Below are positions 1 to 64,000 of a stretch of DNA of 64,000 nt, piece after piece. The position numbers were made by a program, and so were the translations under genes. The notes under the pieces were generated by a model. The model saw only the letters and a list, made by a program, of their open reading frames with translations. It had not been told where the DNA came from and searched no databases. The number at the start of each line of letters is the position of its first letter. Position 1 is the first letter of the stretch. The stretch comes from an uncultured Bacteroidales bacterium (GTDB lineage Bacteria; Bacteroidota; Bacteroidia; Bacteroidales; Paludibacteraceae). The stretch lies in the NCBI GenBank assembly GCA_900316845.1, contig ONEG01000004.1, positions 1 through 64,000 on the forward strand, written 5' to 3'.

Positions 1-1
1 T

Positions 2-1921
2 ATCGTTTCCGAGAAGAAACTGAACACGCCGAAAGAAGGAGGTACTTATACCCTCCGGATAGAGAGTAATATCAAGTGGTCCGCCTCTTCCAATACCGGC
101 TGGGCGAAAGTGAACAAAGGTGTCTCTGTCAATAACGACAACATCACCGTCACCGTCTCTCCGGCTACGACACCCGAAGAGACAACAGCGACCATCACCA
201 TCGCCCCATACGGCGAAGGCGAAGCCGCAGGAACCCAACAGGTGACCATCACCCGCGGCAGTACGGAAGCTACTTCTCTGTCTGTTGACCCGACGGAGAT
301 AACCGCTCCCGAGAACGGTGGTTCCTTCACCGTCAATGTCTCCTCTAATGCCAAATGGCGTGTATGGAAGACATGGGATATGGACTGGTTGAAGTTCTCC
401 GACGCAGCAGAAGGTGATGGTAGCGGTTCGTTCTCCTTCTCTATTGAAGAAGCGACCTCTATGGACGCCGTTTCCGGAATCCTGACCATCGAGGAAGACC
501 GTTCGGATAACTACAAACCCGTCGTAACCCAGGTAGCCGTTTCCCGCAAAGGCAAAGCGGCAGCCGATCTGACCGTAGCGCCTATCGCTATCAACGCACC
601 TGCGGAGGGAGGCAACTTCCCGGTGGCTATTAAGTCCAACTATCCTTGGACAGCTACTACATCCGGTAATTTCTTCTCTCTCTCCTCTACCTCAGGAGAC
701 GGGTATTCTACCATCGTCGTGTCTGTCAACCCTGCCACCGACGAACGCGAAAAAACCGGCTATATCATCATCCGCACTTCCTTTGGCAACGAGCAGGCAC
801 GCATCAACATCAAGTGCGACGGCAAAGAGCCCGAACCGGAATATATGCTGATGCTCAGCACCGATTTACTCACCGCACCCTATTCGGGCGGCGAATATAC
901 TGTGAATGTAACCTGCAATACCTCTTGGAGAGTCTCCACTTCGGATGTAAAGGTGGCGATACTGAAGTTACCTACATCCGGCAGCGGAAACGGAAACTTC
1001 TCGTTCAGGGTACCATCTCATACCTGGAACGGAGAGGGACAGGCAACAATCACGGTTATTTCGGATGAGTCCGGTATAGAAAGAACGCTGCAGGTCATTC
1101 GCGAAGAGATGCCCCATGGACAATATAATTACATGGACTTTTCTATAAGCCCATACCGAAAAGTATGGATCGCCAAAGGAAATTTGCAGTATAAAGCGCA
1201 TGGAAACAACTGGTATAATGCTTACCGATCCTACCTCTATGTGGGAGGCACTACTGCCGATCATAATACTTTCGGCAATGAGTTCTTCTATGGTGAGCAG
1301 TGTACCAATAATGTGATTTCTCCTGTAAATGACGGACTGATTGATCTTTTCGGTTGGCTGACGGATAGTAATCCTACTTTGTCTTCCACGAATGATGCAG
1401 ATTATAACTTGTACTCAGCATGGCATAATGACAACCGAAGAGATCCTGCTCCTAATACGCATTTAGTCATGGAGGTGCTCGGATTTATGGGGTATGCAAA
1501 AAGCGGATATTGGAGAACCTGGTCCAAAGACGAATTTGAGTATCTCTACTCCGGTAGAGCCAATGCTTCACAACTCCGGAGTCTGGCTACCGTCTGCGGC
1601 GTGAAAGGACTCCTCCTGATGCCGGACGACTGGACCAAACCGAGCGGAGTCAGTTTCACTCCGGATGTCACTGCTTCGTATTCTGTGAATACCTATACGG
1701 AAGCGCAATGGGGAGCGGTAGAGTCCTCAGGGGCGGTCTTCCTGCCCGCGGCGGGATACCGCGACGGGATTACGTATCACGACGGTGTAGGAAGGTATTG
1801 GACTTGTGATGAATCGAAACCATGGGCTATAGAATTCAGCGCGGATGGACAAGGAGCCGTAATCCGGCAGGAACAGCCTCATTATGGCTTCTCTGTACGC
1901 CTGATACGCTTAAGCGAGTAA
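2..1921 (+). CDS. BACON-repeat secreted protein, 5' end outside window
   Basis: The frame is open from base 2, so the gene begins upstream; the first internal start (GTG at 110) is not credible as the real one. I see four tandem BACON-like beta-sandwich domains, each with a GG(S/T/N/E)-F/Y-x-V pattern followed by W: about 20-270, 280-550, 560-830 and 840-1110. BACON domains are common in Bacteroidota surface proteins and are linked to carbohydrate or mucin binding. The C-terminal third (about 1120-1921) has short motifs such as NEFFYGEQC, DLFGWLTDSN, LPAAGYRDG and FSVRLIRLSE. These resemble the Fibrobacter-type paralogous (FISUMP-like) domain found in many secreted Bacteroidota proteins. It ends with TAA 34 bp before the next gene and may be co-transcribed with it. 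No C-terminal sorting signature is evident. The ligand is unknown. Confidence 0.75.
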   Translation: MVSEKKLNTPKEGGTYTLRIESNIKWSASSNTGWAKVNKGVSVNNDNITVTVSPATTPEETTATITIAPYGEGEAAGTQQVTITRGSTEATSLSVDPTEITAPENGGSFTVNVSSNAKWRVWKTWDMDWLKFSDAAEGDGSGSFSFSIEEATSMDAVSGILTIEEDRSDNYKPVVTQVAVSRKGKAAADLTVAPIAINAPAEGGNFPVAIKSNYPWTATTSGNFFSLSSTSGDGYSTIVVSVNPATDEREKTGYIIIRTSFGNEQARINIKCDGKEPEPEYMLMLSTDLLTAPYSGGEYTVNVTCNTSWRVSTSDVKVAILKLPTSGSGNGNFSFRVPSHTWNGEGQATITVISDESGIERTLQVIREEMPHGQYNYMDFSISPYRKVWIAKGNLQYKAHGNNWYNAYRSYLYVGGTTADHNTFGNEFFYGEQCTNNVISPVNDGLIDLFGWLTDSNPTLSSTNDADYNLYSAWHNDNRRDPAPNTHLVMEVLGFMGYAKSGYWRTWSKDEFEYLYSGRANASQLRSLATVCGVKGLLLMPDDWTKPSGVSFTPDVTASYSVNTYTEAQWGAVESSGAVFLPAAGYRDGITYHDGVGRYWTCDESKPWAIEFSADGQGAVIRQEQPHYGFSVRLIRLSE

Positions 1922-1955
1922 TGATAAATTAACCAACCCATAAAATTATACGATT

Positions 1956-3221
1956 ATGAAAAAACTAACTATTCTTTTTTCGATGGCTTGCATGTTCTTT
2001 GCAACGCAGGCTTACGCTCAATGTGAGAGTGCTATTACCCCTTCTCAGGCTGCTGCTAAGGCTGCTAATGGTGACCAGGGAAGTTATTGTATCGAGGGAT
2101 ACGTGGTATCGACCGTGGATATCTATTGCAAGACCTCCACTTATGAAAACCAGTCCTTCATGATGGCGGACGCCCCCGGCGGCGCACCGGTCTTTGAAGC
2201 TTGGCGTGTGGTCGGAGCCGATCATACCATCGGCATCGGGTCCTTCGTGCGCATCGTTGATGCTACTCTGAAGATGTACGGCAACGTCGCCGAGACCAAA
2301 GCAGGATTCACCGTACAGATCATCAGCGAAGTACCGACCGTCGTTAACCTCCCCGAGTACGGAACCCACCTCGATGCCGAAGAGGCAAGAGACCTCTGTC
2401 TCACCTTCCCGTATCACAACCAACCTACGGAGGACATGTTTGTCGTCGAAGGATATGCTATTTCCGTCGCTACTTACGAATCCGACCAGTCGATGCTGAC
2501 CGTCTCGCTGTCCACTACATCCACCGGAGAAGAGATGTTCCGGGCGTGGGAATGTAAGATTCAGTCATCGATGATTAAGGAAGGAGATTATGTGTATGTC
2601 ACGGGACACCTCAGCCGCTATAACAAGAATGCACAAATCAAAGACGGATATGTCACTGCGGAAAATCCTATGGAACCTTATTCCGTACGAGTAACAGCCG
2701 ATCCCGACAAAGGATATGCGCTAATCAGCGGTACTACCGACTTCCTTTTCGCTGAAAATACGGAAAGTTGCACGCTCAAGGCTAACCCCGAACCCGGATA
2801 CGAGTTCGTCATGTGGATCGATCCGCGCTTCGTGGGTTCTTCCGAATCCGACCTGGAGATTGCGCAGACTATCCTGACATGGTATGAGACGGTGACGCAT
2901 TTCACAGAAGATGAACTGCAGGAGTATCTCGAAAATGAGGAAATGGACAGATATTTCTTTGATCTAAGAGTAGCCATCATTGAGAAACTACTCCAGCCGG
3001 AAACAACCCTGAATGCACTTGATATGGCGTCTTGGATTTACCTTAATGACTTGATAGATGAGCATATCTTGTATTTCTCACCCGTCTTCCGTCTATCAGA
3101 AGGCATCGACAATGTAAATCATAAATCCGAAATCATAAATCATAAATTGATAAAAGACGGCCAGCTCCTCATCCTCCGCAACGGCAAGATAATTAACGTG
3201 CTGGGACAGCCAGTACGTTAA
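1956..3221 (+). CDS. Secreted protein with OB-fold-like repeats and short C-terminal sorting signature
   Basis: The start is an ATG followed by a clear signal peptide (MKKLTILFSMACMFFATQAYA, cut after AYA), giving 421 residues. Two related segments (about residues 25-125 and 145-240) carry the pattern I/V-E-GYV/A-x-S followed by G-x-F/Y-V-x-(I/V), which resembles DUF6359-type OB-fold modules of Bacteroidales secreted proteins. Residues 245-380 are not recognised. The last 24 residues (K-L-I-K-DG ... NVLGQPVR) match the C-terminal signature shared with three other large proteins here, so export by T9SS is inferred. The linker just before it (3112-3155) is made of repeated 'aatcataaat' units, unlike ordinary coding sequence. 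It follows the BACON gene closely and is followed by a terminator at 3288. Confidence 0.7.
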   Translation: MKKLTILFSMACMFFATQAYAQCESAITPSQAAAKAANGDQGSYCIEGYVVSTVDIYCKTSTYENQSFMMADAPGGAPVFEAWRVVGADHTIGIGSFVRIVDATLKMYGNVAETKAGFTVQIISEVPTVVNLPEYGTHLDAEEARDLCLTFPYHNQPTEDMFVVEGYAISVATYESDQSMLTVSLSTTSTGEEMFRAWECKIQSSMIKEGDYVYVTGHLSRYNKNAQIKDGYVTAENPMEPYSVRVTADPDKGYALISGTTDFLFAENTESCTLKANPEPGYEFVMWIDPRFVGSSESDLEIAQTILTWYETVTHFTEDELQEYLENEEMDRYFFDLRVAIIEKLLQPETTLNALDMASWIYLNDLIDEHILYFSPVFRLSEGIDNVNHKSEIINHKLIKDGQLLILRNGKIINVLGQPVR

Positions 3222-3287
3222 TGGGGACCCCGCAAAGTCCTTCCTCCGTCCGCCTCGTCTGCGACCGGAAATAACCTCCATCCTCTC

Positions 3288-3316
3288 AACGCCATCCCCC
3301 CGGGTGGCGTTTTTTG
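3288..3316 (+). terminator. Rho-independent terminator after 1956-3221 gene
   Basis: AACGCCATCC pairs with GGGTGGCGTT (one G-T pair), followed by a run of Ts. It lies 66 bp after the stop codon of the upstream secreted-protein gene. Confidence 0.75.
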
Positions 3317-3439
3317 TCTATAGGCAGAGTCCGCAGGGCATAATCGTATGTACCTACATCTATGAGAACTACGTGGCATCGGGACGGTTGCGGCACGACG
3401 TGGTGTCCAACAAAGTCCAGATCGCGGTGATGGGGGTCG

Positions 3440-3543
3440 GGGGTGACAGGGTGACGGGCGGACACCCTTTTCCTAAAACTATACACACACGCGTGTGTGT
3501 GAGATATATAAACAAGGGTGTCACCCTGTCACCCCGTCACCCT
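3440..3543. repeat. Large imperfect inverted repeat with central palindrome
   Basis: The left arm (3440-3469) and right arm (3514-3543) are about 30 bp each and imperfect inverse complements. Each arm is built from 8-bp units of the type GGGTGACA / TGTCACCC. Midway is a perfect 18-bp palindrome, ACACACAC-GC-GTGTGTGT (3483-3500). No gene overlaps it. Function unknown; a cruciform or protein-binding site is possible. Confidence 0.8.
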
Positions 3544-3550
3544 AAAAACT

Positions 3551-3626
3551 TCGTCCATTGCGTCCGAATTTTATTCGGACATCCCTTCTAAAACATCGTT
3601 CATTAGGTCGGATGTTATCCGACATC
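3551..3626. repeat. Short hairpin repeat array, two units (array 1)
   Basis: Two units 45 bp apart each contain a short perfect hairpin preceded by TYCATT: GTCCGAAT/ATTCGGAC (3562-3580) and GTCGGAT/ATCCGAC (3607-3623). Their flanks match, in the same order, the first two units of the array at 61097-61205, so the two arrays look homologous. Confidence 0.75.
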
Positions 3627-3712
3627 CACCCTATAACTGCCTAATTACTGCCTATTTGAGGCCTATTTACGGCTCAAAACCGCGATATGACCGCGACGTA
3701 TTCCGATTTTCC

Positions 3713-3743
3713 TTGCATATATCAAAAAAAAGTCGTACCTTTG
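3713..3743 (+). promoter_or_regulatory. Promoter of ncRNA copy 1
   Basis: TTG at 3713-3715 and TACCTTTG at 3736-3743, separated by 20 bp, fit the Bacteroidota -33/-7 promoter. The 24 bp at 3700-3723 are identical to the promoter upstream of dtd (14625-14648). Confidence 0.8.
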
Positions 3744-3746
3744 CAG

Positions 3747-4047
3747 CGAGTTTGGATAAATCGACAAATTTCGCTGGCACCGACAGCGTAAAAAAGCGGT
3801 GACATAACAGGCGTTTATTGACGTTGTTTGCGACATCTTGAAATCTTCGCAAAATTTCTTAGAATAAAGTCCGGACAACAACGATGAATGTCCCGTGGAT
3901 ATGTATTAAATAGTGAAGTCCTTGCCCGTGTTATACGGGTGGGCGGGTTGTACATATCGGGCGTGGACTTCGGTTGTTTTTCTACTTTATTCGGGGATTG
4001 CGAAGCCCTCAAGATGCGTGAAGAATGAACGGACTTCACGCTTTTTT
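3747..4047 (+). ncRNA. Structured non-coding RNA, copy 1
   Basis: This is an approximately 300-nt transcript between a strong promoter and an intrinsic terminator, with no coding potential. After a 5' region containing a block almost identical to copy 2 (GTTTATTGACGTTGTTTGCG, 3812-3831), the RNA can fold as a long irregular rod. The pairs are CATCTTGA/TCAAGATG (3834-3841/4009-4016), CTTCGCAA/TTGCGAAG (3845-3852/3998-4005), GAATAAAG/CTTTATTC (3862-3869/3985-3992), AACAAC/GTTGTT (3877-3882/3973-3978), GATATGTA/TACATATC (3898-3905/3951-3958) and an apical CCCGT/ACGGG. Copy 2 at 60538-60823 keeps most of these helices with different bases, which is good evidence for a real structure. I cannot assign a family. 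A 6S-like RNA or a described Bacteroidales motif (for example Bacteroidales-1) are the alternatives to test. Confidence 0.75.
4016..4047 (+). terminator. Terminator of ncRNA copy 1
   Basis: GCGTGAAG (4016-4023) pairs perfectly with CTTCACGC (4034-4041) and is followed by six Ts. Confidence 0.85.
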
Positions 4048-4133
4048 GTGTATATGGCTCATTGGTGCGTATATAGGTGCGTGCATGCGCATGAACCTTA
4101 ATTATATCGTTAATAACGAAAAATGACATAATG

Positions 4134-4216
4134 GTGGCAGGGTGCATAGGTGTGGTATAGTCATATCTTTTGTACCGAATTAAGAAAAATTTCATTTCCC
4201 ACACCTATGCCGCCAC
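4134..4216. repeat. Inverted repeat just upstream of giant secreted-protein gene
   Basis: GCATAGGTGTGG (4144-4155) and CCACACCTATGC (4199-4210) are perfect 12-bp inverse complements, flanked by GTGGC (4134-4138) and GCCAC (4212-4216). The 43-bp interior is AT-rich and contains the promoter-like string TATCTTTTG. It could form a leader hairpin or, less likely given the short spacer, be an invertible segment. Confidence 0.7.
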
Positions 4217-4262
4217 GTGATAAACTTTGATGACAACTAACAATAAAAACAAAAATAAACAA

Positions 4263-4913
4263 ATGAAAACTTTTTCAACTTACTTTAAAACATTTTTAGC
4301 AGCGATGTTATTGCTGGTAGGGAGTAATTATGTAGGAGCAGCTGAACCTAACTGGACTGATTACGCAGTGGTTCCGGAAGTGGGGAAGAACTATTACATC
4401 TACAACAAAACGCGTGGTAGATTTATATGTTTTCAAGGTACTTCTGTTACCAGTTTTGATCCTACTAGAACTTCGATTACTTTAGGTCCAACTACAGGTT
4501 CTTCGGCAACGGAAAGAGGAAATCAAGCGGTGCTGTTTAAGCTTGAAAGCGGTACTACATCAGGGTATTATAAAATTAAGGTTGTTGATCCATTCGGTGG
4601 CAAGACGTGGTACATGAGTTCGTCTATGTATAGTGTATCAACTTCTGCGCAATCCAATATAGCTATAACAGAGGCGGGAACAGCATCAGGTAAAAATATT
4701 ACTACATTTATAAGAAAGGTGATTCCAAGCGTTTATACTTGGGTACCAGCACAACCACAAGCGCAAGCATTTCGTATGGAGCAGCATCAAATTCAGGAAA
4801 AGAATGGTATTTCATTCCGGAAGAGAGTATTAAAGGATGTTCTGTATCGAGTAAAAAGGCAGACGGAACAATATCCATCACTGCACCGACGGACAAGGGG
4901 AAAGCCTCTGTGA
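4263..4913 (+). CDS. N-terminal part of frameshifted giant secreted protein
   Basis: The ATG at 4263 begins a good signal peptide (MKTFSTYFKTFLAAMLLLVG, cleavage near VGAA-E). In-frame upstream starts at 4227 (TTG) and 4230 (ATG) only add a polar N/K-rich stretch. Real homologous-looking sequence in this frame ends near 4696, after which it becomes low quality and stops at 4913. The following frame is open from 4694 and continues the same domain: if the A5 run at 4692-4696 had six As, the reading would run GKKYYYIYKKGDSKRLYLG into the long frame. That segment mirrors an earlier one in this part (GKNYYIYNKTRGRFICFQG), which supports a single original gene. Either an assembly error in a homopolymer or a true inactivating or phase-variable frameshift would explain it. 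Confidence 0.65.
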   Translation: MKTFSTYFKTFLAAMLLLVGSNYVGAAEPNWTDYAVVPEVGKNYYIYNKTRGRFICFQGTSVTSFDPTRTSITLGPTTGSSATERGNQAVLFKLESGTTSGYYKIKVVDPFGGKTWYMSSSMYSVSTSAQSNIAITEAGTASGKNITTFIRKVIPSVYTWVPAQPQAQAFRMEQHQIQEKNGISFRKRVLKDVLYRVKRQTEQYPSLHRRTRGKPL

Positions 4914-7900
4914 CCTTCAATGTGTCGGGAGCAGGAACGGTCTCAAATTTCACTTGGACAAGCAGTAACACGAAGCTTAAAATAGGAATCCCTACCCGTT
5001 CCGGTAACGTGATAACGGTGCCGGTGCATTATACGGCAGAAAATAAGCATGGTCTTCCTATCGAAACGGCTACTATTACGCTGACGTCAAAAGATAATGC
5101 CACGTCAAAGACCGGTACTGCTAAAGCTAATGTGAACCTGCAGCCTACCTTTTCAACAGTGGTGTCCGCTTTGGATTGGAATCGTAATGCGAATTCTGAA
5201 ATAGTGGAGCGTTTCTATGTAGGAATGGATGTGGCGGCATCGGAACGTGACCGTTTGGCGAACAAGCTGCTTGTTTCCAATGCGAACACTATGGCCAAAA
5301 GAACCACTACTACTAAGACGGTTTGGACGGCTACCATTATCGGGGATAATGCGAATCAATTTAAGTTCCCCAATGGAACGCAATCCTATTCCGGCAACTA
5401 TGTTACTGATAATTTCTTAAGCGCCTTTGATGTGCACTATGCGCCAACCGTAGCAGGTGAGCATACGGCTACCTTGCGTATTGTGGCGAGTTATACAGCG
5501 GCTAATGGAGCTCAGACGGATACGCATGACATTACTTTAAGTGGCCGTTGTGAAGCAGGTTCCATCATCACGTTTGCAGCGGATGACTCTCCCAGCGACG
5601 AAGAGATTTATTCCTTTGGCAATATTATCGGAACTAACAAAGTGGATGTAACGGCTAATTTGTTAATCTCACAAGTTACCGATTTGCAAAAGGTATGGAG
5701 TGACCCGGACGGAGTATTTGAGTTTAACCCAAGTTCCGTCAATCTAAGCAAAGTGTCTCAGACGCTTACTTTTAGTGCGCATCGCGAAACTCCGGTGACA
5801 GAAAATACGAATCATGAAGCTACGCTTACTGTCTCAGGAACAAGTACTGTCAATGGAGAACCTGTCTCGGCAACTTTCACTATGAGATATACGGCAGTGC
5901 CGCTGACTCAACCTACGGTTACTTGGAACTGGAGTTCCATCCGCGAGGGTCTTATGGCCTACAATCCGATTACTACCAATTCGGATGGAGAATGGACGCT
6001 GACAAAGACAGCCGGAGATAAGCTTACATACAATCCGGCTACGAAAGAAGCGGAAGCGGAGTATCTGCACCATGAGCCCGGCCAATCGGCTGCGTTTTAT
6101 CTTCAAATTCCGCAGACCGATACGTATGCGGCATTTGAAGCGGAATATGAGACAGTAATTGATGTGTCGTCCGTACCGGAGATTTATCTGGACTTATATT
6201 CCCAATATACGGATCCTTCGGTAATGACATACGAAATCAGCGAGTTCATGGGAGAGCAAATACCCTCAGCATCGTTTGAAGAGACACAAAATAAACTGAC
6301 TATCAATAGCGGCGGTTGGGTAGAATTCATGACTGCCGGGCAAAATGTCATCTCTTTCAGCTATGATGATGATCCGGGTAATTATGGCATACCTAACTGG
6401 ACAGTTACGGAATATTATGGTAACAATACAAGTAAAGTAATTTATCAGAATGTGGTTCTTACATCTGGTCAAAATGTAACCTGGCAATTCTCGCCGAATG
6501 CAGAAAAGATACGCATAGCAGAGACTCAGGGCTTTAATAGTGGTATATTTACCAATGTGCGTATCTCTGAATACGACGTCATTGCAGCGGACGCAGAAAT
6601 CGTTGCGCTGATAGATGATAACGGCACAGTAAGTGATCGAGATGTTACGCTCACGTTTGCCAATAAGCGTCAAGTAACCGCTACGTTGAACGAAACGGCA
6701 GCGCAGTACTTTACGATAGTAGATGCAACCCCCGCTGTTGCTGTTCCGGAGATTAATTTGACTCAGGAGATCTTTGATGCAAAATCTTTAGTGGCATATG
6801 AAAGCGGTTGGTCGGGAAGCGCATCATTTGAAGATGATGTACTGACGATATCGTCTTGGATAGAGTTTATGACTTCCGGGCAAAGCAAAATATCCTTTCA
6901 TTATAAAGATGGAGATTTTTTTGGTACCCCGACTGATCCTATATGGACTGTTACGGAATATGATGCCAACAATACGCCTACTGTAATTTATGAGGATGTG
7001 GATCTAACTTCCGGCACAGATGTAACATGGTCATTCTCCAAGAATGCAACAAAGATTCGTATAGAACAGTCACAAGATGCTTTCGGCGATTTCACAAATG
7101 TACGTATCTATGGAGAAGCAGTCAGCGGTGGCGGCGGAGAACCCGGTTCTTCTGTCGTATATGATAGCGAGGACGGATTAGGTGTTGGTAAAGTCGTGGA
7201 AGGTAAAGTGGTCACGGTAGCATTAAAGGGTGGAGTAACCCTTGCGGATGCTAAAGAGGCTACGGCCGGTAATGCGTGTCAGTTGGTGTTGGAGGATGAT
7301 TATACCTACGATCATGAGGTACTCGTGCTTCCGATTGCGATTGTATCGCCGTGTGACATTACCTATAAGCATTCGGATTACGGTACGTACGTGGTAACCT
7401 ACCAAGGTGAAGATCCACGAACGGTAGGTGTATCATTTGTACAACACATTGGTGAGCCAACTCCCTCGCTCTATGCAGTTACCTTGAGCGCTCCTACTCC
7501 GGCATCCGGTTATCAGTTCCAAGGATGGAAGATTAACGGTGTTACCGTTTCGTGCAAAGAGAGTTTTACCACTTCTATTACAGTGACCTGTGAAGTAGAA
7601 GCAGCCTTTGTGGCGGTAGAAGCACAGAACTTCAAAGTAGGCGAGGTCTATTTTGCGGACATGGGCGCAGCCCTCACTGCCGCAGGTACCTCTTCGGATA
7701 GCAAGATTGTAACGCAGATGCAGGATGTTACGCTGGGTGACGGTACCACTCCGGTTAATTACACCATTCCTGCGGGCGTGACCTTGTTAGTTCCGCACAA
7801 GGCTGACTTCTTTGAGTTGCAAGAGACTCCGGAAGTGGTGAATGCAACAGAAGTGTTGTCTGCTTACCGCACACTGACGCTGAAAGAAGGCGTGACGATT

Positions 7901-10900
7901 ACCTGTAATGGTAACATCTGCATTTCCGGTAAGATGATGTCTGCCGGAGGTGGAAATAAATCTGCTTATACCACCGGCGAGTGCGGTGTGATCAATATGG
8001 CTAACGGAGGACATATCGAACTGAACAATGGTGCCCACCTCTACTGCTGGGGTTACATCAAGGGTCAGGATATGGACCAAGGTAATAATACCGTTGGTAC
8101 AGGAACTGTTACTGCCAATAGTGGAGCCACCGTTTGGGAGAACTTCGAGTTAGGCGACTGGCGAGGCGGTACGGCTTCGTTCAATATCTACTACAATAAC
8201 GAAACCGAACATCGCAAACTGTTCCCGTTCCAAAGTTATGCGCTCCAGAACGTGGAGATCCCGACTTCCTTTATGCATGGTTCGACGCTGCGTACCTTTA
8301 CCAGTATCACTACCAGCTTAGGTCACCACGATGCTGTCTTCTCGATGGTTGGTCCGGAGAATACGATGTTCTTGCTGACAGACGAGCAGTCATTAGTACG
8401 TATGTGGTACGACCCGACGACGGACTTGAGTTGCTATGAATTGAGCGGAACGGCGAAGTTGGATGCTTTGCATGTGACGGTATATGTGGATATGAGTTCG
8501 GAGAACTTCATCCTGCCGATTTCGAATAGCATGCATATCATCTTGAAGGATTGTAACATGAATCTGGCGAATCCGCTGATGGTACAAGCCGGTGCGATTG
8601 TGGAGATCAAGCCGAGTGCTACGGTTAATCTGACAAGCGAGTTGTATCTATACGATGTGGACCAGTGGGGATTATATGTCCATAACTATTACTTCCGCTC
8701 GTTCAATAACCTCACCAGCCATAAGAACCGTGGCGCAGAGAACTCCAAAGCCGGTCTGGATGATGCCAAACTGATTGTGGACGGTATCTTCAATATCCAG
8801 AACGGCGGCAAACTCTATACGACTGCCGGAGGCGCGAATATCATGGGTAATGGCGGCGGACAAATTTCCTTCAAGAGCGCCTTGCCGGCTGATAATATCT
8901 TGTGGGCAGTGACCGTACTATCCGGTGCACCGTATATTGATTGGAAGTACAATGATGTAAAAGCTGCGAACCTCTGCAATGAGGACGGAACTTATACCCG
9001 CTCCATTAGCATGGCAACCTTCTATAATGTCAATGGACGTTGGTTCCATGAGGAAGATAAGGATGCCCAGGACAACCAAACCTATTGGTTTACCTATATG
9101 GATAACGGCAATAGCGGTAAAGATGTGAGCACAGATGCCGTTTATTCGCACGATAAGACCGGTCTGGAAGAGCGCATGAAGTGGTTCAATGTAGTTGAGG
9201 ATGAGAACTGCCTGAACTGGTGGATCGGAACGAATCCTGCTGCGCAGTATAACTATACGATGCTCAACGATTGGCACCAGTTCATGGCAACCGAGACCGA
9301 GAATGTATATAGCGGTTCGAACAATACCCTTTATCAGAAAGACGGTTGCGCATGGACGGAAACAGGTGTGGTAGATGAGAATTGTCTCTATACCTTTGAG
9401 GAAAACGGCAATGAGGTGAAGAAAGCCCTTGTGAACGGCAGTTTCATTCCGCTTACCAGCAACGGCTATGACCCCGCTTATCATCAGACGGATGATGCAA
9501 GCAAATACTTTATCTGCTTCTCCGGATGTAACTGGCATCCGGCTACGCCTTATACCAATGAGTCGAAGGCTTATACGATCCATCCTGAAGATGAAGATAT
9601 GCATTACATCTGGTTCAACAACGACTGGATGAACGTGCTGCGCGACGAACCATTCTTCTACACCGAAGACGAGCAGACCAACGTACGCACGTACTACGAG
9701 TATGTTAATGGCGATTGGGTAGTAGCTACTCCGTACGTCAGCGTCACCGATGAAGCAGAAACCCGTACGTTCTACATGATCAAGGAGGCGTTCAACGTAG
9801 CTTCTATCAAGAAAGACGCTACTATCACCCTCCTGCGCGACCTGCCGAACGTGTCGGAGGTATTGACCTATTCGACACAGAACACGACCTGTACGCTCGA
9901 TCTGAATGGGCATGTACTGGGCGGAAATGTGGCGAACTTAGTTACCGTCAATGCCCCGGGATGTACGTTCACGATTACCGACAATGCAGCATTGAAGATT
10001 GGTAAGATTAGCAACAGTGCAAACAAAGCCGTTTATGCGCAGAAGGGTACGGTGGTACTGAATAACGGTACGCTCGAAGCGATCGGCGCTAACGCAATCG
10101 CCTGTGCTTCAGCAGGTGCTATCACCATCAACGGCGGTTATCTCTCTGCGGCTACGAGATGCGTCAATGTAGCAGGTTCTGCTTGTACGATCAACGGTGG
10201 TCATTTCACCGACAATACCGGTCTCGCAACCTATTGCGCAGCGCATAAGTATCCGTTTGAGACCGCTGACCCGAAATATAAGTATGAAGTGTCTGCTGCA
10301 TGGACTATTACCTTTGTGAATGAAGCAACCACACTCCAGACGCTTCATCTGCAACCCGGTGAGACGCCTCAATATACAGCGGCACAACCGACGAAAGACG
10401 GTTATAAATTCACCGGCTGGTCGCCTGCGATTGTTGCCGCTACAGCAGACGCTACTTACACCGCACAGTTTACAGCGAAAGCAGCCGAAGAGCGTTGCGT
10501 CACGCTAAACTCCAACGGAGGTAACGAAGGCTTGCAGTATGTATATGTTACTACCGGTAGTGCAATTGGTACCTTGCCGGAGGGAACCACCAAGGACGGT
10601 CATACCTTCGCAGGTTGGTTCACCGCTGCAAACGGAGGCTCGCAGATCACTACTGTCACTACCGTTTCGGCGGATGTAACGTGGTACGCGCATTATAATA
10701 AGAATACGTACACGCTCACGTGGGATGCGAATGGCGGCGAGTTGTCCGGTAGTTACACCAGTGGTTCGGTACAATTCGGTACTGCCATCACCGCTCCGAC
10801 GGCAACCAAGGCCGGTCATACCTTCCTCTGCTGGAATGCTACTCCGGCAACGACGATGCCGGCGCAAGACGTAACGTACACCGCACAATGGTCTGTTGCT

Positions 10901-12643
10901 GCAAAGCACTATCTGCAGAACCTCGATGGTTCGTATCCTGCCGCTCCGGCAGCAACCGACGACGTAACCGGTGAGGCGGGTGCGTATGTCACTCCGGCAG
11001 TGAAGACCTATAGCGGTTTTATCACTCCGGCAACGCAGACCGTTCGTATTGGTGAGACAGACGAGGTAAGATACGAATACGCTCGTCGTACGTACACGAT
11101 CACGCTGAACGCTAACGGCGGTACATGCGCAACAACTTCGCTGAACGTAAAACACGGTGCAACGATCGCATTGCCGAACGCAACACGTACCGGCTTTGCC
11201 TTTGTCGGTTGGTTCACGAAGGCTGTCGGTGGCGACCAGATAACTGCATCGACGATTATCCAACGTAACATCGGTACGCTCTATGCGCACTGGTCGGAAG
11301 ATGGTAATAGTGTGGTTGCCAAGAATGGTGAAGTAATCACTATTAATGCGGCATATGTCGAAGCGCACGGTAACGAGATCATCAATCTCGTCATTGAGAA
11401 TGGCGGTGAAGTGGACGTAACAGAGGCTATCAACGTAACCAATCTGTATCTGGAGTCCAACGGTAGTACCACCTCCGGTCAGTTACTTAGTGGAGCTAAC
11501 GTAACGGCAACCAACGCATACTTCGACTTGACTCTCAATGCTGTTAACCATAAGTGGTACGGAGTAGCTGTTCCATGGCAGGTAAATGCAGCCAACGGTA
11601 TTTCTGTCAACGGTCGTACGCTGACCTTAGGTAAAGATTTTGATATCATCTACTACGATGGCGCACGTCGTGCGGCAGAAGGCAAGCAGAAGTGCTGGAA
11701 GTACGTGGAGAACGACGGTGACAAGACCTTACAACCAGGCCGCTTGTACATGATCGGTCTGATGCTGGATGCTCCGTCAATCCGCTTTACGAAGAAATTC
11801 GGTGCTGCTCTCCTGACAACCAATACTTCCGTCACAGCGCACAGTGGTGCAGCGGCTTCTACAGACCATGGATGGAACGGTGTTGCCAACCCTGCGCTCT
11901 TCCATGCATTTGTCAATCCGGGCGTAGAGGAAGGACAGGTGTATCTGCCGGATGAGAGCCGGTATGAGACTACACCGCTGAATACAACGAAATTCGTGGT
12001 GGGCGAAGGAGCTTTCGTACAAGCTCCGGCGAACAAAGCGATCACGGTATCTGCTAATGGTTCCTTTGCTGCTCCGCGTCGCGCAAATGCAAATGCTACG
12101 AATAAATTTGATGTCCGTATTGCTCCGGTTGAGGCTGCTTATACCGACCGTCTCTTCGTTAAAGCGACGGACAGCAAAGAGACAGACGAGTATATCATAG
12201 GTCAAGACCTCGTGAAGATGGCAGTCAGCAGCAAAGTGGCGCAACTTTGGGTGGACCGCTACGGAGAGCAGTTATGCGTCAATACGCAAGAGCTGACCAA
12301 CCAGACTGCATACTATCCCTTAGGTATCCGTGTTCCCAAGGCCGGAGAATATACGATTAGCCAAGAGTCGATGGCGGAGACAGGTAACTATACGCTCTAC
12401 CTGACCTACAACGGCGAAGTGATCTGGAACCTCACGAACGGTGCTTATACCGCTTCACTGCCCCAAGGAGACGTAATGGGCTATGGTCTGCGTGTCATCG
12501 CAAAGACGCCTTCTGTAGCTACCGGCGTGGATGAGGCGCTCATAGACGCGCAAGGGAACACCCAGAAAGTTCTCATTGACAACAAGGTATATATTATCCG
12601 CGGAAATAATGTCTATAGTGCGGATGGCCAATTAGTTAAATAA
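4739..12643 (+). CDS. Giant secreted multidomain protein (main part after frameshift)
   Basis: The frame is open from 4694; the TTG at 4739 is only the first nominal start, and this part has no signal peptide of its own, so it needs the upstream fragment for export. Two tandem modules of about 115 residues (about 6225-6580 and 6740-7120) share WVEFMT-type/WIEFMT, WTVTEY and FTNVRI motifs. Near the C-terminus are four Listeria-Bacteroides/InlB-B-like repeats (about 10300-10490, 10497-10697, 10708-10895 and 11092-11310), with patterns such as LNANGG, GHTFAGWFT and YTAQW. A MucBP-like segment lies at about 10895-11090. The last residues (QKVLIDNKVYIIRGNN then SADGQLVK) are the C-terminal signature shared with three other proteins here. 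The combined product would be about 2,800 residues and is inferred to be a cell-surface adhesin exported by T9SS. The ligand is unknown. Confidence 0.75.
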   Translation: MGTSTTTSASISYGAASNSGKEWYFIPEESIKGCSVSSKKADGTISITAPTDKGKASVTFNVSGAGTVSNFTWTSSNTKLKIGIPTRSGNVITVPVHYTAENKHGLPIETATITLTSKDNATSKTGTAKANVNLQPTFSTVVSALDWNRNANSEIVERFYVGMDVAASERDRLANKLLVSNANTMAKRTTTTKTVWTATIIGDNANQFKFPNGTQSYSGNYVTDNFLSAFDVHYAPTVAGEHTATLRIVASYTAANGAQTDTHDITLSGRCEAGSIITFAADDSPSDEEIYSFGNIIGTNKVDVTANLLISQVTDLQKVWSDPDGVFEFNPSSVNLSKVSQTLTFSAHRETPVTENTNHEATLTVSGTSTVNGEPVSATFTMRYTAVPLTQPTVTWNWSSIREGLMAYNPITTNSDGEWTLTKTAGDKLTYNPATKEAEAEYLHHEPGQSAAFYLQIPQTDTYAAFEAEYETVIDVSSVPEIYLDLYSQYTDPSVMTYEISEFMGEQIPSASFEETQNKLTINSGGWVEFMTAGQNVISFSYDDDPGNYGIPNWTVTEYYGNNTSKVIYQNVVLTSGQNVTWQFSPNAEKIRIAETQGFNSGIFTNVRISEYDVIAADAEIVALIDDNGTVSDRDVTLTFANKRQVTATLNETAAQYFTIVDATPAVAVPEINLTQEIFDAKSLVAYESGWSGSASFEDDVLTISSWIEFMTSGQSKISFHYKDGDFFGTPTDPIWTVTEYDANNTPTVIYEDVDLTSGTDVTWSFSKNATKIRIEQSQDAFGDFTNVRIYGEAVSGGGGEPGSSVVYDSEDGLGVGKVVEGKVVTVALKGGVTLADAKEATAGNACQLVLEDDYTYDHEVLVLPIAIVSPCDITYKHSDYGTYVVTYQGEDPRTVGVSFVQHIGEPTPSLYAVTLSAPTPASGYQFQGWKINGVTVSCKESFTTSITVTCEVEAAFVAVEAQNFKVGEVYFADMGAALTAAGTSSDSKIVTQMQDVTLGDGTTPVNYTIPAGVTLLVPHKADFFELQETPEVVNATEVLSAYRTLTLKEGVTITCNGNICISGKMMSAGGGNKSAYTTGECGVINMANGGHIELNNGAHLYCWGYIKGQDMDQGNNTVGTGTVTANSGATVWENFELGDWRGGTASFNIYYNNETEHRKLFPFQSYALQNVEIPTSFMHGSTLRTFTSITTSLGHHDAVFSMVGPENTMFLLTDEQSLVRMWYDPTTDLSCYELSGTAKLDALHVTVYVDMSSENFILPISNSMHIILKDCNMNLANPLMVQAGAIVEIKPSATVNLTSELYLYDVDQWGLYVHNYYFRSFNNLTSHKNRGAENSKAGLDDAKLIVDGIFNIQNGGKLYTTAGGANIMGNGGGQISFKSALPADNILWAVTVLSGAPYIDWKYNDVKAANLCNEDGTYTRSISMATFYNVNGRWFHEEDKDAQDNQTYWFTYMDNGNSGKDVSTDAVYSHDKTGLEERMKWFNVVEDENCLNWWIGTNPAAQYNYTMLNDWHQFMATETENVYSGSNNTLYQKDGCAWTETGVVDENCLYTFEENGNEVKKALVNGSFIPLTSNGYDPAYHQTDDASKYFICFSGCNWHPATPYTNESKAYTIHPEDEDMHYIWFNNDWMNVLRDEPFFYTEDEQTNVRTYYEYVNGDWVVATPYVSVTDEAETRTFYMIKEAFNVASIKKDATITLLRDLPNVSEVLTYSTQNTTCTLDLNGHVLGGNVANLVTVNAPGCTFTITDNAALKIGKISNSANKAVYAQKGTVVLNNGTLEAIGANAIACASAGAITINGGYLSAATRCVNVAGSACTINGGHFTDNTGLATYCAAHKYPFETADPKYKYEVSAAWTITFVNEATTLQTLHLQPGETPQYTAAQPTKDGYKFTGWSPAIVAATADATYTAQFTAKAAEERCVTLNSNGGNEGLQYVYVTTGSAIGTLPEGTTKDGHTFAGWFTAANGGSQITTVTTVSADVTWYAHYNKNTYTLTWDANGGELSGSYTSGSVQFGTAITAPTATKAGHTFLCWNATPATTMPAQDVTYTAQWSVAAKHYLQNLDGSYPAAPAATDDVTGEAGAYVTPAVKTYSGFITPATQTVRIGETDEVRYEYARRTYTITLNANGGTCATTSLNVKHGATIALPNATRTGFAFVGWFTKAVGGDQITASTIIQRNIGTLYAHWSEDGNSVVAKNGEVITINAAYVEAHGNEIINLVIENGGEVDVTEAINVTNLYLESNGSTTSGQLLSGANVTATNAYFDLTLNAVNHKWYGVAVPWQVNAANGISVNGRTLTLGKDFDIIYYDGARRAAEGKQKCWKYVENDGDKTLQPGRLYMIGLMLDAPSIRFTKKFGAALLTTNTSVTAHSGAAASTDHGWNGVANPALFHAFVNPGVEEGQVYLPDESRYETTPLNTTKFVVGEGAFVQAPANKAITVSANGSFAAPRRANANATNKFDVRIAPVEAAYTDRLFVKATDSKETDEYIIGQDLVKMAVSSKVAQLWVDRYGEQLCVNTQELTNQTAYYPLGIRVPKAGEYTISQESMAETGNYTLYLTYNGEVIWNLTNGAYTASLPQGDVMGYGLRVIAKTPSVATGVDEALIDAQGNTQKVLIDNKVYIIRGNNVYSADGQLVK

Positions 12644-12659
12644 ATGTCAAATTAGCATT

Positions 12660-12788
12660 ATGGAAAAGAGATTATATATCATGCCTCAAATCGAGGTGGC
12701 AGCAATCAAGGGATGCAGCCAGATTATGACAACCAGCATTGGATTGCCACCTGACATGGCTCCCCAGCGTAGAACGGATGTGTTCTGA
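12660..12788 (+). CDS. 42-residue peptide, translationally coupled to next gene
   Basis: ATG at 12660 to TGA at 12788 encodes MEKRLYIMPQIEVAAIKGCS and then 22 more residues ending RRTDVF. The TGA overlaps the next gene's ATG by one base (TGATG), which suggests translational coupling. The pattern M-x-K-x-Y/L-Y-x-x-P-x-I-E-V near the N-terminus resembles a class of very short Bacteroidales open frames of the type MKKxYxxPxIExV, seen in many genomes without a known function. It has no signal peptide or membrane segment. It starts 16 bp after the giant protein's stop codon and is probably in the same transcript. Function unknown; a regulatory leader peptide or a small signalling peptide are both possible. 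Confidence 0.6.
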   Translation: MEKRLYIMPQIEVAAIKGCSQIMTTSIGLPPDMAPQRRTDVF

Positions 12789-14614
12789 TGCTCAAGCAGC
12801 GATTGTACATAACGATTATAGCGTTGCTTATTGGAGTGACTTTTCCCCTTTTTGCACAAACGGGGGGGAGTTGCTCCAATCCTATCCGATTGGGGCAAAA
12901 CTATAGTGCAACCATCACCGGAGCAGGAACGATATGGTATGTGGCAAATACGTTTGATTTGCCACTTACCGTTCAGTTCTATCCAAACGACAATACTGCG
13001 GCCGCCCCGACCATTGAGATGGACTTTGGCTGTACCCCCGGAGTGTATGACGATTCTATAGTGTGCCATCTGTTTTGTTATGCCAACGGTTCTTACGTGA
13101 CGCTGCCTCACAGAGTGACGCCGGATATGAAAACGAACGCACAGGGTGTGGCTTATTACGAGGTGGCGATGGGTGAGTTTTACCGGGATATGCTGTTAAG
13201 CGCCGGTATTAGTTATAATATTGACGTGTTCGTTAAGGTCCAATATACCTGCGCCGGCACGATCAACCTCACTCCGGATGCTGAATTCTCACAATGTATG
13301 GAGACCGACCAATGGCTATTATATGACAGAGCGCTTCCTGTGGCAGCGAATGATGAAGAGACCTTCTTTATCGCGCCCTATGCCAATTGGCAATACAAAA
13401 ACATCCGCTATATTTGGAGTGGTTCTCAGTCTGCTACCGTGGTCCTCGGTACCACCTGCGATTTCTCGCCTATGGACGTATTGGACGAACGGCGCGTCGC
13501 TGTGATGCAGATGGCAGCAGGAGGTGACACCACCCTCCATACATATGAAGACATAGCCTACTACATGACTTACATGCGCAATCCTACCAATACGGCGAAA
13601 GGCGGTATCTTCTATGTCAAAGTGGTCAGTGGTGGTACCGGCTCCTTGAAAGTAGAACTGATCAAAGAAATTCCGCCGGAAGGAGGAGCCACTCTGCTGC
13701 AATACGATGTCCCGACACCCGTATCGGGCGACACAGCCACGCTTTATGCTATTCCCAAAGCATGGACATCCGCTACTCGTTTTAATACGCCTACTGATCA
13801 CCTTTTCAAGATGTATATCGGTCTGACACCGGATTTTCTTACTAAGGATGCGGTCGGTGTTTATCCGTTTAGTGTGACCGAGCAAGGGCATTGGTGCGGA
13901 CTCACGAAGGCGGAACTGGATGCTCTTTGGTTGCAAACGAGCAAGAAATATCTGTATCTGCGGTTCCAATGTACGCAGAGCACGACAATCACACCTACGC
14001 AGTGGACTCCTTCTGATTGTATCGGCAAAACGAGAATCATCCGGAGAGACACTGTGCTGAGTGTGGCAGCCCGATCCAAAGTTATCCACCGTTTCTATTA
14101 TAACGATTGGGTAGGTGGAGACATGACCGTTCAATGGAGCAGAACAAGCACGATGAAGATGCTTGTCTCCGGCGGATGCACTATTGGAACCAGCGAAACA
14201 GGAAGCGAACTCTTCTATTCCCATAACTTGACGGGATCCGCATATACCATTCCTGATTCAACGATTGCCCAATGGGCGGATCATGTGGATACAGACGGGT
14301 ATTTCTATGTGCGGTTCTATACTTCCACGACATCAAGCGGAACTATAACTATCTCTACTAATGCCCCTAAAGAAACAGATCCGCCTGAACCCGTGCCGGA
14401 AATACCTCACACAACGGTTTATCTAACCTGCTTAGAGGATGGTGCCGGTGTGCAGATTATGGTCAGTACAGCGCAAACGATACGTATAAACGACGCTAAC
14501 GGCAACGAATTATGGCAGCAGACCGTACAACCCGGTCAACCTCAAGATATTCCTCTTCAAAGTGGGATATATATGCTCATCGGTGAAAATGAGCATATAG
14601 AGATACATCTGTAA
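12788..14614 (+). CDS. Secreted protein with T9SS-type C-terminal tail
   Basis: ATG at 12788 overlaps the upstream peptide's stop codon. A signal peptide is clear (hydrophobic [14 protein letters not shown], cleavage near LFA-QTGG). The 608-residue product has repeated jelly-roll-like segments, each ending in forms such as [17 protein letters not shown] or [15 protein letters not shown]. These resemble pre-peptidase or GEVED-like beta-sandwich modules, but I cannot name the family. The C-terminal 60 residues have an [16 protein letters not shown] ... [16 protein letters not shown] pattern, like the classical T9SS type A sorting domain. A surface-exposed protein is inferred. It is downstream of, and probably co-expressed with, the giant protein. 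No terminator is visible before the dtd promoter. Confidence 0.65.
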
Positions 14615-14637
14615 TCTCCAAAAAATTCCGATTTTCC

Positions 14638-14668
14638 TTGCATATATCGCAAAAAAGCAGTACCTTTG
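14638..14668 (+). promoter_or_regulatory. Promoter of dtd
   Basis: TTG 14638-14640, a 20-bp spacer and TACCTTTG 14661-14668, 19 bp before the dtd ATG. The upstream 24 bp are identical to the ncRNA copy 1 promoter. Confidence 0.8.
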
Positions 14669-14687
14669 CACGCAAAACAAGATAATT

Positions 14688-15140
14688 ATGCGAGTAGTTG
14701 TACAACGATGCAGCCGGGCGGAAGTGCGCATAGAAGGCGCAACGGTCGGGAAGATTGAGAAGGGCTTTATGCTGCTGGTCGGCGTGACGGACACGGACAC
14801 GCAGGCGGAAGCTGATGTGTTAGCGAAGAAGATCGCGCAGCTGCGTGTGTTCGAGGACGAGCAAGGGAAGATGAACCTCGCCATCCGCGATATAGGCGGC
14901 GCAATCCTCAGCATATCGCAGTTCACGCTCTATGCCGATTGCCGCAAAGGTAACCGTCCGTCGTTCATCAACGCCGCCCGCCCGGAGAAGGCTTCGCCGC
15001 TGTATGACTATTTCAACGACCGCCTCCGAACCGAGTACGGCCTCCAGGTCGAAACCGGCCGCTTCGGCGCCGACATGAAGGTGGACTTCATCAACGACGG
15101 TCCCGTCACCATCCTTCTCGACACGGATGAATTGAAATAA
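14688..15140 (+). CDS. dtd: D-aminoacyl-tRNA deacylase (DTD)
   Basis: DTD hydrolyses D-amino acids mischarged on tRNA (for example D-Tyr-tRNA) and also clears Gly-tRNA-Ala, protecting translation in the cytoplasm. The 150-residue length is normal for the family. It starts [13 protein letters not shown], and the two signature motifs are intact: SQFTLYAD (about residues 77-84, active site) and NDGPVTI near the end (the Gly-cis-Pro motif region). It stands alone with its own promoter and a terminator at 15157 that overlaps the next promoter. Nothing is odd about it. Confidence 0.95.
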
Positions 15141-15156
15141 AAAATCGCAAAAAGTG

Positions 15157-15186
15157 GCATACACTCTTGTGTATGTCATTTTTTTG
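15157..15186 (+). terminator. dtd terminator overlapping next promoter
   Basis: CATACAC pairs with GTGTATG around a TCTT loop, followed by a T-rich tract. The -33 TTG of the next promoter (15167-15169) lies at the loop/stem of this hairpin. Confidence 0.65.
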
Positions 15187-15197
15187 TTGTACCTTTG
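15167..15197 (+). promoter_or_regulatory. Promoter of M16 protease gene
   Basis: TTG 15167-15169, a 20-bp spacer and TACCTTTG 15190-15197, 28 bp before the chosen ATG at 15226. Confidence 0.8.
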
Positions 15198-15225
15198 CAG
15201 CCGAATACTTACAATCAATTTTTAT

Positions 15226-18123
15226 ATGAAAAAGTTATTAGTCATTTTGTTGTCTTGTTTGTGCATCGCAGCGCAAGGCAAGGAGTACGCTTATCAGAGC
15301 GTGGACGGCGACCCGATGGGCGCACGTATCTACAAGTTGGAGAATGGTCTGACCGTTTATTTGACCCAGAACAAAACGGAACCCGTGATCCAGACATTTA
15401 TCGCTGTGCGGGCAGGTGCGCAGAATGACCCCCTGGAGTCCACCGGATTGGCGCACTACCAGGAGCATATCATGTTCAAAGGAACCAAGAGTTACGGTAC
15501 AACCGATTATGAGAAAGAACTGCCGAATCTGCTTGCCATTGATTCGCTGTATGAAATATATGGCAAAACGGCGGACGAAAAGGAACGCAAGGCGATATAT
15601 CATTTGATAGATTCTTTTTCATACGAAAGCTCGAAGATCGCGATAGCGAATGAGTTTGACAAACTGATGTCCGGAATCGGTGCGAGTGGTGTGAACGCCT
15701 ACACCAGTACAGACCGGACATGCTATCACGAAGTCATACCATCGGGCGAATTGGTGCGGTGGGCGATGATTGAGTCCGACCGGTTCAGAAATCTTGTTAT
15801 CCGCGGATTCCACACCGAATTAGAGGCGGTATATGAGGAATATAATCTCTCCACAACGAATGATTTCAGAAAAGCCCATCTGGCTCTCAACCAGATATTG
15901 TACCCCAATATCCCTTACCGCCAACACACGGTATTAGGAACCCAGGAGGACTTGAAGAACCCCAGCATCAAGAATATCCGGGCCTTCTATGACACCTATT
16001 ATCGTCCCAATAACGTGGCGATATGTCTGTCCGGAGATTTTGAGTTTGACCATGCAATAGAGGTGATTGATGCCTATTTCGGCAAATGGGAAGCAAAAGA
16101 GATTCCCACACCTGCCCGTTACGAACAGCCCTCCTTGAAGGGGCATAAAGATACGGTCGTATACGGCAAGGAGGCTCCCGAGGTCTATATGGCATGGAAA
16201 TTGCCGGACGTGAAGGATAAGGACATGGATGCCTTGGAAGTGCTGGATTATATCTTGCAGAACGGCAAATGCGGTCTGTTGGATGTGGATATTGAGCAGA
16301 AACAGACTCTTTTGTCCGTGTCCTCGATGCTATGGGACGGAGTGGATTATTCGACGTATTACCTGATCGGTTCACCCAAAGAGAAACAGTCCTTGGAGAA
16401 GGTGCGTACTATTTTGTTGGCGGAGATAGACAAATTGAAGAAGGGCGACTTCTCCGAGGAACTTATTCCTGCAATCCTCCGCAACAAGAAACGTACCGAA
16501 TTGGTACAACTGCAATATAACAGTACCCGCGTGGATAAGTTCATTGACGCACATATCTATGACATTCCTTATGAAGAGATTGTGCATAACATGGCGCGAA
16601 AAGAGAAAATTACCAAAGAGGATGTTGTCCGTGTTGCGAATGCTTATTTCACAGATAGTTACGCTTGCGTGCTAAAGGAGCATAACGAAGATTCCAATCC
16701 TCCCAAAATGGAGAAACCCCAGATCACGCCGATCGAGATGAACCGTGAACAAACGTCTGAGTTCTACAACCGGTTAATGGTGATCCCCTCGGAGCGGAAT
16801 GAACCCCAGTTCCTTGATTTCGAGAAAGATATCCAAAAGACCAAGCTTGCTTCTGATGTCGAGTTGCTCTATCGCCAAAACACGGAGAATGACTTGAGCA
16901 AGTTGGTCTTTATTACCGAAAAAGGAACCGATCAGGATCCGTATTTAGGTCTGGGTGCCGGATTATTAAGCTATTTGGGCACGGATAAGATGACAACAGA
17001 GCAATACCAGACCGCTTTGTACCGGGAGGCGGCTGAGGCTTGGGTTAGCAGTTCCGATAACGAAAGTTATTTCTATCTGTACGGATTGAAAGAGTCGCTG
17101 CCGAACGCTTTGGCGCTGATGGAAGAACATGTATTGACGGCGAAAGGGGACGAGGCGGTACTGGCGGAGTTGATCAATGACCGAATCAAGGCGCACGAGG
17201 ACGCCAAAAAGGACCAGCGGACTTGTTTTTCACAATTAACAGCGTATGGCTTCTATGGCGCGGAAGCGAACAAGAACCGTATTCTGCAGCCGAAACAGAT
17301 GCGTAAAGTGCATTCGGAGGATCTGCTGATACGGATACGTGAACTGGTGCCTGCCATAGAAAGAGTAGTCTATTACGGTCCGCTGCCGGAGGATGAGGTC
17401 ATAAAGATGCTGGCTTCTTCGCAACTACTCGCCAAAGCCAATCCCGCGGTACGCATAGAACCGAAGCATATTGAGATACAGGAGGTTCATAAGAACGAAG
17501 TACTGATCGCGCCCTACAAGGCGAACAACGTCTATATATGCGCTTATGCCAACTGGGGAGAAACATACAACCCGAAGGAACGTGCTGCTATCGCCCTCTT
17601 TAATGAGTATTTTGACGGTTCGATGGGAGGAATCGTCTTCCAGGAAATGCGGGAGGCACGCGCTCTCTGTTACGCTTCTTGGGCGGAATATTGCATGGCG
17701 GATTACAAGGGCGAGAAAAACTATATGCAGAAAGGTGTCATGTCGCAAAACGACAAACTGAAGGATTGTATCCTGACGCTGGATATGCTCTGCAACGATA
17801 TGCCCGTCTCGCAGGCAGCTTTTGATAACGCCAAAGAGGCACTCATCAAGCAGATTGAACAACGCCGTTTTGTCAGGGAAAATGCCATATGGTCATATAT
17901 CAATTTCGAAGAACTCGGATGGGAATATGACATCTTCAAGGATGTGTACGAAGAGGTAAAGAAAATGACCATAGACGATGTCCTTCAGTTCCAGAAAGAG
18001 CACGTCGCTAATCATACCTGGCGCTATATGATCCTCGGAGACCCGAAGGAACTGGATAACACGTTCCTGAAAAATCTGGGAAAAGTGAAGAATGTATCGC
18101 TCAAGGATATCTTTGTCTATTAA
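15226..18123 (+). CDS. M16-family zinc metalloprotease, exported
   Basis: I start at ATG 15226 because the longer frame (15154) begins inside the promoter, and 15226 gives a proper signal peptide (MKKLLVILLSCLCIAAQG). The 965-residue product has the two-lobed M16 (PqqL/insulinase-like) arrangement. The inverted zinc motif HxxEH is HYQEH at residues 77-81, with the distal metal-ligand glutamate expected in ELEAVYEEYN. The inactive-type C-terminal M16 lobe carries the conserved FQEMREARALCY motif. Such enzymes degrade peptides in the periplasm or at the outer membrane; the substrate here is unknown. It is monocistronic, with its own promoter. No terminator is obvious downstream. Confidence 0.9.
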   Translation: MKKLLVILLSCLCIAAQGKEYAYQSVDGDPMGARIYKLENGLTVYLTQNKTEPVIQTFIAVRAGAQNDPLESTGLAHYQEHIMFKGTKSYGTTDYEKELPNLLAIDSLYEIYGKTADEKERKAIYHLIDSFSYESSKIAIANEFDKLMSGIGASGVNAYTSTDRTCYHEVIPSGELVRWAMIESDRFRNLVIRGFHTELEAVYEEYNLSTTNDFRKAHLALNQILYPNIPYRQHTVLGTQEDLKNPSIKNIRAFYDTYYRPNNVAICLSGDFEFDHAIEVIDAYFGKWEAKEIPTPARYEQPSLKGHKDTVVYGKEAPEVYMAWKLPDVKDKDMDALEVLDYILQNGKCGLLDVDIEQKQTLLSVSSMLWDGVDYSTYYLIGSPKEKQSLEKVRTILLAEIDKLKKGDFSEELIPAILRNKKRTELVQLQYNSTRVDKFIDAHIYDIPYEEIVHNMARKEKITKEDVVRVANAYFTDSYACVLKEHNEDSNPPKMEKPQITPIEMNREQTSEFYNRLMVIPSERNEPQFLDFEKDIQKTKLASDVELLYRQNTENDLSKLVFITEKGTDQDPYLGLGAGLLSYLGTDKMTTEQYQTALYREAAEAWVSSSDNESYFYLYGLKESLPNALALMEEHVLTAKGDEAVLAELINDRIKAHEDAKKDQRTCFSQLTAYGFYGAEANKNRILQPKQMRKVHSEDLLIRIRELVPAIERVVYYGPLPEDEVIKMLASSQLLAKANPAVRIEPKHIEIQEVHKNEVLIAPYKANNVYICAYANWGETYNPKERAAIALFNEYFDGSMGGIVFQEMREARALCYASWAEYCMADYKGEKNYMQKGVMSQNDKLKDCILTLDMLCNDMPVSQAAFDNAKEALIKQIEQRRFVRENAIWSYINFEELGWEYDIFKDVYEEVKKMTIDDVLQFQKEHVANHTWRYMILGDPKELDNTFLKNLGKVKNVSLKDIFVY

Positions 18124-18216
18124 GAGCATAACCGCCTGGAAGCCTGAACGATCTCATTTCCCGAAAAAAAGGACAAATATACCGAGATAAATTTATGTAT
18201 AAAATACATATACCTC

Positions 18217-18247
18217 TTGTGTAATTGAAAAATTTGTAGTAACTTTG
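18217..18247 (+). promoter_or_regulatory. Promoter of tdk
   Basis: TTG 18217-18219, a 20-bp spacer and TAACTTTG 18240-18247, 26 bp before the tdk ATG. Confidence 0.75.
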
Positions 18248-18273
18248 CAGCCGCAAATCAAAAATGCAAAGAT

Positions 18274-18867
18274 ATGTTTTCGGAACGAGACACCAAAGGA
18301 CCAAGTTTGAGGAAGGGGTCCATCGAGGTAGTATGCGGATCGATGTTCTCCGGTAAGACAGAGGAACTCATCCGTCGTATGAAGCGCGCGAAGTTCGCCA
18401 AACTGCGCGTGGAGATCTATAAACCAGCCATCGACGTGCGGTATAGCGACGAAGATGTGGTCTCGCATGACCGCAATGTGATTCAATCCACGCCGGTGGA
18501 CAGCAGCCAGAATATCCTGCTGATGGTCGATGACATTGATGTGGTGGGTATCGACGAGGCGCAGTTCTTCGATATGGGTATCGTCGAGGTATGCAAGCAG
18601 CTGGCGGATCGCGGCATCCGCGTCATCTGTGCGGGTCTCGATATGGATTTCAAGGGCGTGCCTTTTGGTCCGATGCCTGCGCTGATGGCGATTGCCGATG
18701 ATGTGTATAAGACCCATGCCATCTGCGTGCATTGCGGTGATCTGGCATATGTGAGCCATCGTCTGGTAGCTTCCGATAAACGCGTTTTGTTAGGCGAGAC
18801 AGACAGTTATGAACCTCTCTGCCGCGAATGCTATAATAAAGCCATCGCTGCCGAAGAAGCCAAATGA
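18274..18867 (+). CDS. tdk: Thymidine kinase
   Basis: Type II thymidine kinase phosphorylates thymidine to dTMP with ATP in nucleotide salvage. The P-loop is GSMFSGKT (residues 22-29), followed by the DEAQFFD segment carrying the catalytic glutamate. There is a lasso/zinc part with CVHCGD and CREC cysteine pairs near the C-terminus. The length of 197 residues fits the family. It leads a run with priA and a uridine-kinase-like gene on the same strand (19 bp to priA), consistent with one transcript from the promoter at 18217. Confidence 0.95.
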
Positions 18868-18886
18868 CCAAATGGTAAATGACCAG

Positions 18887-20899
18887 ATGGTACATTACAT
18901 TGATGTCATATTACCTTTAGCCATCCGAGATTGTTACACGTATAGCATCCCGGATGGTTTATCTATGCCTGCACCGGGGACCAGAGTGATCGTGCCGCTG
19001 ATGAAAAAAGAGGTACGCGGCATCGTCCTTCGAGAACATACGGAGCCGGTGGATGCTTCTTTTGCAGCGAAGATCAAACCGATCAGTTCGGTGAGCGACA
19101 CGGCGCCGGTGGTCTCAAGAGAGCAGTTGGCCCTCTGGCAATGGATGAGCGCATATTATATGTGTACGCTTGGCGAGGTGATGGCGGCAGCGCTTCCGGC
19201 AGGCTTAGACAAGCGTCTCTTAGATCCTCCCAAACGCAGGAGGACGCATATTGCGCCCTATACCGGACCGGTCGAACCGATGCATCCGCTGACGGCTGCG
19301 CAGCAGAAAAGTGCCGATGAAATCGAACGTTTTTGGACTTCCGGCAAGCAGATTGTGTTGCTGCATGGCGTTACTTCGTCCGGCAAGACGGATATCTATA
19401 TCCATCTGATTGAGAAACAGATTGCGGCGGGCAAGAATGTGCTCTATCTGGTGCCTGAGATTGCGTTGACGACGCAATTAACCTCCCGGCTTCAACGGAT
19501 CTTTGGTGACAAACTGACGGTCTATCACAGCCGTTTTACCGACGCAGAACGAGAAGAACTCTATCATTCCTCAGCGCGAGAAGAACCGCACGTAGTGATC
19601 GGTGCGCGAAGCGCTATCTTTCTGCCGATACCGAATATGGGCTTAGTGATCGTCGATGAAGAGCACGAACCGAGTTACAAGCAGTCGGAACCCGATCCTC
19701 GCTATCATGCCCGCGCTGCGGCTATCGTTCTCGCGCAGGAGCATCATGCGTCTGTACTATTGGGAACGGCTACACCCTCGATGGAATCGTACTTTTTGGC
19801 ACAAAAAGGGGTGTACGGTCTGGTCTCGCTGACGGAGCGTTACGGAGGTGTTGAGATGCCGGATATTCATCTGATCGACCTCAGGCAACAATATAACCGC
19901 AAGGAGATGTACGGCCATTTCAGCGACCCGTTGGTAGCGCGAATGCGTGAGGTGTTGACGGATGGGAAGCAGGTCATTCTCTTTCAGAACCGCCGTGGCT
20001 ATGCGCCGCAGGTCCAATGTACCTCGTGCGGCGAGCCGCCCCGATGCGTGCAATGCGATGTACCGATGACTTGGCATAAGCGCGAGAATGAACTGCGATG
20101 CCATTATTGCGGCTACCACATGCCCGTTCCGGCCGTGTGTCCGACCTGCGGCGGAGAACTAAAGGCTATCGGTTTTGGTACGGAGCGCATTGAGGACGAG
20201 ATACAGACGCTCTTTCCGGAGGCACGCGTGCTGAGGATGGATCTGGACACGACGCGTAACCGATCGGCGTATCAGGATATCATCAATGCCTTTGCCAATC
20301 ACGAGTGTGATATCCTCGTGGGGACGCAGATGGTGACGAAAGGGCTGCATTTCGATGACGTACGGTTGGTGGCAGTACTGAACGCGGATCCGCTGTTTAA
20401 CCAGCCGGATTTCCGCGCGTATGAGCGAGCGTACCAGATGTTGGAGCAAGTGGCAGGTCGCGCAGGACGGAAAGGAGCGAAAGGGGAGGTCATTATCCAG
20501 AGTTTTGAACCGCGGAATGTGGTCCTTGGCATGGTGCAAAATCATGATTACGAAGCCTTGTACAACCATCAGATAGCAGAGCGGAAACTATTCAATTATC
20601 CCCCATTTTATCGGGTGATTCGTCTTCAGTTGCGCGATCATAACGGCGTGCGAGTGCATCAAGCTGTGACGCAGTTGCAAGGGTATCTGGTGAAGATCTT
20701 CGGTCCGCGCGTTTCGGGAGTGATTATACCGGCGGTGGAGAAGATACAAGCTTATACGATTCGTGAGCTCACACTACGTATTGAGCAAGGCGCCAACATG
20801 TCGGAAGCCAAACGCAGATTAAAGGAGGCAATCGATCAAGTTTGGTCGATTCCATCGGTAAAAAATGTAAAAATTGTAATAGATGTAGATCCGCAATAA
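18887..20899 (+). CDS. priA: Primosomal protein N' (replication restart helicase PriA)
   Basis: PriA recognises abandoned replication forks, unwinds the lagging arm 3'-5' and loads the primosome. I start at ATG 18887 (MVHYIDVILPLAI), which matches the usual PriA N-terminus; in-frame starts at 18872 and 18809 add only spacer or tdk-overlapping sequence. Visible motifs are Walker A GVTSSGKT, the DEEH box in VDEEHEPSYKQ, four zinc cysteine pairs (CTSCG, CVQC, CHYCG, CPTCG) and the helicase motif VAGRAGR. The length of 670 residues is slightly short but normal for PriA. The spacer from tdk consists of near-repeats 'aaatgacca(a/g)atgg'. Confidence 0.95.
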   Translation: MVHYIDVILPLAIRDCYTYSIPDGLSMPAPGTRVIVPLMKKEVRGIVLREHTEPVDASFAAKIKPISSVSDTAPVVSREQLALWQWMSAYYMCTLGEVMAAALPAGLDKRLLDPPKRRRTHIAPYTGPVEPMHPLTAAQQKSADEIERFWTSGKQIVLLHGVTSSGKTDIYIHLIEKQIAAGKNVLYLVPEIALTTQLTSRLQRIFGDKLTVYHSRFTDAEREELYHSSAREEPHVVIGARSAIFLPIPNMGLVIVDEEHEPSYKQSEPDPRYHARAAAIVLAQEHHASVLLGTATPSMESYFLAQKGVYGLVSLTERYGGVEMPDIHLIDLRQQYNRKEMYGHFSDPLVARMREVLTDGKQVILFQNRRGYAPQVQCTSCGEPPRCVQCDVPMTWHKRENELRCHYCGYHMPVPAVCPTCGGELKAIGFGTERIEDEIQTLFPEARVLRMDLDTTRNRSAYQDIINAFANHECDILVGTQMVTKGLHFDDVRLVAVLNADPLFNQPDFRAYERAYQMLEQVAGRAGRKGAKGEVIIQSFEPRNVVLGMVQNHDYEALYNHQIAERKLFNYPPFYRVIRLQLRDHNGVRVHQAVTQLQGYLVKIFGPRVSGVIIPAVEKIQAYTIRELTLRIEQGANMSEAKRRLKEAIDQVWSIPSVKNVKIVIDVDPQ

Positions 20900-20937
20900 A
20901 TGAATAAATAGTAAATGTCCAAATTGTAAATGACTTT

Positions 20938-21885
20938 ATGATAGAAGAATCAAAATGCCGGGTGGCATATATTAATGAGATGATTGAGTCCGGGCGCGCG
21001 GAACAGTTGGTGGCGGATGGTGAGAAGTACCATGCCGAGCAGTTGCAGCAGATAGCTAAGGACATCTGCTCGCGTGAGCAGGTGCGGGTCGTGTTGATTG
21101 CCGGTCCGTCCTCCTCGGGCAAGACCAGTACGAGCCACAGGTTGTGTCTGGAGTTGTTGGCGCAAGGCAAGAAGCCGGTAGCGCTGTCGCTGGATAACTG
21201 GTTCTTGGAACAAGATCAGTTAGTGCCGGACAAAGACGGAAAGAAAGATTACGAGAGTGTCTATGCCCTGAACTTGGAGCAGTTAGACAAGGACCTGCGC
21301 GGGCTGATAGCCGGTGAAGAGGTGGCGTTGCCGACCTTCAATTTTCTGACGGGGAAAAGGGAGTATAACGGCGAGACGCTGCAATTAGAGGCTGAGACTG
21401 TGTTAGTTATCGAAGGAATCCATGCACTCAATCCCATCTTGACCGAACGTATCGATGCTGCTTGCAAGTTCCGCATTTATGCGGCTCCGATGAGCCATGT
21501 GACACTGGATGGTGAGCGATGGGTACCGACATATGTGAACCGTTTGTTACGCAGAATGAGCCGTGACTTGCGTACGCGCGGCAAGTCTCCGCAGGCTACT
21601 ATCGCCTTATGGCCGGATGTGATCGAAGGCGAAGCGCAATGGATAGAGCCGTTTAGGAATGAGGCGGACGCTTTCTTCGATACCGCTATGACGTATGAGT
21701 TGTCGGCAATCAGACTAACGTTAGAAACAGCCTTGCAAACGGTGCCGGCAGTGGCAGAGGAGTATCCGATGGCAGAGCAGCTGCTTTACTTCCTGAGTTT
21801 CTTCGAGCCGCTGGAGGCTTCGTTTGTGCCACGAACCTCCATTTTGAGGGAGTTTATAGGCGGAAGTCAGTTCAATGTGGGGTAA
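20938..21885 (+). CDS. Uridine kinase-like nucleoside kinase, short form
   Basis: This is a phosphoribulokinase/uridine kinase-family P-loop protein, probably phosphorylating uridine/cytidine in pyrimidine salvage. The P-loop is GPSSSGKTS (from residue 56). Further motifs are SLDNWF, LPTFNFLTGKR, VIEGIHALNP and the arginine-rich lid NRLLRRMSRDLRTRG. Many Bacteroidota relatives are about 550 residues, with an N-terminal TGS/threonyl-tRNA-synthetase-like region. This one has only about 45 residues before the kinase, so it is a kinase-only version. It is 38 bp after priA, in the same direction as tdk (thymidine salvage), and ends in a bidirectional terminator. Confidence 0.8.
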   Translation: MIEESKCRVAYINEMIESGRAEQLVADGEKYHAEQLQQIAKDICSREQVRVVLIAGPSSSGKTSTSHRLCLELLAQGKKPVALSLDNWFLEQDQLVPDKDGKKDYESVYALNLEQLDKDLRGLIAGEEVALPTFNFLTGKREYNGETLQLEAETVLVIEGIHALNPILTERIDAACKFRIYAAPMSHVTLDGERWVPTYVNRLLRRMSRDLRTRGKSPQATIALWPDVIEGEAQWIEPFRNEADAFFDTAMTYELSAIRLTLETALQTVPAVAEEYPMAEQLLYFLSFFEPLEASFVPRTSILREFIGGSQFNVG

Positions 21886-21918
21886 AAAAAGAGGCGGTCG
21901 ATGACCGTCTCTTTTTTG
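21885..21918. terminator. Bidirectional terminator between kinase gene and tRNA-Met
   Basis: GAGGCGGTC (21891-21899) pairs with GACCGTCTC (21903-21911), with As before and Ts after it. It can therefore stop the plus-strand kinase transcript and the minus-strand tRNA transcript. Confidence 0.85.
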
Positions 21919-21992
21919 TAGCGGGACCCAGGATTGAACTGGGGACCTCATGATTATGAATCATGCGCTCTAACCAGCTGAGCTATCCCGCC
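21919..21992 (-). tRNA. tRNA-Met (anticodon CAT)
   Basis: On the minus strand the cloverleaf begins GGCGGGATAGCTCAGCTGG, with anticodon stem-loop CATGA-TTCATAA-TCATG (anticodon CAT) and T-arm CCCAGTTCAATCCTGGG. It ends at discriminator A (21919). The G1/U72 end pairing and Watson-Crick acceptor stem differ from initiator tRNA, so an elongator tRNA-Met is the best call; a lysidine-modified tRNA-Ile cannot be excluded. CCA is not encoded. It lies about 90 bp downstream of metG on the same strand, with its own promoter. Confidence 0.9.
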
Positions 21993-22020
21993 AACACCTC
22001 GTTTTTTACGAAAGCGGGTG

Positions 22021-22051
22021 CAAAAGTACTGCTTTTTTTTGACATACGCAA
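22021..22051 (-). promoter_or_regulatory. Promoter of tRNA-Met
   Basis: On the minus strand, TTGCGTATGTC (TTG at 22049-22051), a 20-bp spacer and TACTTTTG (22021-22028). Confidence 0.8.
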
Positions 22052-22084
22052 ATTTTTTTGCATTTTTTTGTCAAAAAAAGCGAT

Positions 22085-24178
22085 TTATCCTACTTGACAG
22101 CCGTTTTTGACGGGGGCAGAAACGGTAGTGACGACGAGTTTGCCGTCGGCATCGACTGCGGAGAGGATCATTCCCTGGGATTCAATACCCATCATTTTTC
22201 TCGGCGGGAAGTTCGCGATGAAGAGCACTTGTTTGCCGATGAGTACCGATGGATCCGGGTAAGATTGCGCGATACCACTTAAAATAGTACGCTCACCCAT
22301 GCCGTCGTCTAGCTTAAATTGCAGGAGTCGATCTGACTTTTTCACATTCGTACATTCCAGCACGGTAGCTACGCGGATGTCATTCTTGTCGAATTCATCG
22401 ATGTTTGTAGCTGCTTTGACGGGTTCCGGACGCCAGTTTTTGAGCGCCTCGGCTTTAGCGGCTTCTTCGTTCTCCTTTTTGATGCGCTCGAGCCGATCGA
22501 GTTGTGCCTGGATAGCGGCATCTTCGATCTTCTCGAAGAGCAGGGATACTTCACCGAGTTGCTCGCCGGTGGAAAGGAGATCGATACGGCCTAAATCTTC
22601 CCATCCGGCCGCCTCATTGAGACGAAGCATTCCTCTTAATTTTGCCGATGAAAACGGCAAGAATGGCTCAAAAGCAATGGCGAGATTGGCTGCAATCTGT
22701 AGCGACAGGTGGAGGATTGTTTGTACCCGTTTGGCAACTTCGTCGCTTGTTTCTATCTGTTTGGCGAGTTTCCAAGGCTCGGTGTCGGCGAGGTATTTGT
22801 TACCGATACGGGCGAGGTTCATCGCCTCTTTCTGCGCCTCGCGGAACTTGAAGTTATTGAGCAGATCCTCGAGGGTGGCTTTGACATTCTTGAACTCCTC
22901 GATGGTTGCCTTGTCGTAATCGTTCAGTTCTCCGCACGCGGGCACGCGTCCTTCAAAATATTTATTCGTGAGCACGAGCGCGCGATTGACGAAGTTGCCG
23001 TAGATAGCGACGAGTTCGTTGTTATTGCGTGCCTGGAAATCCGCCCAGGTGAAGTCGTTGTCCTTGGTCTCCGGTGCGTTGGCGGTGAGGACATAACGGA
23101 GGACATCCTGTTTGCCGGGGAAATCCTCGAGGTACTCGTTGAGCCAAACCGCCCAGTTGCGGGAAGTGGAGATCTTATCTCCCTCAAGGTTGAGGAACTC
23201 GTTGGAGGGGACATTATCCGGCAGGTTGTAACCCTGCGCTTTGAGCATGGCGGGAAAGACGATGCAGTGGAAAACGATGTTGTCTTTCCCGATGAAATGG
23301 ATCATTCTGGTATCTTCCTGCTTCCACCATTTCTGCCAATCGCCGTATTTCTCAGGCTGTTTTTGGCACAGCTCGATGGTATTGGAGATATATCCGATCG
23401 GGGCGTCGAACCATACGTACAGCACTTTTCCTTCAGCTCCTTCTACCGGCACCGGGATACCCCAGTCCAGGTCGCGTGTGACGGCACGGGGTTTGAGTCC
23501 TCCGTCGAGCCAGGACTTACACTGGCCATAGACGTTCGGCCTCCATTCCTTATGGTTATTGAGGATCCAGTCCTCGAGCCAAGCCTGGTATTGGTCGAGG
23601 GGCAGGTACCAGTGTTTGGTCTCTTTCTTTGCGAGCGGATTGCCGGTCTCGGCGTTGTAGGGATTGATGAGTTCGTCCGGGGAAAGGGTTGCGCCGCATT
23701 TCTCACACTGATCGCCATAAGCGCCCAGTGAATGGCAGCGCGGGCACTCGCCGCGGATGTTTCTATCGGTAAGGAAATGTCCGGTCTCGGGGTCGTAGAA
23801 CTGCTCGGAGGTCTCCTCTACAAACTGGCCGGCATCGTACATTGCGCGGAAATAATCCGACGCGAACTGATGATGTGTCGGCGAAGTGGTCCGGGAGTAG
23901 ATATCGAACGATATACCGAACTCCGCGAAGGAACGCTTGATCAACTCATGGTAGCGATCGACGACCTGCTGGGTGGTGATACCTTCTTTTCGCGCGCGGA
24001 TGGTCACCGGCACGCCGTGTTCATCACTACCGCAGACAAAGAGCGTCTCTTTACCTTTCAGACGCAGATATCTGGCGTAGATATCCGCAGGAACGTACAC
24101 TCCGGCGAGGTGTCCAATATGCACGGGTCCGTTCGCATAAGGGAGTGCAGCTGTGATTAAAGTGCGATTAAATGCCAT
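22085..24178 (-). CDS. metG: Methionyl-tRNA synthetase
   Basis: This enzyme charges tRNA-Met with methionine in the cytoplasm. It is a class I synthetase with the HIGH motif at residues 20-23 (GPVHIGH) and a KMSKS-equivalent KISTS at 335-339. The zinc knuckle has Cys pairs at about 145/148 and 158/161. The C-terminal OB-fold tRNA-binding domain (about residues 590-697) begins [11 protein letters not shown]. The length of 697 residues is typical for Bacteroidota. tRNA-Met lies directly downstream on the same strand. The upstream region has a well-formed minus-strand promoter at 24326-24356, giving a leader of about 140 nt that overlaps the divergent barrel gene's leader. Confidence 0.97.
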
Positions 24179-24224
24179 ATTTTGTGTAATTTTTAGTTCA
24201 AATGTAAAAAAAAGCGTAAATTTT

Positions 24225-24255
24225 TTGCGTATGTCAAAAAAAATTAGTACTTTTG
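24225..24255 (+). promoter_or_regulatory. Promoter of barrel gene 24344
   Basis: TTG 24225-24227 (TTGCGTATGTC), a 20-bp spacer and TACTTTTG 24248-24255. It fires into the barrel gene and lies left of the opposing metG promoter. Confidence 0.75.
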
Positions 24256-24325
24256 CGGCCGCAAAATGGTTTTATAACGTAGGTGATACCTTTCGTCGTA
24301 TTTTGCGCATGACCGAAATCGGGTG

Positions 24326-24356
24326 CAAAGGTACGAAAAAAAAATGGAAAATACAA
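24326..24356 (-). promoter_or_regulatory. Promoter of metG, facing leftward
   Basis: Minus strand: TTG (24354-24356), a 20-bp spacer and TACCTTTG (24326-24333). It lies over the start of the barrel gene. A second -7-like TACATTTG at 24199-24206 lacks a -33. Confidence 0.6.
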
Positions 24357-25417
24357 ATAAAACAGTGAAAAAACATCAATCATACTGGGTTTTGCTCCTC
24401 GCGATGCTCTTTAGCGGTGCGGTGAATGCAAAGGTAAACAACTATGTTGGCGCGTATGCCAATGTGGGCGAATGGACCTTACTCCCCTCGCAGAGTAATT
24501 ATGGCCCGAGTTTCGGTGTAGCCGGAGGTGCAGGTTTCTTATACGAGTTGCAAGCCGGAGGTACGTATAGCCCGACGCGGTTCTTGCTCGACGTCGGCGT
24601 AGGTGCCCAGGGTGGTATGACGAGTTATATCCAATCGAGTAATATGACGGTGCCCCTGCTTAACCAGAGGGATTTGGATGACGAGCCGTTCACGTATATC
24701 TATGAGTTGCAGGATCGGCATGACCAGTATAACAACTTAGCGGTTCAGGTGCCGCTCATGATCGGTGTGCAGCATCGTAAGTTCTATATGTTAGTCGGAG
24801 CCAAGTTTGTAGCGAACGTGCTGACGCGTGCTCATTCGACAGCCACCGTGAATACGTTTGGCCGTTACACGGATCCGAATAACCAGCTCATCTATGATGA
24901 TTTCCGCAACATGCCGGACTACCAGTTCTTCGAGGGTTATAAGATGAAAGGCAGCGCGAAGGCGAGTCTGAAAATGGATGTGGATCTGAGTTTTGAGATC
25001 GGTGGTCGTTTAGGCGCGGTCTATGACGCTGTGGGCTATGACGTCCCGAAACGCAAGATTGAGTACCGTCTGGCGGCATTTGTGGATTATGGTCTATTGG
25101 ATATCCATACCAAGCGCGATCTGGATGGCTTAGTAATGCCGTCCGGCTATAACGTAGGCGAAACGGCACCGGTGTATAACACTACTTCGATGATTGATAA
25201 CCTGCAGGTAAACGATATAATGTCCACTGAGACGACCAACCTCGACGGCACGAAACAGCCGTTCGCCAAGTCGGTGAACAGTCTGATGGTGGGAATCAAG
25301 TTTACGGTACTGTTCCAACTGCCGGAGCCCGGCCAGTGCGTGATCTGCCGCGATGCGTACGGCACCTCAATTCGCAGCCGGCGCAGTAGCAGCCGAGGAA
25401 TGAAGTACGAGGAATAA
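24344..25417 (+). CDS. Outer-membrane beta-barrel protein (paralogue of 49264 and 50224 genes)
   Basis: I start at ATG 24344 (MENTNKTVKK followed by hydrophobic YWVLLLAMLFSGAVNA); an upstream in-frame codon at 24323 adds seven polar residues. The mature part alternates aromatic beta-strands and turns. It shares the ordered motifs VPLMIG ... RKFYMLVGAKF ... DDFRNMPDYQFFEG with the 49264 gene (IPLLMG ... RFYFMIGPKF ... DDFYDMPNHQFITG), so it is a paralogue. It is probably an OmpA-like or porin-family barrel without the OmpA peptidoglycan domain. Its last 51 bp overlap the 3' end of convergent cdaA and encode a basic tail (RSRRSSSRG). Confidence 0.7.
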   Translation: MENTNKTVKKHQSYWVLLLAMLFSGAVNAKVNNYVGAYANVGEWTLLPSQSNYGPSFGVAGGAGFLYELQAGGTYSPTRFLLDVGVGAQGGMTSYIQSSNMTVPLLNQRDLDDEPFTYIYELQDRHDQYNNLAVQVPLMIGVQHRKFYMLVGAKFVANVLTRAHSTATVNTFGRYTDPNNQLIYDDFRNMPDYQFFEGYKMKGSAKASLKMDVDLSFEIGGRLGAVYDAVGYDVPKRKIEYRLAAFVDYGLLDIHTKRDLDGLVMPSGYNVGETAPVYNTTSMIDNLQVNDIMSTETTNLDGTKQPFAKSVNSLMVGIKFTVLFQLPEPGQCVICRDAYGTSIRSRRSSSRGMKYEE

Positions 25418-26155
25418 CTCATCCTCTTTGACCTCTCGTATCTCGCCAGCTTCGGCGACGGAGATATGGCCTGTTTCTTCCGACACCACAATGCACGTGG
25501 CGTCGGATTTTTCTGTTAAGCCCAATGCTGCGCGGTGACGAAGACCGTAATGGAGCGGGATATTCTGGTTCTTGCTGACCGGCAGGATACATGCTGCCGC
25601 GACCATCTTTCCGTCCCGGATGACGAGAGCGCCGTCGTGGAGCGGGGTGTTCTTGAAGAAGATATTTTCGATTAACCGTGCAGAGACCTGTGCGTCCAAC
25701 CGCTCACCGGTATCGACGATCTCCTTGAGGCTGCCTCCTCCGGCGAGGACGATGAGGGCGCCGGTCTTGGTAGAAGCCATGTGGCGGCAGGCTTGGGTGA
25801 TCTCGAGGATCTGCTGCCGCGAGCCGGCATCGTCCTTATTGGCAGTTGGACGGAAGATACTCCAGGACGAGAACCGCGAGCCGATACGATAGAAGAACAT
25901 ACGTATCTCTTCCTGGAAAATGACAATCAGGGCAATCGCGCCGACAGAGATGATGCGGTCAAAGAGTGCGCCCGTGAGGTCCAAGTGGAAGACAAAGCTG
26001 ACCAAAAACCAAACGAGGATGAATGCCAAAATACCCCAGAAGAGGTTTGCGGCACCGGTCTTGCGGAGCAGGCGATAGGTGTAGTAGAGGATACCCGCCA
26101 CCAGCAAGATATCAATCACATCTTTGAATCCAAAAGAGAATGCTAAGAAATGCAT
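25367..26155 (-). CDS. cdaA: Diadenylate cyclase CdaA
   Basis: CdaA makes c-di-AMP from two ATP at the inner membrane. Three N-terminal hydrophobic segments (about residues 8-28, 36-56 and 60-80) are followed by a DAC domain with the DGA motif in LHDGALVI and the RHR motif in YGLRHRAALG. The length of 262 residues is normal. It follows folP by 2 bp on the minus strand, an arrangement often found in Bacteroidota, so the two are probably co-transcribed and perhaps translationally coupled. The 3' end overlaps the convergent barrel gene by 51 bp. Confidence 0.93.
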   Translation of the reverse strand: MHFLAFSFGFKDVIDILLVAGILYYTYRLLRKTGAANLFWGILAFILVWFLVSFVFHLDLTGALFDRIISVGAIALIVIFQEEIRMFFYRIGSRFSSWSIFRPTANKDDAGSRQQILEITQACRHMASTKTGALIVLAGGGSLKEIVDTGERLDAQVSARLIENIFFKNTPLHDGALVIRDGKMVAAACILPVSKNQNIPLHYGLRHRAALGLTEKSDATCIVVSEETGHISVAEAGEIREVKEDELFLVLHSSAATAPAAN

Positions 26156-26157
26156 AG

Positions 26158-26901
26158 TTATTGCTTACTATTTAGTATATTATATAGTTTTATCGTGCGC
26201 GCGGTGTGCGCTACGTCGTGCGTGCGTAATATAGTGGCGCCGTGGAAGAGGGCGTAGAGTTGCAGCGCCTGGGTGGCTTCCAGACAAGTCTCGGGTGTGA
26301 GGTCGAGGGGTTTATAGACCATCGATTTGCGGCTGACGCCGACGAGAATAGGGAGGTTATAGCGCTGCAGGCTATCCATCGAGCGCATGCAGGCATAGTC
26401 CAGATCGGGCGAACCGATAAACCCGAATCCCGGATCGAGGATGAGCTGGATACCTTCCATGTAATCGGCATGAGCCGGCAGCTCGAGGTCTCCGCGCAGA
26501 GTCCATATATACGGCGCCGCGTAGGACCGCACGAGCGAGTACATCGCTTCGCACCCTCCGGAGATGTCATTGATGATGAGCGGACCAAAAGCCTCCATTA
26601 CCCTACGGGCGATCTCCGGTCGGAAGGTATCGACGGACAGTTCGACGGAGGGGAATGCATTCCGAATTGCGGAGAGGGCAGGAGCCAATCGTCTCCACTC
26701 GGTCTCTTCGTCCACGGGGATACTGTTCGGCCGGGTAGAGCAGGCTCCGATATCCAAAATATCCGCTCCGTCAGCGATGGCTTGCCGGGCCCACATCACA
26801 ATGCGGTCCGTATCCACCTTTTCGTCGGAAAACATCAATCGCGACCCGGCGTAAAAACTATCCGGCGTCACGTTCCCTATCGCCATAATTTTCGCAATCA
26901 T
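26158..26901 (-). CDS. folP: Dihydropteroate synthase
   Basis: FolP joins p-aminobenzoate to dihydropterin pyrophosphate in folate synthesis. Family motifs present are GNVTPDSF, SVDT, INDISGG, LDPGFGF, VSRKSM and RTHDV. The asparagine, aspartate, lysine and arginine/histidine of the pterin and phosphate site are therefore kept. Two usually conserved spots differ: the K of GFGK is replaced (GFIGSP), and the MHM-type loop reads WTLRGD. The protein is slightly short at 247 residues. The ATG at 26901 sits only 4 bp after a TAACTTTG box (26906-26913), so the message may be leaderless; an ATG at 26886 is an alternative. Confidence 0.9.
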   Translation of the reverse strand: MIAKIMAIGNVTPDSFYAGSRLMFSDEKVDTDRIVMWARQAIADGADILDIGACSTRPNSIPVDEETEWRRLAPALSAIRNAFPSVELSVDTFRPEIARRVMEAFGPLIINDISGGCEAMYSLVRSYAAPYIWTLRGDLELPAHADYMEGIQLILDPGFGFIGSPDLDYACMRSMDSLQRYNLPILVGVSRKSMVYKPLDLTPETCLEATQALQLYALFHGATILRTHDVAHTARTIKLYNILNSKQ

Positions 26902-26905
26902 GGTG

Positions 26906-26913
26906 CAAAGTTA
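26906..26913 (-). promoter_or_regulatory. -7 box of folP-cdaA, 4 bp before the start codon
   Basis: On the minus strand TAACTTTG is followed by CACC and the ATG. No -33 TTG is found at the usual 20 bp, so the promoter is only partly supported. Confidence 0.5.
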
Positions 26914-26983
26914 CTGCTTTTTTGGCAAATAATTGACGTTTTTCGTAAAAAAATACGTTTTTTTTTCATTTTTTGCTCAAAAG

Positions 26984-27016
26984 TTTGGTTTTTTTGAGAA
27001 AAAATGTGTATCTTTG
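26984..27016 (+). promoter_or_regulatory. Promoter of gldJ
   Basis: TTTG 26984-26987, a 21-bp spacer and TATCTTTG 27009-27016, 45 bp before the ATG at 27061. Confidence 0.7.
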
Positions 27017-27060
27017 CAGGCTGAAACGTGTGCACATATAATAAACACATCAAAAATAGT

Positions 27061-28659
27061 ATGAAAAAAGTTAAGTATCTTTTGATTGTCTTGGTGGCGA
27101 TGACGGCAGTTTCGTGCCAGAAACGTGAGTTGAATACCCGCGTGAGCAACACCACCGGTTGGAATTATTTTGACCAACGTACAACTAATTTTGAGGCGAA
27201 CGAAGGAGTAGGAAACGTGAACCCTATCGGTATGGTTCCTATCCAGGGTGGTTCGTTCACGGTAGGTGAGAAGGATGAGTTCCTGACAGCTCCGCGTAAC
27301 AACGAGACCCGTACGCTGACGGTTAGTTCGTTCTATATGGACAAATATGAGGTAACTAACCTGAACTGGAACGAGTATCTCCACTGGTTAGACTTCGTGT
27401 TTGGCGCAGTAGCTCCGGAGTTGGTAGATCAGGCACGTCCGGACCACAAGGTATGGCGTGAGGATCTGGCGTACAATGACCCGTATGAGGACAACTATTT
27501 CGAGCACCCGGCGTTCTCGTTCTACCCGATTGTAGGTGTGACGTGGGAGCAGGCGATGGATTATTGCCAGTGGCGTACGGACCGTGTGAACGAGATGGCG
27601 TTGATCAATGCCGGCGCAATCGTTATTCCTCCGTTTGCTGACTTGCAGCCGACGGACGATGAGGGTTACAAGGACGAGTGGGAGCAGGAGACCGGCTACG
27701 AGATGTATTCGTATGAGGAGGTCAGCCCTGAGGATCCTGAGCAGACGGTAACGATGTACCGCCCGAGCTTCGAGTGGATTCGTGACAAGTTTGTATTCAA
27801 TACCGAGAAATATCTAATGGATGATACGTATGTACCGGAGTATGGTCGTCATCCGAAGACGGATAGCTATGGTGCGGAGCGTAAGGTGAATATCGCCGAC
27901 GGTATCTTCGTAACCGGTTATCGTCTGCCGACGGAGGCAGAGTGGGAGTTTGCTGCTTATGCTCCTGTAGCCGGCGAGGATGGTTTGACCATCGAGGGTA
28001 AGGTTTATCCGTGGAGCGGTTATCATCCCCGTGATATGAGTAAGAAGAACCTGGGTCAGATGCAGGCTAACTTCGTTCGCGGTCGTGGCGATATGATGGG
28101 TGTCAGCGGTGCGCTGAATGACCGTCGTGTGATCACCAACCCGGTGGATGAGTTTGCTCCGAACGATTTCGGTCTGTATAACATGGCCGGTAACGTGAAC
28201 GAGTGGGTAATGGATGTATATCGCGAGACGACCTATCAGGAGACCAGCGAGTATAACTCCTACCGTGGTAATATCTACAGCCGTCCGGTACTGGATGACA
28301 ATGGCAAATTCGAGATGGACTCTGTAGGCCGTATCAAGATCACCTGGGGTAAAGAGGATGATAAGCGTGACGTGCTGGACGGCGATTTCGCCAGCCTGAT
28401 CGACACCGATTATCCGCTGGATACCGTTGGTGTAGCTAACCTGAGCGAGGTGAAGACCGATCCGACGGATATCTTGGCTCCGCGCGTAACGAAGAAGAGC
28501 CGTGTATATAAAGGTGGTTCGTGGGCTGATCGTATCTATTGGTTGAACCCCTCTACCCGTCGTTACATGGATCAAGACAAGGCTTCGTCCAAGATCGGTT
28601 TCCGTTGTGCTATGAGTACGCTGGGTGACCAGATCCCGGGTACGCCGGTTCAGCGTTAA
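27061..28659 (+). CDS. gldJ: GldJ-like T9SS/gliding lipoprotein
   Basis: I start at ATG 27061, which gives a lipoprotein signal (MKKVKYLLIVLVAMTAVSC, lipidated cysteine at residue 19). The body is an FGE-sulfatase/SUMF1-like fold with YEVTNLNWNEYLHWLDF, YPIVGVTWEQAMDYCQWRTD, YRLPTEAEWEFAA, NDFGLYNMAGNVNEWV, VYKGGSWADR and IGFRCAMS. This order and the extra inserts match GldJ better than PorK/GldK, and no gldL-N genes follow. GldJ-family proteins sit in the outer membrane facing the periplasm and are needed for type IX secretion in gliding Bacteroidota. It is the only core-secretion-like gene in the window. gcvH follows after 38 bp. Confidence 0.8.
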   Translation: MKKVKYLLIVLVAMTAVSCQKRELNTRVSNTTGWNYFDQRTTNFEANEGVGNVNPIGMVPIQGGSFTVGEKDEFLTAPRNNETRTLTVSSFYMDKYEVTNLNWNEYLHWLDFVFGAVAPELVDQARPDHKVWREDLAYNDPYEDNYFEHPAFSFYPIVGVTWEQAMDYCQWRTDRVNEMALINAGAIVIPPFADLQPTDDEGYKDEWEQETGYEMYSYEEVSPEDPEQTVTMYRPSFEWIRDKFVFNTEKYLMDDTYVPEYGRHPKTDSYGAERKVNIADGIFVTGYRLPTEAEWEFAAYAPVAGEDGLTIEGKVYPWSGYHPRDMSKKNLGQMQANFVRGRGDMMGVSGALNDRRVITNPVDEFAPNDFGLYNMAGNVNEWVMDVYRETTYQETSEYNSYRGNIYSRPVLDDNGKFEMDSVGRIKITWGKEDDKRDVLDGDFASLIDTDYPLDTVGVANLSEVKTDPTDILAPRVTKKSRVYKGGSWADRIYWLNPSTRRYMDQDKASSKIGFRCAMSTLGDQIPGTPVQR

Positions 28660-28697
28660 GAGAGTTTGAAAGTTTAGAGATAAAAGTTTAAAGAAAT

Positions 28698-29072
28698 ATG
28701 AATTTTCCTGAAAATATCAAGTACACGAGCGAGCATGAGTGGATTCGTGTGGAAGGCGATGAGGCATACGTAGGTATTACCGATTATGCACAGTCGGAGT
28801 TGGGTGAGATCGTCTTTATCGACGTGCCTACAGTAGGCGAGACGGTAGGTCAGGGCGAGGTCTTCGGATCCGTAGAGGCCGTTAAGACCGTGAGTGACCT
28901 GAATATGCCGGTATCGGGTGAGGTGCTGGAGCTGAACGAAGAGTTGGACGCAGCACCGGAGTTGGTCAACAACGACCCGTATGGCAAGGGATGGATCATC
29001 AAGATCAGCGTCAAGGATGCATCGGAGCTGGATAAGCTGATGGATGCAGCGGCATACGAGGCCAGCCTCTAA
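28698..29072 (+). CDS. gcvH: Glycine cleavage system H protein
   Basis: GcvH shuttles the aminomethyl group on its lipoyl arm between the P, T and L proteins. The lipoyl-attachment lysine is residue 63 in [10 protein letters not shown], and the flanking hammerhead fold sequence is intact ([20 protein letters not shown]). The length of 124 residues is typical. It lies 38 bp downstream of gldJ without an obvious promoter, so it is likely co-transcribed. gcvP and gcvT are not in the window. A terminator follows at 29108. Confidence 0.97.
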
Positions 29073-29107
29073 GCGTACACGCGGACGCGCACGCGTATTA
29101 AAATAAG

Positions 29108-29140
29108 GAGAGTACCTATCGGGTGCTCTCTTTTGTTTTA
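29108..29140 (+). terminator. Terminator after gcvH
   Basis: GAGAG..ACC pairs with GGT..CTCTC around a short loop, followed by TTTTGTTTT. Confidence 0.75.
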
Positions 29141-29193
29141 TGTAATCTTTACTTTACAAAAGTGAGAAAATAATCACTTTTTTGCTCTTTTTG

Positions 29194-29224
29194 TTGCGTA
29201 TATCACAAAAAAAGTGTAAATTTG
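29194..29224 (+). promoter_or_regulatory. Promoter of giant adhesin 29285
   Basis: TTGCGTATATC (TTG 29194-29196), a 20-bp spacer and TAAATTTG 29217-29224, 60 bp before the ATG. Confidence 0.75.
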
Positions 29225-29284
29225 CGCCCAAATTTTTGCTTTTTATTAGCAGTTAGACAAAAAATCATTAATTATTTATAAAGT

Positions 29285-32200
29285 ATGAAGAAACATTTAC
29301 TCATGTTTTTGGTAGCCGTGATGGCTGCAACAATGAGTCTCAATGCCCGCGTGGTCTTGATTGACGATGGCTTTGAGAATGGTATTCAGGAGTCCGTATG
29401 GACCCAGGAGTTTGTGTCTGGGCAAATGCCATGGGGCGTAGAGAGTGCGGAGGAGAACCTGATGTGGCCGAGTACGGTTCAGGAAGGTTCTTACCGTGCC
29501 TATTTGCGTAACAACACAGGTGAGACACAGGGGTATGTAACCCGTCTGGTGAGCCAGGTGATGAACCTCAGCCCGATGAAAGTCAGGATGCCGTCTCTGT
29601 CCTTCTGGTTTGCCAATCCCAGATGGGGTGCGGATCGTGATACGTTGCGTGTGTTATATCGGGCCAATTCCTATACGGGATGGAAGACGATGGCGGAATT
29701 GAGTTCGGAGGGCTCCGATTGGCAGTTCGTTAAGTTATCCCTTCCGGAAGTAAGTTCGACTTACCAGATTGCTTTTGAAGGAAAGGATAATTTGGGTCGT
29801 GGTATCGTCTTGGACGCAATTAAGTTACAGGGTGCGCCGGAATGTACGATTCCCGAAAGAATCACGGTGTTTAATAAAGGAGCCGGAAAAGTGAATATCG
29901 CTTGGTCGGCAAGTTGGGACGCCAATTTCTTTGAGGTGATTGTTTCGAAGGACACCATCGATCCGGATCGTATAGAGGAAATCGAGATAGAGACACCGGA
30001 GATAATTGCTTTCCATGGCAACGTCAGCGCGCTCGAGCAGAACTGCAATGTCGATCTTGAGTCCGGCGAGTTCTATCTGGTATATATCCGTTCTATATGT
30101 GATGAAGAGATCAGCGCATGGAGCAGCGAAGCATCGGAAGATGGTCCGTACGGGTTCCGTGTCCGCATGACCAAACAAGTGCCGTTCACGGAGCATTTCA
30201 ACTATACTTCCGGTACGGTACGTGATGTCGATTGGAACTGGGGGAGTAATACCGGTAACACGAACCCGTATGTGAACTCTTCGACGAAGGGAAACGCTCG
30301 TGCCAATTACTCGCCGGATACTACGGCAGCTGTGATTTTCTCGGGTGGAACGACCTCTTCGCCTTCGACCTTCATCCCGGCGGACCGCTATGTCTATATG
30401 GCTACGCCGGCCTTGACGGATTCGACGAACGATAATTTCCATGTGAATCAATGTCAGGTGCATTTCTGGAGCACTGTCTATACGAATACCGGCCGTCAGT
30501 ATGGCCGTGGTATCATCGTCGGTGTAATGACCAATCCGGATGACGTGAAGTCTTTTACAGCGGTGGACACCATCACGGTGTGGGGTAATAAGACTTTCCA
30601 GGAGAATATCGTGGACCTCGGTTCTTATCAGGGTAACGGTGCGTATGTGGCTTTCATGAGCCGCTATGACCGCCAGAACCTGTTCTACATGGATAACTTG
30701 TCCATTGAGTATCGCAAGGATGTCAATAAGGTAACCGAGGTCACCGTCAATCCCCGTGATACGTATGCGGATATCTCCTGGAACGGCAATGCCGCTTCGT
30801 ATGACGTGCTGATTACGAATGCGGAGGTGAATCCTAACAGCCCGGCTCAGGAGGCTATCGTAGATCAAGCTACGGTGACGGCCAATCACTATCAGTGCAC
30901 TGAGTTGGAGGCGGATCATAGTTGGAACAGGCCGTACTACGTGTACGTCAAAGCAGCCGGTACGGAGTGGTCTTACCGCCAGCCGTTCGTGACGGTAGCA
31001 CCGATGCGTGAGATCCCGTACACCTTTGATTTTGAGGCAGGTACGACTACGAAATATACTATCCCCGGTACGTCCGGCCAATATGTAACGGGCCTGGGTA
31101 TCTTCGGTAACAGTGGTACCTATCCGTCTGTTCAGGTAGGTGCGGCAAACAGTTACGCAGGTTCCGGTTCGCTGTATCTCAGTAAGCGTGGCGGTACGGA
31201 TGCCTGGATCACGCTCCCGATGGTGGCAGATCTGAGCGCAGTACAGCTGAAGTTCTACCTCAGCGGTGGTGCTACCTCTGATCAAGCGCATGCTACGGTC
31301 GGCGTGATGAGCAATCCGATGGATATCAACACCTTCGTGCCGGTGTCGCACTTTATGCTGAACGCCGCCGGTTTTACGCGTTGTTATGCGAACTTCGAGA
31401 ACTACTCCGGTCCGGAGGGCGTGATTGCTATCATGTGGGATGATGTGAAGAAGATGAGCGAGAACACCATCAATTATATTGATGAGATTACCGTGGAGGA
31501 ACTCTCGGATTGTGTTCCGCCGACGAATATCGAGTTGCAGATCGAGCCGGATTCGGTGACCGTTAGTTGGGAGATCTCGCAGGCCGACGAATGGGAGTTC
31601 TTCCTCTCTCGTGTGCCTATCAAAGAGTCCGACCGCGTGCATAAGACGAAGGCGGAGATCGAAGCTATCGGAGGTGTTGTAGTAGCCGAGACCTTGAACT
31701 GGTCCGACGCGGGCACGAAGCCGCAGTTCGGTTTCGGCGAACTCACCCCCCATGCGAACTACTATCTCTATGTCCGCGCTACTTGCGACATGGATTGGTG
31801 GAGCGAGACGATGTTCACTACGCCTTGCCGCGATGAGGCATTCCCCTATAAAGAGATGTTTGAGAACTATAACGCAAGCAGCTCGAATGCCGGCTGCTGG
31901 CAGTTAGCCGACTATTTAGGTGTGGGTTATCCGCAGATTTGTCAGCTCGGTTCATCTACAACAGCCAGCAACAAGGCGCTCAACCTCTACTCGTCCGGTA
32001 CAATTCACCGCTCGGTGGCTATCCTGCCGACGATTGAAGGAAACCTGTCGGATATGTTACTCGCGTTTGACGTGCGTTCCTATTCTACCGGTAGTGGAGT
32101 GGTGATCCTGGGTACCATGGAAGATATTGAGAATCAGGATAGCTTTGTGCCGTTTGATACTATTGAAGTGGACGGGGATGCGTTTAAGAAAGTGCGTATC

Positions 32201-35200
32201 TTGCTTTCTGACTATGAGCTGGCTTATAATCATTTGGCGATTACTTCCGGTTTGGGTAGTACTCTGATTATGAGCAGCGACGTGGTGATCGATAATGTCG
32301 AGTTGAAGGATCCCTCGTGTATCGAGCCGTATGATATCCGTCAGTCCTCGTATGCGCCGCATGACATCCATCTGACGTGGAACGGTACGACCGATAACGA
32401 CACCTGGGAGGTGAAGGTGCTGACTTCCAACGTGGCTACCATCGCTGTCAAGAACGGTACTTATGATCCGACCCTGGCGATTGTGAACGACACGCTGGTG
32501 GTTGGCAAAAGCTTCCAGTTGGGCGGACTGAATTCGCAGAGCACCTATTATTTCTATGTTCGTGGTCTTTGTGGTGACAGTATGTGGGTGAGCATGCCGG
32601 CTAACACCTCTTGCGAACTCCTGGATCCGACCAAGCCGAACAGAGAGACCTTTGAGTCTTATTCGGAGAACACGTTGCCGTCTTGCTGGATAGGTGGCGT
32701 ACGGGTGCCGACAGGAACCCTGCCTTATGTCTATACGGTCAACAGTAATAAAATGCTGCATATCCACCAATCTACGAGTACTTCGCCGTCATGGGTGGCT
32801 TCACCGGAGATCAAATGCGATACGCTGACTTCTATCATGGTGTCCTATGACTTCAGTACCTATAATAATAGTGAGACCTGTGTATTGGGTGTCATGACCG
32901 ACCCGACCGATCTGGGCACGTTTGTTCCTCTTGACTCGGCATCCAGTACCGGCTCATCCGATATAAGGTCGGTGGCGTATGACTTGAGTGAATACGCTCA
33001 TCTGATTCCTGCGGCAGCCAAATATATCGCATGGAGAGGTAAATACGGAGATGACGACTGGGTTTATCTGGATAATATATCCTTTGTCTCCTTGGCTTGT
33101 CCGATGACCAAACCGGGTATCTCCGAGTTGACCGGATCGAGTGTTAGCGTCAGCAGTGGTCTGCGTACGGATGACCGGTGGATCCTGCTCGTTACGAACC
33201 ATGCGGTAAGCGCAGATAATCTCGCTGATGAGGACTACCAAGTGCCGGAGGCATGGATCCTTTATCGCGACACTCTGGACCAAGGCATTCGTTCGAAGGA
33301 GGTCTTCGGTCTGGAGGGACAGACGAGATATTACATTGCTACTGCAGCGCTTTGCGACGATGCAATGGGTACGTGGAGCACGATGTCGTTCATGACGCCG
33401 TGTATAGCCAAGACGCCGGAGGCGTTAGGTACCGTTACTTTCTCCGCTGACGAAGGGTTCGAAACCGGTACGGGTGGTGAGATTCCGTGCTGGATGGTGG
33501 GAAGCAAATCGCAAGACGCTTCGGATAGTTATATCCCGTACATCGAGAATACCTCCAGCACCATGCATAACGGTAAGAACTACCTGAAGTTATATGACTA
33601 TGTATCTTCTTCTTCCAGTTACGTAGGCGCGTATGCGATCATGCCGGAGCTGGATGTGGATTCGATTAGCAAGTACCAGGTTAATTTCTGGGGCCGCAGT
33701 TATAACTCTACGACCTATAACAACCAGGTGATCGTAGGTGTGATAACCGATCCGAGTGACCTCAACACCTTTGTGGCTGTTGATACCCTGAACCTCAGTA
33801 AGAGTACTTGGGATCCGTATTCGGTAGGCTTTGAGAGCTATGAGGGTGACTATATGGGTGATCTGGGTCGGAACATTATGTTCCTCTCGGATTTCGGTAG
33901 TACCAACTATGCATATATCTCCGAGGTGTCGGTAGATCTGATTCCTAAATGCCGTCCTATCTCTTCCTTCACGGTAGATAGTGTTGGCGAGGATGCCGCT
34001 GTCATCAGCTGGAAGGGCTATCAGGACAGCTACCGCCTCTTGCTGGCGAACAAAGCGCTGGAGGAGTCGGAGAAGAAGACCTATCGGTATCTGCTGGATA
34101 CCATCGTCGATCATTCGGATAACATCCTGATTGAGAATCTGAAGCCGACATCCAGTTACTATGCGTACGCCCAAGGTATCTGTGAGGATGGCGATAGTAC
34201 CGCTATCTCCGTTACCTATGCCGCTATCCGCACGACCTGTCCTACCAAGAACGGTTCTCCGCTACCGTTCTTTGATGATTTCGAGAGTTATGAGAAAGGT
34301 GAACCTTCACCCGGATGCTGGCAGATTCTTTGTACAGGATCGCGTAGCATGACCTACCACGTCGTAAGGGAGAATGCCAACTCCGGTACCAATGCGATTG
34401 ATGTCTGGTCAACCTCTTCCAACGGTTGTTATATCGTTGTGCCTAAGGTAGATGCCGATTTGGCGAACCTGCGTCTTACCTTCGACGCTTGTTCTTATGG
34501 CGGCTCGTCGTCTACGAACATGTATGTCGGCGTAATGGCGGATGTGAATGATGTAACGACTTTCGTGTTGCTCAACACCTTCGATTTGGCGCCTACGGCT
34601 GCTTATACCCATTGCACGATGGATCTCTCCGAATACGAGCTCCCCTATGATAACCTCGTTATCACGTCCGGTATCCCCAATGTGACGCCGAATACCTATG
34701 ATAACTATCTGGATAACGTAGGTCTGGAGTATCTGGCTTCCTGTAATGCGCCGAAGCTCCGTTTCGTCGGTTCGTCCTTCACTACCGCTACGATAGCTCT
34801 CACGCCGGCAAAGGACGGGGATTCGCAATGGCAGTTAGTGGTGATTGACGAAGAGACCTACGCTACTATCGGTGATATCGCTCATTACCTCGAGGGCGCG
34901 ACGAAGATCGACGTCAACTCGACGAATGTAGAGCTGACCGGTCTGGAGTCTGCTTCCTCCTATTATATATTCGCGCGTGCGATATGTAGTGCCGAGGATA
35001 TCAGTACCTGGACCCGTAACCCGCTTAAGATCAGTACCCAGTACTATTTTGCGGAGAATTACTCCTTCGGCTTTGAGAAGACCGGCGAACTCTGGGAGCG
35101 CAGTCCGTATTCCGAGAGCGACAACTACTATCTCCATCCGGCGTTGAAGTCCGGACGCGACTCCGTGGGTACGGATATTCAGTCTTATCTCTATTGTCCG

Positions 35201-38200
35201 CACAGCCGCGAGAATACGGAGGACCTCTGGTGCGCTCGTACCGGTACCGGAGCTATGTTGCTCCATGCCGATGGGAACACCTACGGAGGTTATGTGATCT
35301 TCCCGTCGCTGGGCGAACCGAAGGATCGCTCCTTCAGCTTCAAAGCGCGTCCGGGATATGTCGATGGCGATTCGAAACTCCCGAAACATACCTTCCCCGC
35401 TCAGTTTGAGATAGGTACGATTGATAAGGAAAGAGGCTTCGAGACCTATCAGACGCTGGCTACGCTGCACTTGGATAAGTTAAACTCTACAACCAAGGCT
35501 ACCGCGAAGAACAACCAGCTCTTCAGCAACTACTCGCTCGATCTGGATTCGGCTACTGTTGCTACCAAGCAGCTGGTACTCTACCTGCCGAAACAAAAGG
35601 GCGACACGGCGAATGTCTTCTTCGATGACGTGGCTTTGGACGCATCGAAAGGCTTCAGCCTCGTCTCGCTCAAGAAGGTGACGGCGGACGGCTCCAGCGC
35701 GTTGGTGGAATGGAACGCTATCGGTGGCCCGTGGAACCTCTATATCACGACGGCTGCGGGTGTAGCGGTAACGCAGTTCCTCAATCTCTCTACGACCTCG
35801 CAGCTCGTGGAGAACCTCAATCCGCAGACCGGGTATATCGCTCGTCTGGAGGCAGCGAATGTACCGACTGCAGCGAAGAGCTATGTGACAACCGACAAGT
35901 TGGCGTTCCATACGCTCTGTCTGGCGCTTGAACCCGATGCGCAACACGCCTTCGTTTGGAATTTCGATAACCCCAACGACTGGGAGAAGAACGATGTCTT
36001 GGCCGGTGAGGCGGCTGACTCGCTGTACTTCAAGCCGGCTTGCTTCACCGTCGGTACGACCTACGACACGCCGGTGAACGGCTTCCAATGGCTCATCCAG
36101 CGTAAGGGATACGAGGCGGTAGGCCCGATGACCGGCTATAACGCATCCGCTCATGTAGAGGTAGGACGTAACGACAGCTATGCGCTGCGTATCTGTACCG
36201 CTATGAACACGGCGAACGCATACTTCAACTCGTTCATCGTTCTGCCGGAGCTCAATATCGGTCTCGACACGATGATGATCGAGTTCTACGGACGTTGCTT
36301 CACCAATTTCGATGAGACCTATCCTTCCGCTTCGGGGCGCGGTAAAATCACCGCTACCGCATGGTTGGGCAGTGGCTACAGCCGGTCTCTGGTAGTAGGT
36401 ACCTTGACCGACCCTGCTGATTTCAGTACCCTGCAAGTCATCGATACCGTCACCTATTCCCACACCGATCTGACCACCAATACGAACGTCAACAACGATC
36501 CCGATGGTCTCCGTTACTGGGAGCAGATGCGTCTGCCGCTGACCGGAGCACAGGGTAAATATATCGTCCTCTTCCAGCCGGCGCCGGGTCTCTTCTATCT
36601 CGATGACCTGAGTGTGAAACCGATCGGAAATACGATGTTTGCGCCTACCGGTACGCGCATCTCGGATATCACGACGACCACGGCGGACATAGCTTGGAAC
36701 ACGCGCTATCCGAACCTGGATGCAGTCGTTGTTCTCTACGGTCCTATGGGCCAGGAGATCTTCCGGGACACCATCAACGGTACCCGGTACCAACTGACGA
36801 ACCTCCAGCCGGGAATGAACTATCGCTGGATCGTTTATCAGATCAAGGGGGATGAGGCATCTCCGGCTTCCAAGCCGTTCACCTTTGTTACGGAGTGCGC
36901 TCCTATCGCGCCGGAGTACTATTCCGGCTTCGAGCCGCGAGAGGGATGGGCTGCTATCAACGGCCAGAATGCGTATATCCAAAACCTCTGCTGGTACTAT
37001 GGAGATGCGCTCCAAGGCACTTGGACATCTTCGACATACGACCCGTATAACCAGGAGAATACCGCCGCCTTCAAGTACAGCTACTCCGGCGAACATGCGC
37101 TCGCTATGCGTGCTTCCTATAGCAGCCGTGCGGCGGCATCCTATCAGCCGTATGTAGCCCTGCCTCAGATGGATGTACAGGCGTACGACACGCTGCAGGT
37201 TCACTTCCTCATGCGTCCGGCGTATGTATCCGCCGCGAACGACTCCGTCCTGCAATCCTTCACGGGTTCGGCGTACTCGAAGTCGGTTATCGTCGGTACT
37301 ATGACCGATCCGGCGGATGCAGCTACGTTCATGCCTATCGATACCGTCACCTATGATGGTACGCTCTCTACGGCTAACGGAGCTAACCCGGCGAACAACT
37401 TCCTCTTCCAGGATTGCCGCGTGGAGCTCAGAGGCGCTACGGGACCGTATATCGCGCTCATGACTTCTTTCTATGCGAAGGGTAGCTCGGCGCAGAAATC
37501 CGGTGACTACGTTTGGATTGACGAGCTCTCCTTCGAGCGCATCTCCGAGTGTAAGGATCCGACCGGACTCGGGACCCTGACTATCGGTAGTACCCATGCC
37601 GATCTCACCTGGAACGGCATCGACTCCGCCGGCAGTTATCTGCTGCAGGTATCGACCGATCCGTATTTCGCAGACGAAGAGGCCTTTGTCTTCAACGGTA
37701 CGGTGAAATCGAACTCTTGCAGAGTGGATCACTTGGAGCCGCAAACGACCTACGTATGGCGTGTTCGGGCGATCTGTGGCGAGCGCTGGGGTGAGAGTGC
37801 TTTCTCCCAGAAAGCGACCTTCAAGACCTCGCGTAGCCCCTACTTCCTCGAGGAGTGTACTACGAGCCTCAACGCCAACGAGTGGACCTTCAGTAAGACC
37901 CACGCGGACATCATCGTCGATTCGACAGGTGTCATCACACGCGGTGTGGATAACTGGGGCTTCACACGTACGACGAACAACTACGGACTTGAGGGCCCGC
38001 ACTATGTGGCACAAGGCTACTCTGCCGACTTCCACTGGCTCGTTACCCCGAACTTCTACCTCCCGGAGAACGATAGTGTACATTTCTCCATGGATCTGGC
38101 ACTTACGGCTTGTAACACCGCCCATCTGGCTACGTCCAACGCCGTGACCGACAACGATATGAAGGATGACTTCTTCTTCATGATCATCATCTCCGACGAT

Positions 38201-39262
38201 GGCGGACAGACCTGGAAGAGTGAGAATATCCTCGATAAATGGCAGAATACCAACCCGGTTGGCAAGCAGCTGCGCGACATCCCGGTTGACGGTACACGTG
38301 TTCGCTACAGCCTCGCTCAGTATGCCGGAAAGAATATCCGCATCGGCCTCTACCGGGAGGCGAAATCGACCGTCAACACCGGTATCGCTATCCACGTGGA
38401 TAACATCCGTCTGGCGTACTACGATAAGGAGGTCGAGGCTGCATCCGCTTGCCAGTACGAGGATGTACGCATTGGCGATATCTACCTCTCCGGGGATAAT
38501 ACCGAACCGGGTATCCATGCTTATCCGCAGCCTTTCTATGTCTCCGACGCGGAGGCGAAGGCCGGAAAACGCGATTCCGTCTTCCAACTCGAGATTGAGA
38601 TCTTCCCGGCACAAGAGGTGAACTTTGCGGATACCATCTGCGAAGGCGAGACCTATACCGGACACGACTTCCTGCCGAAGGAGACCACGGGTATCTATCG
38701 CCGCAAACTGCACTCGGCTGTTCACGGATGCGACAGTATCGTGACCCTCAACCTCCTCGTCAAGGAGCGTCGCTATGGTGAGGACCTCGAAGTGGAGATC
38801 TGTCCGGGAGAGCCTTATACATGGCATGGTAAGAATTACAACCGGGCTGGTATCTACCGCGACACGGCGATCTCATCTCTGGGATGCGATAGTATTGAGA
38901 CCTTGATTATCTCTTACGCCGGGGCGGAACAAACGCTCTACGCCGAGTCCCGTATCACGGTGGACGATCTGCCGTTCGAGTATTCCGATCCGGAGCATCC
39001 GTATAGCCCGATCCAGTCGCCGATCTTCTACCCGGCAGGTACACCCGCAGGAACCTATGTGGACTCCGTCTATGTACAGGGTGCCCAATGTGCCGCGCTG
39101 CTCGTTCACACACTCGTCATCACCGGTTCGCAAGGCATGGAGGAGATCGAGGGCAGGAACGGACTGCCGAGGAAGATTATCTACAGAGATAACATGTATA
39201 TCATCCTCGATGACGAATGGTATAACGCATCCGGTCAGAAAGTGGATGACCCGCGACTCTAA
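29285..39262 (+). CDS. Giant modular surface adhesin, 3,325 residues
   Basis: ATG at 29285 opens a signal peptide (MKKHLLMFLVAVMAATMSLNA). The rest alternates about ten lectin-like units with fibronectin-III-like linkers. The lectin-like units resemble Cleaved-adhesin/choice-of-anchor-J domains; their boundaries show as FESY/FENY...CW motifs, for example FDDFESYEKG ... PGCW. The linkers carry motifs such as YYLYVRATCDM. Near the end are CDSIVTLNLLV-type repeats, common in Bacteroidota surface proteins. The final residues (RKIIYRDNMYIIL ... YNASGQKVDDPRL) match the C-terminal signature of three other proteins here, so T9SS export and surface anchoring are inferred. It is followed, with its own promoter, by a second giant of similar architecture. 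The ligand is unknown. Confidence 0.85.
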   Translation: MKKHLLMFLVAVMAATMSLNARVVLIDDGFENGIQESVWTQEFVSGQMPWGVESAEENLMWPSTVQEGSYRAYLRNNTGETQGYVTRLVSQVMNLSPMKVRMPSLSFWFANPRWGADRDTLRVLYRANSYTGWKTMAELSSEGSDWQFVKLSLPEVSSTYQIAFEGKDNLGRGIVLDAIKLQGAPECTIPERITVFNKGAGKVNIAWSASWDANFFEVIVSKDTIDPDRIEEIEIETPEIIAFHGNVSALEQNCNVDLESGEFYLVYIRSICDEEISAWSSEASEDGPYGFRVRMTKQVPFTEHFNYTSGTVRDVDWNWGSNTGNTNPYVNSSTKGNARANYSPDTTAAVIFSGGTTSSPSTFIPADRYVYMATPALTDSTNDNFHVNQCQVHFWSTVYTNTGRQYGRGIIVGVMTNPDDVKSFTAVDTITVWGNKTFQENIVDLGSYQGNGAYVAFMSRYDRQNLFYMDNLSIEYRKDVNKVTEVTVNPRDTYADISWNGNAASYDVLITNAEVNPNSPAQEAIVDQATVTANHYQCTELEADHSWNRPYYVYVKAAGTEWSYRQPFVTVAPMREIPYTFDFEAGTTTKYTIPGTSGQYVTGLGIFGNSGTYPSVQVGAANSYAGSGSLYLSKRGGTDAWITLPMVADLSAVQLKFYLSGGATSDQAHATVGVMSNPMDINTFVPVSHFMLNAAGFTRCYANFENYSGPEGVIAIMWDDVKKMSENTINYIDEITVEELSDCVPPTNIELQIEPDSVTVSWEISQADEWEFFLSRVPIKESDRVHKTKAEIEAIGGVVVAETLNWSDAGTKPQFGFGELTPHANYYLYVRATCDMDWWSETMFTTPCRDEAFPYKEMFENYNASSSNAGCWQLADYLGVGYPQICQLGSSTTASNKALNLYSSGTIHRSVAILPTIEGNLSDMLLAFDVRSYSTGSGVVILGTMEDIENQDSFVPFDTIEVDGDAFKKVRILLSDYELAYNHLAITSGLGSTLIMSSDVVIDNVELKDPSCIEPYDIRQSSYAPHDIHLTWNGTTDNDTWEVKVLTSNVATIAVKNGTYDPTLAIVNDTLVVGKSFQLGGLNSQSTYYFYVRGLCGDSMWVSMPANTSCELLDPTKPNRETFESYSENTLPSCWIGGVRVPTGTLPYVYTVNSNKMLHIHQSTSTSPSWVASPEIKCDTLTSIMVSYDFSTYNNSETCVLGVMTDPTDLGTFVPLDSASSTGSSDIRSVAYDLSEYAHLIPAAAKYIAWRGKYGDDDWVYLDNISFVSLACPMTKPGISELTGSSVSVSSGLRTDDRWILLVTNHAVSADNLADEDYQVPEAWILYRDTLDQGIRSKEVFGLEGQTRYYIATAALCDDAMGTWSTMSFMTPCIAKTPEALGTVTFSADEGFETGTGGEIPCWMVGSKSQDASDSYIPYIENTSSTMHNGKNYLKLYDYVSSSSSYVGAYAIMPELDVDSISKYQVNFWGRSYNSTTYNNQVIVGVITDPSDLNTFVAVDTLNLSKSTWDPYSVGFESYEGDYMGDLGRNIMFLSDFGSTNYAYISEVSVDLIPKCRPISSFTVDSVGEDAAVISWKGYQDSYRLLLANKALEESEKKTYRYLLDTIVDHSDNILIENLKPTSSYYAYAQGICEDGDSTAISVTYAAIRTTCPTKNGSPLPFFDDFESYEKGEPSPGCWQILCTGSRSMTYHVVRENANSGTNAIDVWSTSSNGCYIVVPKVDADLANLRLTFDACSYGGSSSTNMYVGVMADVNDVTTFVLLNTFDLAPTAAYTHCTMDLSEYELPYDNLVITSGIPNVTPNTYDNYLDNVGLEYLASCNAPKLRFVGSSFTTATIALTPAKDGDSQWQLVVIDEETYATIGDIAHYLEGATKIDVNSTNVELTGLESASSYYIFARAICSAEDISTWTRNPLKISTQYYFAENYSFGFEKTGELWERSPYSESDNYYLHPALKSGRDSVGTDIQSYLYCPHSRENTEDLWCARTGTGAMLLHADGNTYGGYVIFPSLGEPKDRSFSFKARPGYVDGDSKLPKHTFPAQFEIGTIDKERGFETYQTLATLHLDKLNSTTKATAKNNQLFSNYSLDLDSATVATKQLVLYLPKQKGDTANVFFDDVALDASKGFSLVSLKKVTADGSSALVEWNAIGGPWNLYITTAAGVAVTQFLNLSTTSQLVENLNPQTGYIARLEAANVPTAAKSYVTTDKLAFHTLCLALEPDAQHAFVWNFDNPNDWEKNDVLAGEAADSLYFKPACFTVGTTYDTPVNGFQWLIQRKGYEAVGPMTGYNASAHVEVGRNDSYALRICTAMNTANAYFNSFIVLPELNIGLDTMMIEFYGRCFTNFDETYPSASGRGKITATAWLGSGYSRSLVVGTLTDPADFSTLQVIDTVTYSHTDLTTNTNVNNDPDGLRYWEQMRLPLTGAQGKYIVLFQPAPGLFYLDDLSVKPIGNTMFAPTGTRISDITTTTADIAWNTRYPNLDAVVVLYGPMGQEIFRDTINGTRYQLTNLQPGMNYRWIVYQIKGDEASPASKPFTFVTECAPIAPEYYSGFEPREGWAAINGQNAYIQNLCWYYGDALQGTWTSSTYDPYNQENTAAFKYSYSGEHALAMRASYSSRAAASYQPYVALPQMDVQAYDTLQVHFLMRPAYVSAANDSVLQSFTGSAYSKSVIVGTMTDPADAATFMPIDTVTYDGTLSTANGANPANNFLFQDCRVELRGATGPYIALMTSFYAKGSSAQKSGDYVWIDELSFERISECKDPTGLGTLTIGSTHADLTWNGIDSAGSYLLQVSTDPYFADEEAFVFNGTVKSNSCRVDHLEPQTTYVWRVRAICGERWGESAFSQKATFKTSRSPYFLEECTTSLNANEWTFSKTHADIIVDSTGVITRGVDNWGFTRTTNNYGLEGPHYVAQGYSADFHWLVTPNFYLPENDSVHFSMDLALTACNTAHLATSNAVTDNDMKDDFFFMIIISDDGGQTWKSENILDKWQNTNPVGKQLRDIPVDGTRVRYSLAQYAGKNIRIGLYREAKSTVNTGIAIHVDNIRLAYYDKEVEAASACQYEDVRIGDIYLSGDNTEPGIHAYPQPFYVSDAEAKAGKRDSVFQLEIEIFPAQEVNFADTICEGETYTGHDFLPKETTGIYRRKLHSAVHGCDSIVTLNLLVKERRYGEDLEVEICPGEPYTWHGKNYNRAGIYRDTAISSLGCDSIETLIISYAGAEQTLYAESRITVDDLPFEYSDPEHPYSPIQSPIFYPAGTPAGTYVDSVYVQGAQCAALLVHTLVITGSQGMEEIEGRNGLPRKIIYRDNMYIILDDEWYNASGQKVDDPRL

Positions 39263-39557
39263 AAACGGCCGAATCGTTAGTGATAAGTTGGTGATAAGTT
39301 GGTTATTCGTTGGGGATTCGTAGGTGGTTGATATAACGACAAGCCTACGACAACCCCCCGACGATACACCAATTATCACGGGCAAAAATGAACATTTTAT
39401 AGTAAAATCAAGTTTTTTGTGACATTTTGATGCAAATTTTGAAAAAATGCTTGCACATGTCAAACTTTTTTACTACTTTTGTGCCCGATTTGTTTTTTGA
39501 AAGATAACTATACTGATAGTTTGATAATTTTATTGTTTAACTTAAAAAGAAAAGCTT
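39263..39557. other. Intergenic region with imperfect inverted repeat
   Basis: GTGATAAGTTGGTG (39280-39293, partly repeated at 39291) is inverse to CACCAATTATCAC (39367-39379). Inside, TTGGGGATTCGTAGG (39310-39324) is inverse to CCTACGACAACCCC (39344-39357). No strong T-run follows, so it is not a clear terminator. The promoter of the next gene is at 39451. Confidence 0.5.
39451..39481 (+). promoter_or_regulatory. Promoter of giant adhesin 39558
   Basis: TTGCACATGTC (TTG 39451-39453), a 20-bp spacer and TACTTTTG 39474-39481, 76 bp before the ATG. Confidence 0.75.
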
Positions 39558-42500
39558 ATGAGAACATTTACTCAAAAGTTGGCATTTCTGCTCATGACAT
39601 TGTTGTGGTGCGTAGCTATGCCACAAGTGGTAAAGGCTCAGACCTGCGTTGAGATTGGAGATGGAACATCCTCCAACAACCAATTGCCGATTTGTGGCTA
39701 TTATCACAGCAGTTACACTCAGCAGCTTTATTTGGCAGAAGAGTTGGGAATCTCTGCTGGAAACATTACGAGTATTGCGTTCAAATACACCGATGCTTCG
39801 TCAACCAAGCGCATGATTTCCATCTTTATGGCAAATACTGATGCTGCAAGCTTATCCAGCGCTTATGTAACCGATGCTGAGTTTACAGAAGTATTATCTC
39901 AATCGGTTGTGGAGTTTGACAACAGTAATGATTGGTTCGTCATTGATTTGGAGACTCCGTTTGCGTACGATGGTAGCAGTAACCTGCTGGTCACAGTGTA
40001 CATGAGTTATTCATCTGCTGAGGAAACGCACTACGACAGCGACAGTCGTTTTGCTTATACTTCGGCTACAGGAATGGCGCGTTACACCACTAACGACTAC
40101 ACATCATCAGCAACGGAGCTTACTGTTGTGGATGGTGTATTGACGGCTAACTCGAACAGTTACACTGGTATCAACGGAACGTCCTCTTCGAACCGTTGTA
40201 ACATGCAGTTCTGCTACACCACCGGCAGCAGTGGTCCGACTTGCGACAAACCCGCGTCGTGCGACATTACCGACATCACAGCGAATAGCGCTACGGTGAA
40301 TTTCGCAGGCGGTAGCGGTACCTACAACGTAGAGTACAAAGGTGCCAATGATGCAGACTGGACGTCCGTTATCAAGAACACCATTCTCACTTCTATCCCT
40401 CTGACCGATCTTATGCCGAACACCTCTTATCAGGTGCGCGTTCAGAGTGTTTGCGGGGACAACACCAGCGGTTACAAATCCGCTTCATTCCAGACCCTTA
40501 TCGGTCTGCCTTTTGCTGAGAACTTTAATGGTTCTTCTGCGCCGGACGGATGGAGTGTCAGGTCAGGAAAGTTGAATGACGACGGCTCGGCAACGTTGTC
40601 GAGCGGCTACGGTTGGTCTTATACAACAGGAAACGGCGTGTTTGATAAGCATGCGAGAGCCGAGATTTATTCTACCAGTTGTTATAAATGGCTCATCCTG
40701 CCGGAGATCCCTATTCCTTCAATGGAAGAGGGCGATCTTGGTTATCAGCTGACCTTTAATGTTGCATTAACTGCGTACTCCGGAACTTTACAACCGGCTA
40801 CGAAGGGCGCGCAAAGTGATGATCGGTTCATTGTACTCGCTTCTTTGGATGGAGGTGCCAACTGGAATATTCTTCAGGAATGGAATAACACTGGTTCGGC
40901 GTATGTGTACGATGATATCGCTTGTACGGCTGACGGAGACGAGATAGCAATCGATATCTCTACTTATGCGGGTCAATCGATTATATTGGCTTTCTACGGT
41001 GAATCTACCTCTGGCCCATCTTCCGGTGCCGGAGATAACTACCTCCACATAGATAACGTCCTTGTGGACCGTATCCCTACTTGCTTGAAGCCGACGGGTC
41101 TCCACGATGTGCAAGGTGCTGCTACCACGAACTCGATTCAGGTAGCTTGGACCGCTAACAGCGGTGAGATCGCTTGGCATGTTCAGTATAAACCGAGTGA
41201 TAATTCGGAGGCGGATTGGATCACCTTTGATGCTTATACGAATCCGTCGTACACCATCAACGGTCTGCAACCTTTCACTAACTATGACGTACGCGTTGCG
41301 GCCGTTTGCACCGAGACCGATGTCACGGATTATTGCAAACCTATCAAGGCGAAAACGGCTACCGGCGTTCCGTACGAAGAGAAATTCGACACGATCGCCC
41401 TTCCGGGTGAGTGGAAGCGCTACAAGGTGCTGAAAGAGCAACTGGATGAAAGCGCTCCGATGGTATCCACTGTTGACGGTTGGGACGTAGGTGCTGCGAA
41501 TGGCGTCTTCCCTGCGGCTAACAATCACTTGCTGCTCAATATCGCCGGCGCTGATTGCAACTATTGGATCCTCAGCCCGACCATCGTTATGGAGGACGGC
41601 TATCAGCTGACCTTCGATCTTGCGCTCACTCAGGCGGCAGGTTCCAGCCCCGTGGCGGTTGCTCCGGGTGAGCAGAATGATGATATGTTCATCGTCTTCA
41701 TCTCTAACGACGGCGGTGAAAACTGGACGGAATTAAGAAAGTGGGGCGTCGGAGGATACTCGTATGACGATATCAATCCGGAAGGACAGCTCGTTACGTT
41801 CGATCTCTCTTCGTATGCAAATCAGTCTATCTTGATTGCACTCTATGGTGAGTCCACAGTAGCGAACGGAAACAACAACCTCCATATCGCGAACTTCAAG
41901 ATTGCTGAGATTCCTGCTTGCCAGCAGGCAAACAGCTTGGTTATTACGGACCTGGAGGCTACATCCGCTACTGCGGTTTGGACATCCGATGACGTAGAGG
42001 CTAACTGGCAGTATGGGCTCGTAGCTGACCCTGCGGCTGACTTTGCGCCTGCAGATGAAGATTTTGCAAACAATACGGCTGCTCTCTCTGCGGAACTGAC
42101 CGGACTGAGCGAGAAAACCAACTACGCCTTCTTCCTCCGTCGTGTTTGCGAAGGTAGCAACAGCGAACCGCTCGTCAAAAACTTCCGCACGCCTGCGATG
42201 CCGCTGGCTTTGCCTTGGAGCGAGAACTTCGATACGCTTACAAGCGGAATACCCGAGGGGTGGGATAACTCGGAAGGTACCACTTCTACTGATTCCTATA
42301 AGTGGAATAAATACACGGATAGCGACAATACATGTCTCCGCTTTAATTCCTATAATAATTCTACCGATAAAACCAACATCCTGGCTACTCCGCGTATCTA
42401 CCTCTCCGAGGACGCGATCCTTTCGTTCCGTTGGAAGAACCCGAAGGGAGGTGCAGGAGAAGTGCTGATCTCCAATGATAATGGTGCTACAAGGACGGCT

Positions 42501-45500
42501 CTCGTCAGCAACCTGACAGGTATATCCGATTGGAAGACGTATGAGATAGACCTCTCTGCTTATTCCGGCAGTAAGGTGATTATCTATTTCGCGGCTACCA
42601 GCAACTGTGGTTACGGCGATGCATACCTCTATCTGGACGATGTGGCTGTAGCAGCGGCTCCGGATTGTCTCAAACCTTCCGGTTTGGCTATTTCGGGAAT
42701 TACAGCTACCTCTGCTACCCTCGTCTGGAACTCCGAGACCGATGGTTTACCATGGGTATATGCGTATGCTCCGGCTTCTGAACCGGAACCGGCTGATGAC
42801 GCATTCAGCGATATCAATGTCAACTCCATTGAGTTGGATGGACTGGAGGATTGCACGAGCTATAAGTTCTATCTGCGTAAGAATTGTGGCGCAGAAGCCA
42901 AGAGCGAAAGTGTTGCTATCTCCTTCCAGACCAAGCAAGTTCCTGTGGCCGCAGGTGATTCCTATTCCGAGGACTTCGAGGGCGAGGCAAAATGGTTACT
43001 CAACAATGGCGACCTCGCTAATGCATGGGTAATCGGTACGGCTGTTTCCAACGGTGAAGGATCGCACGCGCTCTATATCTCTAATGACGGTGGTGCAACG
43101 CACGCCTATACGAACAGCGCTGCTTGTGTTGTATTTGCGCAAAAGGCATTTAACTTCGCTGCCGGCAACTACGTATTCTCCTATGACTGGTTGTGTAATG
43201 GTGAAGGATCTTCTACCCTTTACGACTACCTGCGTGTAGCACTCGTACCGGCTGACGTTGAGTTGGTACCGGGTACGGCGCTGCCGACGGGTGTTAGTGC
43301 AACAGCCCTGCCTGCCGGATGCATCGCTTTGGATGGAGGTATGGCTATGAACCTCAGTACCTCTTGGGCTACCTTCACTTCGGATGAAGTTGCGGTTCCT
43401 GCGGGTACATACAATATCGTGATCATGTGGAGAGACGATACCTCCGGTGGTACTAATCCTCCGGCTGCTATCGATAACTTCAGCTTCGCGAAGATCGCTT
43501 GCGCTATGCCGGCTGACTTCCATGCGGTAGATTCCTTGGCTACTACGACTTCTGTAGTACTCAAATGGACGCAGATGAGTGACGAGGACGACTTCGTTAT
43601 TCGCTACAAAGTATATGGTGCAGAAGCTTTCGCTGATTCTGTCTTTGTACTCAATGACGATTCGACTACGCTGACTGGACTCGTTCCGGGTACGGCTTAT
43701 GAGCTGCAAGTAGCTGCGTGGTGCAATCCTGCTGACGAAACGGCTATCGGTAAATATTCTGCATCAATCTATGCGAACACCAAGTGTGCTGCCGTTGCTT
43801 CGATTAATCAGAATTTCGACGGTATAACGGAAATTCCTTCAAATGCAAATATATTACCTGTTTGCTGGAGTTTCATTAATACCAATACCAGCAGTTCGCA
43901 TAATTATTATCCGACGATACTGGAAAGTGAAACATTTGCGCATTCAGGCAGCAATTCGTTGTATTTCCACTCGTCTGCATACGCTTCCTCTAACGGACCG
44001 GAGAATCAATACGCTGTTTTGCCGGAAATGACAAGCGTAAGCGACAAGCGGATCAAATTCTATGCGAGACCTTTTTCTTCAGGTTCTAACGATCCATGTT
44101 TCGCTGTAGGTGTTATGACGGATCCTGCTGATACTTCTACCTTCGTGCCGGTATATACCCAGTGTGGATATCTTGCTGAGTATGCTCCGTTCGTCATTCC
44201 GTTGGATAGTTACACCGGAGAAGGCAAGTTTATTGCGATCAAACTGGATGTTGCTGCTCAGGGAGGAGACTATACCCATGGTCTCTATATTGACGATGTA
44301 GTCGTAGAGGATATCCCGGCATGTGTAGATCCGAAAGGCCTCCATGCTATCGCAGATGAAATCACTTCCTCTTCTGCTCTCCTCGCTTGGACGCCGCAAG
44401 GCTCCGAGGCGGATTGGCTCGTTCGTTACCGCATCAGCGGTGCTGCCGACTGGGCAGATACGATTCATGTGAACAACGACACCTTGTTACTCGAGAACCT
44501 CGCCGGTGCAACCATCTACGAGGCACAAGTAGCAGCTTGGTGTGATCCGGCAGACGATGAGGCATTGAGTCCGTTCAGCTCATCTATCTCCTTCACTACC
44601 GCGTGTGGTATCATCTCTACTTTCCCGTGGCACGTGGACTTCGAGAGCTTCGCGGCTTCGACTGTACCGACTTGCTGGGATAACTCCGCTTCCACCTCTT
44701 CGACTCTCACAAGCTATCCGGAGCGTATCTGGGGTGTATATGAGTACGGTGGTAATAAGATGATCCGTATGTACAACTACTATGTAAATGACGGTCAGGC
44801 GGTTATCAATACGCCGGCTATCGCTCTGCCGGCAGAGGCGTATGAGTTGAGCTTCGACTATGCGCACACTGCTTCTTGCGGCGCAATGGTAGTTCGTATC
44901 TCCACGGATGACGGTGCTAACTGGACCGCTCTCGAACCGAGCTATGCGAAGACTTCGTCGGGTACGAGTTATGATAACCCGGGTACATTCCAGGAGGCGG
45001 TTGTGAACTTGGCTGCTTATGCCGGTCAGACCATTCTCATCCAGTTCTACTCGGTAGCCAACTATGGTTCCGGTGCTATCTTCGTAGATAACATCGATAT
45101 CCATAAAGCACCGTCCTGTATCAAACCGCAAGGTCTCGAGGCTATCCTCACGAAGGGTGACGGATCGGTGGCTACGCTGAGTTGGTCTGCAGGTGCTTCG
45201 GAAGAAGCTTGGGTGGTTGAGTACAGCCGTAATGCAGATATGTCTGAGGCTATCTCGCTGCCGGCAAACGACACAGCGCTTGCTATCTCCGGCTTGCTCT
45301 CTGACTCGATCTATTACGCTCGCGTGAAAGCAGTCTGTGATGTGACGGATCAGAGTGATTGGAGCGCACAGATCTCCTTCATTCCGACTAACGCTATCAT
45401 CATCAATGATAGTACTGCAACGAGTTCGTATGTGCCGTTCTACGGCTATTATGCAGACCACTCTGCGAACTCGCAGTTCATCGTTCCGGCTGCTGAAATA

Positions 45501-48500
45501 GAGGCACTCATGTGGGATTCGATTACCAAACTGACATTCTACTCCACTTCTTCTTATCCGAATGCAAGCTGGGGATCTGCTCAGTGGGAGGTTTATATCG
45601 CGCCGACTAATGCATCCAGCCTCTCTGCCCTGAATGATTGGAGCAAGATGAGCCTGGCTAAATCGGCCGGTACACTCTCTGTGGTAAATAGCCAGATGGT
45701 GGTTACTTTGGATCATCCGTTCGTGTATGAAGGTGGCAATCTCGTGATTGGCTTCAAGCAGGTAACTGCCGGTTCCGGTTCTTCTTGTACCTGGTACGGT
45801 AAGACGGGCGCTTCCGGTAGTTCCTACTATAGCTATACTTCTTCTTACTCGACGAGCAGTAATACTTCTACCTTCCGTCCGAAAGTACGTTTCGACTATG
45901 TCGAGGGACCTGAGCCTACTTGCTACAAGGTGAAAGATCTCGTAGTAACCGGTATTACCGCTTCTTCCGCTACTATCGGCTGGACCAATGGTTCGGAGGA
46001 TCAAGAGGCATGGCAGATTGCTTACTCGTGCGATCCGAACTTCGATATCGCTGAGGCTACGCCGGTTGGCATCGCTTCGAACCCGTGCGCGTTGGCTGAG
46101 CTCTTGACAGACACCTTATATAACGTGTACGTACGTGCGAACTGCGGTGAAGGCGGTTATAGCGCATGGAATAGCATCTCCTTCCGTACGGCAAAAGCTT
46201 GCCAGGCACCGGACGATATTGTTGCTGCTCCTGGTTTGAATACTGCTGAAATCAGCTGGAATACCTACGGACAGACCGGATTCAACCTCCGCTATAAAGC
46301 GGCAGCTGACGCTGACTGGACGATCCTGAACGATGCTGCTTCGCCACAACTCATTGAGGGACTTGCATCGAGCACCTCGTATCAGGTTCAGGTACAGGCT
46401 GCTTGCGAGAGCGAGGATAGCTGGTCCGCTGCTATCAGCTTCAAGACCGCTTACGGCACCCCGTTCGAGGAGAAGTTCGCAACAACTTCTATCCCTGATG
46501 ATTGGGCGCGTTATAGCGGCCTGCTCGAAGATGTATTGGATGGTGAGGCGTTGACTACTACTACCTCCGGCTGGAACTTCGGTACCGCTAATGGCGTATT
46601 TAATAACCATGCGAAGATTAATATCTATGGTACTTCCTATAAGTACTGGTTGGCTACACCTGCTGTTTATGTATCGGATAATGTACAGCTGACCTTCGAC
46701 TTGGCTTTGACCAAGTTCTCGGGTACGCTGACTCCTGTTGAGGCAGACGCTCAGGCAGACGATAAGTTCGCAGTCCTGATCTCTACCGATAATGGTGCTA
46801 ACTGGTCTGTTCTCCGTCTCTGGGATAACGCAGGTTCTGAGTATGTTTATAACAATATCGCTTGCTCTGCAACGGGTGAGCCGATCGCTATCGACCTCAG
46901 CGCTTACAACGGCCAGGCAATCAAGATTGCGTTCTACGGTGAATCGACAGTAAGCGGCAATGGTGATAACAACCTCCATATCGACAATGTCCTCATCGAC
47001 AAGGTTCCGACTTGCTTGAAACCGACCGGCTTGAACATCAGTGATGTGAAAGCGCACTCCGCTCAACTCAGCTGGACCGCTGGTGACGAAGGTCAGTCAG
47101 CATGGCAGATTGCTATCGATACAATCGCTGCATTCAATCCGGACACCCTCTCTAACCTCATTAATGTTACTGAGAATCCGTACGTCCTGACCGGTCTTGA
47201 TCCTGAGACACGTTATTATGCATACGTTCGTGCGAACTGTGGTGCCACGGATGGCGTAAGCCGCTGGACCGACGTTCAGACCTTCAAGACGACGATCGCT
47301 TGTCCTGCTCCTTCCGCTCTCAAGGCTGTCCTCACCCCGGGTGACGGTAGTGTTGCTACCCTCAGCTGGAGCGCAGGCGCAGACGAGGCTGCTTGGATCG
47401 TTGAGTACTCGCTCAACTCGAACCTCTCTGACTCGATCGAGGTGCTGGCTAACGATACCTTCGTGAACCTGAGCGGTCTGACCGCTGAGGCTACCTACTA
47501 CGCTCGCGTGAAAGCAGACTGCGGTGAGCTGGACGGTGAGAGCCTCTATAGCGCTGTCATCTCCTTCAAACCGACTGACGCATACGAGCTCCTTCTCAAC
47601 GACGGTACGGCTACCAATGAGTATGTTCCTATCTACGGATACTGGACGGATAACTACACACGCAGTCAGTTCATCATTCCGGCTGAGCAACTCGAGTCGC
47701 TCGAATGGGATTCGCTTACAGTGCTGACCTTCTACTCCAGCTCCACTAATACGAACTGGGATGCTACCGCCTTTGAGGTGTATGTTGCCGAGGTGCCGGA
47801 AACAACAATGACGGCACTGACCGATTGGAACGCAATGACCAAGGTTATGAATGAAGCTTCGCTCAATATTATAGACAACCAAATGGTAATTACATTTGAC
47901 GAAGCATATCAATACCAAGGCGGCAACCTCTTGATTGGTATCAAGCAGACTGCTTCAACAGCCAGTACGAATGCAAAACACACCTACTGGTATGGTGTAT
48001 CTGCTAACGGTGCTTCATTCGGTGGTTATGGCGATGGCAACAACGTGGCTCAGCGTAACTTCCTGCCGAAGATGTTGATCAACTACGTTCCGGGTGTGGC
48101 TCCGGCTTGTCCGAACCCGAAGAACCTGGCTGTATCGGGCATCACCGATAGCGAGGCTACCTTCTCGTGGACGGCTGTGGAAGGCGCTAATTATGAGTAT
48201 GCACTCGTTGAGGGCGCTGTAGAACCGACCGAGTTCTTAGCTGCGGCTGAGAATCCGCTTGTGCTCAGCAACCTTGCAGAGGCTACCGACTATACCTTCT
48301 ATCTCCGTCGTGCTTGCGGCGTGGACGGCTATAGCGAAGTAATCTCTATTGCCTTCACCACGGAGATCCATGTAGAGGCTGTTCCGTTCGATGAGGACTT
48401 CGAGGCAGACGGCTCTTGGAAGTTCGTCAACGGCTCCGAGCCGAACGCATGGGTAATCGGTAATGCGGCTAATAACGGCGGAGAGAAAGCACTCTACATC

Positions 48501-49040
48501 TCCAACAACGGTGCTAACAATACCTACACCAAGGATGCTGAGTCCTATACCTACGCTACGATCCTGTTGAACTTCTCCGAGGCAGGCGAATATACCTTCG
48601 CTTATGATTGGAAGGCTTACGGTGATTATAACGTGGAGGAAGGCGAGTTGTACGACTACCTGCGCGTAGTACTCGTTCCTGCTTCCGCTACGCTCGAAGC
48701 TGGTAATCCGGCTCTGCCTGAGGGCTATATCGCTCTCGACAACGGCGGACTCTATGGCGCTACCGATTGGCAGCACTATAGCTCCGACGCAGAGGTGGCA
48801 GCAGGCCAGTACAAACTGGTATTCGCATGGTTCAACGATGAGTCCGACGGAGAAGACGCTCCGGCTGCTATCGATAACATCAGCATCCAGGAGAAGGGTC
48901 CGGAGACCGGTCTCGAAGGCAACGCCGGTATCTTCAATAACGGCGAGGCGTTCAAGTTCCTCCGCGACAATAAAGTCTTCATCCTTGTCAACGGTGTCAT
49001 CTACGATGCTACCGGACGCAAGGTCGAAGTAGTAAAATAA
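39558..49040 (+). CDS. Giant modular surface adhesin, 3,160 residues
   Basis: The signal peptide is MRTFTQKLAFLLMTLLWCVA, extended and cut near VKA-Q. An N-terminal module of about 200 residues recurs twice more (about 45400-45900 and 47580-48100): a YVPFYGYY/YVPIYGYW-type start, then SQFI(V/I)PA and FRPKVRF-type ends. Between these are fibronectin-III-like domains (patterns such as YYARVKA(V/D)C) and lectin-like adhesin units (GESTV..GN..NNLHIDN). The C-terminus (AFKFLRDNKVFILVNG ... ATGRKVEVVK) is the shared 24-residue signature, so T9SS export is inferred. Its organisation parallels the 29285 gene, suggesting an old tandem duplication with later module shuffling. A strong terminator follows. 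Confidence 0.85.
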   Translation: MRTFTQKLAFLLMTLLWCVAMPQVVKAQTCVEIGDGTSSNNQLPICGYYHSSYTQQLYLAEELGISAGNITSIAFKYTDASSTKRMISIFMANTDAASLSSAYVTDAEFTEVLSQSVVEFDNSNDWFVIDLETPFAYDGSSNLLVTVYMSYSSAEETHYDSDSRFAYTSATGMARYTTNDYTSSATELTVVDGVLTANSNSYTGINGTSSSNRCNMQFCYTTGSSGPTCDKPASCDITDITANSATVNFAGGSGTYNVEYKGANDADWTSVIKNTILTSIPLTDLMPNTSYQVRVQSVCGDNTSGYKSASFQTLIGLPFAENFNGSSAPDGWSVRSGKLNDDGSATLSSGYGWSYTTGNGVFDKHARAEIYSTSCYKWLILPEIPIPSMEEGDLGYQLTFNVALTAYSGTLQPATKGAQSDDRFIVLASLDGGANWNILQEWNNTGSAYVYDDIACTADGDEIAIDISTYAGQSIILAFYGESTSGPSSGAGDNYLHIDNVLVDRIPTCLKPTGLHDVQGAATTNSIQVAWTANSGEIAWHVQYKPSDNSEADWITFDAYTNPSYTINGLQPFTNYDVRVAAVCTETDVTDYCKPIKAKTATGVPYEEKFDTIALPGEWKRYKVLKEQLDESAPMVSTVDGWDVGAANGVFPAANNHLLLNIAGADCNYWILSPTIVMEDGYQLTFDLALTQAAGSSPVAVAPGEQNDDMFIVFISNDGGENWTELRKWGVGGYSYDDINPEGQLVTFDLSSYANQSILIALYGESTVANGNNNLHIANFKIAEIPACQQANSLVITDLEATSATAVWTSDDVEANWQYGLVADPAADFAPADEDFANNTAALSAELTGLSEKTNYAFFLRRVCEGSNSEPLVKNFRTPAMPLALPWSENFDTLTSGIPEGWDNSEGTTSTDSYKWNKYTDSDNTCLRFNSYNNSTDKTNILATPRIYLSEDAILSFRWKNPKGGAGEVLISNDNGATRTALVSNLTGISDWKTYEIDLSAYSGSKVIIYFAATSNCGYGDAYLYLDDVAVAAAPDCLKPSGLAISGITATSATLVWNSETDGLPWVYAYAPASEPEPADDAFSDINVNSIELDGLEDCTSYKFYLRKNCGAEAKSESVAISFQTKQVPVAAGDSYSEDFEGEAKWLLNNGDLANAWVIGTAVSNGEGSHALYISNDGGATHAYTNSAACVVFAQKAFNFAAGNYVFSYDWLCNGEGSSTLYDYLRVALVPADVELVPGTALPTGVSATALPAGCIALDGGMAMNLSTSWATFTSDEVAVPAGTYNIVIMWRDDTSGGTNPPAAIDNFSFAKIACAMPADFHAVDSLATTTSVVLKWTQMSDEDDFVIRYKVYGAEAFADSVFVLNDDSTTLTGLVPGTAYELQVAAWCNPADETAIGKYSASIYANTKCAAVASINQNFDGITEIPSNANILPVCWSFINTNTSSSHNYYPTILESETFAHSGSNSLYFHSSAYASSNGPENQYAVLPEMTSVSDKRIKFYARPFSSGSNDPCFAVGVMTDPADTSTFVPVYTQCGYLAEYAPFVIPLDSYTGEGKFIAIKLDVAAQGGDYTHGLYIDDVVVEDIPACVDPKGLHAIADEITSSSALLAWTPQGSEADWLVRYRISGAADWADTIHVNNDTLLLENLAGATIYEAQVAAWCDPADDEALSPFSSSISFTTACGIISTFPWHVDFESFAASTVPTCWDNSASTSSTLTSYPERIWGVYEYGGNKMIRMYNYYVNDGQAVINTPAIALPAEAYELSFDYAHTASCGAMVVRISTDDGANWTALEPSYAKTSSGTSYDNPGTFQEAVVNLAAYAGQTILIQFYSVANYGSGAIFVDNIDIHKAPSCIKPQGLEAILTKGDGSVATLSWSAGASEEAWVVEYSRNADMSEAISLPANDTALAISGLLSDSIYYARVKAVCDVTDQSDWSAQISFIPTNAIIINDSTATSSYVPFYGYYADHSANSQFIVPAAEIEALMWDSITKLTFYSTSSYPNASWGSAQWEVYIAPTNASSLSALNDWSKMSLAKSAGTLSVVNSQMVVTLDHPFVYEGGNLVIGFKQVTAGSGSSCTWYGKTGASGSSYYSYTSSYSTSSNTSTFRPKVRFDYVEGPEPTCYKVKDLVVTGITASSATIGWTNGSEDQEAWQIAYSCDPNFDIAEATPVGIASNPCALAELLTDTLYNVYVRANCGEGGYSAWNSISFRTAKACQAPDDIVAAPGLNTAEISWNTYGQTGFNLRYKAAADADWTILNDAASPQLIEGLASSTSYQVQVQAACESEDSWSAAISFKTAYGTPFEEKFATTSIPDDWARYSGLLEDVLDGEALTTTTSGWNFGTANGVFNNHAKINIYGTSYKYWLATPAVYVSDNVQLTFDLALTKFSGTLTPVEADAQADDKFAVLISTDNGANWSVLRLWDNAGSEYVYNNIACSATGEPIAIDLSAYNGQAIKIAFYGESTVSGNGDNNLHIDNVLIDKVPTCLKPTGLNISDVKAHSAQLSWTAGDEGQSAWQIAIDTIAAFNPDTLSNLINVTENPYVLTGLDPETRYYAYVRANCGATDGVSRWTDVQTFKTTIACPAPSALKAVLTPGDGSVATLSWSAGADEAAWIVEYSLNSNLSDSIEVLANDTFVNLSGLTAEATYYARVKADCGELDGESLYSAVISFKPTDAYELLLNDGTATNEYVPIYGYWTDNYTRSQFIIPAEQLESLEWDSLTVLTFYSSSTNTNWDATAFEVYVAEVPETTMTALTDWNAMTKVMNEASLNIIDNQMVITFDEAYQYQGGNLLIGIKQTASTASTNAKHTYWYGVSANGASFGGYGDGNNVAQRNFLPKMLINYVPGVAPACPNPKNLAVSGITDSEATFSWTAVEGANYEYALVEGAVEPTEFLAAAENPLVLSNLAEATDYTFYLRRACGVDGYSEVISIAFTTEIHVEAVPFDEDFEADGSWKFVNGSEPNAWVIGNAANNGGEKALYISNNGANNTYTKDAESYTYATILLNFSEAGEYTFAYDWKAYGDYNVEEGELYDYLRVVLVPASATLEAGNPALPEGYIALDNGGLYGATDWQHYSSDAEVAAGQYKLVFAWFNDESDGEDAPAAIDNISIQEKGPETGLEGNAGIFNNGEAFKFLRDNKVFILVNGVIYDATGRKVEVVK

Positions 49041-49090
49041 CTCGATAACTCGATCTATCGAAAACTCGATAACTCGAAATATCGTATCTC

Positions 49091-49130
49091 ACAAAGAGAG
49101 CTGCCCTCGGGTAGCTCTCTTTGTTTTTGT
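49091..49130 (+). terminator. Strong terminator after giant adhesin 39558
   Basis: CAAAGAGAGCT and AGCTCTCTTTG form an 11-bp stem (extended by CCC/GGG with a mismatch), then TTTTTG. Confidence 0.9.
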
Positions 49131-49199
49131 TATTTTTCTACTTTTTGTAAAGAAAACATAGCAAAATGAAAAAAAAATGGCAAAAAAGTAACAAAAAAC

Positions 49200-49230
49200 T
49201 TGTGTAAGTGGGAATTTTTTTGTAATTTTG
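49200..49230 (+). promoter_or_regulatory. Promoter of the surface operon
   Basis: TTG 49200-49202, a 20-bp spacer and TAATTTTG 49223-49230, 33 bp before the GTG at 49264. Confidence 0.75.
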
Positions 49231-49263
49231 CCGCTCGAATCTGTTTATTTGTGACAGGAAGCA

Positions 49264-50220
49264 GTGAAAAAGATTGTATTCATAGTATGTTTGGCGCTCT
49301 TGAGCATGTGGGTAAATGCCCATACCAGGCTCACTCCGGAGACCTACCATTTCGTGTCGCTTCACGCTGATGCGGGGTACTCTGCGCTGCTCCATAATAT
49401 ACAGGGACATGCGCCTTCTGCCGGCGTGAATACCAATCTCGGTATCGACTACCGTCTCTATCATAATGTTTTCCTTTTCTCTGTCGGTGTAGAGGGTATG
49501 TATGAACTCAACGCCAACAGCATGGAGGATCACGATGAGGCGATTCCGATGATGGATACCGAGGGCGATATCTTCCAGATGCACCTCCATGTCGATAAAG
49601 CCCGCGACTTGTCGCATATGGTAAACCTCAATATCCCCCTGTTGATGGGAGGAGAGTGGGGACGATTCTATTTCATGATAGGTCCTAAGTTCTCGATCAA
49701 TATGTATGGCGCTACTTCCTCTTCTGCGAAGGTCACTACGTATGGCGAATACGAGCGCTATTATGACGACTTCTATGACATGCCGAACCACCAGTTCATC
49801 ACCGGCATGCCCGTGAAGAGCGATATGTTGAAAATGAAATGGAACTTTAATATCTTGGCGCATATTGAGATAGGAGGACGTATCGGACATATGTTTAAGC
49901 ATAAGCAGTTCCGCCTCAATCCCGATAAGGTACGTATGTATCTGGCGGGGTATGTGGATTTCGGTGTACTCAGCCTCATTACCGGAAAAGGCGGTGCGCC
50001 TGTCTTTGGATACGAAGAGACGGATCACGGCGTGCAGTTCTACTCCCAACCGTTGTTGCTCAGCAACCTCACGGACGGAGCCACTTTCCGTAATTTCAAT
50101 ATCGGTATCAAATATACCATAGCTTTTGAAGGTAAAAAACGTCAGAAATCTTATATTTACGATTATAACCGCGTGGAACGTAACTACCGGAAACGCGGCG
50201 GAAACCAAAATATTCATTAA
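49264..50220 (+). CDS. Outer-membrane beta-barrel protein (paralogue of 24344 gene)
   Basis: It uses a GTG start at 49264 with signal peptide MKKIVFIVCLALLSMWVNA. The mature chain has alternating beta-strands and the motif order IPLLMG ... RFYFMIGPKF ... DDFYDMPNHQFITG, matching the 24344 protein. It has no OmpA or lipobox motif. It is the first gene of an operon, with the next ATG 4 bp after its stop codon; the partner has an OmpA domain. The pair may form a membrane complex, but this is not proven. Confidence 0.7.
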   Translation: MKKIVFIVCLALLSMWVNAHTRLTPETYHFVSLHADAGYSALLHNIQGHAPSAGVNTNLGIDYRLYHNVFLFSVGVEGMYELNANSMEDHDEAIPMMDTEGDIFQMHLHVDKARDLSHMVNLNIPLLMGGEWGRFYFMIGPKFSINMYGATSSSAKVTTYGEYERYYDDFYDMPNHQFITGMPVKSDMLKMKWNFNILAHIEIGGRIGHMFKHKQFRLNPDKVRMYLAGYVDFGVLSLITGKGGAPVFGYEETDHGVQFYSQPLLLSNLTDGATFRNFNIGIKYTIAFEGKKRQKSYIYDYNRVERNYRKRGGNQNIH

Positions 50221-50223
50221 TCG

Positions 50224-52443
50224 ATGAAACGTATTATCTATATTATCCTGTTGGCAATGGGTTTGGCGGCTGTAGCTCCTATGGCTTCCTTGGTGGATAA
50301 CAATGTAGCGGCTGTTTATGCGGCGGATGCTCGTGCGAAAGCGAAAGCGCAGCGCGAGAAAGAGAAAGCGAAGCTCCAGAAAGCCCGCGAGAAGGCCAAA
50401 GCCAAAGCGGCCAAGGAGCGCGAAAAGAAGAAGAAAGAGCAAGCCAAGGCCGCTGCCCAAAAGCAGAAAGCACGCGAGAAAGCCAAAGCACAGCAAGCGA
50501 AAGCAAAACAGTCTTCCGCTTCGAATAAGCAGGTGGCTTCCAAAGCTACTGCGCCCAAGGTGGATAATTCGCTTTCGGCGGCAGAAGAGAAGGCGCAATA
50601 TATGGAGCAGATCGCGGCAATTGACAAGGCGAACGCAAAAGCGGAAGCCTATAACAACCGCGACATCACCCACCGCTTGGGCTTCTGGGGACAGGTCGGT
50701 TATTCGAACCTCTTCACCTCAGGAATCGCTTTTGACGACAAGGCGCAGACCGGTTTCCAAAACAAAGACAAAGGCTTCGTCGGCGGCGGTCTCGGTCTGG
50801 GGTATCAACTGCGCTACAAGCAGTTCCTCATGACCGTCGGCGCAGAGTTCAATACCTATAACTCGATTATGGGCATCTCTAACCAGCCGGATGGTTCGGT
50901 CCTTCGTTCTTTCGGTATGGAGCCTTACGCGACGACGATGACCTATACCTATAACTTCGCAAAAATGCAGGATCAGCTCATCGGTGGTTTTGCTCAGGTG
51001 CCCATCCTCTTCGGTATGGAGCTCAAGAAACTGCCGCTCTTCTGGCAAGCCGGTCTGAAAGCAGGTATCGGCGTCTGGTCCGGTTCCAAGATCTCCGGCA
51101 CGATGACCACGACGATTCAGGATAACGAGTTGATTGACGGCCTCGTGGATATGTATAACCACTCCTTGGTTACCGATCAGGACTTTGATCGCCCGGCTAC
51201 TTCGGTCAAATGGGGACTGAACCTGGCGGCTACGGCGGAGATCGGTGTGAACTTCGACCAATGGATCAACGCTTCTCCGCGTCTGCGCCTCTCCCTCTTT
51301 GCGGATTACGGATTCCTCAATGCGCTGTCTTATAAAGCGGCAGCTCCGGCGTCTGCAAAAGCGCAGACCGATCTGCCGGCTCAGCTGTTAGCTACGGCTA
51401 ATCCTCTGGATTTCCCGACGAACTCAGCCTTGGCTACTTCTTCGGCTGCGAATGCGAAAGTCAATCCCTTCCTCGTGGGTGCGAAGATTGCCGTGTGGTT
51501 CGATCTGCCACGTCAGAAGAAATACACCCGCGACTATCCGAAGAAACCGACCCCGCGTATGGGCGTCTATATGTTTGATGAGAACTCTGCGCTCGCTTTG
51601 GGTGGCGTAGCGGTTCAGATTACCAATACCGAGTCCGGCAAACAGATGCAGAAGAATACCAACCGTCAAGGTCTCTTGCAGGGCCGTTTTGCCCCGGGCG
51701 AGTATCGTATCTCGGCTACCAAGAACGGCTATTTCCCGTCTGATACGGTGCTGCAATCGGTCGAGGAGTTTACGTTTGATACGCTCCGTCTGCCGTTGCG
51801 TCGCATCCCGGCGCCGATCATCTACACCCTCTGCATGAACGTCTATGACGAGGAGTCGCATGAGCCGGTAGAGGCGGCAGCACGTCTCACTGCTCTCACG
51901 GATACAGTCGTTCTCTATGCGGCACAGGCTTCCGACGACGGCTTCATCGAGACGCCGCTCACCGAAGGTGACTACATCGCGCACTTCACCGCTACCGGAT
52001 ATATGCCGAAGGATGATACGATTCATTTCGTTCGCGATACCGCGGATATCTTCCTCCGCCATATCAAGGAGGGTATCAAGGTGAAGATCGAGAACCTCTT
52101 CTTTGCTACCAACAAGACGGTTATCCTGCCTACTTCGGAGCAATCGATGTCTGACTTGGCATCCTTCCTCCTCCAGAACCCGTCTGTCACTATCCATATC
52201 ACCGGTCACACCGATGCGGTCGGTTCCGACGAAGCAAACCAGATCCTCTCTGAGGGTCGTGCGAATGCAGTACGCGCAGACCTCATCAAACGTGGCGTAG
52301 CGCCTGAGCGCATGACCGCCGAAGGTAAGGGTGAGCGCGAGCATGTAGCCGATAACGATACCGAGGAGGGACGTCAGCTCAACCGTCGTGTAGAGTTCAC
52401 CATCACCGGTACCGGAGACGAAGATATACAACAGGTATTTTAA
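50224..52443 (+). CDS. OmpA-family barrel with lysine/alanine-rich coiled coil and C-terminal peptidoglycan-binding domain
   Basis: ATG at 50224 is followed by a signal peptide. Residues about 35-100 are strongly K/A/E/Q-rich and probably form a long helix or coiled coil. A beta-barrel with motifs similar to the 49264 protein (FAQVPILFGM) spans about 145-430. A carboxypeptidase-regulatory-like beta domain then follows (LLQGRFAPGEYRISATK), and another after it. The C-terminal OmpA domain has TGHTDAVGSDEANQ and GKGE ... NRRVEF, the peptidoglycan-anchoring motifs. The protein probably links the outer membrane to the cell wall. It is encoded 3 bp after the previous gene's stop codon. Confidence 0.85.
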   Translation: MKRIIYIILLAMGLAAVAPMASLVDNNVAAVYAADARAKAKAQREKEKAKLQKAREKAKAKAAKEREKKKKEQAKAAAQKQKAREKAKAQQAKAKQSSASNKQVASKATAPKVDNSLSAAEEKAQYMEQIAAIDKANAKAEAYNNRDITHRLGFWGQVGYSNLFTSGIAFDDKAQTGFQNKDKGFVGGGLGLGYQLRYKQFLMTVGAEFNTYNSIMGISNQPDGSVLRSFGMEPYATTMTYTYNFAKMQDQLIGGFAQVPILFGMELKKLPLFWQAGLKAGIGVWSGSKISGTMTTTIQDNELIDGLVDMYNHSLVTDQDFDRPATSVKWGLNLAATAEIGVNFDQWINASPRLRLSLFADYGFLNALSYKAAAPASAKAQTDLPAQLLATANPLDFPTNSALATSSAANAKVNPFLVGAKIAVWFDLPRQKKYTRDYPKKPTPRMGVYMFDENSALALGGVAVQITNTESGKQMQKNTNRQGLLQGRFAPGEYRISATKNGYFPSDTVLQSVEEFTFDTLRLPLRRIPAPIIYTLCMNVYDEESHEPVEAAARLTALTDTVVLYAAQASDDGFIETPLTEGDYIAHFTATGYMPKDDTIHFVRDTADIFLRHIKEGIKVKIENLFFATNKTVILPTSEQSMSDLASFLLQNPSVTIHITGHTDAVGSDEANQILSEGRANAVRADLIKRGVAPERMTAEGKGEREHVADNDTEEGRQLNRRVEFTITGTGDEDIQQVF

Positions 52444-52497
52444 ATAACCCAATGACCAAATAAATGGTACATGGTAAATGACCAAATGGTAAATATT

Positions 52498-55400
52498 ATG
52501 AAGAGACTGCTCTTCTTACATATAATGTTACTGTTCTGTACCCTTTCCTGGGCGCAGAATGTGGCTACCGATTTCCCTTATGAGTGTGGGTTCGAGGAGT
52601 CTGAGGACCTCAGCGCTTGGACGCTGAACTACCTCACTCCTACGGCTACCGACAAGTGGATATACGGTACGGCAACGCATAGCGCGGGCAAACGCTCTAT
52701 GTATATCTCGGCGTATGACAATAACCCCAACTATGGCGGTGATCCGAATGTCGTGGTCAGCTTCTTGAGGTATCAATTCCCGAGAGCAGGTCTGTATGAT
52801 ATTAGCTTCGACTGGAAGGGTATAGGCGATTCTGTGATCTCTAAACTGTACGTCATGGCTTGCCCGGAGCGGGCGTTCCTGAATTACCCCTCCGAGACGA
52901 ACTTTAATGACGTCAATAAGATTGTTTCTACTACCGACGGTGATCTATCGTTGGACGTTCGGGTAAAATGTCAGATTTGTTCTCCGAATGACTCGGTTTT
53001 CATGTGTGGTAGTGGTAGTTGGCAGAATGCGTCCTTTAAAGCCAGTGTCAGTACGACGAACGCGACGCAACCTTTTGTCTTTGTCTTCATCTGGGCAAAT
53101 AATAACGGTACCGATTCGCTCGGTATCACCTCTATTGCGATTGATAACTTCCAGATTAACTCCGGCGCAATTCAAAAGCCCAACCATGTGGTGGCTTACC
53201 CGCATTGCGAGGATTCTACGATGTTGGTTACATGGACCACGGAAGGAACGGCTTTTGGTCAGTCGTACGATATTCAGTACCGCAAGATAGGTGAATTGGA
53301 GTGGAGGCCCGGTATGAGTGGTATCACGGAAGGAACGGATGGATATACCCAGGAGGGTAATGCGCAGGATGGATATACACATTCTTATTATCTCAAGAAG
53401 ATTTTGGAAGGCAGTTACGATATACGTATTCGTAGTAGATGCTATGACGAAGAGTTTGGAGAAACGAGTACCGGATTTGTCTATGCCAATAATATCCTCG
53501 TCTATTGTCCGGATAACCACTGTGTCAATTATGTGAACCTCTATGGTCCGAACGTCGTGTGTACATATGGTAAGCACGAGAAACATACGGGTCAGTCCCC
53601 GTTTGACAATATTGGTGTAGTGGACTACGGACCGGACTCGCAAGATAGTAAGCATACCCTGCATGTGGATCCGACGGAGGTCGATCCCCGTGCCGATAGT
53701 CTGTTGCATACGGTGCCACCTGGCGCCTTGGCTTCTGTTCGTCTTGGTAACTGGAATCCGGATGGTAACGCGCAGTCAATTACCTATAATATACATGTGG
53801 ATACAGCTACGCAAGGTATTCTGATTTTGAAATATGCCGTGGTCTTGGATAATAGTGGTCATGACCGGGATGAAGAGCCTTATTTCCGAATGGAGATCTT
53901 GGATTCAGTCGGTAATCCCCTTGGAGACCTCTGCGGTAAGGCGGACTTTACTTATTCCGATGCCGTTGCAGCTGCTCAAGACCTGGATAGTTGGCATTTG
54001 ACTACATATCATGGCGAAGAGTTGGCGTGGAAAGAGTGGACAACGGTAGGTGTCGATCTGATGCAATATCATAACCAGGATATCAAGGTACGTATTACTT
54101 CTGCTGACTGCGGTCAGTGGGTTCACTTCGGTTATGGCTATTTCACTTTGGATTGCGCTAATGCGCATATCGAGACCGAGAACTGCGGTAATGATGCGTC
54201 GGTAACCTGTATCGCGCCGGAGGGCTTTGCGTACGAGTGGCGTAATGAGTTAGGACCCGTACCTGAAGAAATGGGTGGACATAGCCGTGAGCTGATTGTG
54301 GATGCCAGCGAGCATACCTATACCTGTAAGGTTAGTTTCATTGAGGAACCCGACTGCTATTTCGAGATCAGTACGGTTTCTGCGCCGCGTTTCCCCGTGC
54401 CGGAATATACCTATGAGTCCCAATTTGGCAATTGCTCAAGTGTGCTGAAGTTCCATAATACCTCTCATGTGATGATTGTCGTAGATGATGAGCAGCGGCA
54501 TACCACGGAGCAGGCGAACTCGTCCATCTGGACCTTCCGGAGTCTGGTTACCGGTGTTCAGTCCGGGGAGACTTCCGAATGGTCGCCGACCTATGTCTGC
54601 CGCCGGGAGGGGGATACGATTGAGGTGACGATGACCACCTTCATCGGCGCGGAGAACTCCTGCGATAGTACCCGCGTGGATACGATCATCGTGCCGAATA
54701 TCGTTCCTACCGATGTAGAGTATAGTTATACTACTTGTCCGGAGGCCGGGTATCAGTTTGACGGTGAATGGTTAACCAACGATACGACGATCGTTCGTAC
54801 GTTTAAGAATTTCGCGGGTTGTGACTCTACGGTTACCCTCCATCTATACGTAAGGGATAAACCCAAAGAGGTCCATATCCATGATTCTATCTGTTCCGAC
54901 CAGGCGATAGTGATCAATGGTGTTAAGTATAACAAGCCTTTGGACGACTACCTCATTATGATGAAGACGCCGAACGGTTGTGACAGTGCTATCCATCTGA
55001 CGCTGACGGTCAATACCCGTCTGGAAGCGACGATTCCTCAGCCGGCTTATGCGTGTGCCGATGATGGCCGGTTCTATATATCCTATGATATACATGCGGG
55101 CGTGTACGATAGTCTTGAGATCCGCTTCTCTACCCCGGAATTGAGAGATACGATGATTTATGACCCGAATGTCAACTCTATCGCTATCCCCTATCCGGAG
55201 ACCATCACCCCGGGACAATATATGGCGTCCCTCTATTTCTACCAGTTCTGTTGCGGCGTTCGCAAGGAGGATAGGATGATCGAGGTGCGGTATAGCAGCT
55301 CGATCGTGGAGCAGAAATGGAATGATGTCCTGACGATGCTCGCGCCGAAATACAACGGCGGATACGAGTTCACGGCGTTCCAGTGGTATAAGGACAACAT

Positions 55401-55761
55401 GCCTCTGGAGGGCGAGAACCACTCTTATCTCTACCAGCCGCTGGATTATGAGTCGGAATACTACGTAGTAGCGACCCGCAAGGATGGTGTCTCCGTGGCT
55501 ACCTGTCCTATCCAGCCTGTCTATAGAGAGCAGCAGTCCGAGTATCCGTCTATCGTCAAGGTCGGTCAGCGTGTACCGATGTATATGGCCAAACCCGCGG
55601 ATATATGGTATTATACCGTCTCCGGACAACTCTATTCCACCACCTCCCTTATGGAGGGATATAACACCCTGGAGGTGCCTTCGCTGCCCGGCGTTTATGT
55701 CCTCAAATCGGTCAATAGAGACGGCGAGACAAAAGCCCAAGTGATGATTGTTGAACAATAA
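52498..55761 (+). CDS. Secreted adhesin-like protein with T9SS-type tail
   Basis: I start at ATG 52498 because upstream codons lie in a spacer of repeated 'aaatgacc/aaatggt' units. A signal peptide precedes SWA-QNVATD. The N-terminal domain is a lectin-like jelly roll (YECGFEESEDLSAWTLN), followed by a fibronectin-III-like domain and CDSTVTLHLYV/CDSAIHLTLTV repeats. The C-terminus is of the classical T9SS type A form: IWYYTVSGQLYSTTSL ... GVYVLKSVNRDGETKAQVMI. It is closely related to the next gene (shared LASIRLGNW/LASVRLGNW and WTTVGV), so it is probably a tandem duplicate. Same operon. Confidence 0.75.
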   Translation: MKRLLFLHIMLLFCTLSWAQNVATDFPYECGFEESEDLSAWTLNYLTPTATDKWIYGTATHSAGKRSMYISAYDNNPNYGGDPNVVVSFLRYQFPRAGLYDISFDWKGIGDSVISKLYVMACPERAFLNYPSETNFNDVNKIVSTTDGDLSLDVRVKCQICSPNDSVFMCGSGSWQNASFKASVSTTNATQPFVFVFIWANNNGTDSLGITSIAIDNFQINSGAIQKPNHVVAYPHCEDSTMLVTWTTEGTAFGQSYDIQYRKIGELEWRPGMSGITEGTDGYTQEGNAQDGYTHSYYLKKILEGSYDIRIRSRCYDEEFGETSTGFVYANNILVYCPDNHCVNYVNLYGPNVVCTYGKHEKHTGQSPFDNIGVVDYGPDSQDSKHTLHVDPTEVDPRADSLLHTVPPGALASVRLGNWNPDGNAQSITYNIHVDTATQGILILKYAVVLDNSGHDRDEEPYFRMEILDSVGNPLGDLCGKADFTYSDAVAAAQDLDSWHLTTYHGEELAWKEWTTVGVDLMQYHNQDIKVRITSADCGQWVHFGYGYFTLDCANAHIETENCGNDASVTCIAPEGFAYEWRNELGPVPEEMGGHSRELIVDASEHTYTCKVSFIEEPDCYFEISTVSAPRFPVPEYTYESQFGNCSSVLKFHNTSHVMIVVDDEQRHTTEQANSSIWTFRSLVTGVQSGETSEWSPTYVCRREGDTIEVTMTTFIGAENSCDSTRVDTIIVPNIVPTDVEYSYTTCPEAGYQFDGEWLTNDTTIVRTFKNFAGCDSTVTLHLYVRDKPKEVHIHDSICSDQAIVINGVKYNKPLDDYLIMMKTPNGCDSAIHLTLTVNTRLEATIPQPAYACADDGRFYISYDIHAGVYDSLEIRFSTPELRDTMIYDPNVNSIAIPYPETITPGQYMASLYFYQFCCGVRKEDRMIEVRYSSSIVEQKWNDVLTMLAPKYNGGYEFTAFQWYKDNMPLEGENHSYLYQPLDYESEYYVVATRKDGVSVATCPIQPVYREQQSEYPSIVKVGQRVPMYMAKPADIWYYTVSGQLYSTTSLMEGYNTLEVPSLPGVYVLKSVNRDGETKAQVMIVEQ

Positions 55762-55780
55762 TATAGAAACTCACATACTT

Positions 55781-58700
55781 ATGAATATGAATCGATTAGT
55801 TAGTGTCCTGATGGTAGCTGCCCTTTCCTTGGCGGCTCCTATCCATGCAGTTACAAACTATTCTTGCGATTTCGAGACGCAGGCGGAGCGCGATCGCTGG
55901 GTACTTAATCCTACGGCGAGTCAGTCCATCTACAACCAGATCAAGAACAGGTGGTATATAGGTGCCCCGGGTAATAACAGCCGTACGGGCCGGAATGGTC
56001 TCTATATCTCCAATGACGGAGGTACGACGGCGCAATACCAGGCTACCGGGTGCTGGGTTTTCGCCTATGATACCATCTCCCTGGATCCGCTCGCTTCGGG
56101 CGATTATACCATCTATTTTGACTATACGGTCATGGCGAACGTTGCCAGCAATTTTGATGGCCTCTATATGTTTTGGGTTCCGCAATACAAGGAGGATGGA
56201 GTGACCCCGAATAAGATAAATTCTATCCCTACCCAGGGTACTACGATTCCTTCGGCTTACAAGAACTATGTCATCCGTCTGCAACCGGGTGCGAATATCG
56301 ATTATCTGAACGGAACAGCTACCTGGAGACAGTGCGCGGCTACGATCAAGGGCTCCAAATGCGATGGCACGCCTCACTACCTCGTTTTCGCTTGGACCAA
56401 CGGTTCTCACTTGGTGCAGCAACCCGGTGCGATGGTCGATAACATCAATATCACGGATAACCAACCTTGTCCGGAGCCGACGGATATACAGGTTACCCAG
56501 AATGGTAAGACGGTCAATATCTCTTGGACCGGAACCGCAGCGGAGTATGAGGTCAGCGCCTATTCCTACGATGCGCAGACATGGGCGGGACCGAAGATCG
56601 TGCAAGGAAACAGTACGACTTTCTCCAACTTGGCGGTAGGTCAGACCGATTTCATCGTCCGCTCCAAATGCGACGACTATCACTATAGCCTCAAGACCAT
56701 CTTGGGTAAACTGATCTATTATCCCGAGGAGATGTGTGTGGACTATCTGAACCTCAATAATGCGGTTTGTTATGTCAATAACTCATCACCCGACCGGTCG
56801 GATAACTTCCAGGATTTTCGTGTTACGAAGCCTGTCGATCTGGGACCGTCGAATATGAAGAGCCGCCATGTGGTCCATTTCGACCGTCAGGAGACGGAGC
56901 CCCGTACCGGTGGTATGGCGAAGACCGTCCCCGATGGAGAACTGGCTTCTATCCGTCTCGGTAACTGGGATACCAACGACGAGGCGGAGCGAATTGAGTT
57001 TACTTTCCAGGTGGATACCATCAAGTATCCGGTACTGTTGCTCAAATACATGCCGCTTCTGGAGGCACCGGGGCACGCGGATTATGAGAACCCGCGTTTC
57101 TTGCTGGATATGTTGATTAACGGTCAGTCTATCGGACGATGCGGTCAGGCGGACTTTAATGCCAACGATGTCATCGGTACGAATGGTCAGCTCAAGCCCG
57201 AAGCTGTGGCACAAGGATGGCACATAACGCCTCATGAAATATCCCAGACCTCTGATGATGTCATCTGGAAAGAGTGGACCACCGTTGGTGTCAACCTCCG
57301 TGACGGTAACTATCAGGGAAAGAACCTGACCGTCCGTCTGACGACCCATGACTGTACCTTCTCTGTCCACTCCGGTTACGCGTACTTCACCCTCGGTTGT
57401 TCCGATGGTAAGTTGAAAGGTATGAAGTGCGGCCAGATCAACCCGGATTTCATGGCGCCCGATGGCTTTGAGTACCGCTGGGCGTACGCTTATAACGAGC
57501 GCTACCGCCGCAAGGATGGTTCGCTGCCCGAGCAGTATATCTTGGGTCGTAGCCAGGATTTCCATGCCGGTATGCAGGACGATAGCCTCTATGTAGTGGA
57601 TTGTATGTTCGTCCAGGATAGTACCTGCTTCTTCTCGCTCTACGCTTCGACTCTGGCTACCAACCCTATCTCGGTTATGAACGAACCGAAGATCATCCGC
57701 TCTTGCCGTGATAATATCTATCAGGTGGAGTTTGACGCTTCGCCCTCGTGGGTACAGGAGATCGACCACGTCAAGGGAGATACACTCGTTTCCGAGAACT
57801 ACCATATCGAGCATTACGAGTGGAATATAGAGGGTCTGCCGGCGGGTTACTCCAGCTGGTCCGATGAGGTCAAACCGACCTTTAACTTCCCGATCGAGGG
57901 TGGGCATTTCATCGTTAATCTCCGTACGCAATGCGGTACCTGCGAATCCGTCCTGACCCATCATCTCTATATGGATCCGCTCTCCGAGACGCGTGATACC
58001 ATCGTGGATGTCCTCTGCGACGACGCGCGCATCAATGGATATGTATGGTCCGAGAAACCCGACACGCTCTATCATAACTACGGCTTGGATTCCATCATCC
58101 TCTTCAATGAAGCGACTTCCTGCGACTCGATCATCTACCTCAAGCTCATCGAGCCGGTTCGTATCTTCGAGGACACGATGATCATGCAAACCTCGCTGCC
58201 GTTCACCTATCACGGACGCGTTTACCCGGTGGGTACCGTTTCTATGATCGATACCGTTCCTTCGCCTACTAACTGCGACTCGACTTACGTCCTCAACCTC
58301 GAGGTCTATGAGCCGCTTCAGGCTACCATGCCGCAGGCCTATGTCCTCTGTGAGGGCGAGGACTCGCTCCGCCTGACGTACTCCATCTCCCGCGGACGCA
58401 GTCTGCGCTATTCCTACGACTTTGCGGAGGCGGGTATGCCGTCGCTGGATCCGGTAGCGGATATGCAGAAGAAGGGCGATTACTCGATCTCCATACCGAT
58501 TGACGCGACCGTCATTCCGGATGTCTATAACGGTTTCATCCTATTGGAGGACTCGCTGCCGCAGTGTAACGTCCGCTTGCCGTTCGTCCTCACGCTGCAA
58601 TACGCCTCTACGGTCATTGCCCAGCGCTGGAATGATGTCCTGGCGATCAAGAATGCGGATTTCAACGGCGGTTACCGCTTTGATTCCGTTCAGTGGTACG

Positions 58701-59068
58701 TCTCCGGCGCGCCAATTGAAGGAGCTACGGAGTTCAACTACTACGCCGGCGAGGGCAAGCAGCTGCGTTTCGGCGAAGAATATCAGGCCCTGCTGACGCG
58801 TGAGGATGGTGTCAAACTGTTCACTTGCGCCTTTGTTCCTGCTCCTGTGCCTGCCGAGGTGACGGATATGCCGTCGCTCGTACCGATGGGTCAATCGATC
58901 TCCGTTCCGGGTCAGGGCGTAGCGCAGTGGATCGATATGTTAGGACGCACCCATCATACCGAAGTCTTCAATAACTCCGATATCTATGCGCCGGCTGCCG
59001 CAGGTAGCTACCTGCTCATCCTGCAAAAACAGGACCACTGCTCCGCGCATCATATAGTAGTGAAATAA
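55781..59068 (+). CDS. Secreted adhesin-like protein, paralogue of 52498 gene
   Basis: I use ATG 55781 (MNMNRLVSVLMVAALSLAAP), 19 bp after the previous stop codon; the longer frame overlaps that gene. It has the same architecture as its neighbour: an N-terminal CDFETQAERDRWVLN jelly roll, a fibronectin-III-like part, a conserved block with DGELASIRLGNWDT and WTTVGVNLRD, CDSIIYLKL-type repeats, and a C-terminal tail ending GSYLLILQKQDHC ... HIVVK, of T9SS type A style. It is probably a surface protein. Its stop codon directly abuts the stop of the minus-strand gene at 59069 (TAATTA), with no terminator seen between them. Confidence 0.75.
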   Translation: MNMNRLVSVLMVAALSLAAPIHAVTNYSCDFETQAERDRWVLNPTASQSIYNQIKNRWYIGAPGNNSRTGRNGLYISNDGGTTAQYQATGCWVFAYDTISLDPLASGDYTIYFDYTVMANVASNFDGLYMFWVPQYKEDGVTPNKINSIPTQGTTIPSAYKNYVIRLQPGANIDYLNGTATWRQCAATIKGSKCDGTPHYLVFAWTNGSHLVQQPGAMVDNINITDNQPCPEPTDIQVTQNGKTVNISWTGTAAEYEVSAYSYDAQTWAGPKIVQGNSTTFSNLAVGQTDFIVRSKCDDYHYSLKTILGKLIYYPEEMCVDYLNLNNAVCYVNNSSPDRSDNFQDFRVTKPVDLGPSNMKSRHVVHFDRQETEPRTGGMAKTVPDGELASIRLGNWDTNDEAERIEFTFQVDTIKYPVLLLKYMPLLEAPGHADYENPRFLLDMLINGQSIGRCGQADFNANDVIGTNGQLKPEAVAQGWHITPHEISQTSDDVIWKEWTTVGVNLRDGNYQGKNLTVRLTTHDCTFSVHSGYAYFTLGCSDGKLKGMKCGQINPDFMAPDGFEYRWAYAYNERYRRKDGSLPEQYILGRSQDFHAGMQDDSLYVVDCMFVQDSTCFFSLYASTLATNPISVMNEPKIIRSCRDNIYQVEFDASPSWVQEIDHVKGDTLVSENYHIEHYEWNIEGLPAGYSSWSDEVKPTFNFPIEGGHFIVNLRTQCGTCESVLTHHLYMDPLSETRDTIVDVLCDDARINGYVWSEKPDTLYHNYGLDSIILFNEATSCDSIIYLKLIEPVRIFEDTMIMQTSLPFTYHGRVYPVGTVSMIDTVPSPTNCDSTYVLNLEVYEPLQATMPQAYVLCEGEDSLRLTYSISRGRSLRYSYDFAEAGMPSLDPVADMQKKGDYSISIPIDATVIPDVYNGFILLEDSLPQCNVRLPFVLTLQYASTVIAQRWNDVLAIKNADFNGGYRFDSVQWYVSGAPIEGATEFNYYAGEGKQLRFGEEYQALLTREDGVKLFTCAFVPAPVPAEVTDMPSLVPMGQSISVPGQGVAQWIDMLGRTHHTEVFNNSDIYAPAAAGSYLLILQKQDHCSAHHIVVK

Positions 59069-60379
59069 TTAGTATTTCGGACTCCAGAAATAGCCGGTTA
59101 TCCATTTGGGTATCCGGCTTTTCTTTACCTCTTTTTCCTCTAACCCTTTAGGCTCTAATCCTTTCTCCTCCAGGGAAGGGCCTGGGTTAGGCTGTCCCAA
59201 CGCCCTCTGCAAACGGTCCTTTCCGGCGCCGAAACGTACGCCCACACTCGCTTGTACTTTCCAGTTCCAGTTCTTCAGACTCATCACATTCTCGTTAACC
59301 GTCGGTTTGGAGCGGAAACGGATGTGCTCACCTGTCGCCCAGGCGTTCAGGTGCACCCATTTGTTGATCTCCCAACTCACCGCCGCGCGCACGTTACCCG
59401 TCACGTGTACCGGGAAAGACGGCTCTAAGTTGAACATCGGGTTACTCGGTAACTCGCTGGCTATCGAATCCGGGAAATAATAGGAAACCAGATTGACCGA
59501 ATATGTCACAAGCATCGCCGCCGCAGAGGCATGCAGAACCACTTTGCCTTTGTTCGGCGTATAGTTGATGCCGTAACCGATTCCGATGGCTACCTGTCGC
59601 GTACGAACGGCGGTGATATTCGACATCAGCGCTGGAATCAGTGGCATTTCGTCGCCGGGGATCTTCACCGTGTCCTGCAGATCTACCTGACTTGATTGAT
59701 ACGCTAAATGCAGCAGAAGCGAACCGGCGCTTTTCTTCTGGATATAGGATTGTTTGACCGCCGCCTGGTGGGAATAATGCGCCGCATTGAGCGCGTACCA
59801 GATATTCAGGCTCGCGTTCGTGATGACGATATTGGTTTTGCCTTGGTCCCAACTGTACGCATTATCTAAAGTCACATTGGTGGTGATATTCGTACTTGTC
59901 TGGATACCGAAATCAATACCGATATACTTACTTCCGAACGAGAAACTCAGCCGCTGGGCGTAGGCATGAAGAGCGTCCCAGCTGTAGCCGAAGCCGAAAC
60001 CGCGATAGCCGGCGTAGAATCCCAAATCGACGGACGGCGTCGTCCGGTTCAGCAATGAGAGAGTTATTTCCTGCGGGCCGTCAGGAGTAGCGAAAATGGA
60101 TGACGAACTCAGCGTTGAATGTACGCCGACCATGGCGTTGGTGTAAGCCAAACGCCAACTGTGTTCCGGCAGCGCAATATAGCTTGTGTCAATCCCGCGC
60201 GTCAGGTAGTTATCTACCCATCTACCCGTGCGGTAGAAGAACAACAAACCCTTGCTCGGCGTCTTCTCCGCCTTCGCCGCCTGGCTCTGCTCAACCGCCT
60301 TCGCCGCCTTCACTTCCTCCGCCCATGCGTCAAAAAATACACATACCAGCGCTACTATGATTACTATCCATCGTTTCAC
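59069..60379 (-). CDS. DUF4421-like outer-membrane protein
   Basis: It uses a GTG start (60379) with signal peptide (MKRWIVIIVALVCVFFDAWA). A short K/A/E-rich stretch leads into a beta-barrel with the GYRGFGFGYSWD and FGSKYIGIDFGIQTS patterns typical of DUF4421 proteins. The last 60 residues contain a charged, low-complexity EEKGLEPKGLEEKEVKKS segment. The GTG is 4 bp after a well-formed -7 box, so the transcript may be leaderless. Function unknown; outer-membrane location inferred. Confidence 0.75.
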   Translation of the reverse strand: MKRWIVIIVALVCVFFDAWAEEVKAAKAVEQSQAAKAEKTPSKGLLFFYRTGRWVDNYLTRGIDTSYIALPEHSWRLAYTNAMVGVHSTLSSSSIFATPDGPQEITLSLLNRTTPSVDLGFYAGYRGFGFGYSWDALHAYAQRLSFSFGSKYIGIDFGIQTSTNITTNVTLDNAYSWDQGKTNIVITNASLNIWYALNAAHYSHQAAVKQSYIQKKSAGSLLLHLAYQSSQVDLQDTVKIPGDEMPLIPALMSNITAVRTRQVAIGIGYGINYTPNKGKVVLHASAAAMLVTYSVNLVSYYFPDSIASELPSNPMFNLEPSFPVHVTGNVRAAVSWEINKWVHLNAWATGEHIRFRSKPTVNENVMSLKNWNWKVQASVGVRFGAGKDRLQRALGQPNPGPSLEEKGLEPKGLEEKEVKKSRIPKWITGYFWSPKY

Positions 60380-60383
60380 GCTG

Positions 60384-60414
60384 CAAAATTACAACAAAAT
60401 CTTCATATACACAA
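60384..60414 (-). promoter_or_regulatory. Promoter of DUF4421-like gene
   Basis: Minus strand: TTGTGTATATG (TTG at 60412-60414), a 20-bp spacer and TAATTTTG (60384-60391), then four bases before the GTG. Confidence 0.75.
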
Positions 60415-60502
60415 ATCTTGCTGCGTTTTTTTTCTCGGGAGGTGTACAAATTGACAAAAATTGTGTAAATTAGCCCATAAAGGCGGAAATTTCAAAATAT
60501 AA

Positions 60503-60534
60503 TTTGCATATTCCAAATAAATGTTGTAATTTTG
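60503..60534 (+). promoter_or_regulatory. Promoter of ncRNA copy 2
   Basis: TTTG 60503-60506 (TTGCATATTCC), a 20-bp spacer and TAATTTTG 60527-60534. Confidence 0.8.
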
Positions 60535-60537
60535 CAC

Positions 60538-60823
60538 TCAATCCACGCCGAAGGGAAGTGTCTCTATTTTTGGGGTGGAGATATTGACATATTAAAAGAC
60601 GTTTATTAACGTTGTTTGCGGCTCTCAAAAACTTCGCAACTTTTTGTCATCAGGCCGAACAATAGAAATGAATGTCCGTAGTTTATGTATTCCCGTGAGG
60701 GTGCGCACTTGCGCACCCCTACGTGTACATATCTTCGGCGTGGATTTCGATTGCACTTACCCTGATGACGGGCATGCGAAGGCCCTTGGGAGCGTGAGGA
60801 CAAACGAACTTCACGCTTTTTTT
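60538..60823 (+). ncRNA. Structured non-coding RNA, copy 2
   Basis: This is the second member of the family at 3747-4047, again between a promoter and a terminator and without coding potential. Near-identical block: GTTTATTAACGTTGTTTGCG (60601-60620). The equivalent helices are GCTCTCAA/TTGGGAGC (60621-60628/60786-60793), CTTCGCA/TGCGAAG (60632-60638/60775-60781), GTCATCAGG/CCTGATGAC (60646-60654/60761-60769), CAAT/ATTG with GAAAT/ATTTC (60660-60669/60744-60753), ATGTA/TACAT and an apical GGGTGCGC/GCGCACCC. Several helices use different base pairs from copy 1, notably the third and the apical hairpin, which supports selection for structure. The same family alternatives as for copy 1 apply. 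Confidence 0.75.
60792..60823 (+). terminator. Terminator of ncRNA copy 2
   Basis: GCGTGAGG (60792-60799) pairs with CTTCACGC (60809-60816) with one G-U pair, followed by seven Ts. Confidence 0.85.
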
Positions 60824-60828
60824 GTGTG

Positions 60829-61081
60829 TATAGAACAAGACCATCACGGAACCATCTCCCGACGACAACCTGAGAACAATACAAGAAACACCCAAAAACA
60901 CCCCAAAACACCCCAAAACACCCCAAAACGCCTTCGTCCCTTACCGTCGGATGCCATCCGACAATAAAAAAGGCACGGTGCATTTATGCAGCGTTAAAAT
61001 AGAAATAACATAAAAACACGATATAGAACAGGACCATCACGGGACCATGTCCCGACAACAATCTAAGAACAGTACAATAAG
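60829..61081. repeat. Two diverged ~60-bp direct repeats and a 10-bp tandem repeat
   Basis: 60829-60888 and 61022-61081 share TATAGAACA(A/G)GACCATCACG and GACCATnTCCCGAC-type blocks in order, differing at a minority of positions. Between them, 60888-60930 holds four 10-bp units of the form CCCCAAAACA. Confidence 0.7.
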
Positions 61082-61205
61082 AACAATATAAGTCCTTCGT
61101 CCATTGCGTCGGATGCCATCCGACAACAAAAAAACATCGTCCATTAGGTCGGATGCCATCCGACAATAAAAAAGCGTTTGTCCATTACGTCGGATTGTAT
61201 CCGAC
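60946..61205. repeat. Hairpin repeat units (array 2)
   Basis: A single unit at 60946-60962 and three at 61108-61124, 61148-61164 and 61189-61205 (period 40-41 bp) have GTCGGAT(n3)ATCCGAC hairpins, mostly preceded by TCCATT. The first two of the three match the flanks of array 1 (3551-3626) in the same order: CTTCGTCCATTGCGTC, then CATCGTCCATTAGGTC. Confidence 0.75.
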
Positions 61206-61294
61206 AACCCAAAACACCGTGCATTTTTCTCGCATCCTTGCGAGAACCCCAAATTTGAATAATAATAAAAAGCACAAAAACACAAATTAATACT

Positions 61295-62077
61295 ATGGCT
61301 ACAAAAAAAATGTCTTGGGACGAGGCTATTATTCAAGTCCTTACCGAAAATGGTGGTGTAATGCACTATAGAGATATAGCAGATGCAATCGCAGAAAAAG
61401 GTCTTCGAACCCAGGAAGATATGGGAGCTACACCAGCTAATACGGTAAATGTCATTTTACATAGTGATAAATTAAAAGGAAAAGTCGCGAGTACAGGCGA
61501 AAGAGGGAAATACGTTTTAACCTCTATATTACAGCAAAACCCGATTTTAGCACCTGCTACACCAAGTGAAGATGACGAAGATGATGAGGGAGATGTGCGA
61601 GATGCGATGATTTCTGCATTCGGTAGATTTTGGGATCGGGCTATATTTGAAAAGAACGAATCAAGACTGTATGGTATCAATTTTTTGGCCGGTCCCAAAA
61701 ACAATAATATATCCGGAGTTGACTTCTCTGAACATCCTGGTATTTATATGTTGCATAAAGGTTATCAAGTAATATATGTGGGACAAGCGACTCACTTATG
61801 TGAAAGGCTTAATTATCATACTACCAAAGATTTGCGCAATCGATGGGATAATTTTTCTTGGTTTAGTATCAAAGATATATCCAATGATAACGAAGAGTGC
61901 AAAGATAGACTCTTCTCTGATGCATCATTATTAGACACATTAGAAGCATTGCTAATAGAAACATTGGGACCAGAGAGGAATAAGAAGGCAGGTAATGAGT
62001 TTATCGATAAAGAATTTGAACAAATTACTCAGGCAGAGTACTATAAGAGATTAGCGCAAGGTAAAAGGAAGAAATAA
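61295..62077 (+). CDS. HARE-HTH / GIY-YIG nuclease
   Basis: The 260-residue product has an N-terminal HARE-HTH winged-helix domain (about residues 5-75: WDEAIIQVLTENGG, MHYRDIADAIAEKG, GATPANTVNVIL), a fold found in DNA-binding proteins and restriction enzymes. An acidic linker (EDDEDDEGD) follows. The C-terminal half is a GIY-YIG endonuclease-type domain. GIY and YVG lie in PGIYMLHKGYQVIYVGQA, the catalytic arginine in LCERLNYH and the glutamate in LDTLEALLIE. Its gene is AT-rich compared with the rest of the window, suggesting transfer. It is encoded 16 bp upstream of a HEPN-like gene on the same strand. A DNA-targeting defence or restriction role is inferred, not shown. Confidence 0.75.
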   Translation: MATKKMSWDEAIIQVLTENGGVMHYRDIADAIAEKGLRTQEDMGATPANTVNVILHSDKLKGKVASTGERGKYVLTSILQQNPILAPATPSEDDEDDEGDVRDAMISAFGRFWDRAIFEKNESRLYGINFLAGPKNNNISGVDFSEHPGIYMLHKGYQVIYVGQATHLCERLNYHTTKDLRNRWDNFSWFSIKDISNDNEECKDRLFSDASLLDTLEALLIETLGPERNKKAGNEFIDKEFEQITQAEYYKRLAQGKRKK

Positions 62078-62093
62078 GCCTTACGAGTTTGAT

Positions 62094-63428
62094 ATGTTAC
62101 ACCGAAACAAATTCGAAAGAATGGATTTTGATTATAGCAAAATATTGGATAATAGATCTAAAGAGTATTTTCAAGAAGCAGTAAGATGCTATGAAAATGA
62201 GTGCTACCGTGCAGCGATGAGCACACTCTATTGCGTTTGCATGTGTGATCTAGTTTATAAATTGATTGATATTCGTGACGAACATGGTTTTGTTCCGGCA
62301 GAGGAGATATTAAGAGAAATTAAAAACATTCAGGCAACAGATCCGCATAAAGAAGCGTGGGAAAGTCAGTTATTGGATCTCGTAAAAGAAAGAACTGCTT
62401 TAACAGATGAGGTTACGTATGAAATAATATTACAAATTCGCCAATGGCGTCATTTATCTGCTCATCCTGCTATGGACGATGAAAATAAACTAGTGATACC
62501 TAACAAAGAAAAAGTAGCTGGATATCTAATCGACACATATGAGCGGCTTTTAACAAAATCTCCCATATATGCTAAATCAAGAGATCTGCCAGGATTAATA
62601 GCAGATGTCATTTTAGAAAGACGTGAAGAATTAAATGATGATAAGGTATTTTATGCTTTTCTCGAAAAAGAATATGCAATTAGTAAATTGGAGTCTAAAG
62701 ATATTTTACGCATCTTCCAAACATTTTGGAAATTCGAACTTAAAATGGTAGATGGGCGCGAAGTAGAATTGGCGCGGGAAATAAATGCGCGATTATTAGG
62801 GTATATTTATCAAACATACACAGAATTGTTGGATACGCATTTTTCTGAACCACAAAATCATCTATCCATTAGCAGAGAACTTTGGGATGAGGCACATAAA
62901 TTATTTGTGGATTATCCTAAAATGTATAATTTTTTGGCCGATGAAGATAAAATCTTAATAAGAAATAAACTAAAGTATCGTACTGAATCCCATTTGCCAT
63001 TTGCATGGTACTTGAATGGAGGAGATAAGGTGGCGCATATCAATGAATTAATGAACGAAAGAAACTTTTGTTTCAATTGGTTTAGTGCACATTATGCTCA
63101 TGGATTTCGAGATTGTTACAAGCGTGATGGATTAGAGGCTTATTGCGATCAATACTTTATTACAAATTTTAAAAATGTACATGACTTTAGAGAAGCCGGT
63201 AATTACTACTATAATCTTTTGGAACTTTTTATAGATGAGTGGACCTTAGAAAATTGTATATTGTTCTTTACTATTGTAATTAATAATGATCAAATCTATA
63301 ATTATGAAAAATACGAAGACATGCTAACTACTGTAGCGAAAAGGGCATTACAACTAGTGTCAAAAGAAGAACTGTTAAAACGTATTCCATCTGAGCATGT
63401 TGAATTCATAAACCATCTTCAGATATAA
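62094..63428 (+). CDS. HEPN-like domain protein of AT-rich cassette
   Basis: The start is ATG 62094 or possibly ATG 62121 (MDFDYSKILDN). The N-terminal 150 residues are helical and include EAVRCYENECYRAAMSTLYC and an R-x4-H motif in QWRHLSAHP, the hallmark of HEPN ribonuclease/toxin domains. The remaining 290 residues are helix-rich and not recognised. There is no signal peptide or membrane segment. Codon use is AT-rich, like the adjacent nuclease gene. HEPN proteins often act as RNases in toxin-antitoxin or abortive-infection systems; an effector role beside the GIY-YIG protein is a hypothesis only. Confidence 0.65.
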   Translation: MLHRNKFERMDFDYSKILDNRSKEYFQEAVRCYENECYRAAMSTLYCVCMCDLVYKLIDIRDEHGFVPAEEILREIKNIQATDPHKEAWESQLLDLVKERTALTDEVTYEIILQIRQWRHLSAHPAMDDENKLVIPNKEKVAGYLIDTYERLLTKSPIYAKSRDLPGLIADVILERREELNDDKVFYAFLEKEYAISKLESKDILRIFQTFWKFELKMVDGREVELAREINARLLGYIYQTYTELLDTHFSEPQNHLSISRELWDEAHKLFVDYPKMYNFLADEDKILIRNKLKYRTESHLPFAWYLNGGDKVAHINELMNERNFCFNWFSAHYAHGFRDCYKRDGLEAYCDQYFITNFKNVHDFREAGNYYYNLLELFIDEWTLENCILFFTIVINNDQIYNYEKYEDMLTTVAKRALQLVSKEELLKRIPSEHVEFINHLQI

Positions 63429-63505
63429 AAAATACACACCTTAATAAATAAATCGCGTACTTGTACGCGTAAAAATAGTATAAAATTAAAAACACATAAA
63501 ATACT

Positions 63506-64000
63506 ATGAAAAACTTTAACAACTTAATCACAATGACAAATGTCATGAGACACAACAGCCAGAATGCTGTCAATCCCGACGGTCAACCGACGGTCAACCG
63601 ACAGTCAAGGCTAATGTTACGCCAAGGCTACCTCAGAAATCTTGCCATGATTTTTGCCGTACTCGTGTTGAGTATGGCTAATGTTGGTTTGGCGTGGGCG
63701 GATACTGAGTTAGCAAATATAAACTTCAAATCATGGACTCCGCAAAGTATTAGTGCCGGTTCTACCGTTAATGGGTGCTATTTTAAGAGTGCTGTAACTA
63801 TATCAGCAGACAAGGGAGCCTCGTTTGGCGGAAATGCTACAACATCCTCAAACTGGGTGGCTATTCCGCTTTCCGGAATAAATGGATCTATAACAATTAC
63901 ATTGACTCATGCAAATAGTAACCCTCAATGGAAAAATTATTTTAAAGGATTGAATGCAGCTCCATCATCTTCGGATTTGTCGAGTAGCCCATCTTCTGTG
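63506..64000 (+). CDS. Secreted protein, 3' end outside window
   Basis: ATG at 63506 (MKNFNNLITMTNVMRHNSQN) opens a frame that runs to the last base. About 48 polar residues precede a hydrophobic stretch (NLAMIFAVLVLSMANVGLAW, cut near WA-DTE), which is an unusually long n-region for a signal peptide. It includes an 11-bp tandem repeat (63577-63609). An internal start nearer the signal (for example the ATG at 63641) is an alternative. The visible mature part (about 100 residues) is a beta-rich start of a surface protein resembling the large secreted proteins of this window. Family not recognised. Confidence 0.6.
   Translation, partial: MKNFNNLITMTNVMRHNSQNAVNPDGQPTVNRQSRLMLRQGYLRNLAMIFAVLVLSMANVGLAWADTELANINFKSWTPQSISAGSTVNGCYFKSAVTISADKGASFGGNATTSSNWVAIPLSGINGSITITLTHANSNPQWKNYFKGLNAAPSSSDLSSSPSSV
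63577..63609 (+). repeat. 11-bp tandem repeat inside secreted-protein gene
   Basis: Three units, CGACGGTCAAC, CGACGGTCAAC and CGACAGTCAAG. Three units total 33 bp, so the frame is kept; a gain or loss of one unit would shift it. Confidence 0.75.

Follow-up and report, generated by a model that had tools for sequence, protein, structure and literature searches.

A multicopy RNA family of Bacteroidales that fits a double pseudoknot ending in a T-run and may act as a transcription attenuator ahead of accessory genes

Two stretches of contig ONEG01000004.1, from an uncultured Bacteroidales bacterium of the Paludibacteraceae, raise the question of what RNA they encode and what that RNA does to the genes behind it. 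A sequence-only reading of the window (the 64,000 nucleotides that were analyzed, positions 1 to 64,000 of the contig) had placed a structured RNA at 3747-4047 and again at 60538-60823, each time between a strong promoter and an intrinsic terminator, and both stretches were present as described. A MAFFT alignment of 20 genus copies served to build a covariance model, R1, which matched the plus strand at 3799-4045 (copy 1; 230.1 bits) and at 60587-60820 (copy 2; 178.8 bits), and these model cores belong to one structured-RNA family of about 250 nt. The sequence-only reading had also suggested a 6S-like RNA or a known Bacteroidales motif, but a search of both copies with the Rfam 15 models at E ≤ 10 gave chance-level hits only. 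Across the whole window, the one Rfam match at gathering level was a tRNA, and in 18 loci of relatives scanned at E ≤ 1 the RNA was overlapped only by a single sub-threshold plant miRNA model. Among the papers listed by searches of the open-licence PMC literature, none was recognized as describing the double-pseudoknot leader RNA set out below. We conclude that the RNA belongs to a family matched by no Rfam family.

The earlier description of a two-copy RNA was correct about both copies and set the number too low. Seven R1 matches at E ≤ 1e-6 were found in the window's own genome, and together with a further copy (L055) at C28:117144-117386 they bring the genome to at least eight copies. R1 matches at E ≤ 0.01 were found in 142 of 151 genomes drawn from the genus, in 84 of 150 genomes and 22 of 33 genera drawn from the family, and in 32 of 295 genomes and 23 of 183 genera drawn from the order, with the own genome counted each time and with some genomes from narrower ranks included in the family and order draws. 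Scoring was limited to 14, 14, and 7 candidates in each genome of the genus, family, and order draws, respectively, so copy counts from these draws are lower bounds; a fuller search of four genomes gave 18 copies in G017, 5 in G184, 1 in G577, and 8 in G521. Named species genomes scanned for an exact pattern gave at least 119 stretches, and among the 80 matches listed, 79 were titled Paludibacteraceae or Bacteroidales, many of them from ruminants, and one was a Rhodanobacter record (L106). The Rhodanobacter record was rejected as a carrier since it had no covariance-model match, and its pattern match was taken as chance. A plasmid or phage origin was likewise unsupported, as BLASTN with copy 1 found no match among plasmid and phage records and an exact search for the 3′ motif found none in viral contigs.

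For the analyses of structure and context, 47 of 134 model-match rows were left out: 43 lay on the opposite strand and are taken to reflect the quasi-palindromic structure, 3 were cut by a locus edge, and 1 repeated copy 2. Two opposite-strand rows of 106 were also omitted, as was a second L104 row in the window-pair scan and strand tests. The sample contains near-duplicate copies (L087/L126 and L090/L103), and the majority of its copies were chosen via the 3′ motif.

Both copies were predicted to fold more stably than dinucleotide shuffles, at -105.2 kcal/mol versus -79.6 for copy 1 (z -5.5; 0 of 100 shuffles as stable) and -107.4 kcal/mol versus -75.6 for copy 2 (z -6.8; 0 of 200). Compensatory changes proposed for two helices were borne out in relatives. 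Helix A (CATCTTGA/TCAAGATG) and helix B (GAATAAAG/CTTTATTC) gave the strongest covarying pairs in the 82 copies that remained after a 95% identity filter, and the position pair 3837-4013 within helix A occurred there as C-G in 28 copies, A-T in 27, G-C in 12, T-A in 11, T-G in 2, and A-G in 1. When each copy's own two strands were compared with strands swapped between copies, helices A and B gave z scores of -20.8 and -18.1, respectively, in 46 copies. In 46 copies under 80% identity, z scores were -10.6 for a by-eye pairing that forms part of a longer helix, P1, and -4.5 and -7.9 for the stems of two small hairpins spotted by eye, hp1 and hp2; two control pairings gave +0.5 and +0.9. These comparisons bear out the sequence-only reading that the RNAs form a genuine structured family, in which compensatory changes occur and the 5′ region is conserved.

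The same comparison was extended to a scan of 1038 window pairs, taken from 45 copies, in which the energy of a copy's own two pieces was set against that of pieces swapped between copies. The scan recovered helices A and B, a kissing helix K, helix D, and a local 3′ hairpin. Moreover, it returned four pieces absent from R1, two of which were contiguous and joined strands m and c5 (P1), while the other two joined strands c3 and t (P3). In 45 copies under 80% identity, P1 averaged about 18 pairs and -19.1 kcal/mol (z -10.5) and P3 about 22 pairs and -26.0 kcal/mol (z -10.7), each with 0 of 200 permutations as extreme. The swap test carries no model of relatedness, and the wrong strand pairings m:t, m:c3, and c5:t serve as its control, with z scores of -1.8, +1.4, and +0.4 in 45 copies. 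P3 was weak in 2 of the 45 copies (-7.1 kcal/mol in L126:201-418 and -3.2 in L090:3415-3649), both of which kept the local hairpin. P1 and P3 are rich in G-U pairs. The loops of hp1 and hp2 also covaried as complementary kissing sequences, CTTCGCAA/TTGCGAAG in copy 1 and CCGGAAA/TTTCCGG or CCGCCAA/TTGGCGG elsewhere, and the kissing sequence shifted as one unit between subfamilies.

A structure of 74 designed pairs was then read against the 20-copy MAFFT alignment, which predates any model. The pairs formed in 93.7% of cells, compared with 86.9% in shuffles (0 of 500 as high) and at most 45.7% for versions slid along the alignment; the structure was drawn on copy 1, itself a row of the alignment, which gives it an advantage over the slid versions. 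Together, hp1, hp2, and the local 5′ and 3′ hairpins formed in 97.9% of cells. Alignments fitted with R1 (A2 and A4) favor A, B, K, D, the local hairpins, and part of a rod, since these lie within the model; P1, P3, hp1, and hp2 lie outside it. The covarying strands fit a predicted double pseudoknot that ends in a T-run. In this topology P1 and P3 would form two long hairpins, the loop of the one (A5-hp1-B5) would pair with the loop of the other (B3-hp2-A3), and the loops of hp1 and hp2 would kiss inside.

On copy 1, the strands follow one another on the plus strand as P1 5′ (m, 3810-3830), helix A 5′ (3834-3841), hp1 (3841-3857; stem 3841-3844/3854-3857, kissing loop K5 at 3845-3852), helix B 5′ (3862-3869), P1 3′ (c5, 3872-3892), helix D with a variable apical hairpin (3898-3958), P3 5′ (c3, 3959-3982), helix B 3′ (3985-3992), hp2 (3994-4008; GGG/CCC stem, kissing loop K3 at 3998-4005), helix A 3′ (4009-4016), and a 3′ end region (4016-4047) that holds the P3 3′ strand (4020-4043), an alternative local terminator hairpin (4016-4023/4034-4041), and the T-run (4042-4047). 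Assignments for P1 and P3 5′ come from the window-pair scan, swap test, and alignment; those for helices A and B from covariation with the swap test or the alignment; those for D, hp1, hp2, and the kissing loops from the swap test and alignment; and that for the local hairpin from the alignment. Copy 2 contains P1 at 60598-60619 and 60654-60677 (m:c5, -17.0 kcal/mol, 18 bp), helix A at 60621-60628 with its partner at 60786-60793, helix B at 60646-60654 with its partner at 60761-60769, and P3 with its 5′ strand at 60737-60758 (c3:t, -25.1 kcal/mol, 20 bp) and its 3′ strand, terminator hairpin, and T-run, assigned by sequence and duplex energy, at 60792-60823.

The sequence-only reading had proposed a long rod, and the 20-copy genus alignment did not support the rod as the main fold. 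The 17 rod pairs formed in 81.7% of cells versus 81.5% in shuffled alignments, 227 of 500 of which scored as high, and the rod strands paired better with the 5′ and 3′ ends. The rod pairing c5:c3 reached z -6.5 in a diverse set and nothing beyond shuffles in the genus set, and an alternative rod state may exist beside the P1/P3 fold. The minimum-energy nested fold of both copies includes the rod, and nested-subset energies were -45.2 for P1+D+P3 and -41.4 for A+K+B+D with the local hairpins. Nearest-neighbor energies leave the choice undecided, since the rod is part of the minimum found by nested programs and such programs cannot score pseudoknots. The local 5′ hairpin cannot form together with P1, nor can the local terminator hairpin or the rod form together with P3. 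Since the local 5′ and 3′ hairpins are themselves conserved, two exchangeable states are plausible, and a strand-exchange switch between them is a plausible reading of the alignments. Some divergent copies (L194, L196, L195, L055, L071, and L214) combine a strong P3 with a weak local 3′ hairpin of -4 to -8 kcal/mol. Because the local hairpin and P3 each set a helix beside the T-run, both states may terminate. Among these mutually exclusive states, none clearly leaves the T-run free of a helix, and no alternative pairing that plainly does so was found; thus, a classical antiterminator may be missing.

Ahead of each RNA lies a promoter-like motif of the Bacteroidetes type, and a generic scanner reported no Escherichia coli-type promoter in front of either. 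The Bacteroidetes promoter consensus is TTTG or TTG, a spacing of 17-22 bases, and TANNTTTG. Regular-expression matches to this consensus lie at 3713-3743 ahead of copy 1 and at 60503-60534 ahead of copy 2, and the same expression found none between either RNA and its next gene. On the plus strand, the E. coli-type matches of the scanner fell within copy 1, at 3838-3865, and in the spacers, at 4134-4161 and 61238-61266, with totals at chance level. Judged by the same motif alone, 55 of 101 copies have a strict promoter within 200 nt in front, as do 20 of 40 control genes taken from divergent pairs. RNA-to-gene spacers contain one in only 5 of 97 cases (Fisher 6e-9 versus the controls), compared with a mean of 29.2 of 97, and a range of 14 to 42, in length-matched control draws. 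By motif, the layout fits that of a cis-regulatory leader: promoter, RNA, and codirectional gene, with no promoter between.

The claimed intrinsic terminators stood as a 3′ hairpin and T-run at the end of each RNA (T6 and T7), but the generic scanner reported none in either region; its loop limit is 8 bases, and the loops here are 10 and 9. At least five T's in eight positions were found at the 3′ end of 103 of 104 copies. By sequence, the last helix covaries and a T-run adjoins it, and termination is predicted.

The next gene, defined as an open reading frame of at least 80 aa or one cut by the edge, was codirectional with the RNA in 94 of 100 copies and opposed in 6; four more of the 104 copies had no gene before the edge. 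For comparison, the gene in front of promoter-bearing copies was codirectional in 33 of 47 cases (Fisher 2e-4). Protein families were scanned in 92 of the 94 codirectional downstream frames, two repeats being dropped, and in 33 of 34 upstream frames, L074 being omitted, with up to 330 aa of each. BspA-type LRR matches occurred in 17 of the 92 genes behind the RNA and most other families once, and by a simple hydropathy rule an export-like N terminus was found in 50 of the 92, versus 85 of 273 background frames. Behind copy 1, the first frame (4230-4913) had no Pfam match and, by eye, a secreted-looking N terminus. Behind copy 2, the first sizeable frame (61295-62077) encodes a HARE-HTH domain and begins after a gap of 474 nt. 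Where a strict promoter in front is lacking (54 copies), the RNA follows a codirectional gene in 40 cases, 22 of them within 108 nt. Matches among the 33 front proteins, one protein possibly matching several families, were to KilA-N (7), PIN_3 (3), and YoeB, zeta, ParE, and DUF2442 (2 each), recurring families of a kind often linked to toxin-antitoxin systems. Ordinary front proteins were found as well: GcpE, UbiA, and a DEAD-box helicase, once each.

Several features were noted around the copies. Copy 1 is preceded by a leader at 3768-3798 in which an H-type pseudoknot is predicted from the sequence (CGCTG..CAGCG and CACCG..CGGTG), and this leader is partly common to others, with similarity mostly beginning between about 3771 and 3809. 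Short leaders resembling H-type pseudoknots (CGCTGGCACCGACAGCGTAAAAAAGCGGTG and variants), or a 5′ hairpin motif, precede both the RNA and RhuM/KilA-N-like genes, and such leaders (3768-3798; L051, L052, L053, and L136) recur between small accessory genes. A second strong hairpin was seen by eye at 4138-4216, between copy 1 and the start codon, and its version in G103 differs in sequence and retains self-complementarity. Short repeats around GTCGGATGCCATCCGAC lie at 60930-61230, between copy 2 and the next gene, and recur in relatives. The window also holds three very long open reading frames, at 4739-12643 (2634 aa), 29285-39262 (3325 aa), and 39558-49040 (3160 aa).

Loci orthologous to those of the two copies were compared. 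In G103, the counterpart of the gene behind copy 1 (window 4274-8203) shares 91% identity with it and stands behind a promoter and an RNA from a different subfamily (103.9 bits, with no BLASTN match to copy 1). In G128, the ortholog has a promoter and no RNA, the best model match (10.5 bits) being taken as chance, and L138 has both the RNA and the gene. Thus, an RNA precedes this gene in three of the four loci looked at (G000, G103, and L138, and not G128). In G151, promoter and RNA are retained at 87% identity, but the gene that follows is another one and has a promoter of its own. Copy 2 itself occurs in G151, G139, and G022 and is absent from the matching site of G107, which has other open reading frames instead. 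The copy 2 stretch shares 90-92% identity between G000 and G022, compared with 84-85% for two long upstream pieces and 93% for one 101-nt piece. Similarity of copy 1 to other loci mostly ends at the edges of the unit (about 3771-4056), beyond which the flanks differ; exceptions are L138, with the downstream gene in common, and a few short pieces. Two loci, G022:C36 (L043) and G011:C21 (L025), hold only the first 60 nt or so of the RNA followed by unrelated sequence, as if the rest had been replaced, and in L043 that sequence is, by eye, a DUF1016-like gene.

Many copies have a promoter-like motif on one side and an accessory gene's start codon on the other, and the presence of promoters in front, their scarcity behind, and the codirectional genes favor a cis-acting leader with a default terminator. 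We lean toward the explanation that each copy is a cis-acting transcription attenuator of the surface or other accessory gene behind it. Transcription would begin at the upstream promoter and the RNA would fold during synthesis, until the last-made strand closed the helix next to the T-run and polymerase stopped by default. Altered folding or docking, caused by a ligand, a protein, or ribosome traffic, would let polymerase read through, and the toxin-antitoxin-type genes in front of some copies could be the source of such traffic. Against an attenuator, the genes behind the RNA are mixed, 6 of 100 are opposed, the gap behind copy 2 is long, the scanner reported no terminator, and the gene that follows the RNA in G151 would be served by its own promoter. 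A more ambitious version, which we advance tentatively and consider less likely than not, is a bistable, topologically locked switch in which one global signal, a second messenger or dedicated protein, would set the strand exchange in every copy, so that surface proteins and toxin-antitoxin-linked operons would be switched jointly as an order-wide regulon.

The self-contained unit of promoter, RNA, and T-run and the many copies with a conserved core would also suit a small RNA that stands alone and works in trans, on mRNA targets or by holding a protein, with the gene behind it incidental. We consider this unlikely, as an independent gene would not be expected to have a codirectional neighbor in 94 of 100 cases and a spacer promoter in 5 of 97. 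The copies that lack a strict promoter, 40 of 54 of which follow a codirectional gene, also speak against it. The edges at which copy 1 similarity stops raise another alternative, that RNA and leader form a dispersed recombination or cassette element, a landing or exchange site for toxin-antitoxin and surface genes, with only a secondary part for transcription control. Leader pieces ahead of RhuM, KilA-N, and DUF1016-like genes fit such an element, as do the RNA without the gene in G151, the gene without a similar RNA in G103, and the G107 site without copy 2; an attC/integron-like reading of the leader repeats is kept within this rival only. However, between G000 and G022 copy 2 shows higher identity than the two long upstream pieces, and this conservation, with the common G-U pairs of P1 and P3, points to a role at the RNA level; we regard the exchange element as distinctly unlikely.

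A role at the RNA level could also be protective, with a locked knot keeping nucleases from the 5′ ends of mRNAs made by readthrough. A loop-loop contact enclosed by very long helices, placed behind promoters and in front of genes, would serve that end, but the T-run found in nearly every copy would be unneeded, and we regard the idea as highly improbable. Scarcely credible is descent from a known family, for example 6S RNA or Bacteroidales-1, from which the RNA would have diverged: length and the rod-like minimum-energy folds speak for it, and the Rfam searches (copies at E ≤ 10, 18 loci at E ≤ 1) and the unsupported rod in the genus alignment speak against it. On the Rfam searches, identity with 6S, Bacteroidales-1, or Bacteroides-1 was rejected.

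If the attenuator reading is correct, Bacteroidales, a major order of the gut, use a multicopy leader RNA, unusual in its well-supported fold, before surface proteins and toxin-antitoxin-linked operons, and there would be a testable handle on how variable genes are controlled in the order. RNA structural biology would gain a natural case of two long hairpins whose loops pair in three segments.

Among known systems, Bacteroidales-1 (RF01693) and Bacteroides-1 (RF01694) are given as candidate structured RNAs in PMC2864571. They resemble the present family in taxon, but neither matched either copy at E ≤ 10. DUF805b RNA (RF02914), filed as cis-regulatory in Rfam, is a 35-nt element separate from the leader RNA. 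It was observed directly behind the RNA in two of five own-genome matches (C28:117415-117449 and C4:13050-13084) and in 2 of the 18 loci scanned (L081 4485-4519 and L122 1042-1076), and DUF805b-like pieces, recognized by eye and below the Rfam cut-off in the loci scanned, lie behind other copies. 6S RNA is a long rod with a central bubble. The 6S/6S-flavo RNA (RF01685) is alike in its usual length range and in the rod-like minimum-energy fold, but it gave no model match, and covariation favors two pseudoknotted helices over a rod. Riboswitches of the c-di-GMP type occur in multiple copies ahead of surface genes. Likewise, the leader RNA occurs in several copies per genome in the leaders of surface and accessory genes, but it has no Rfam match, and its fold is different and larger.
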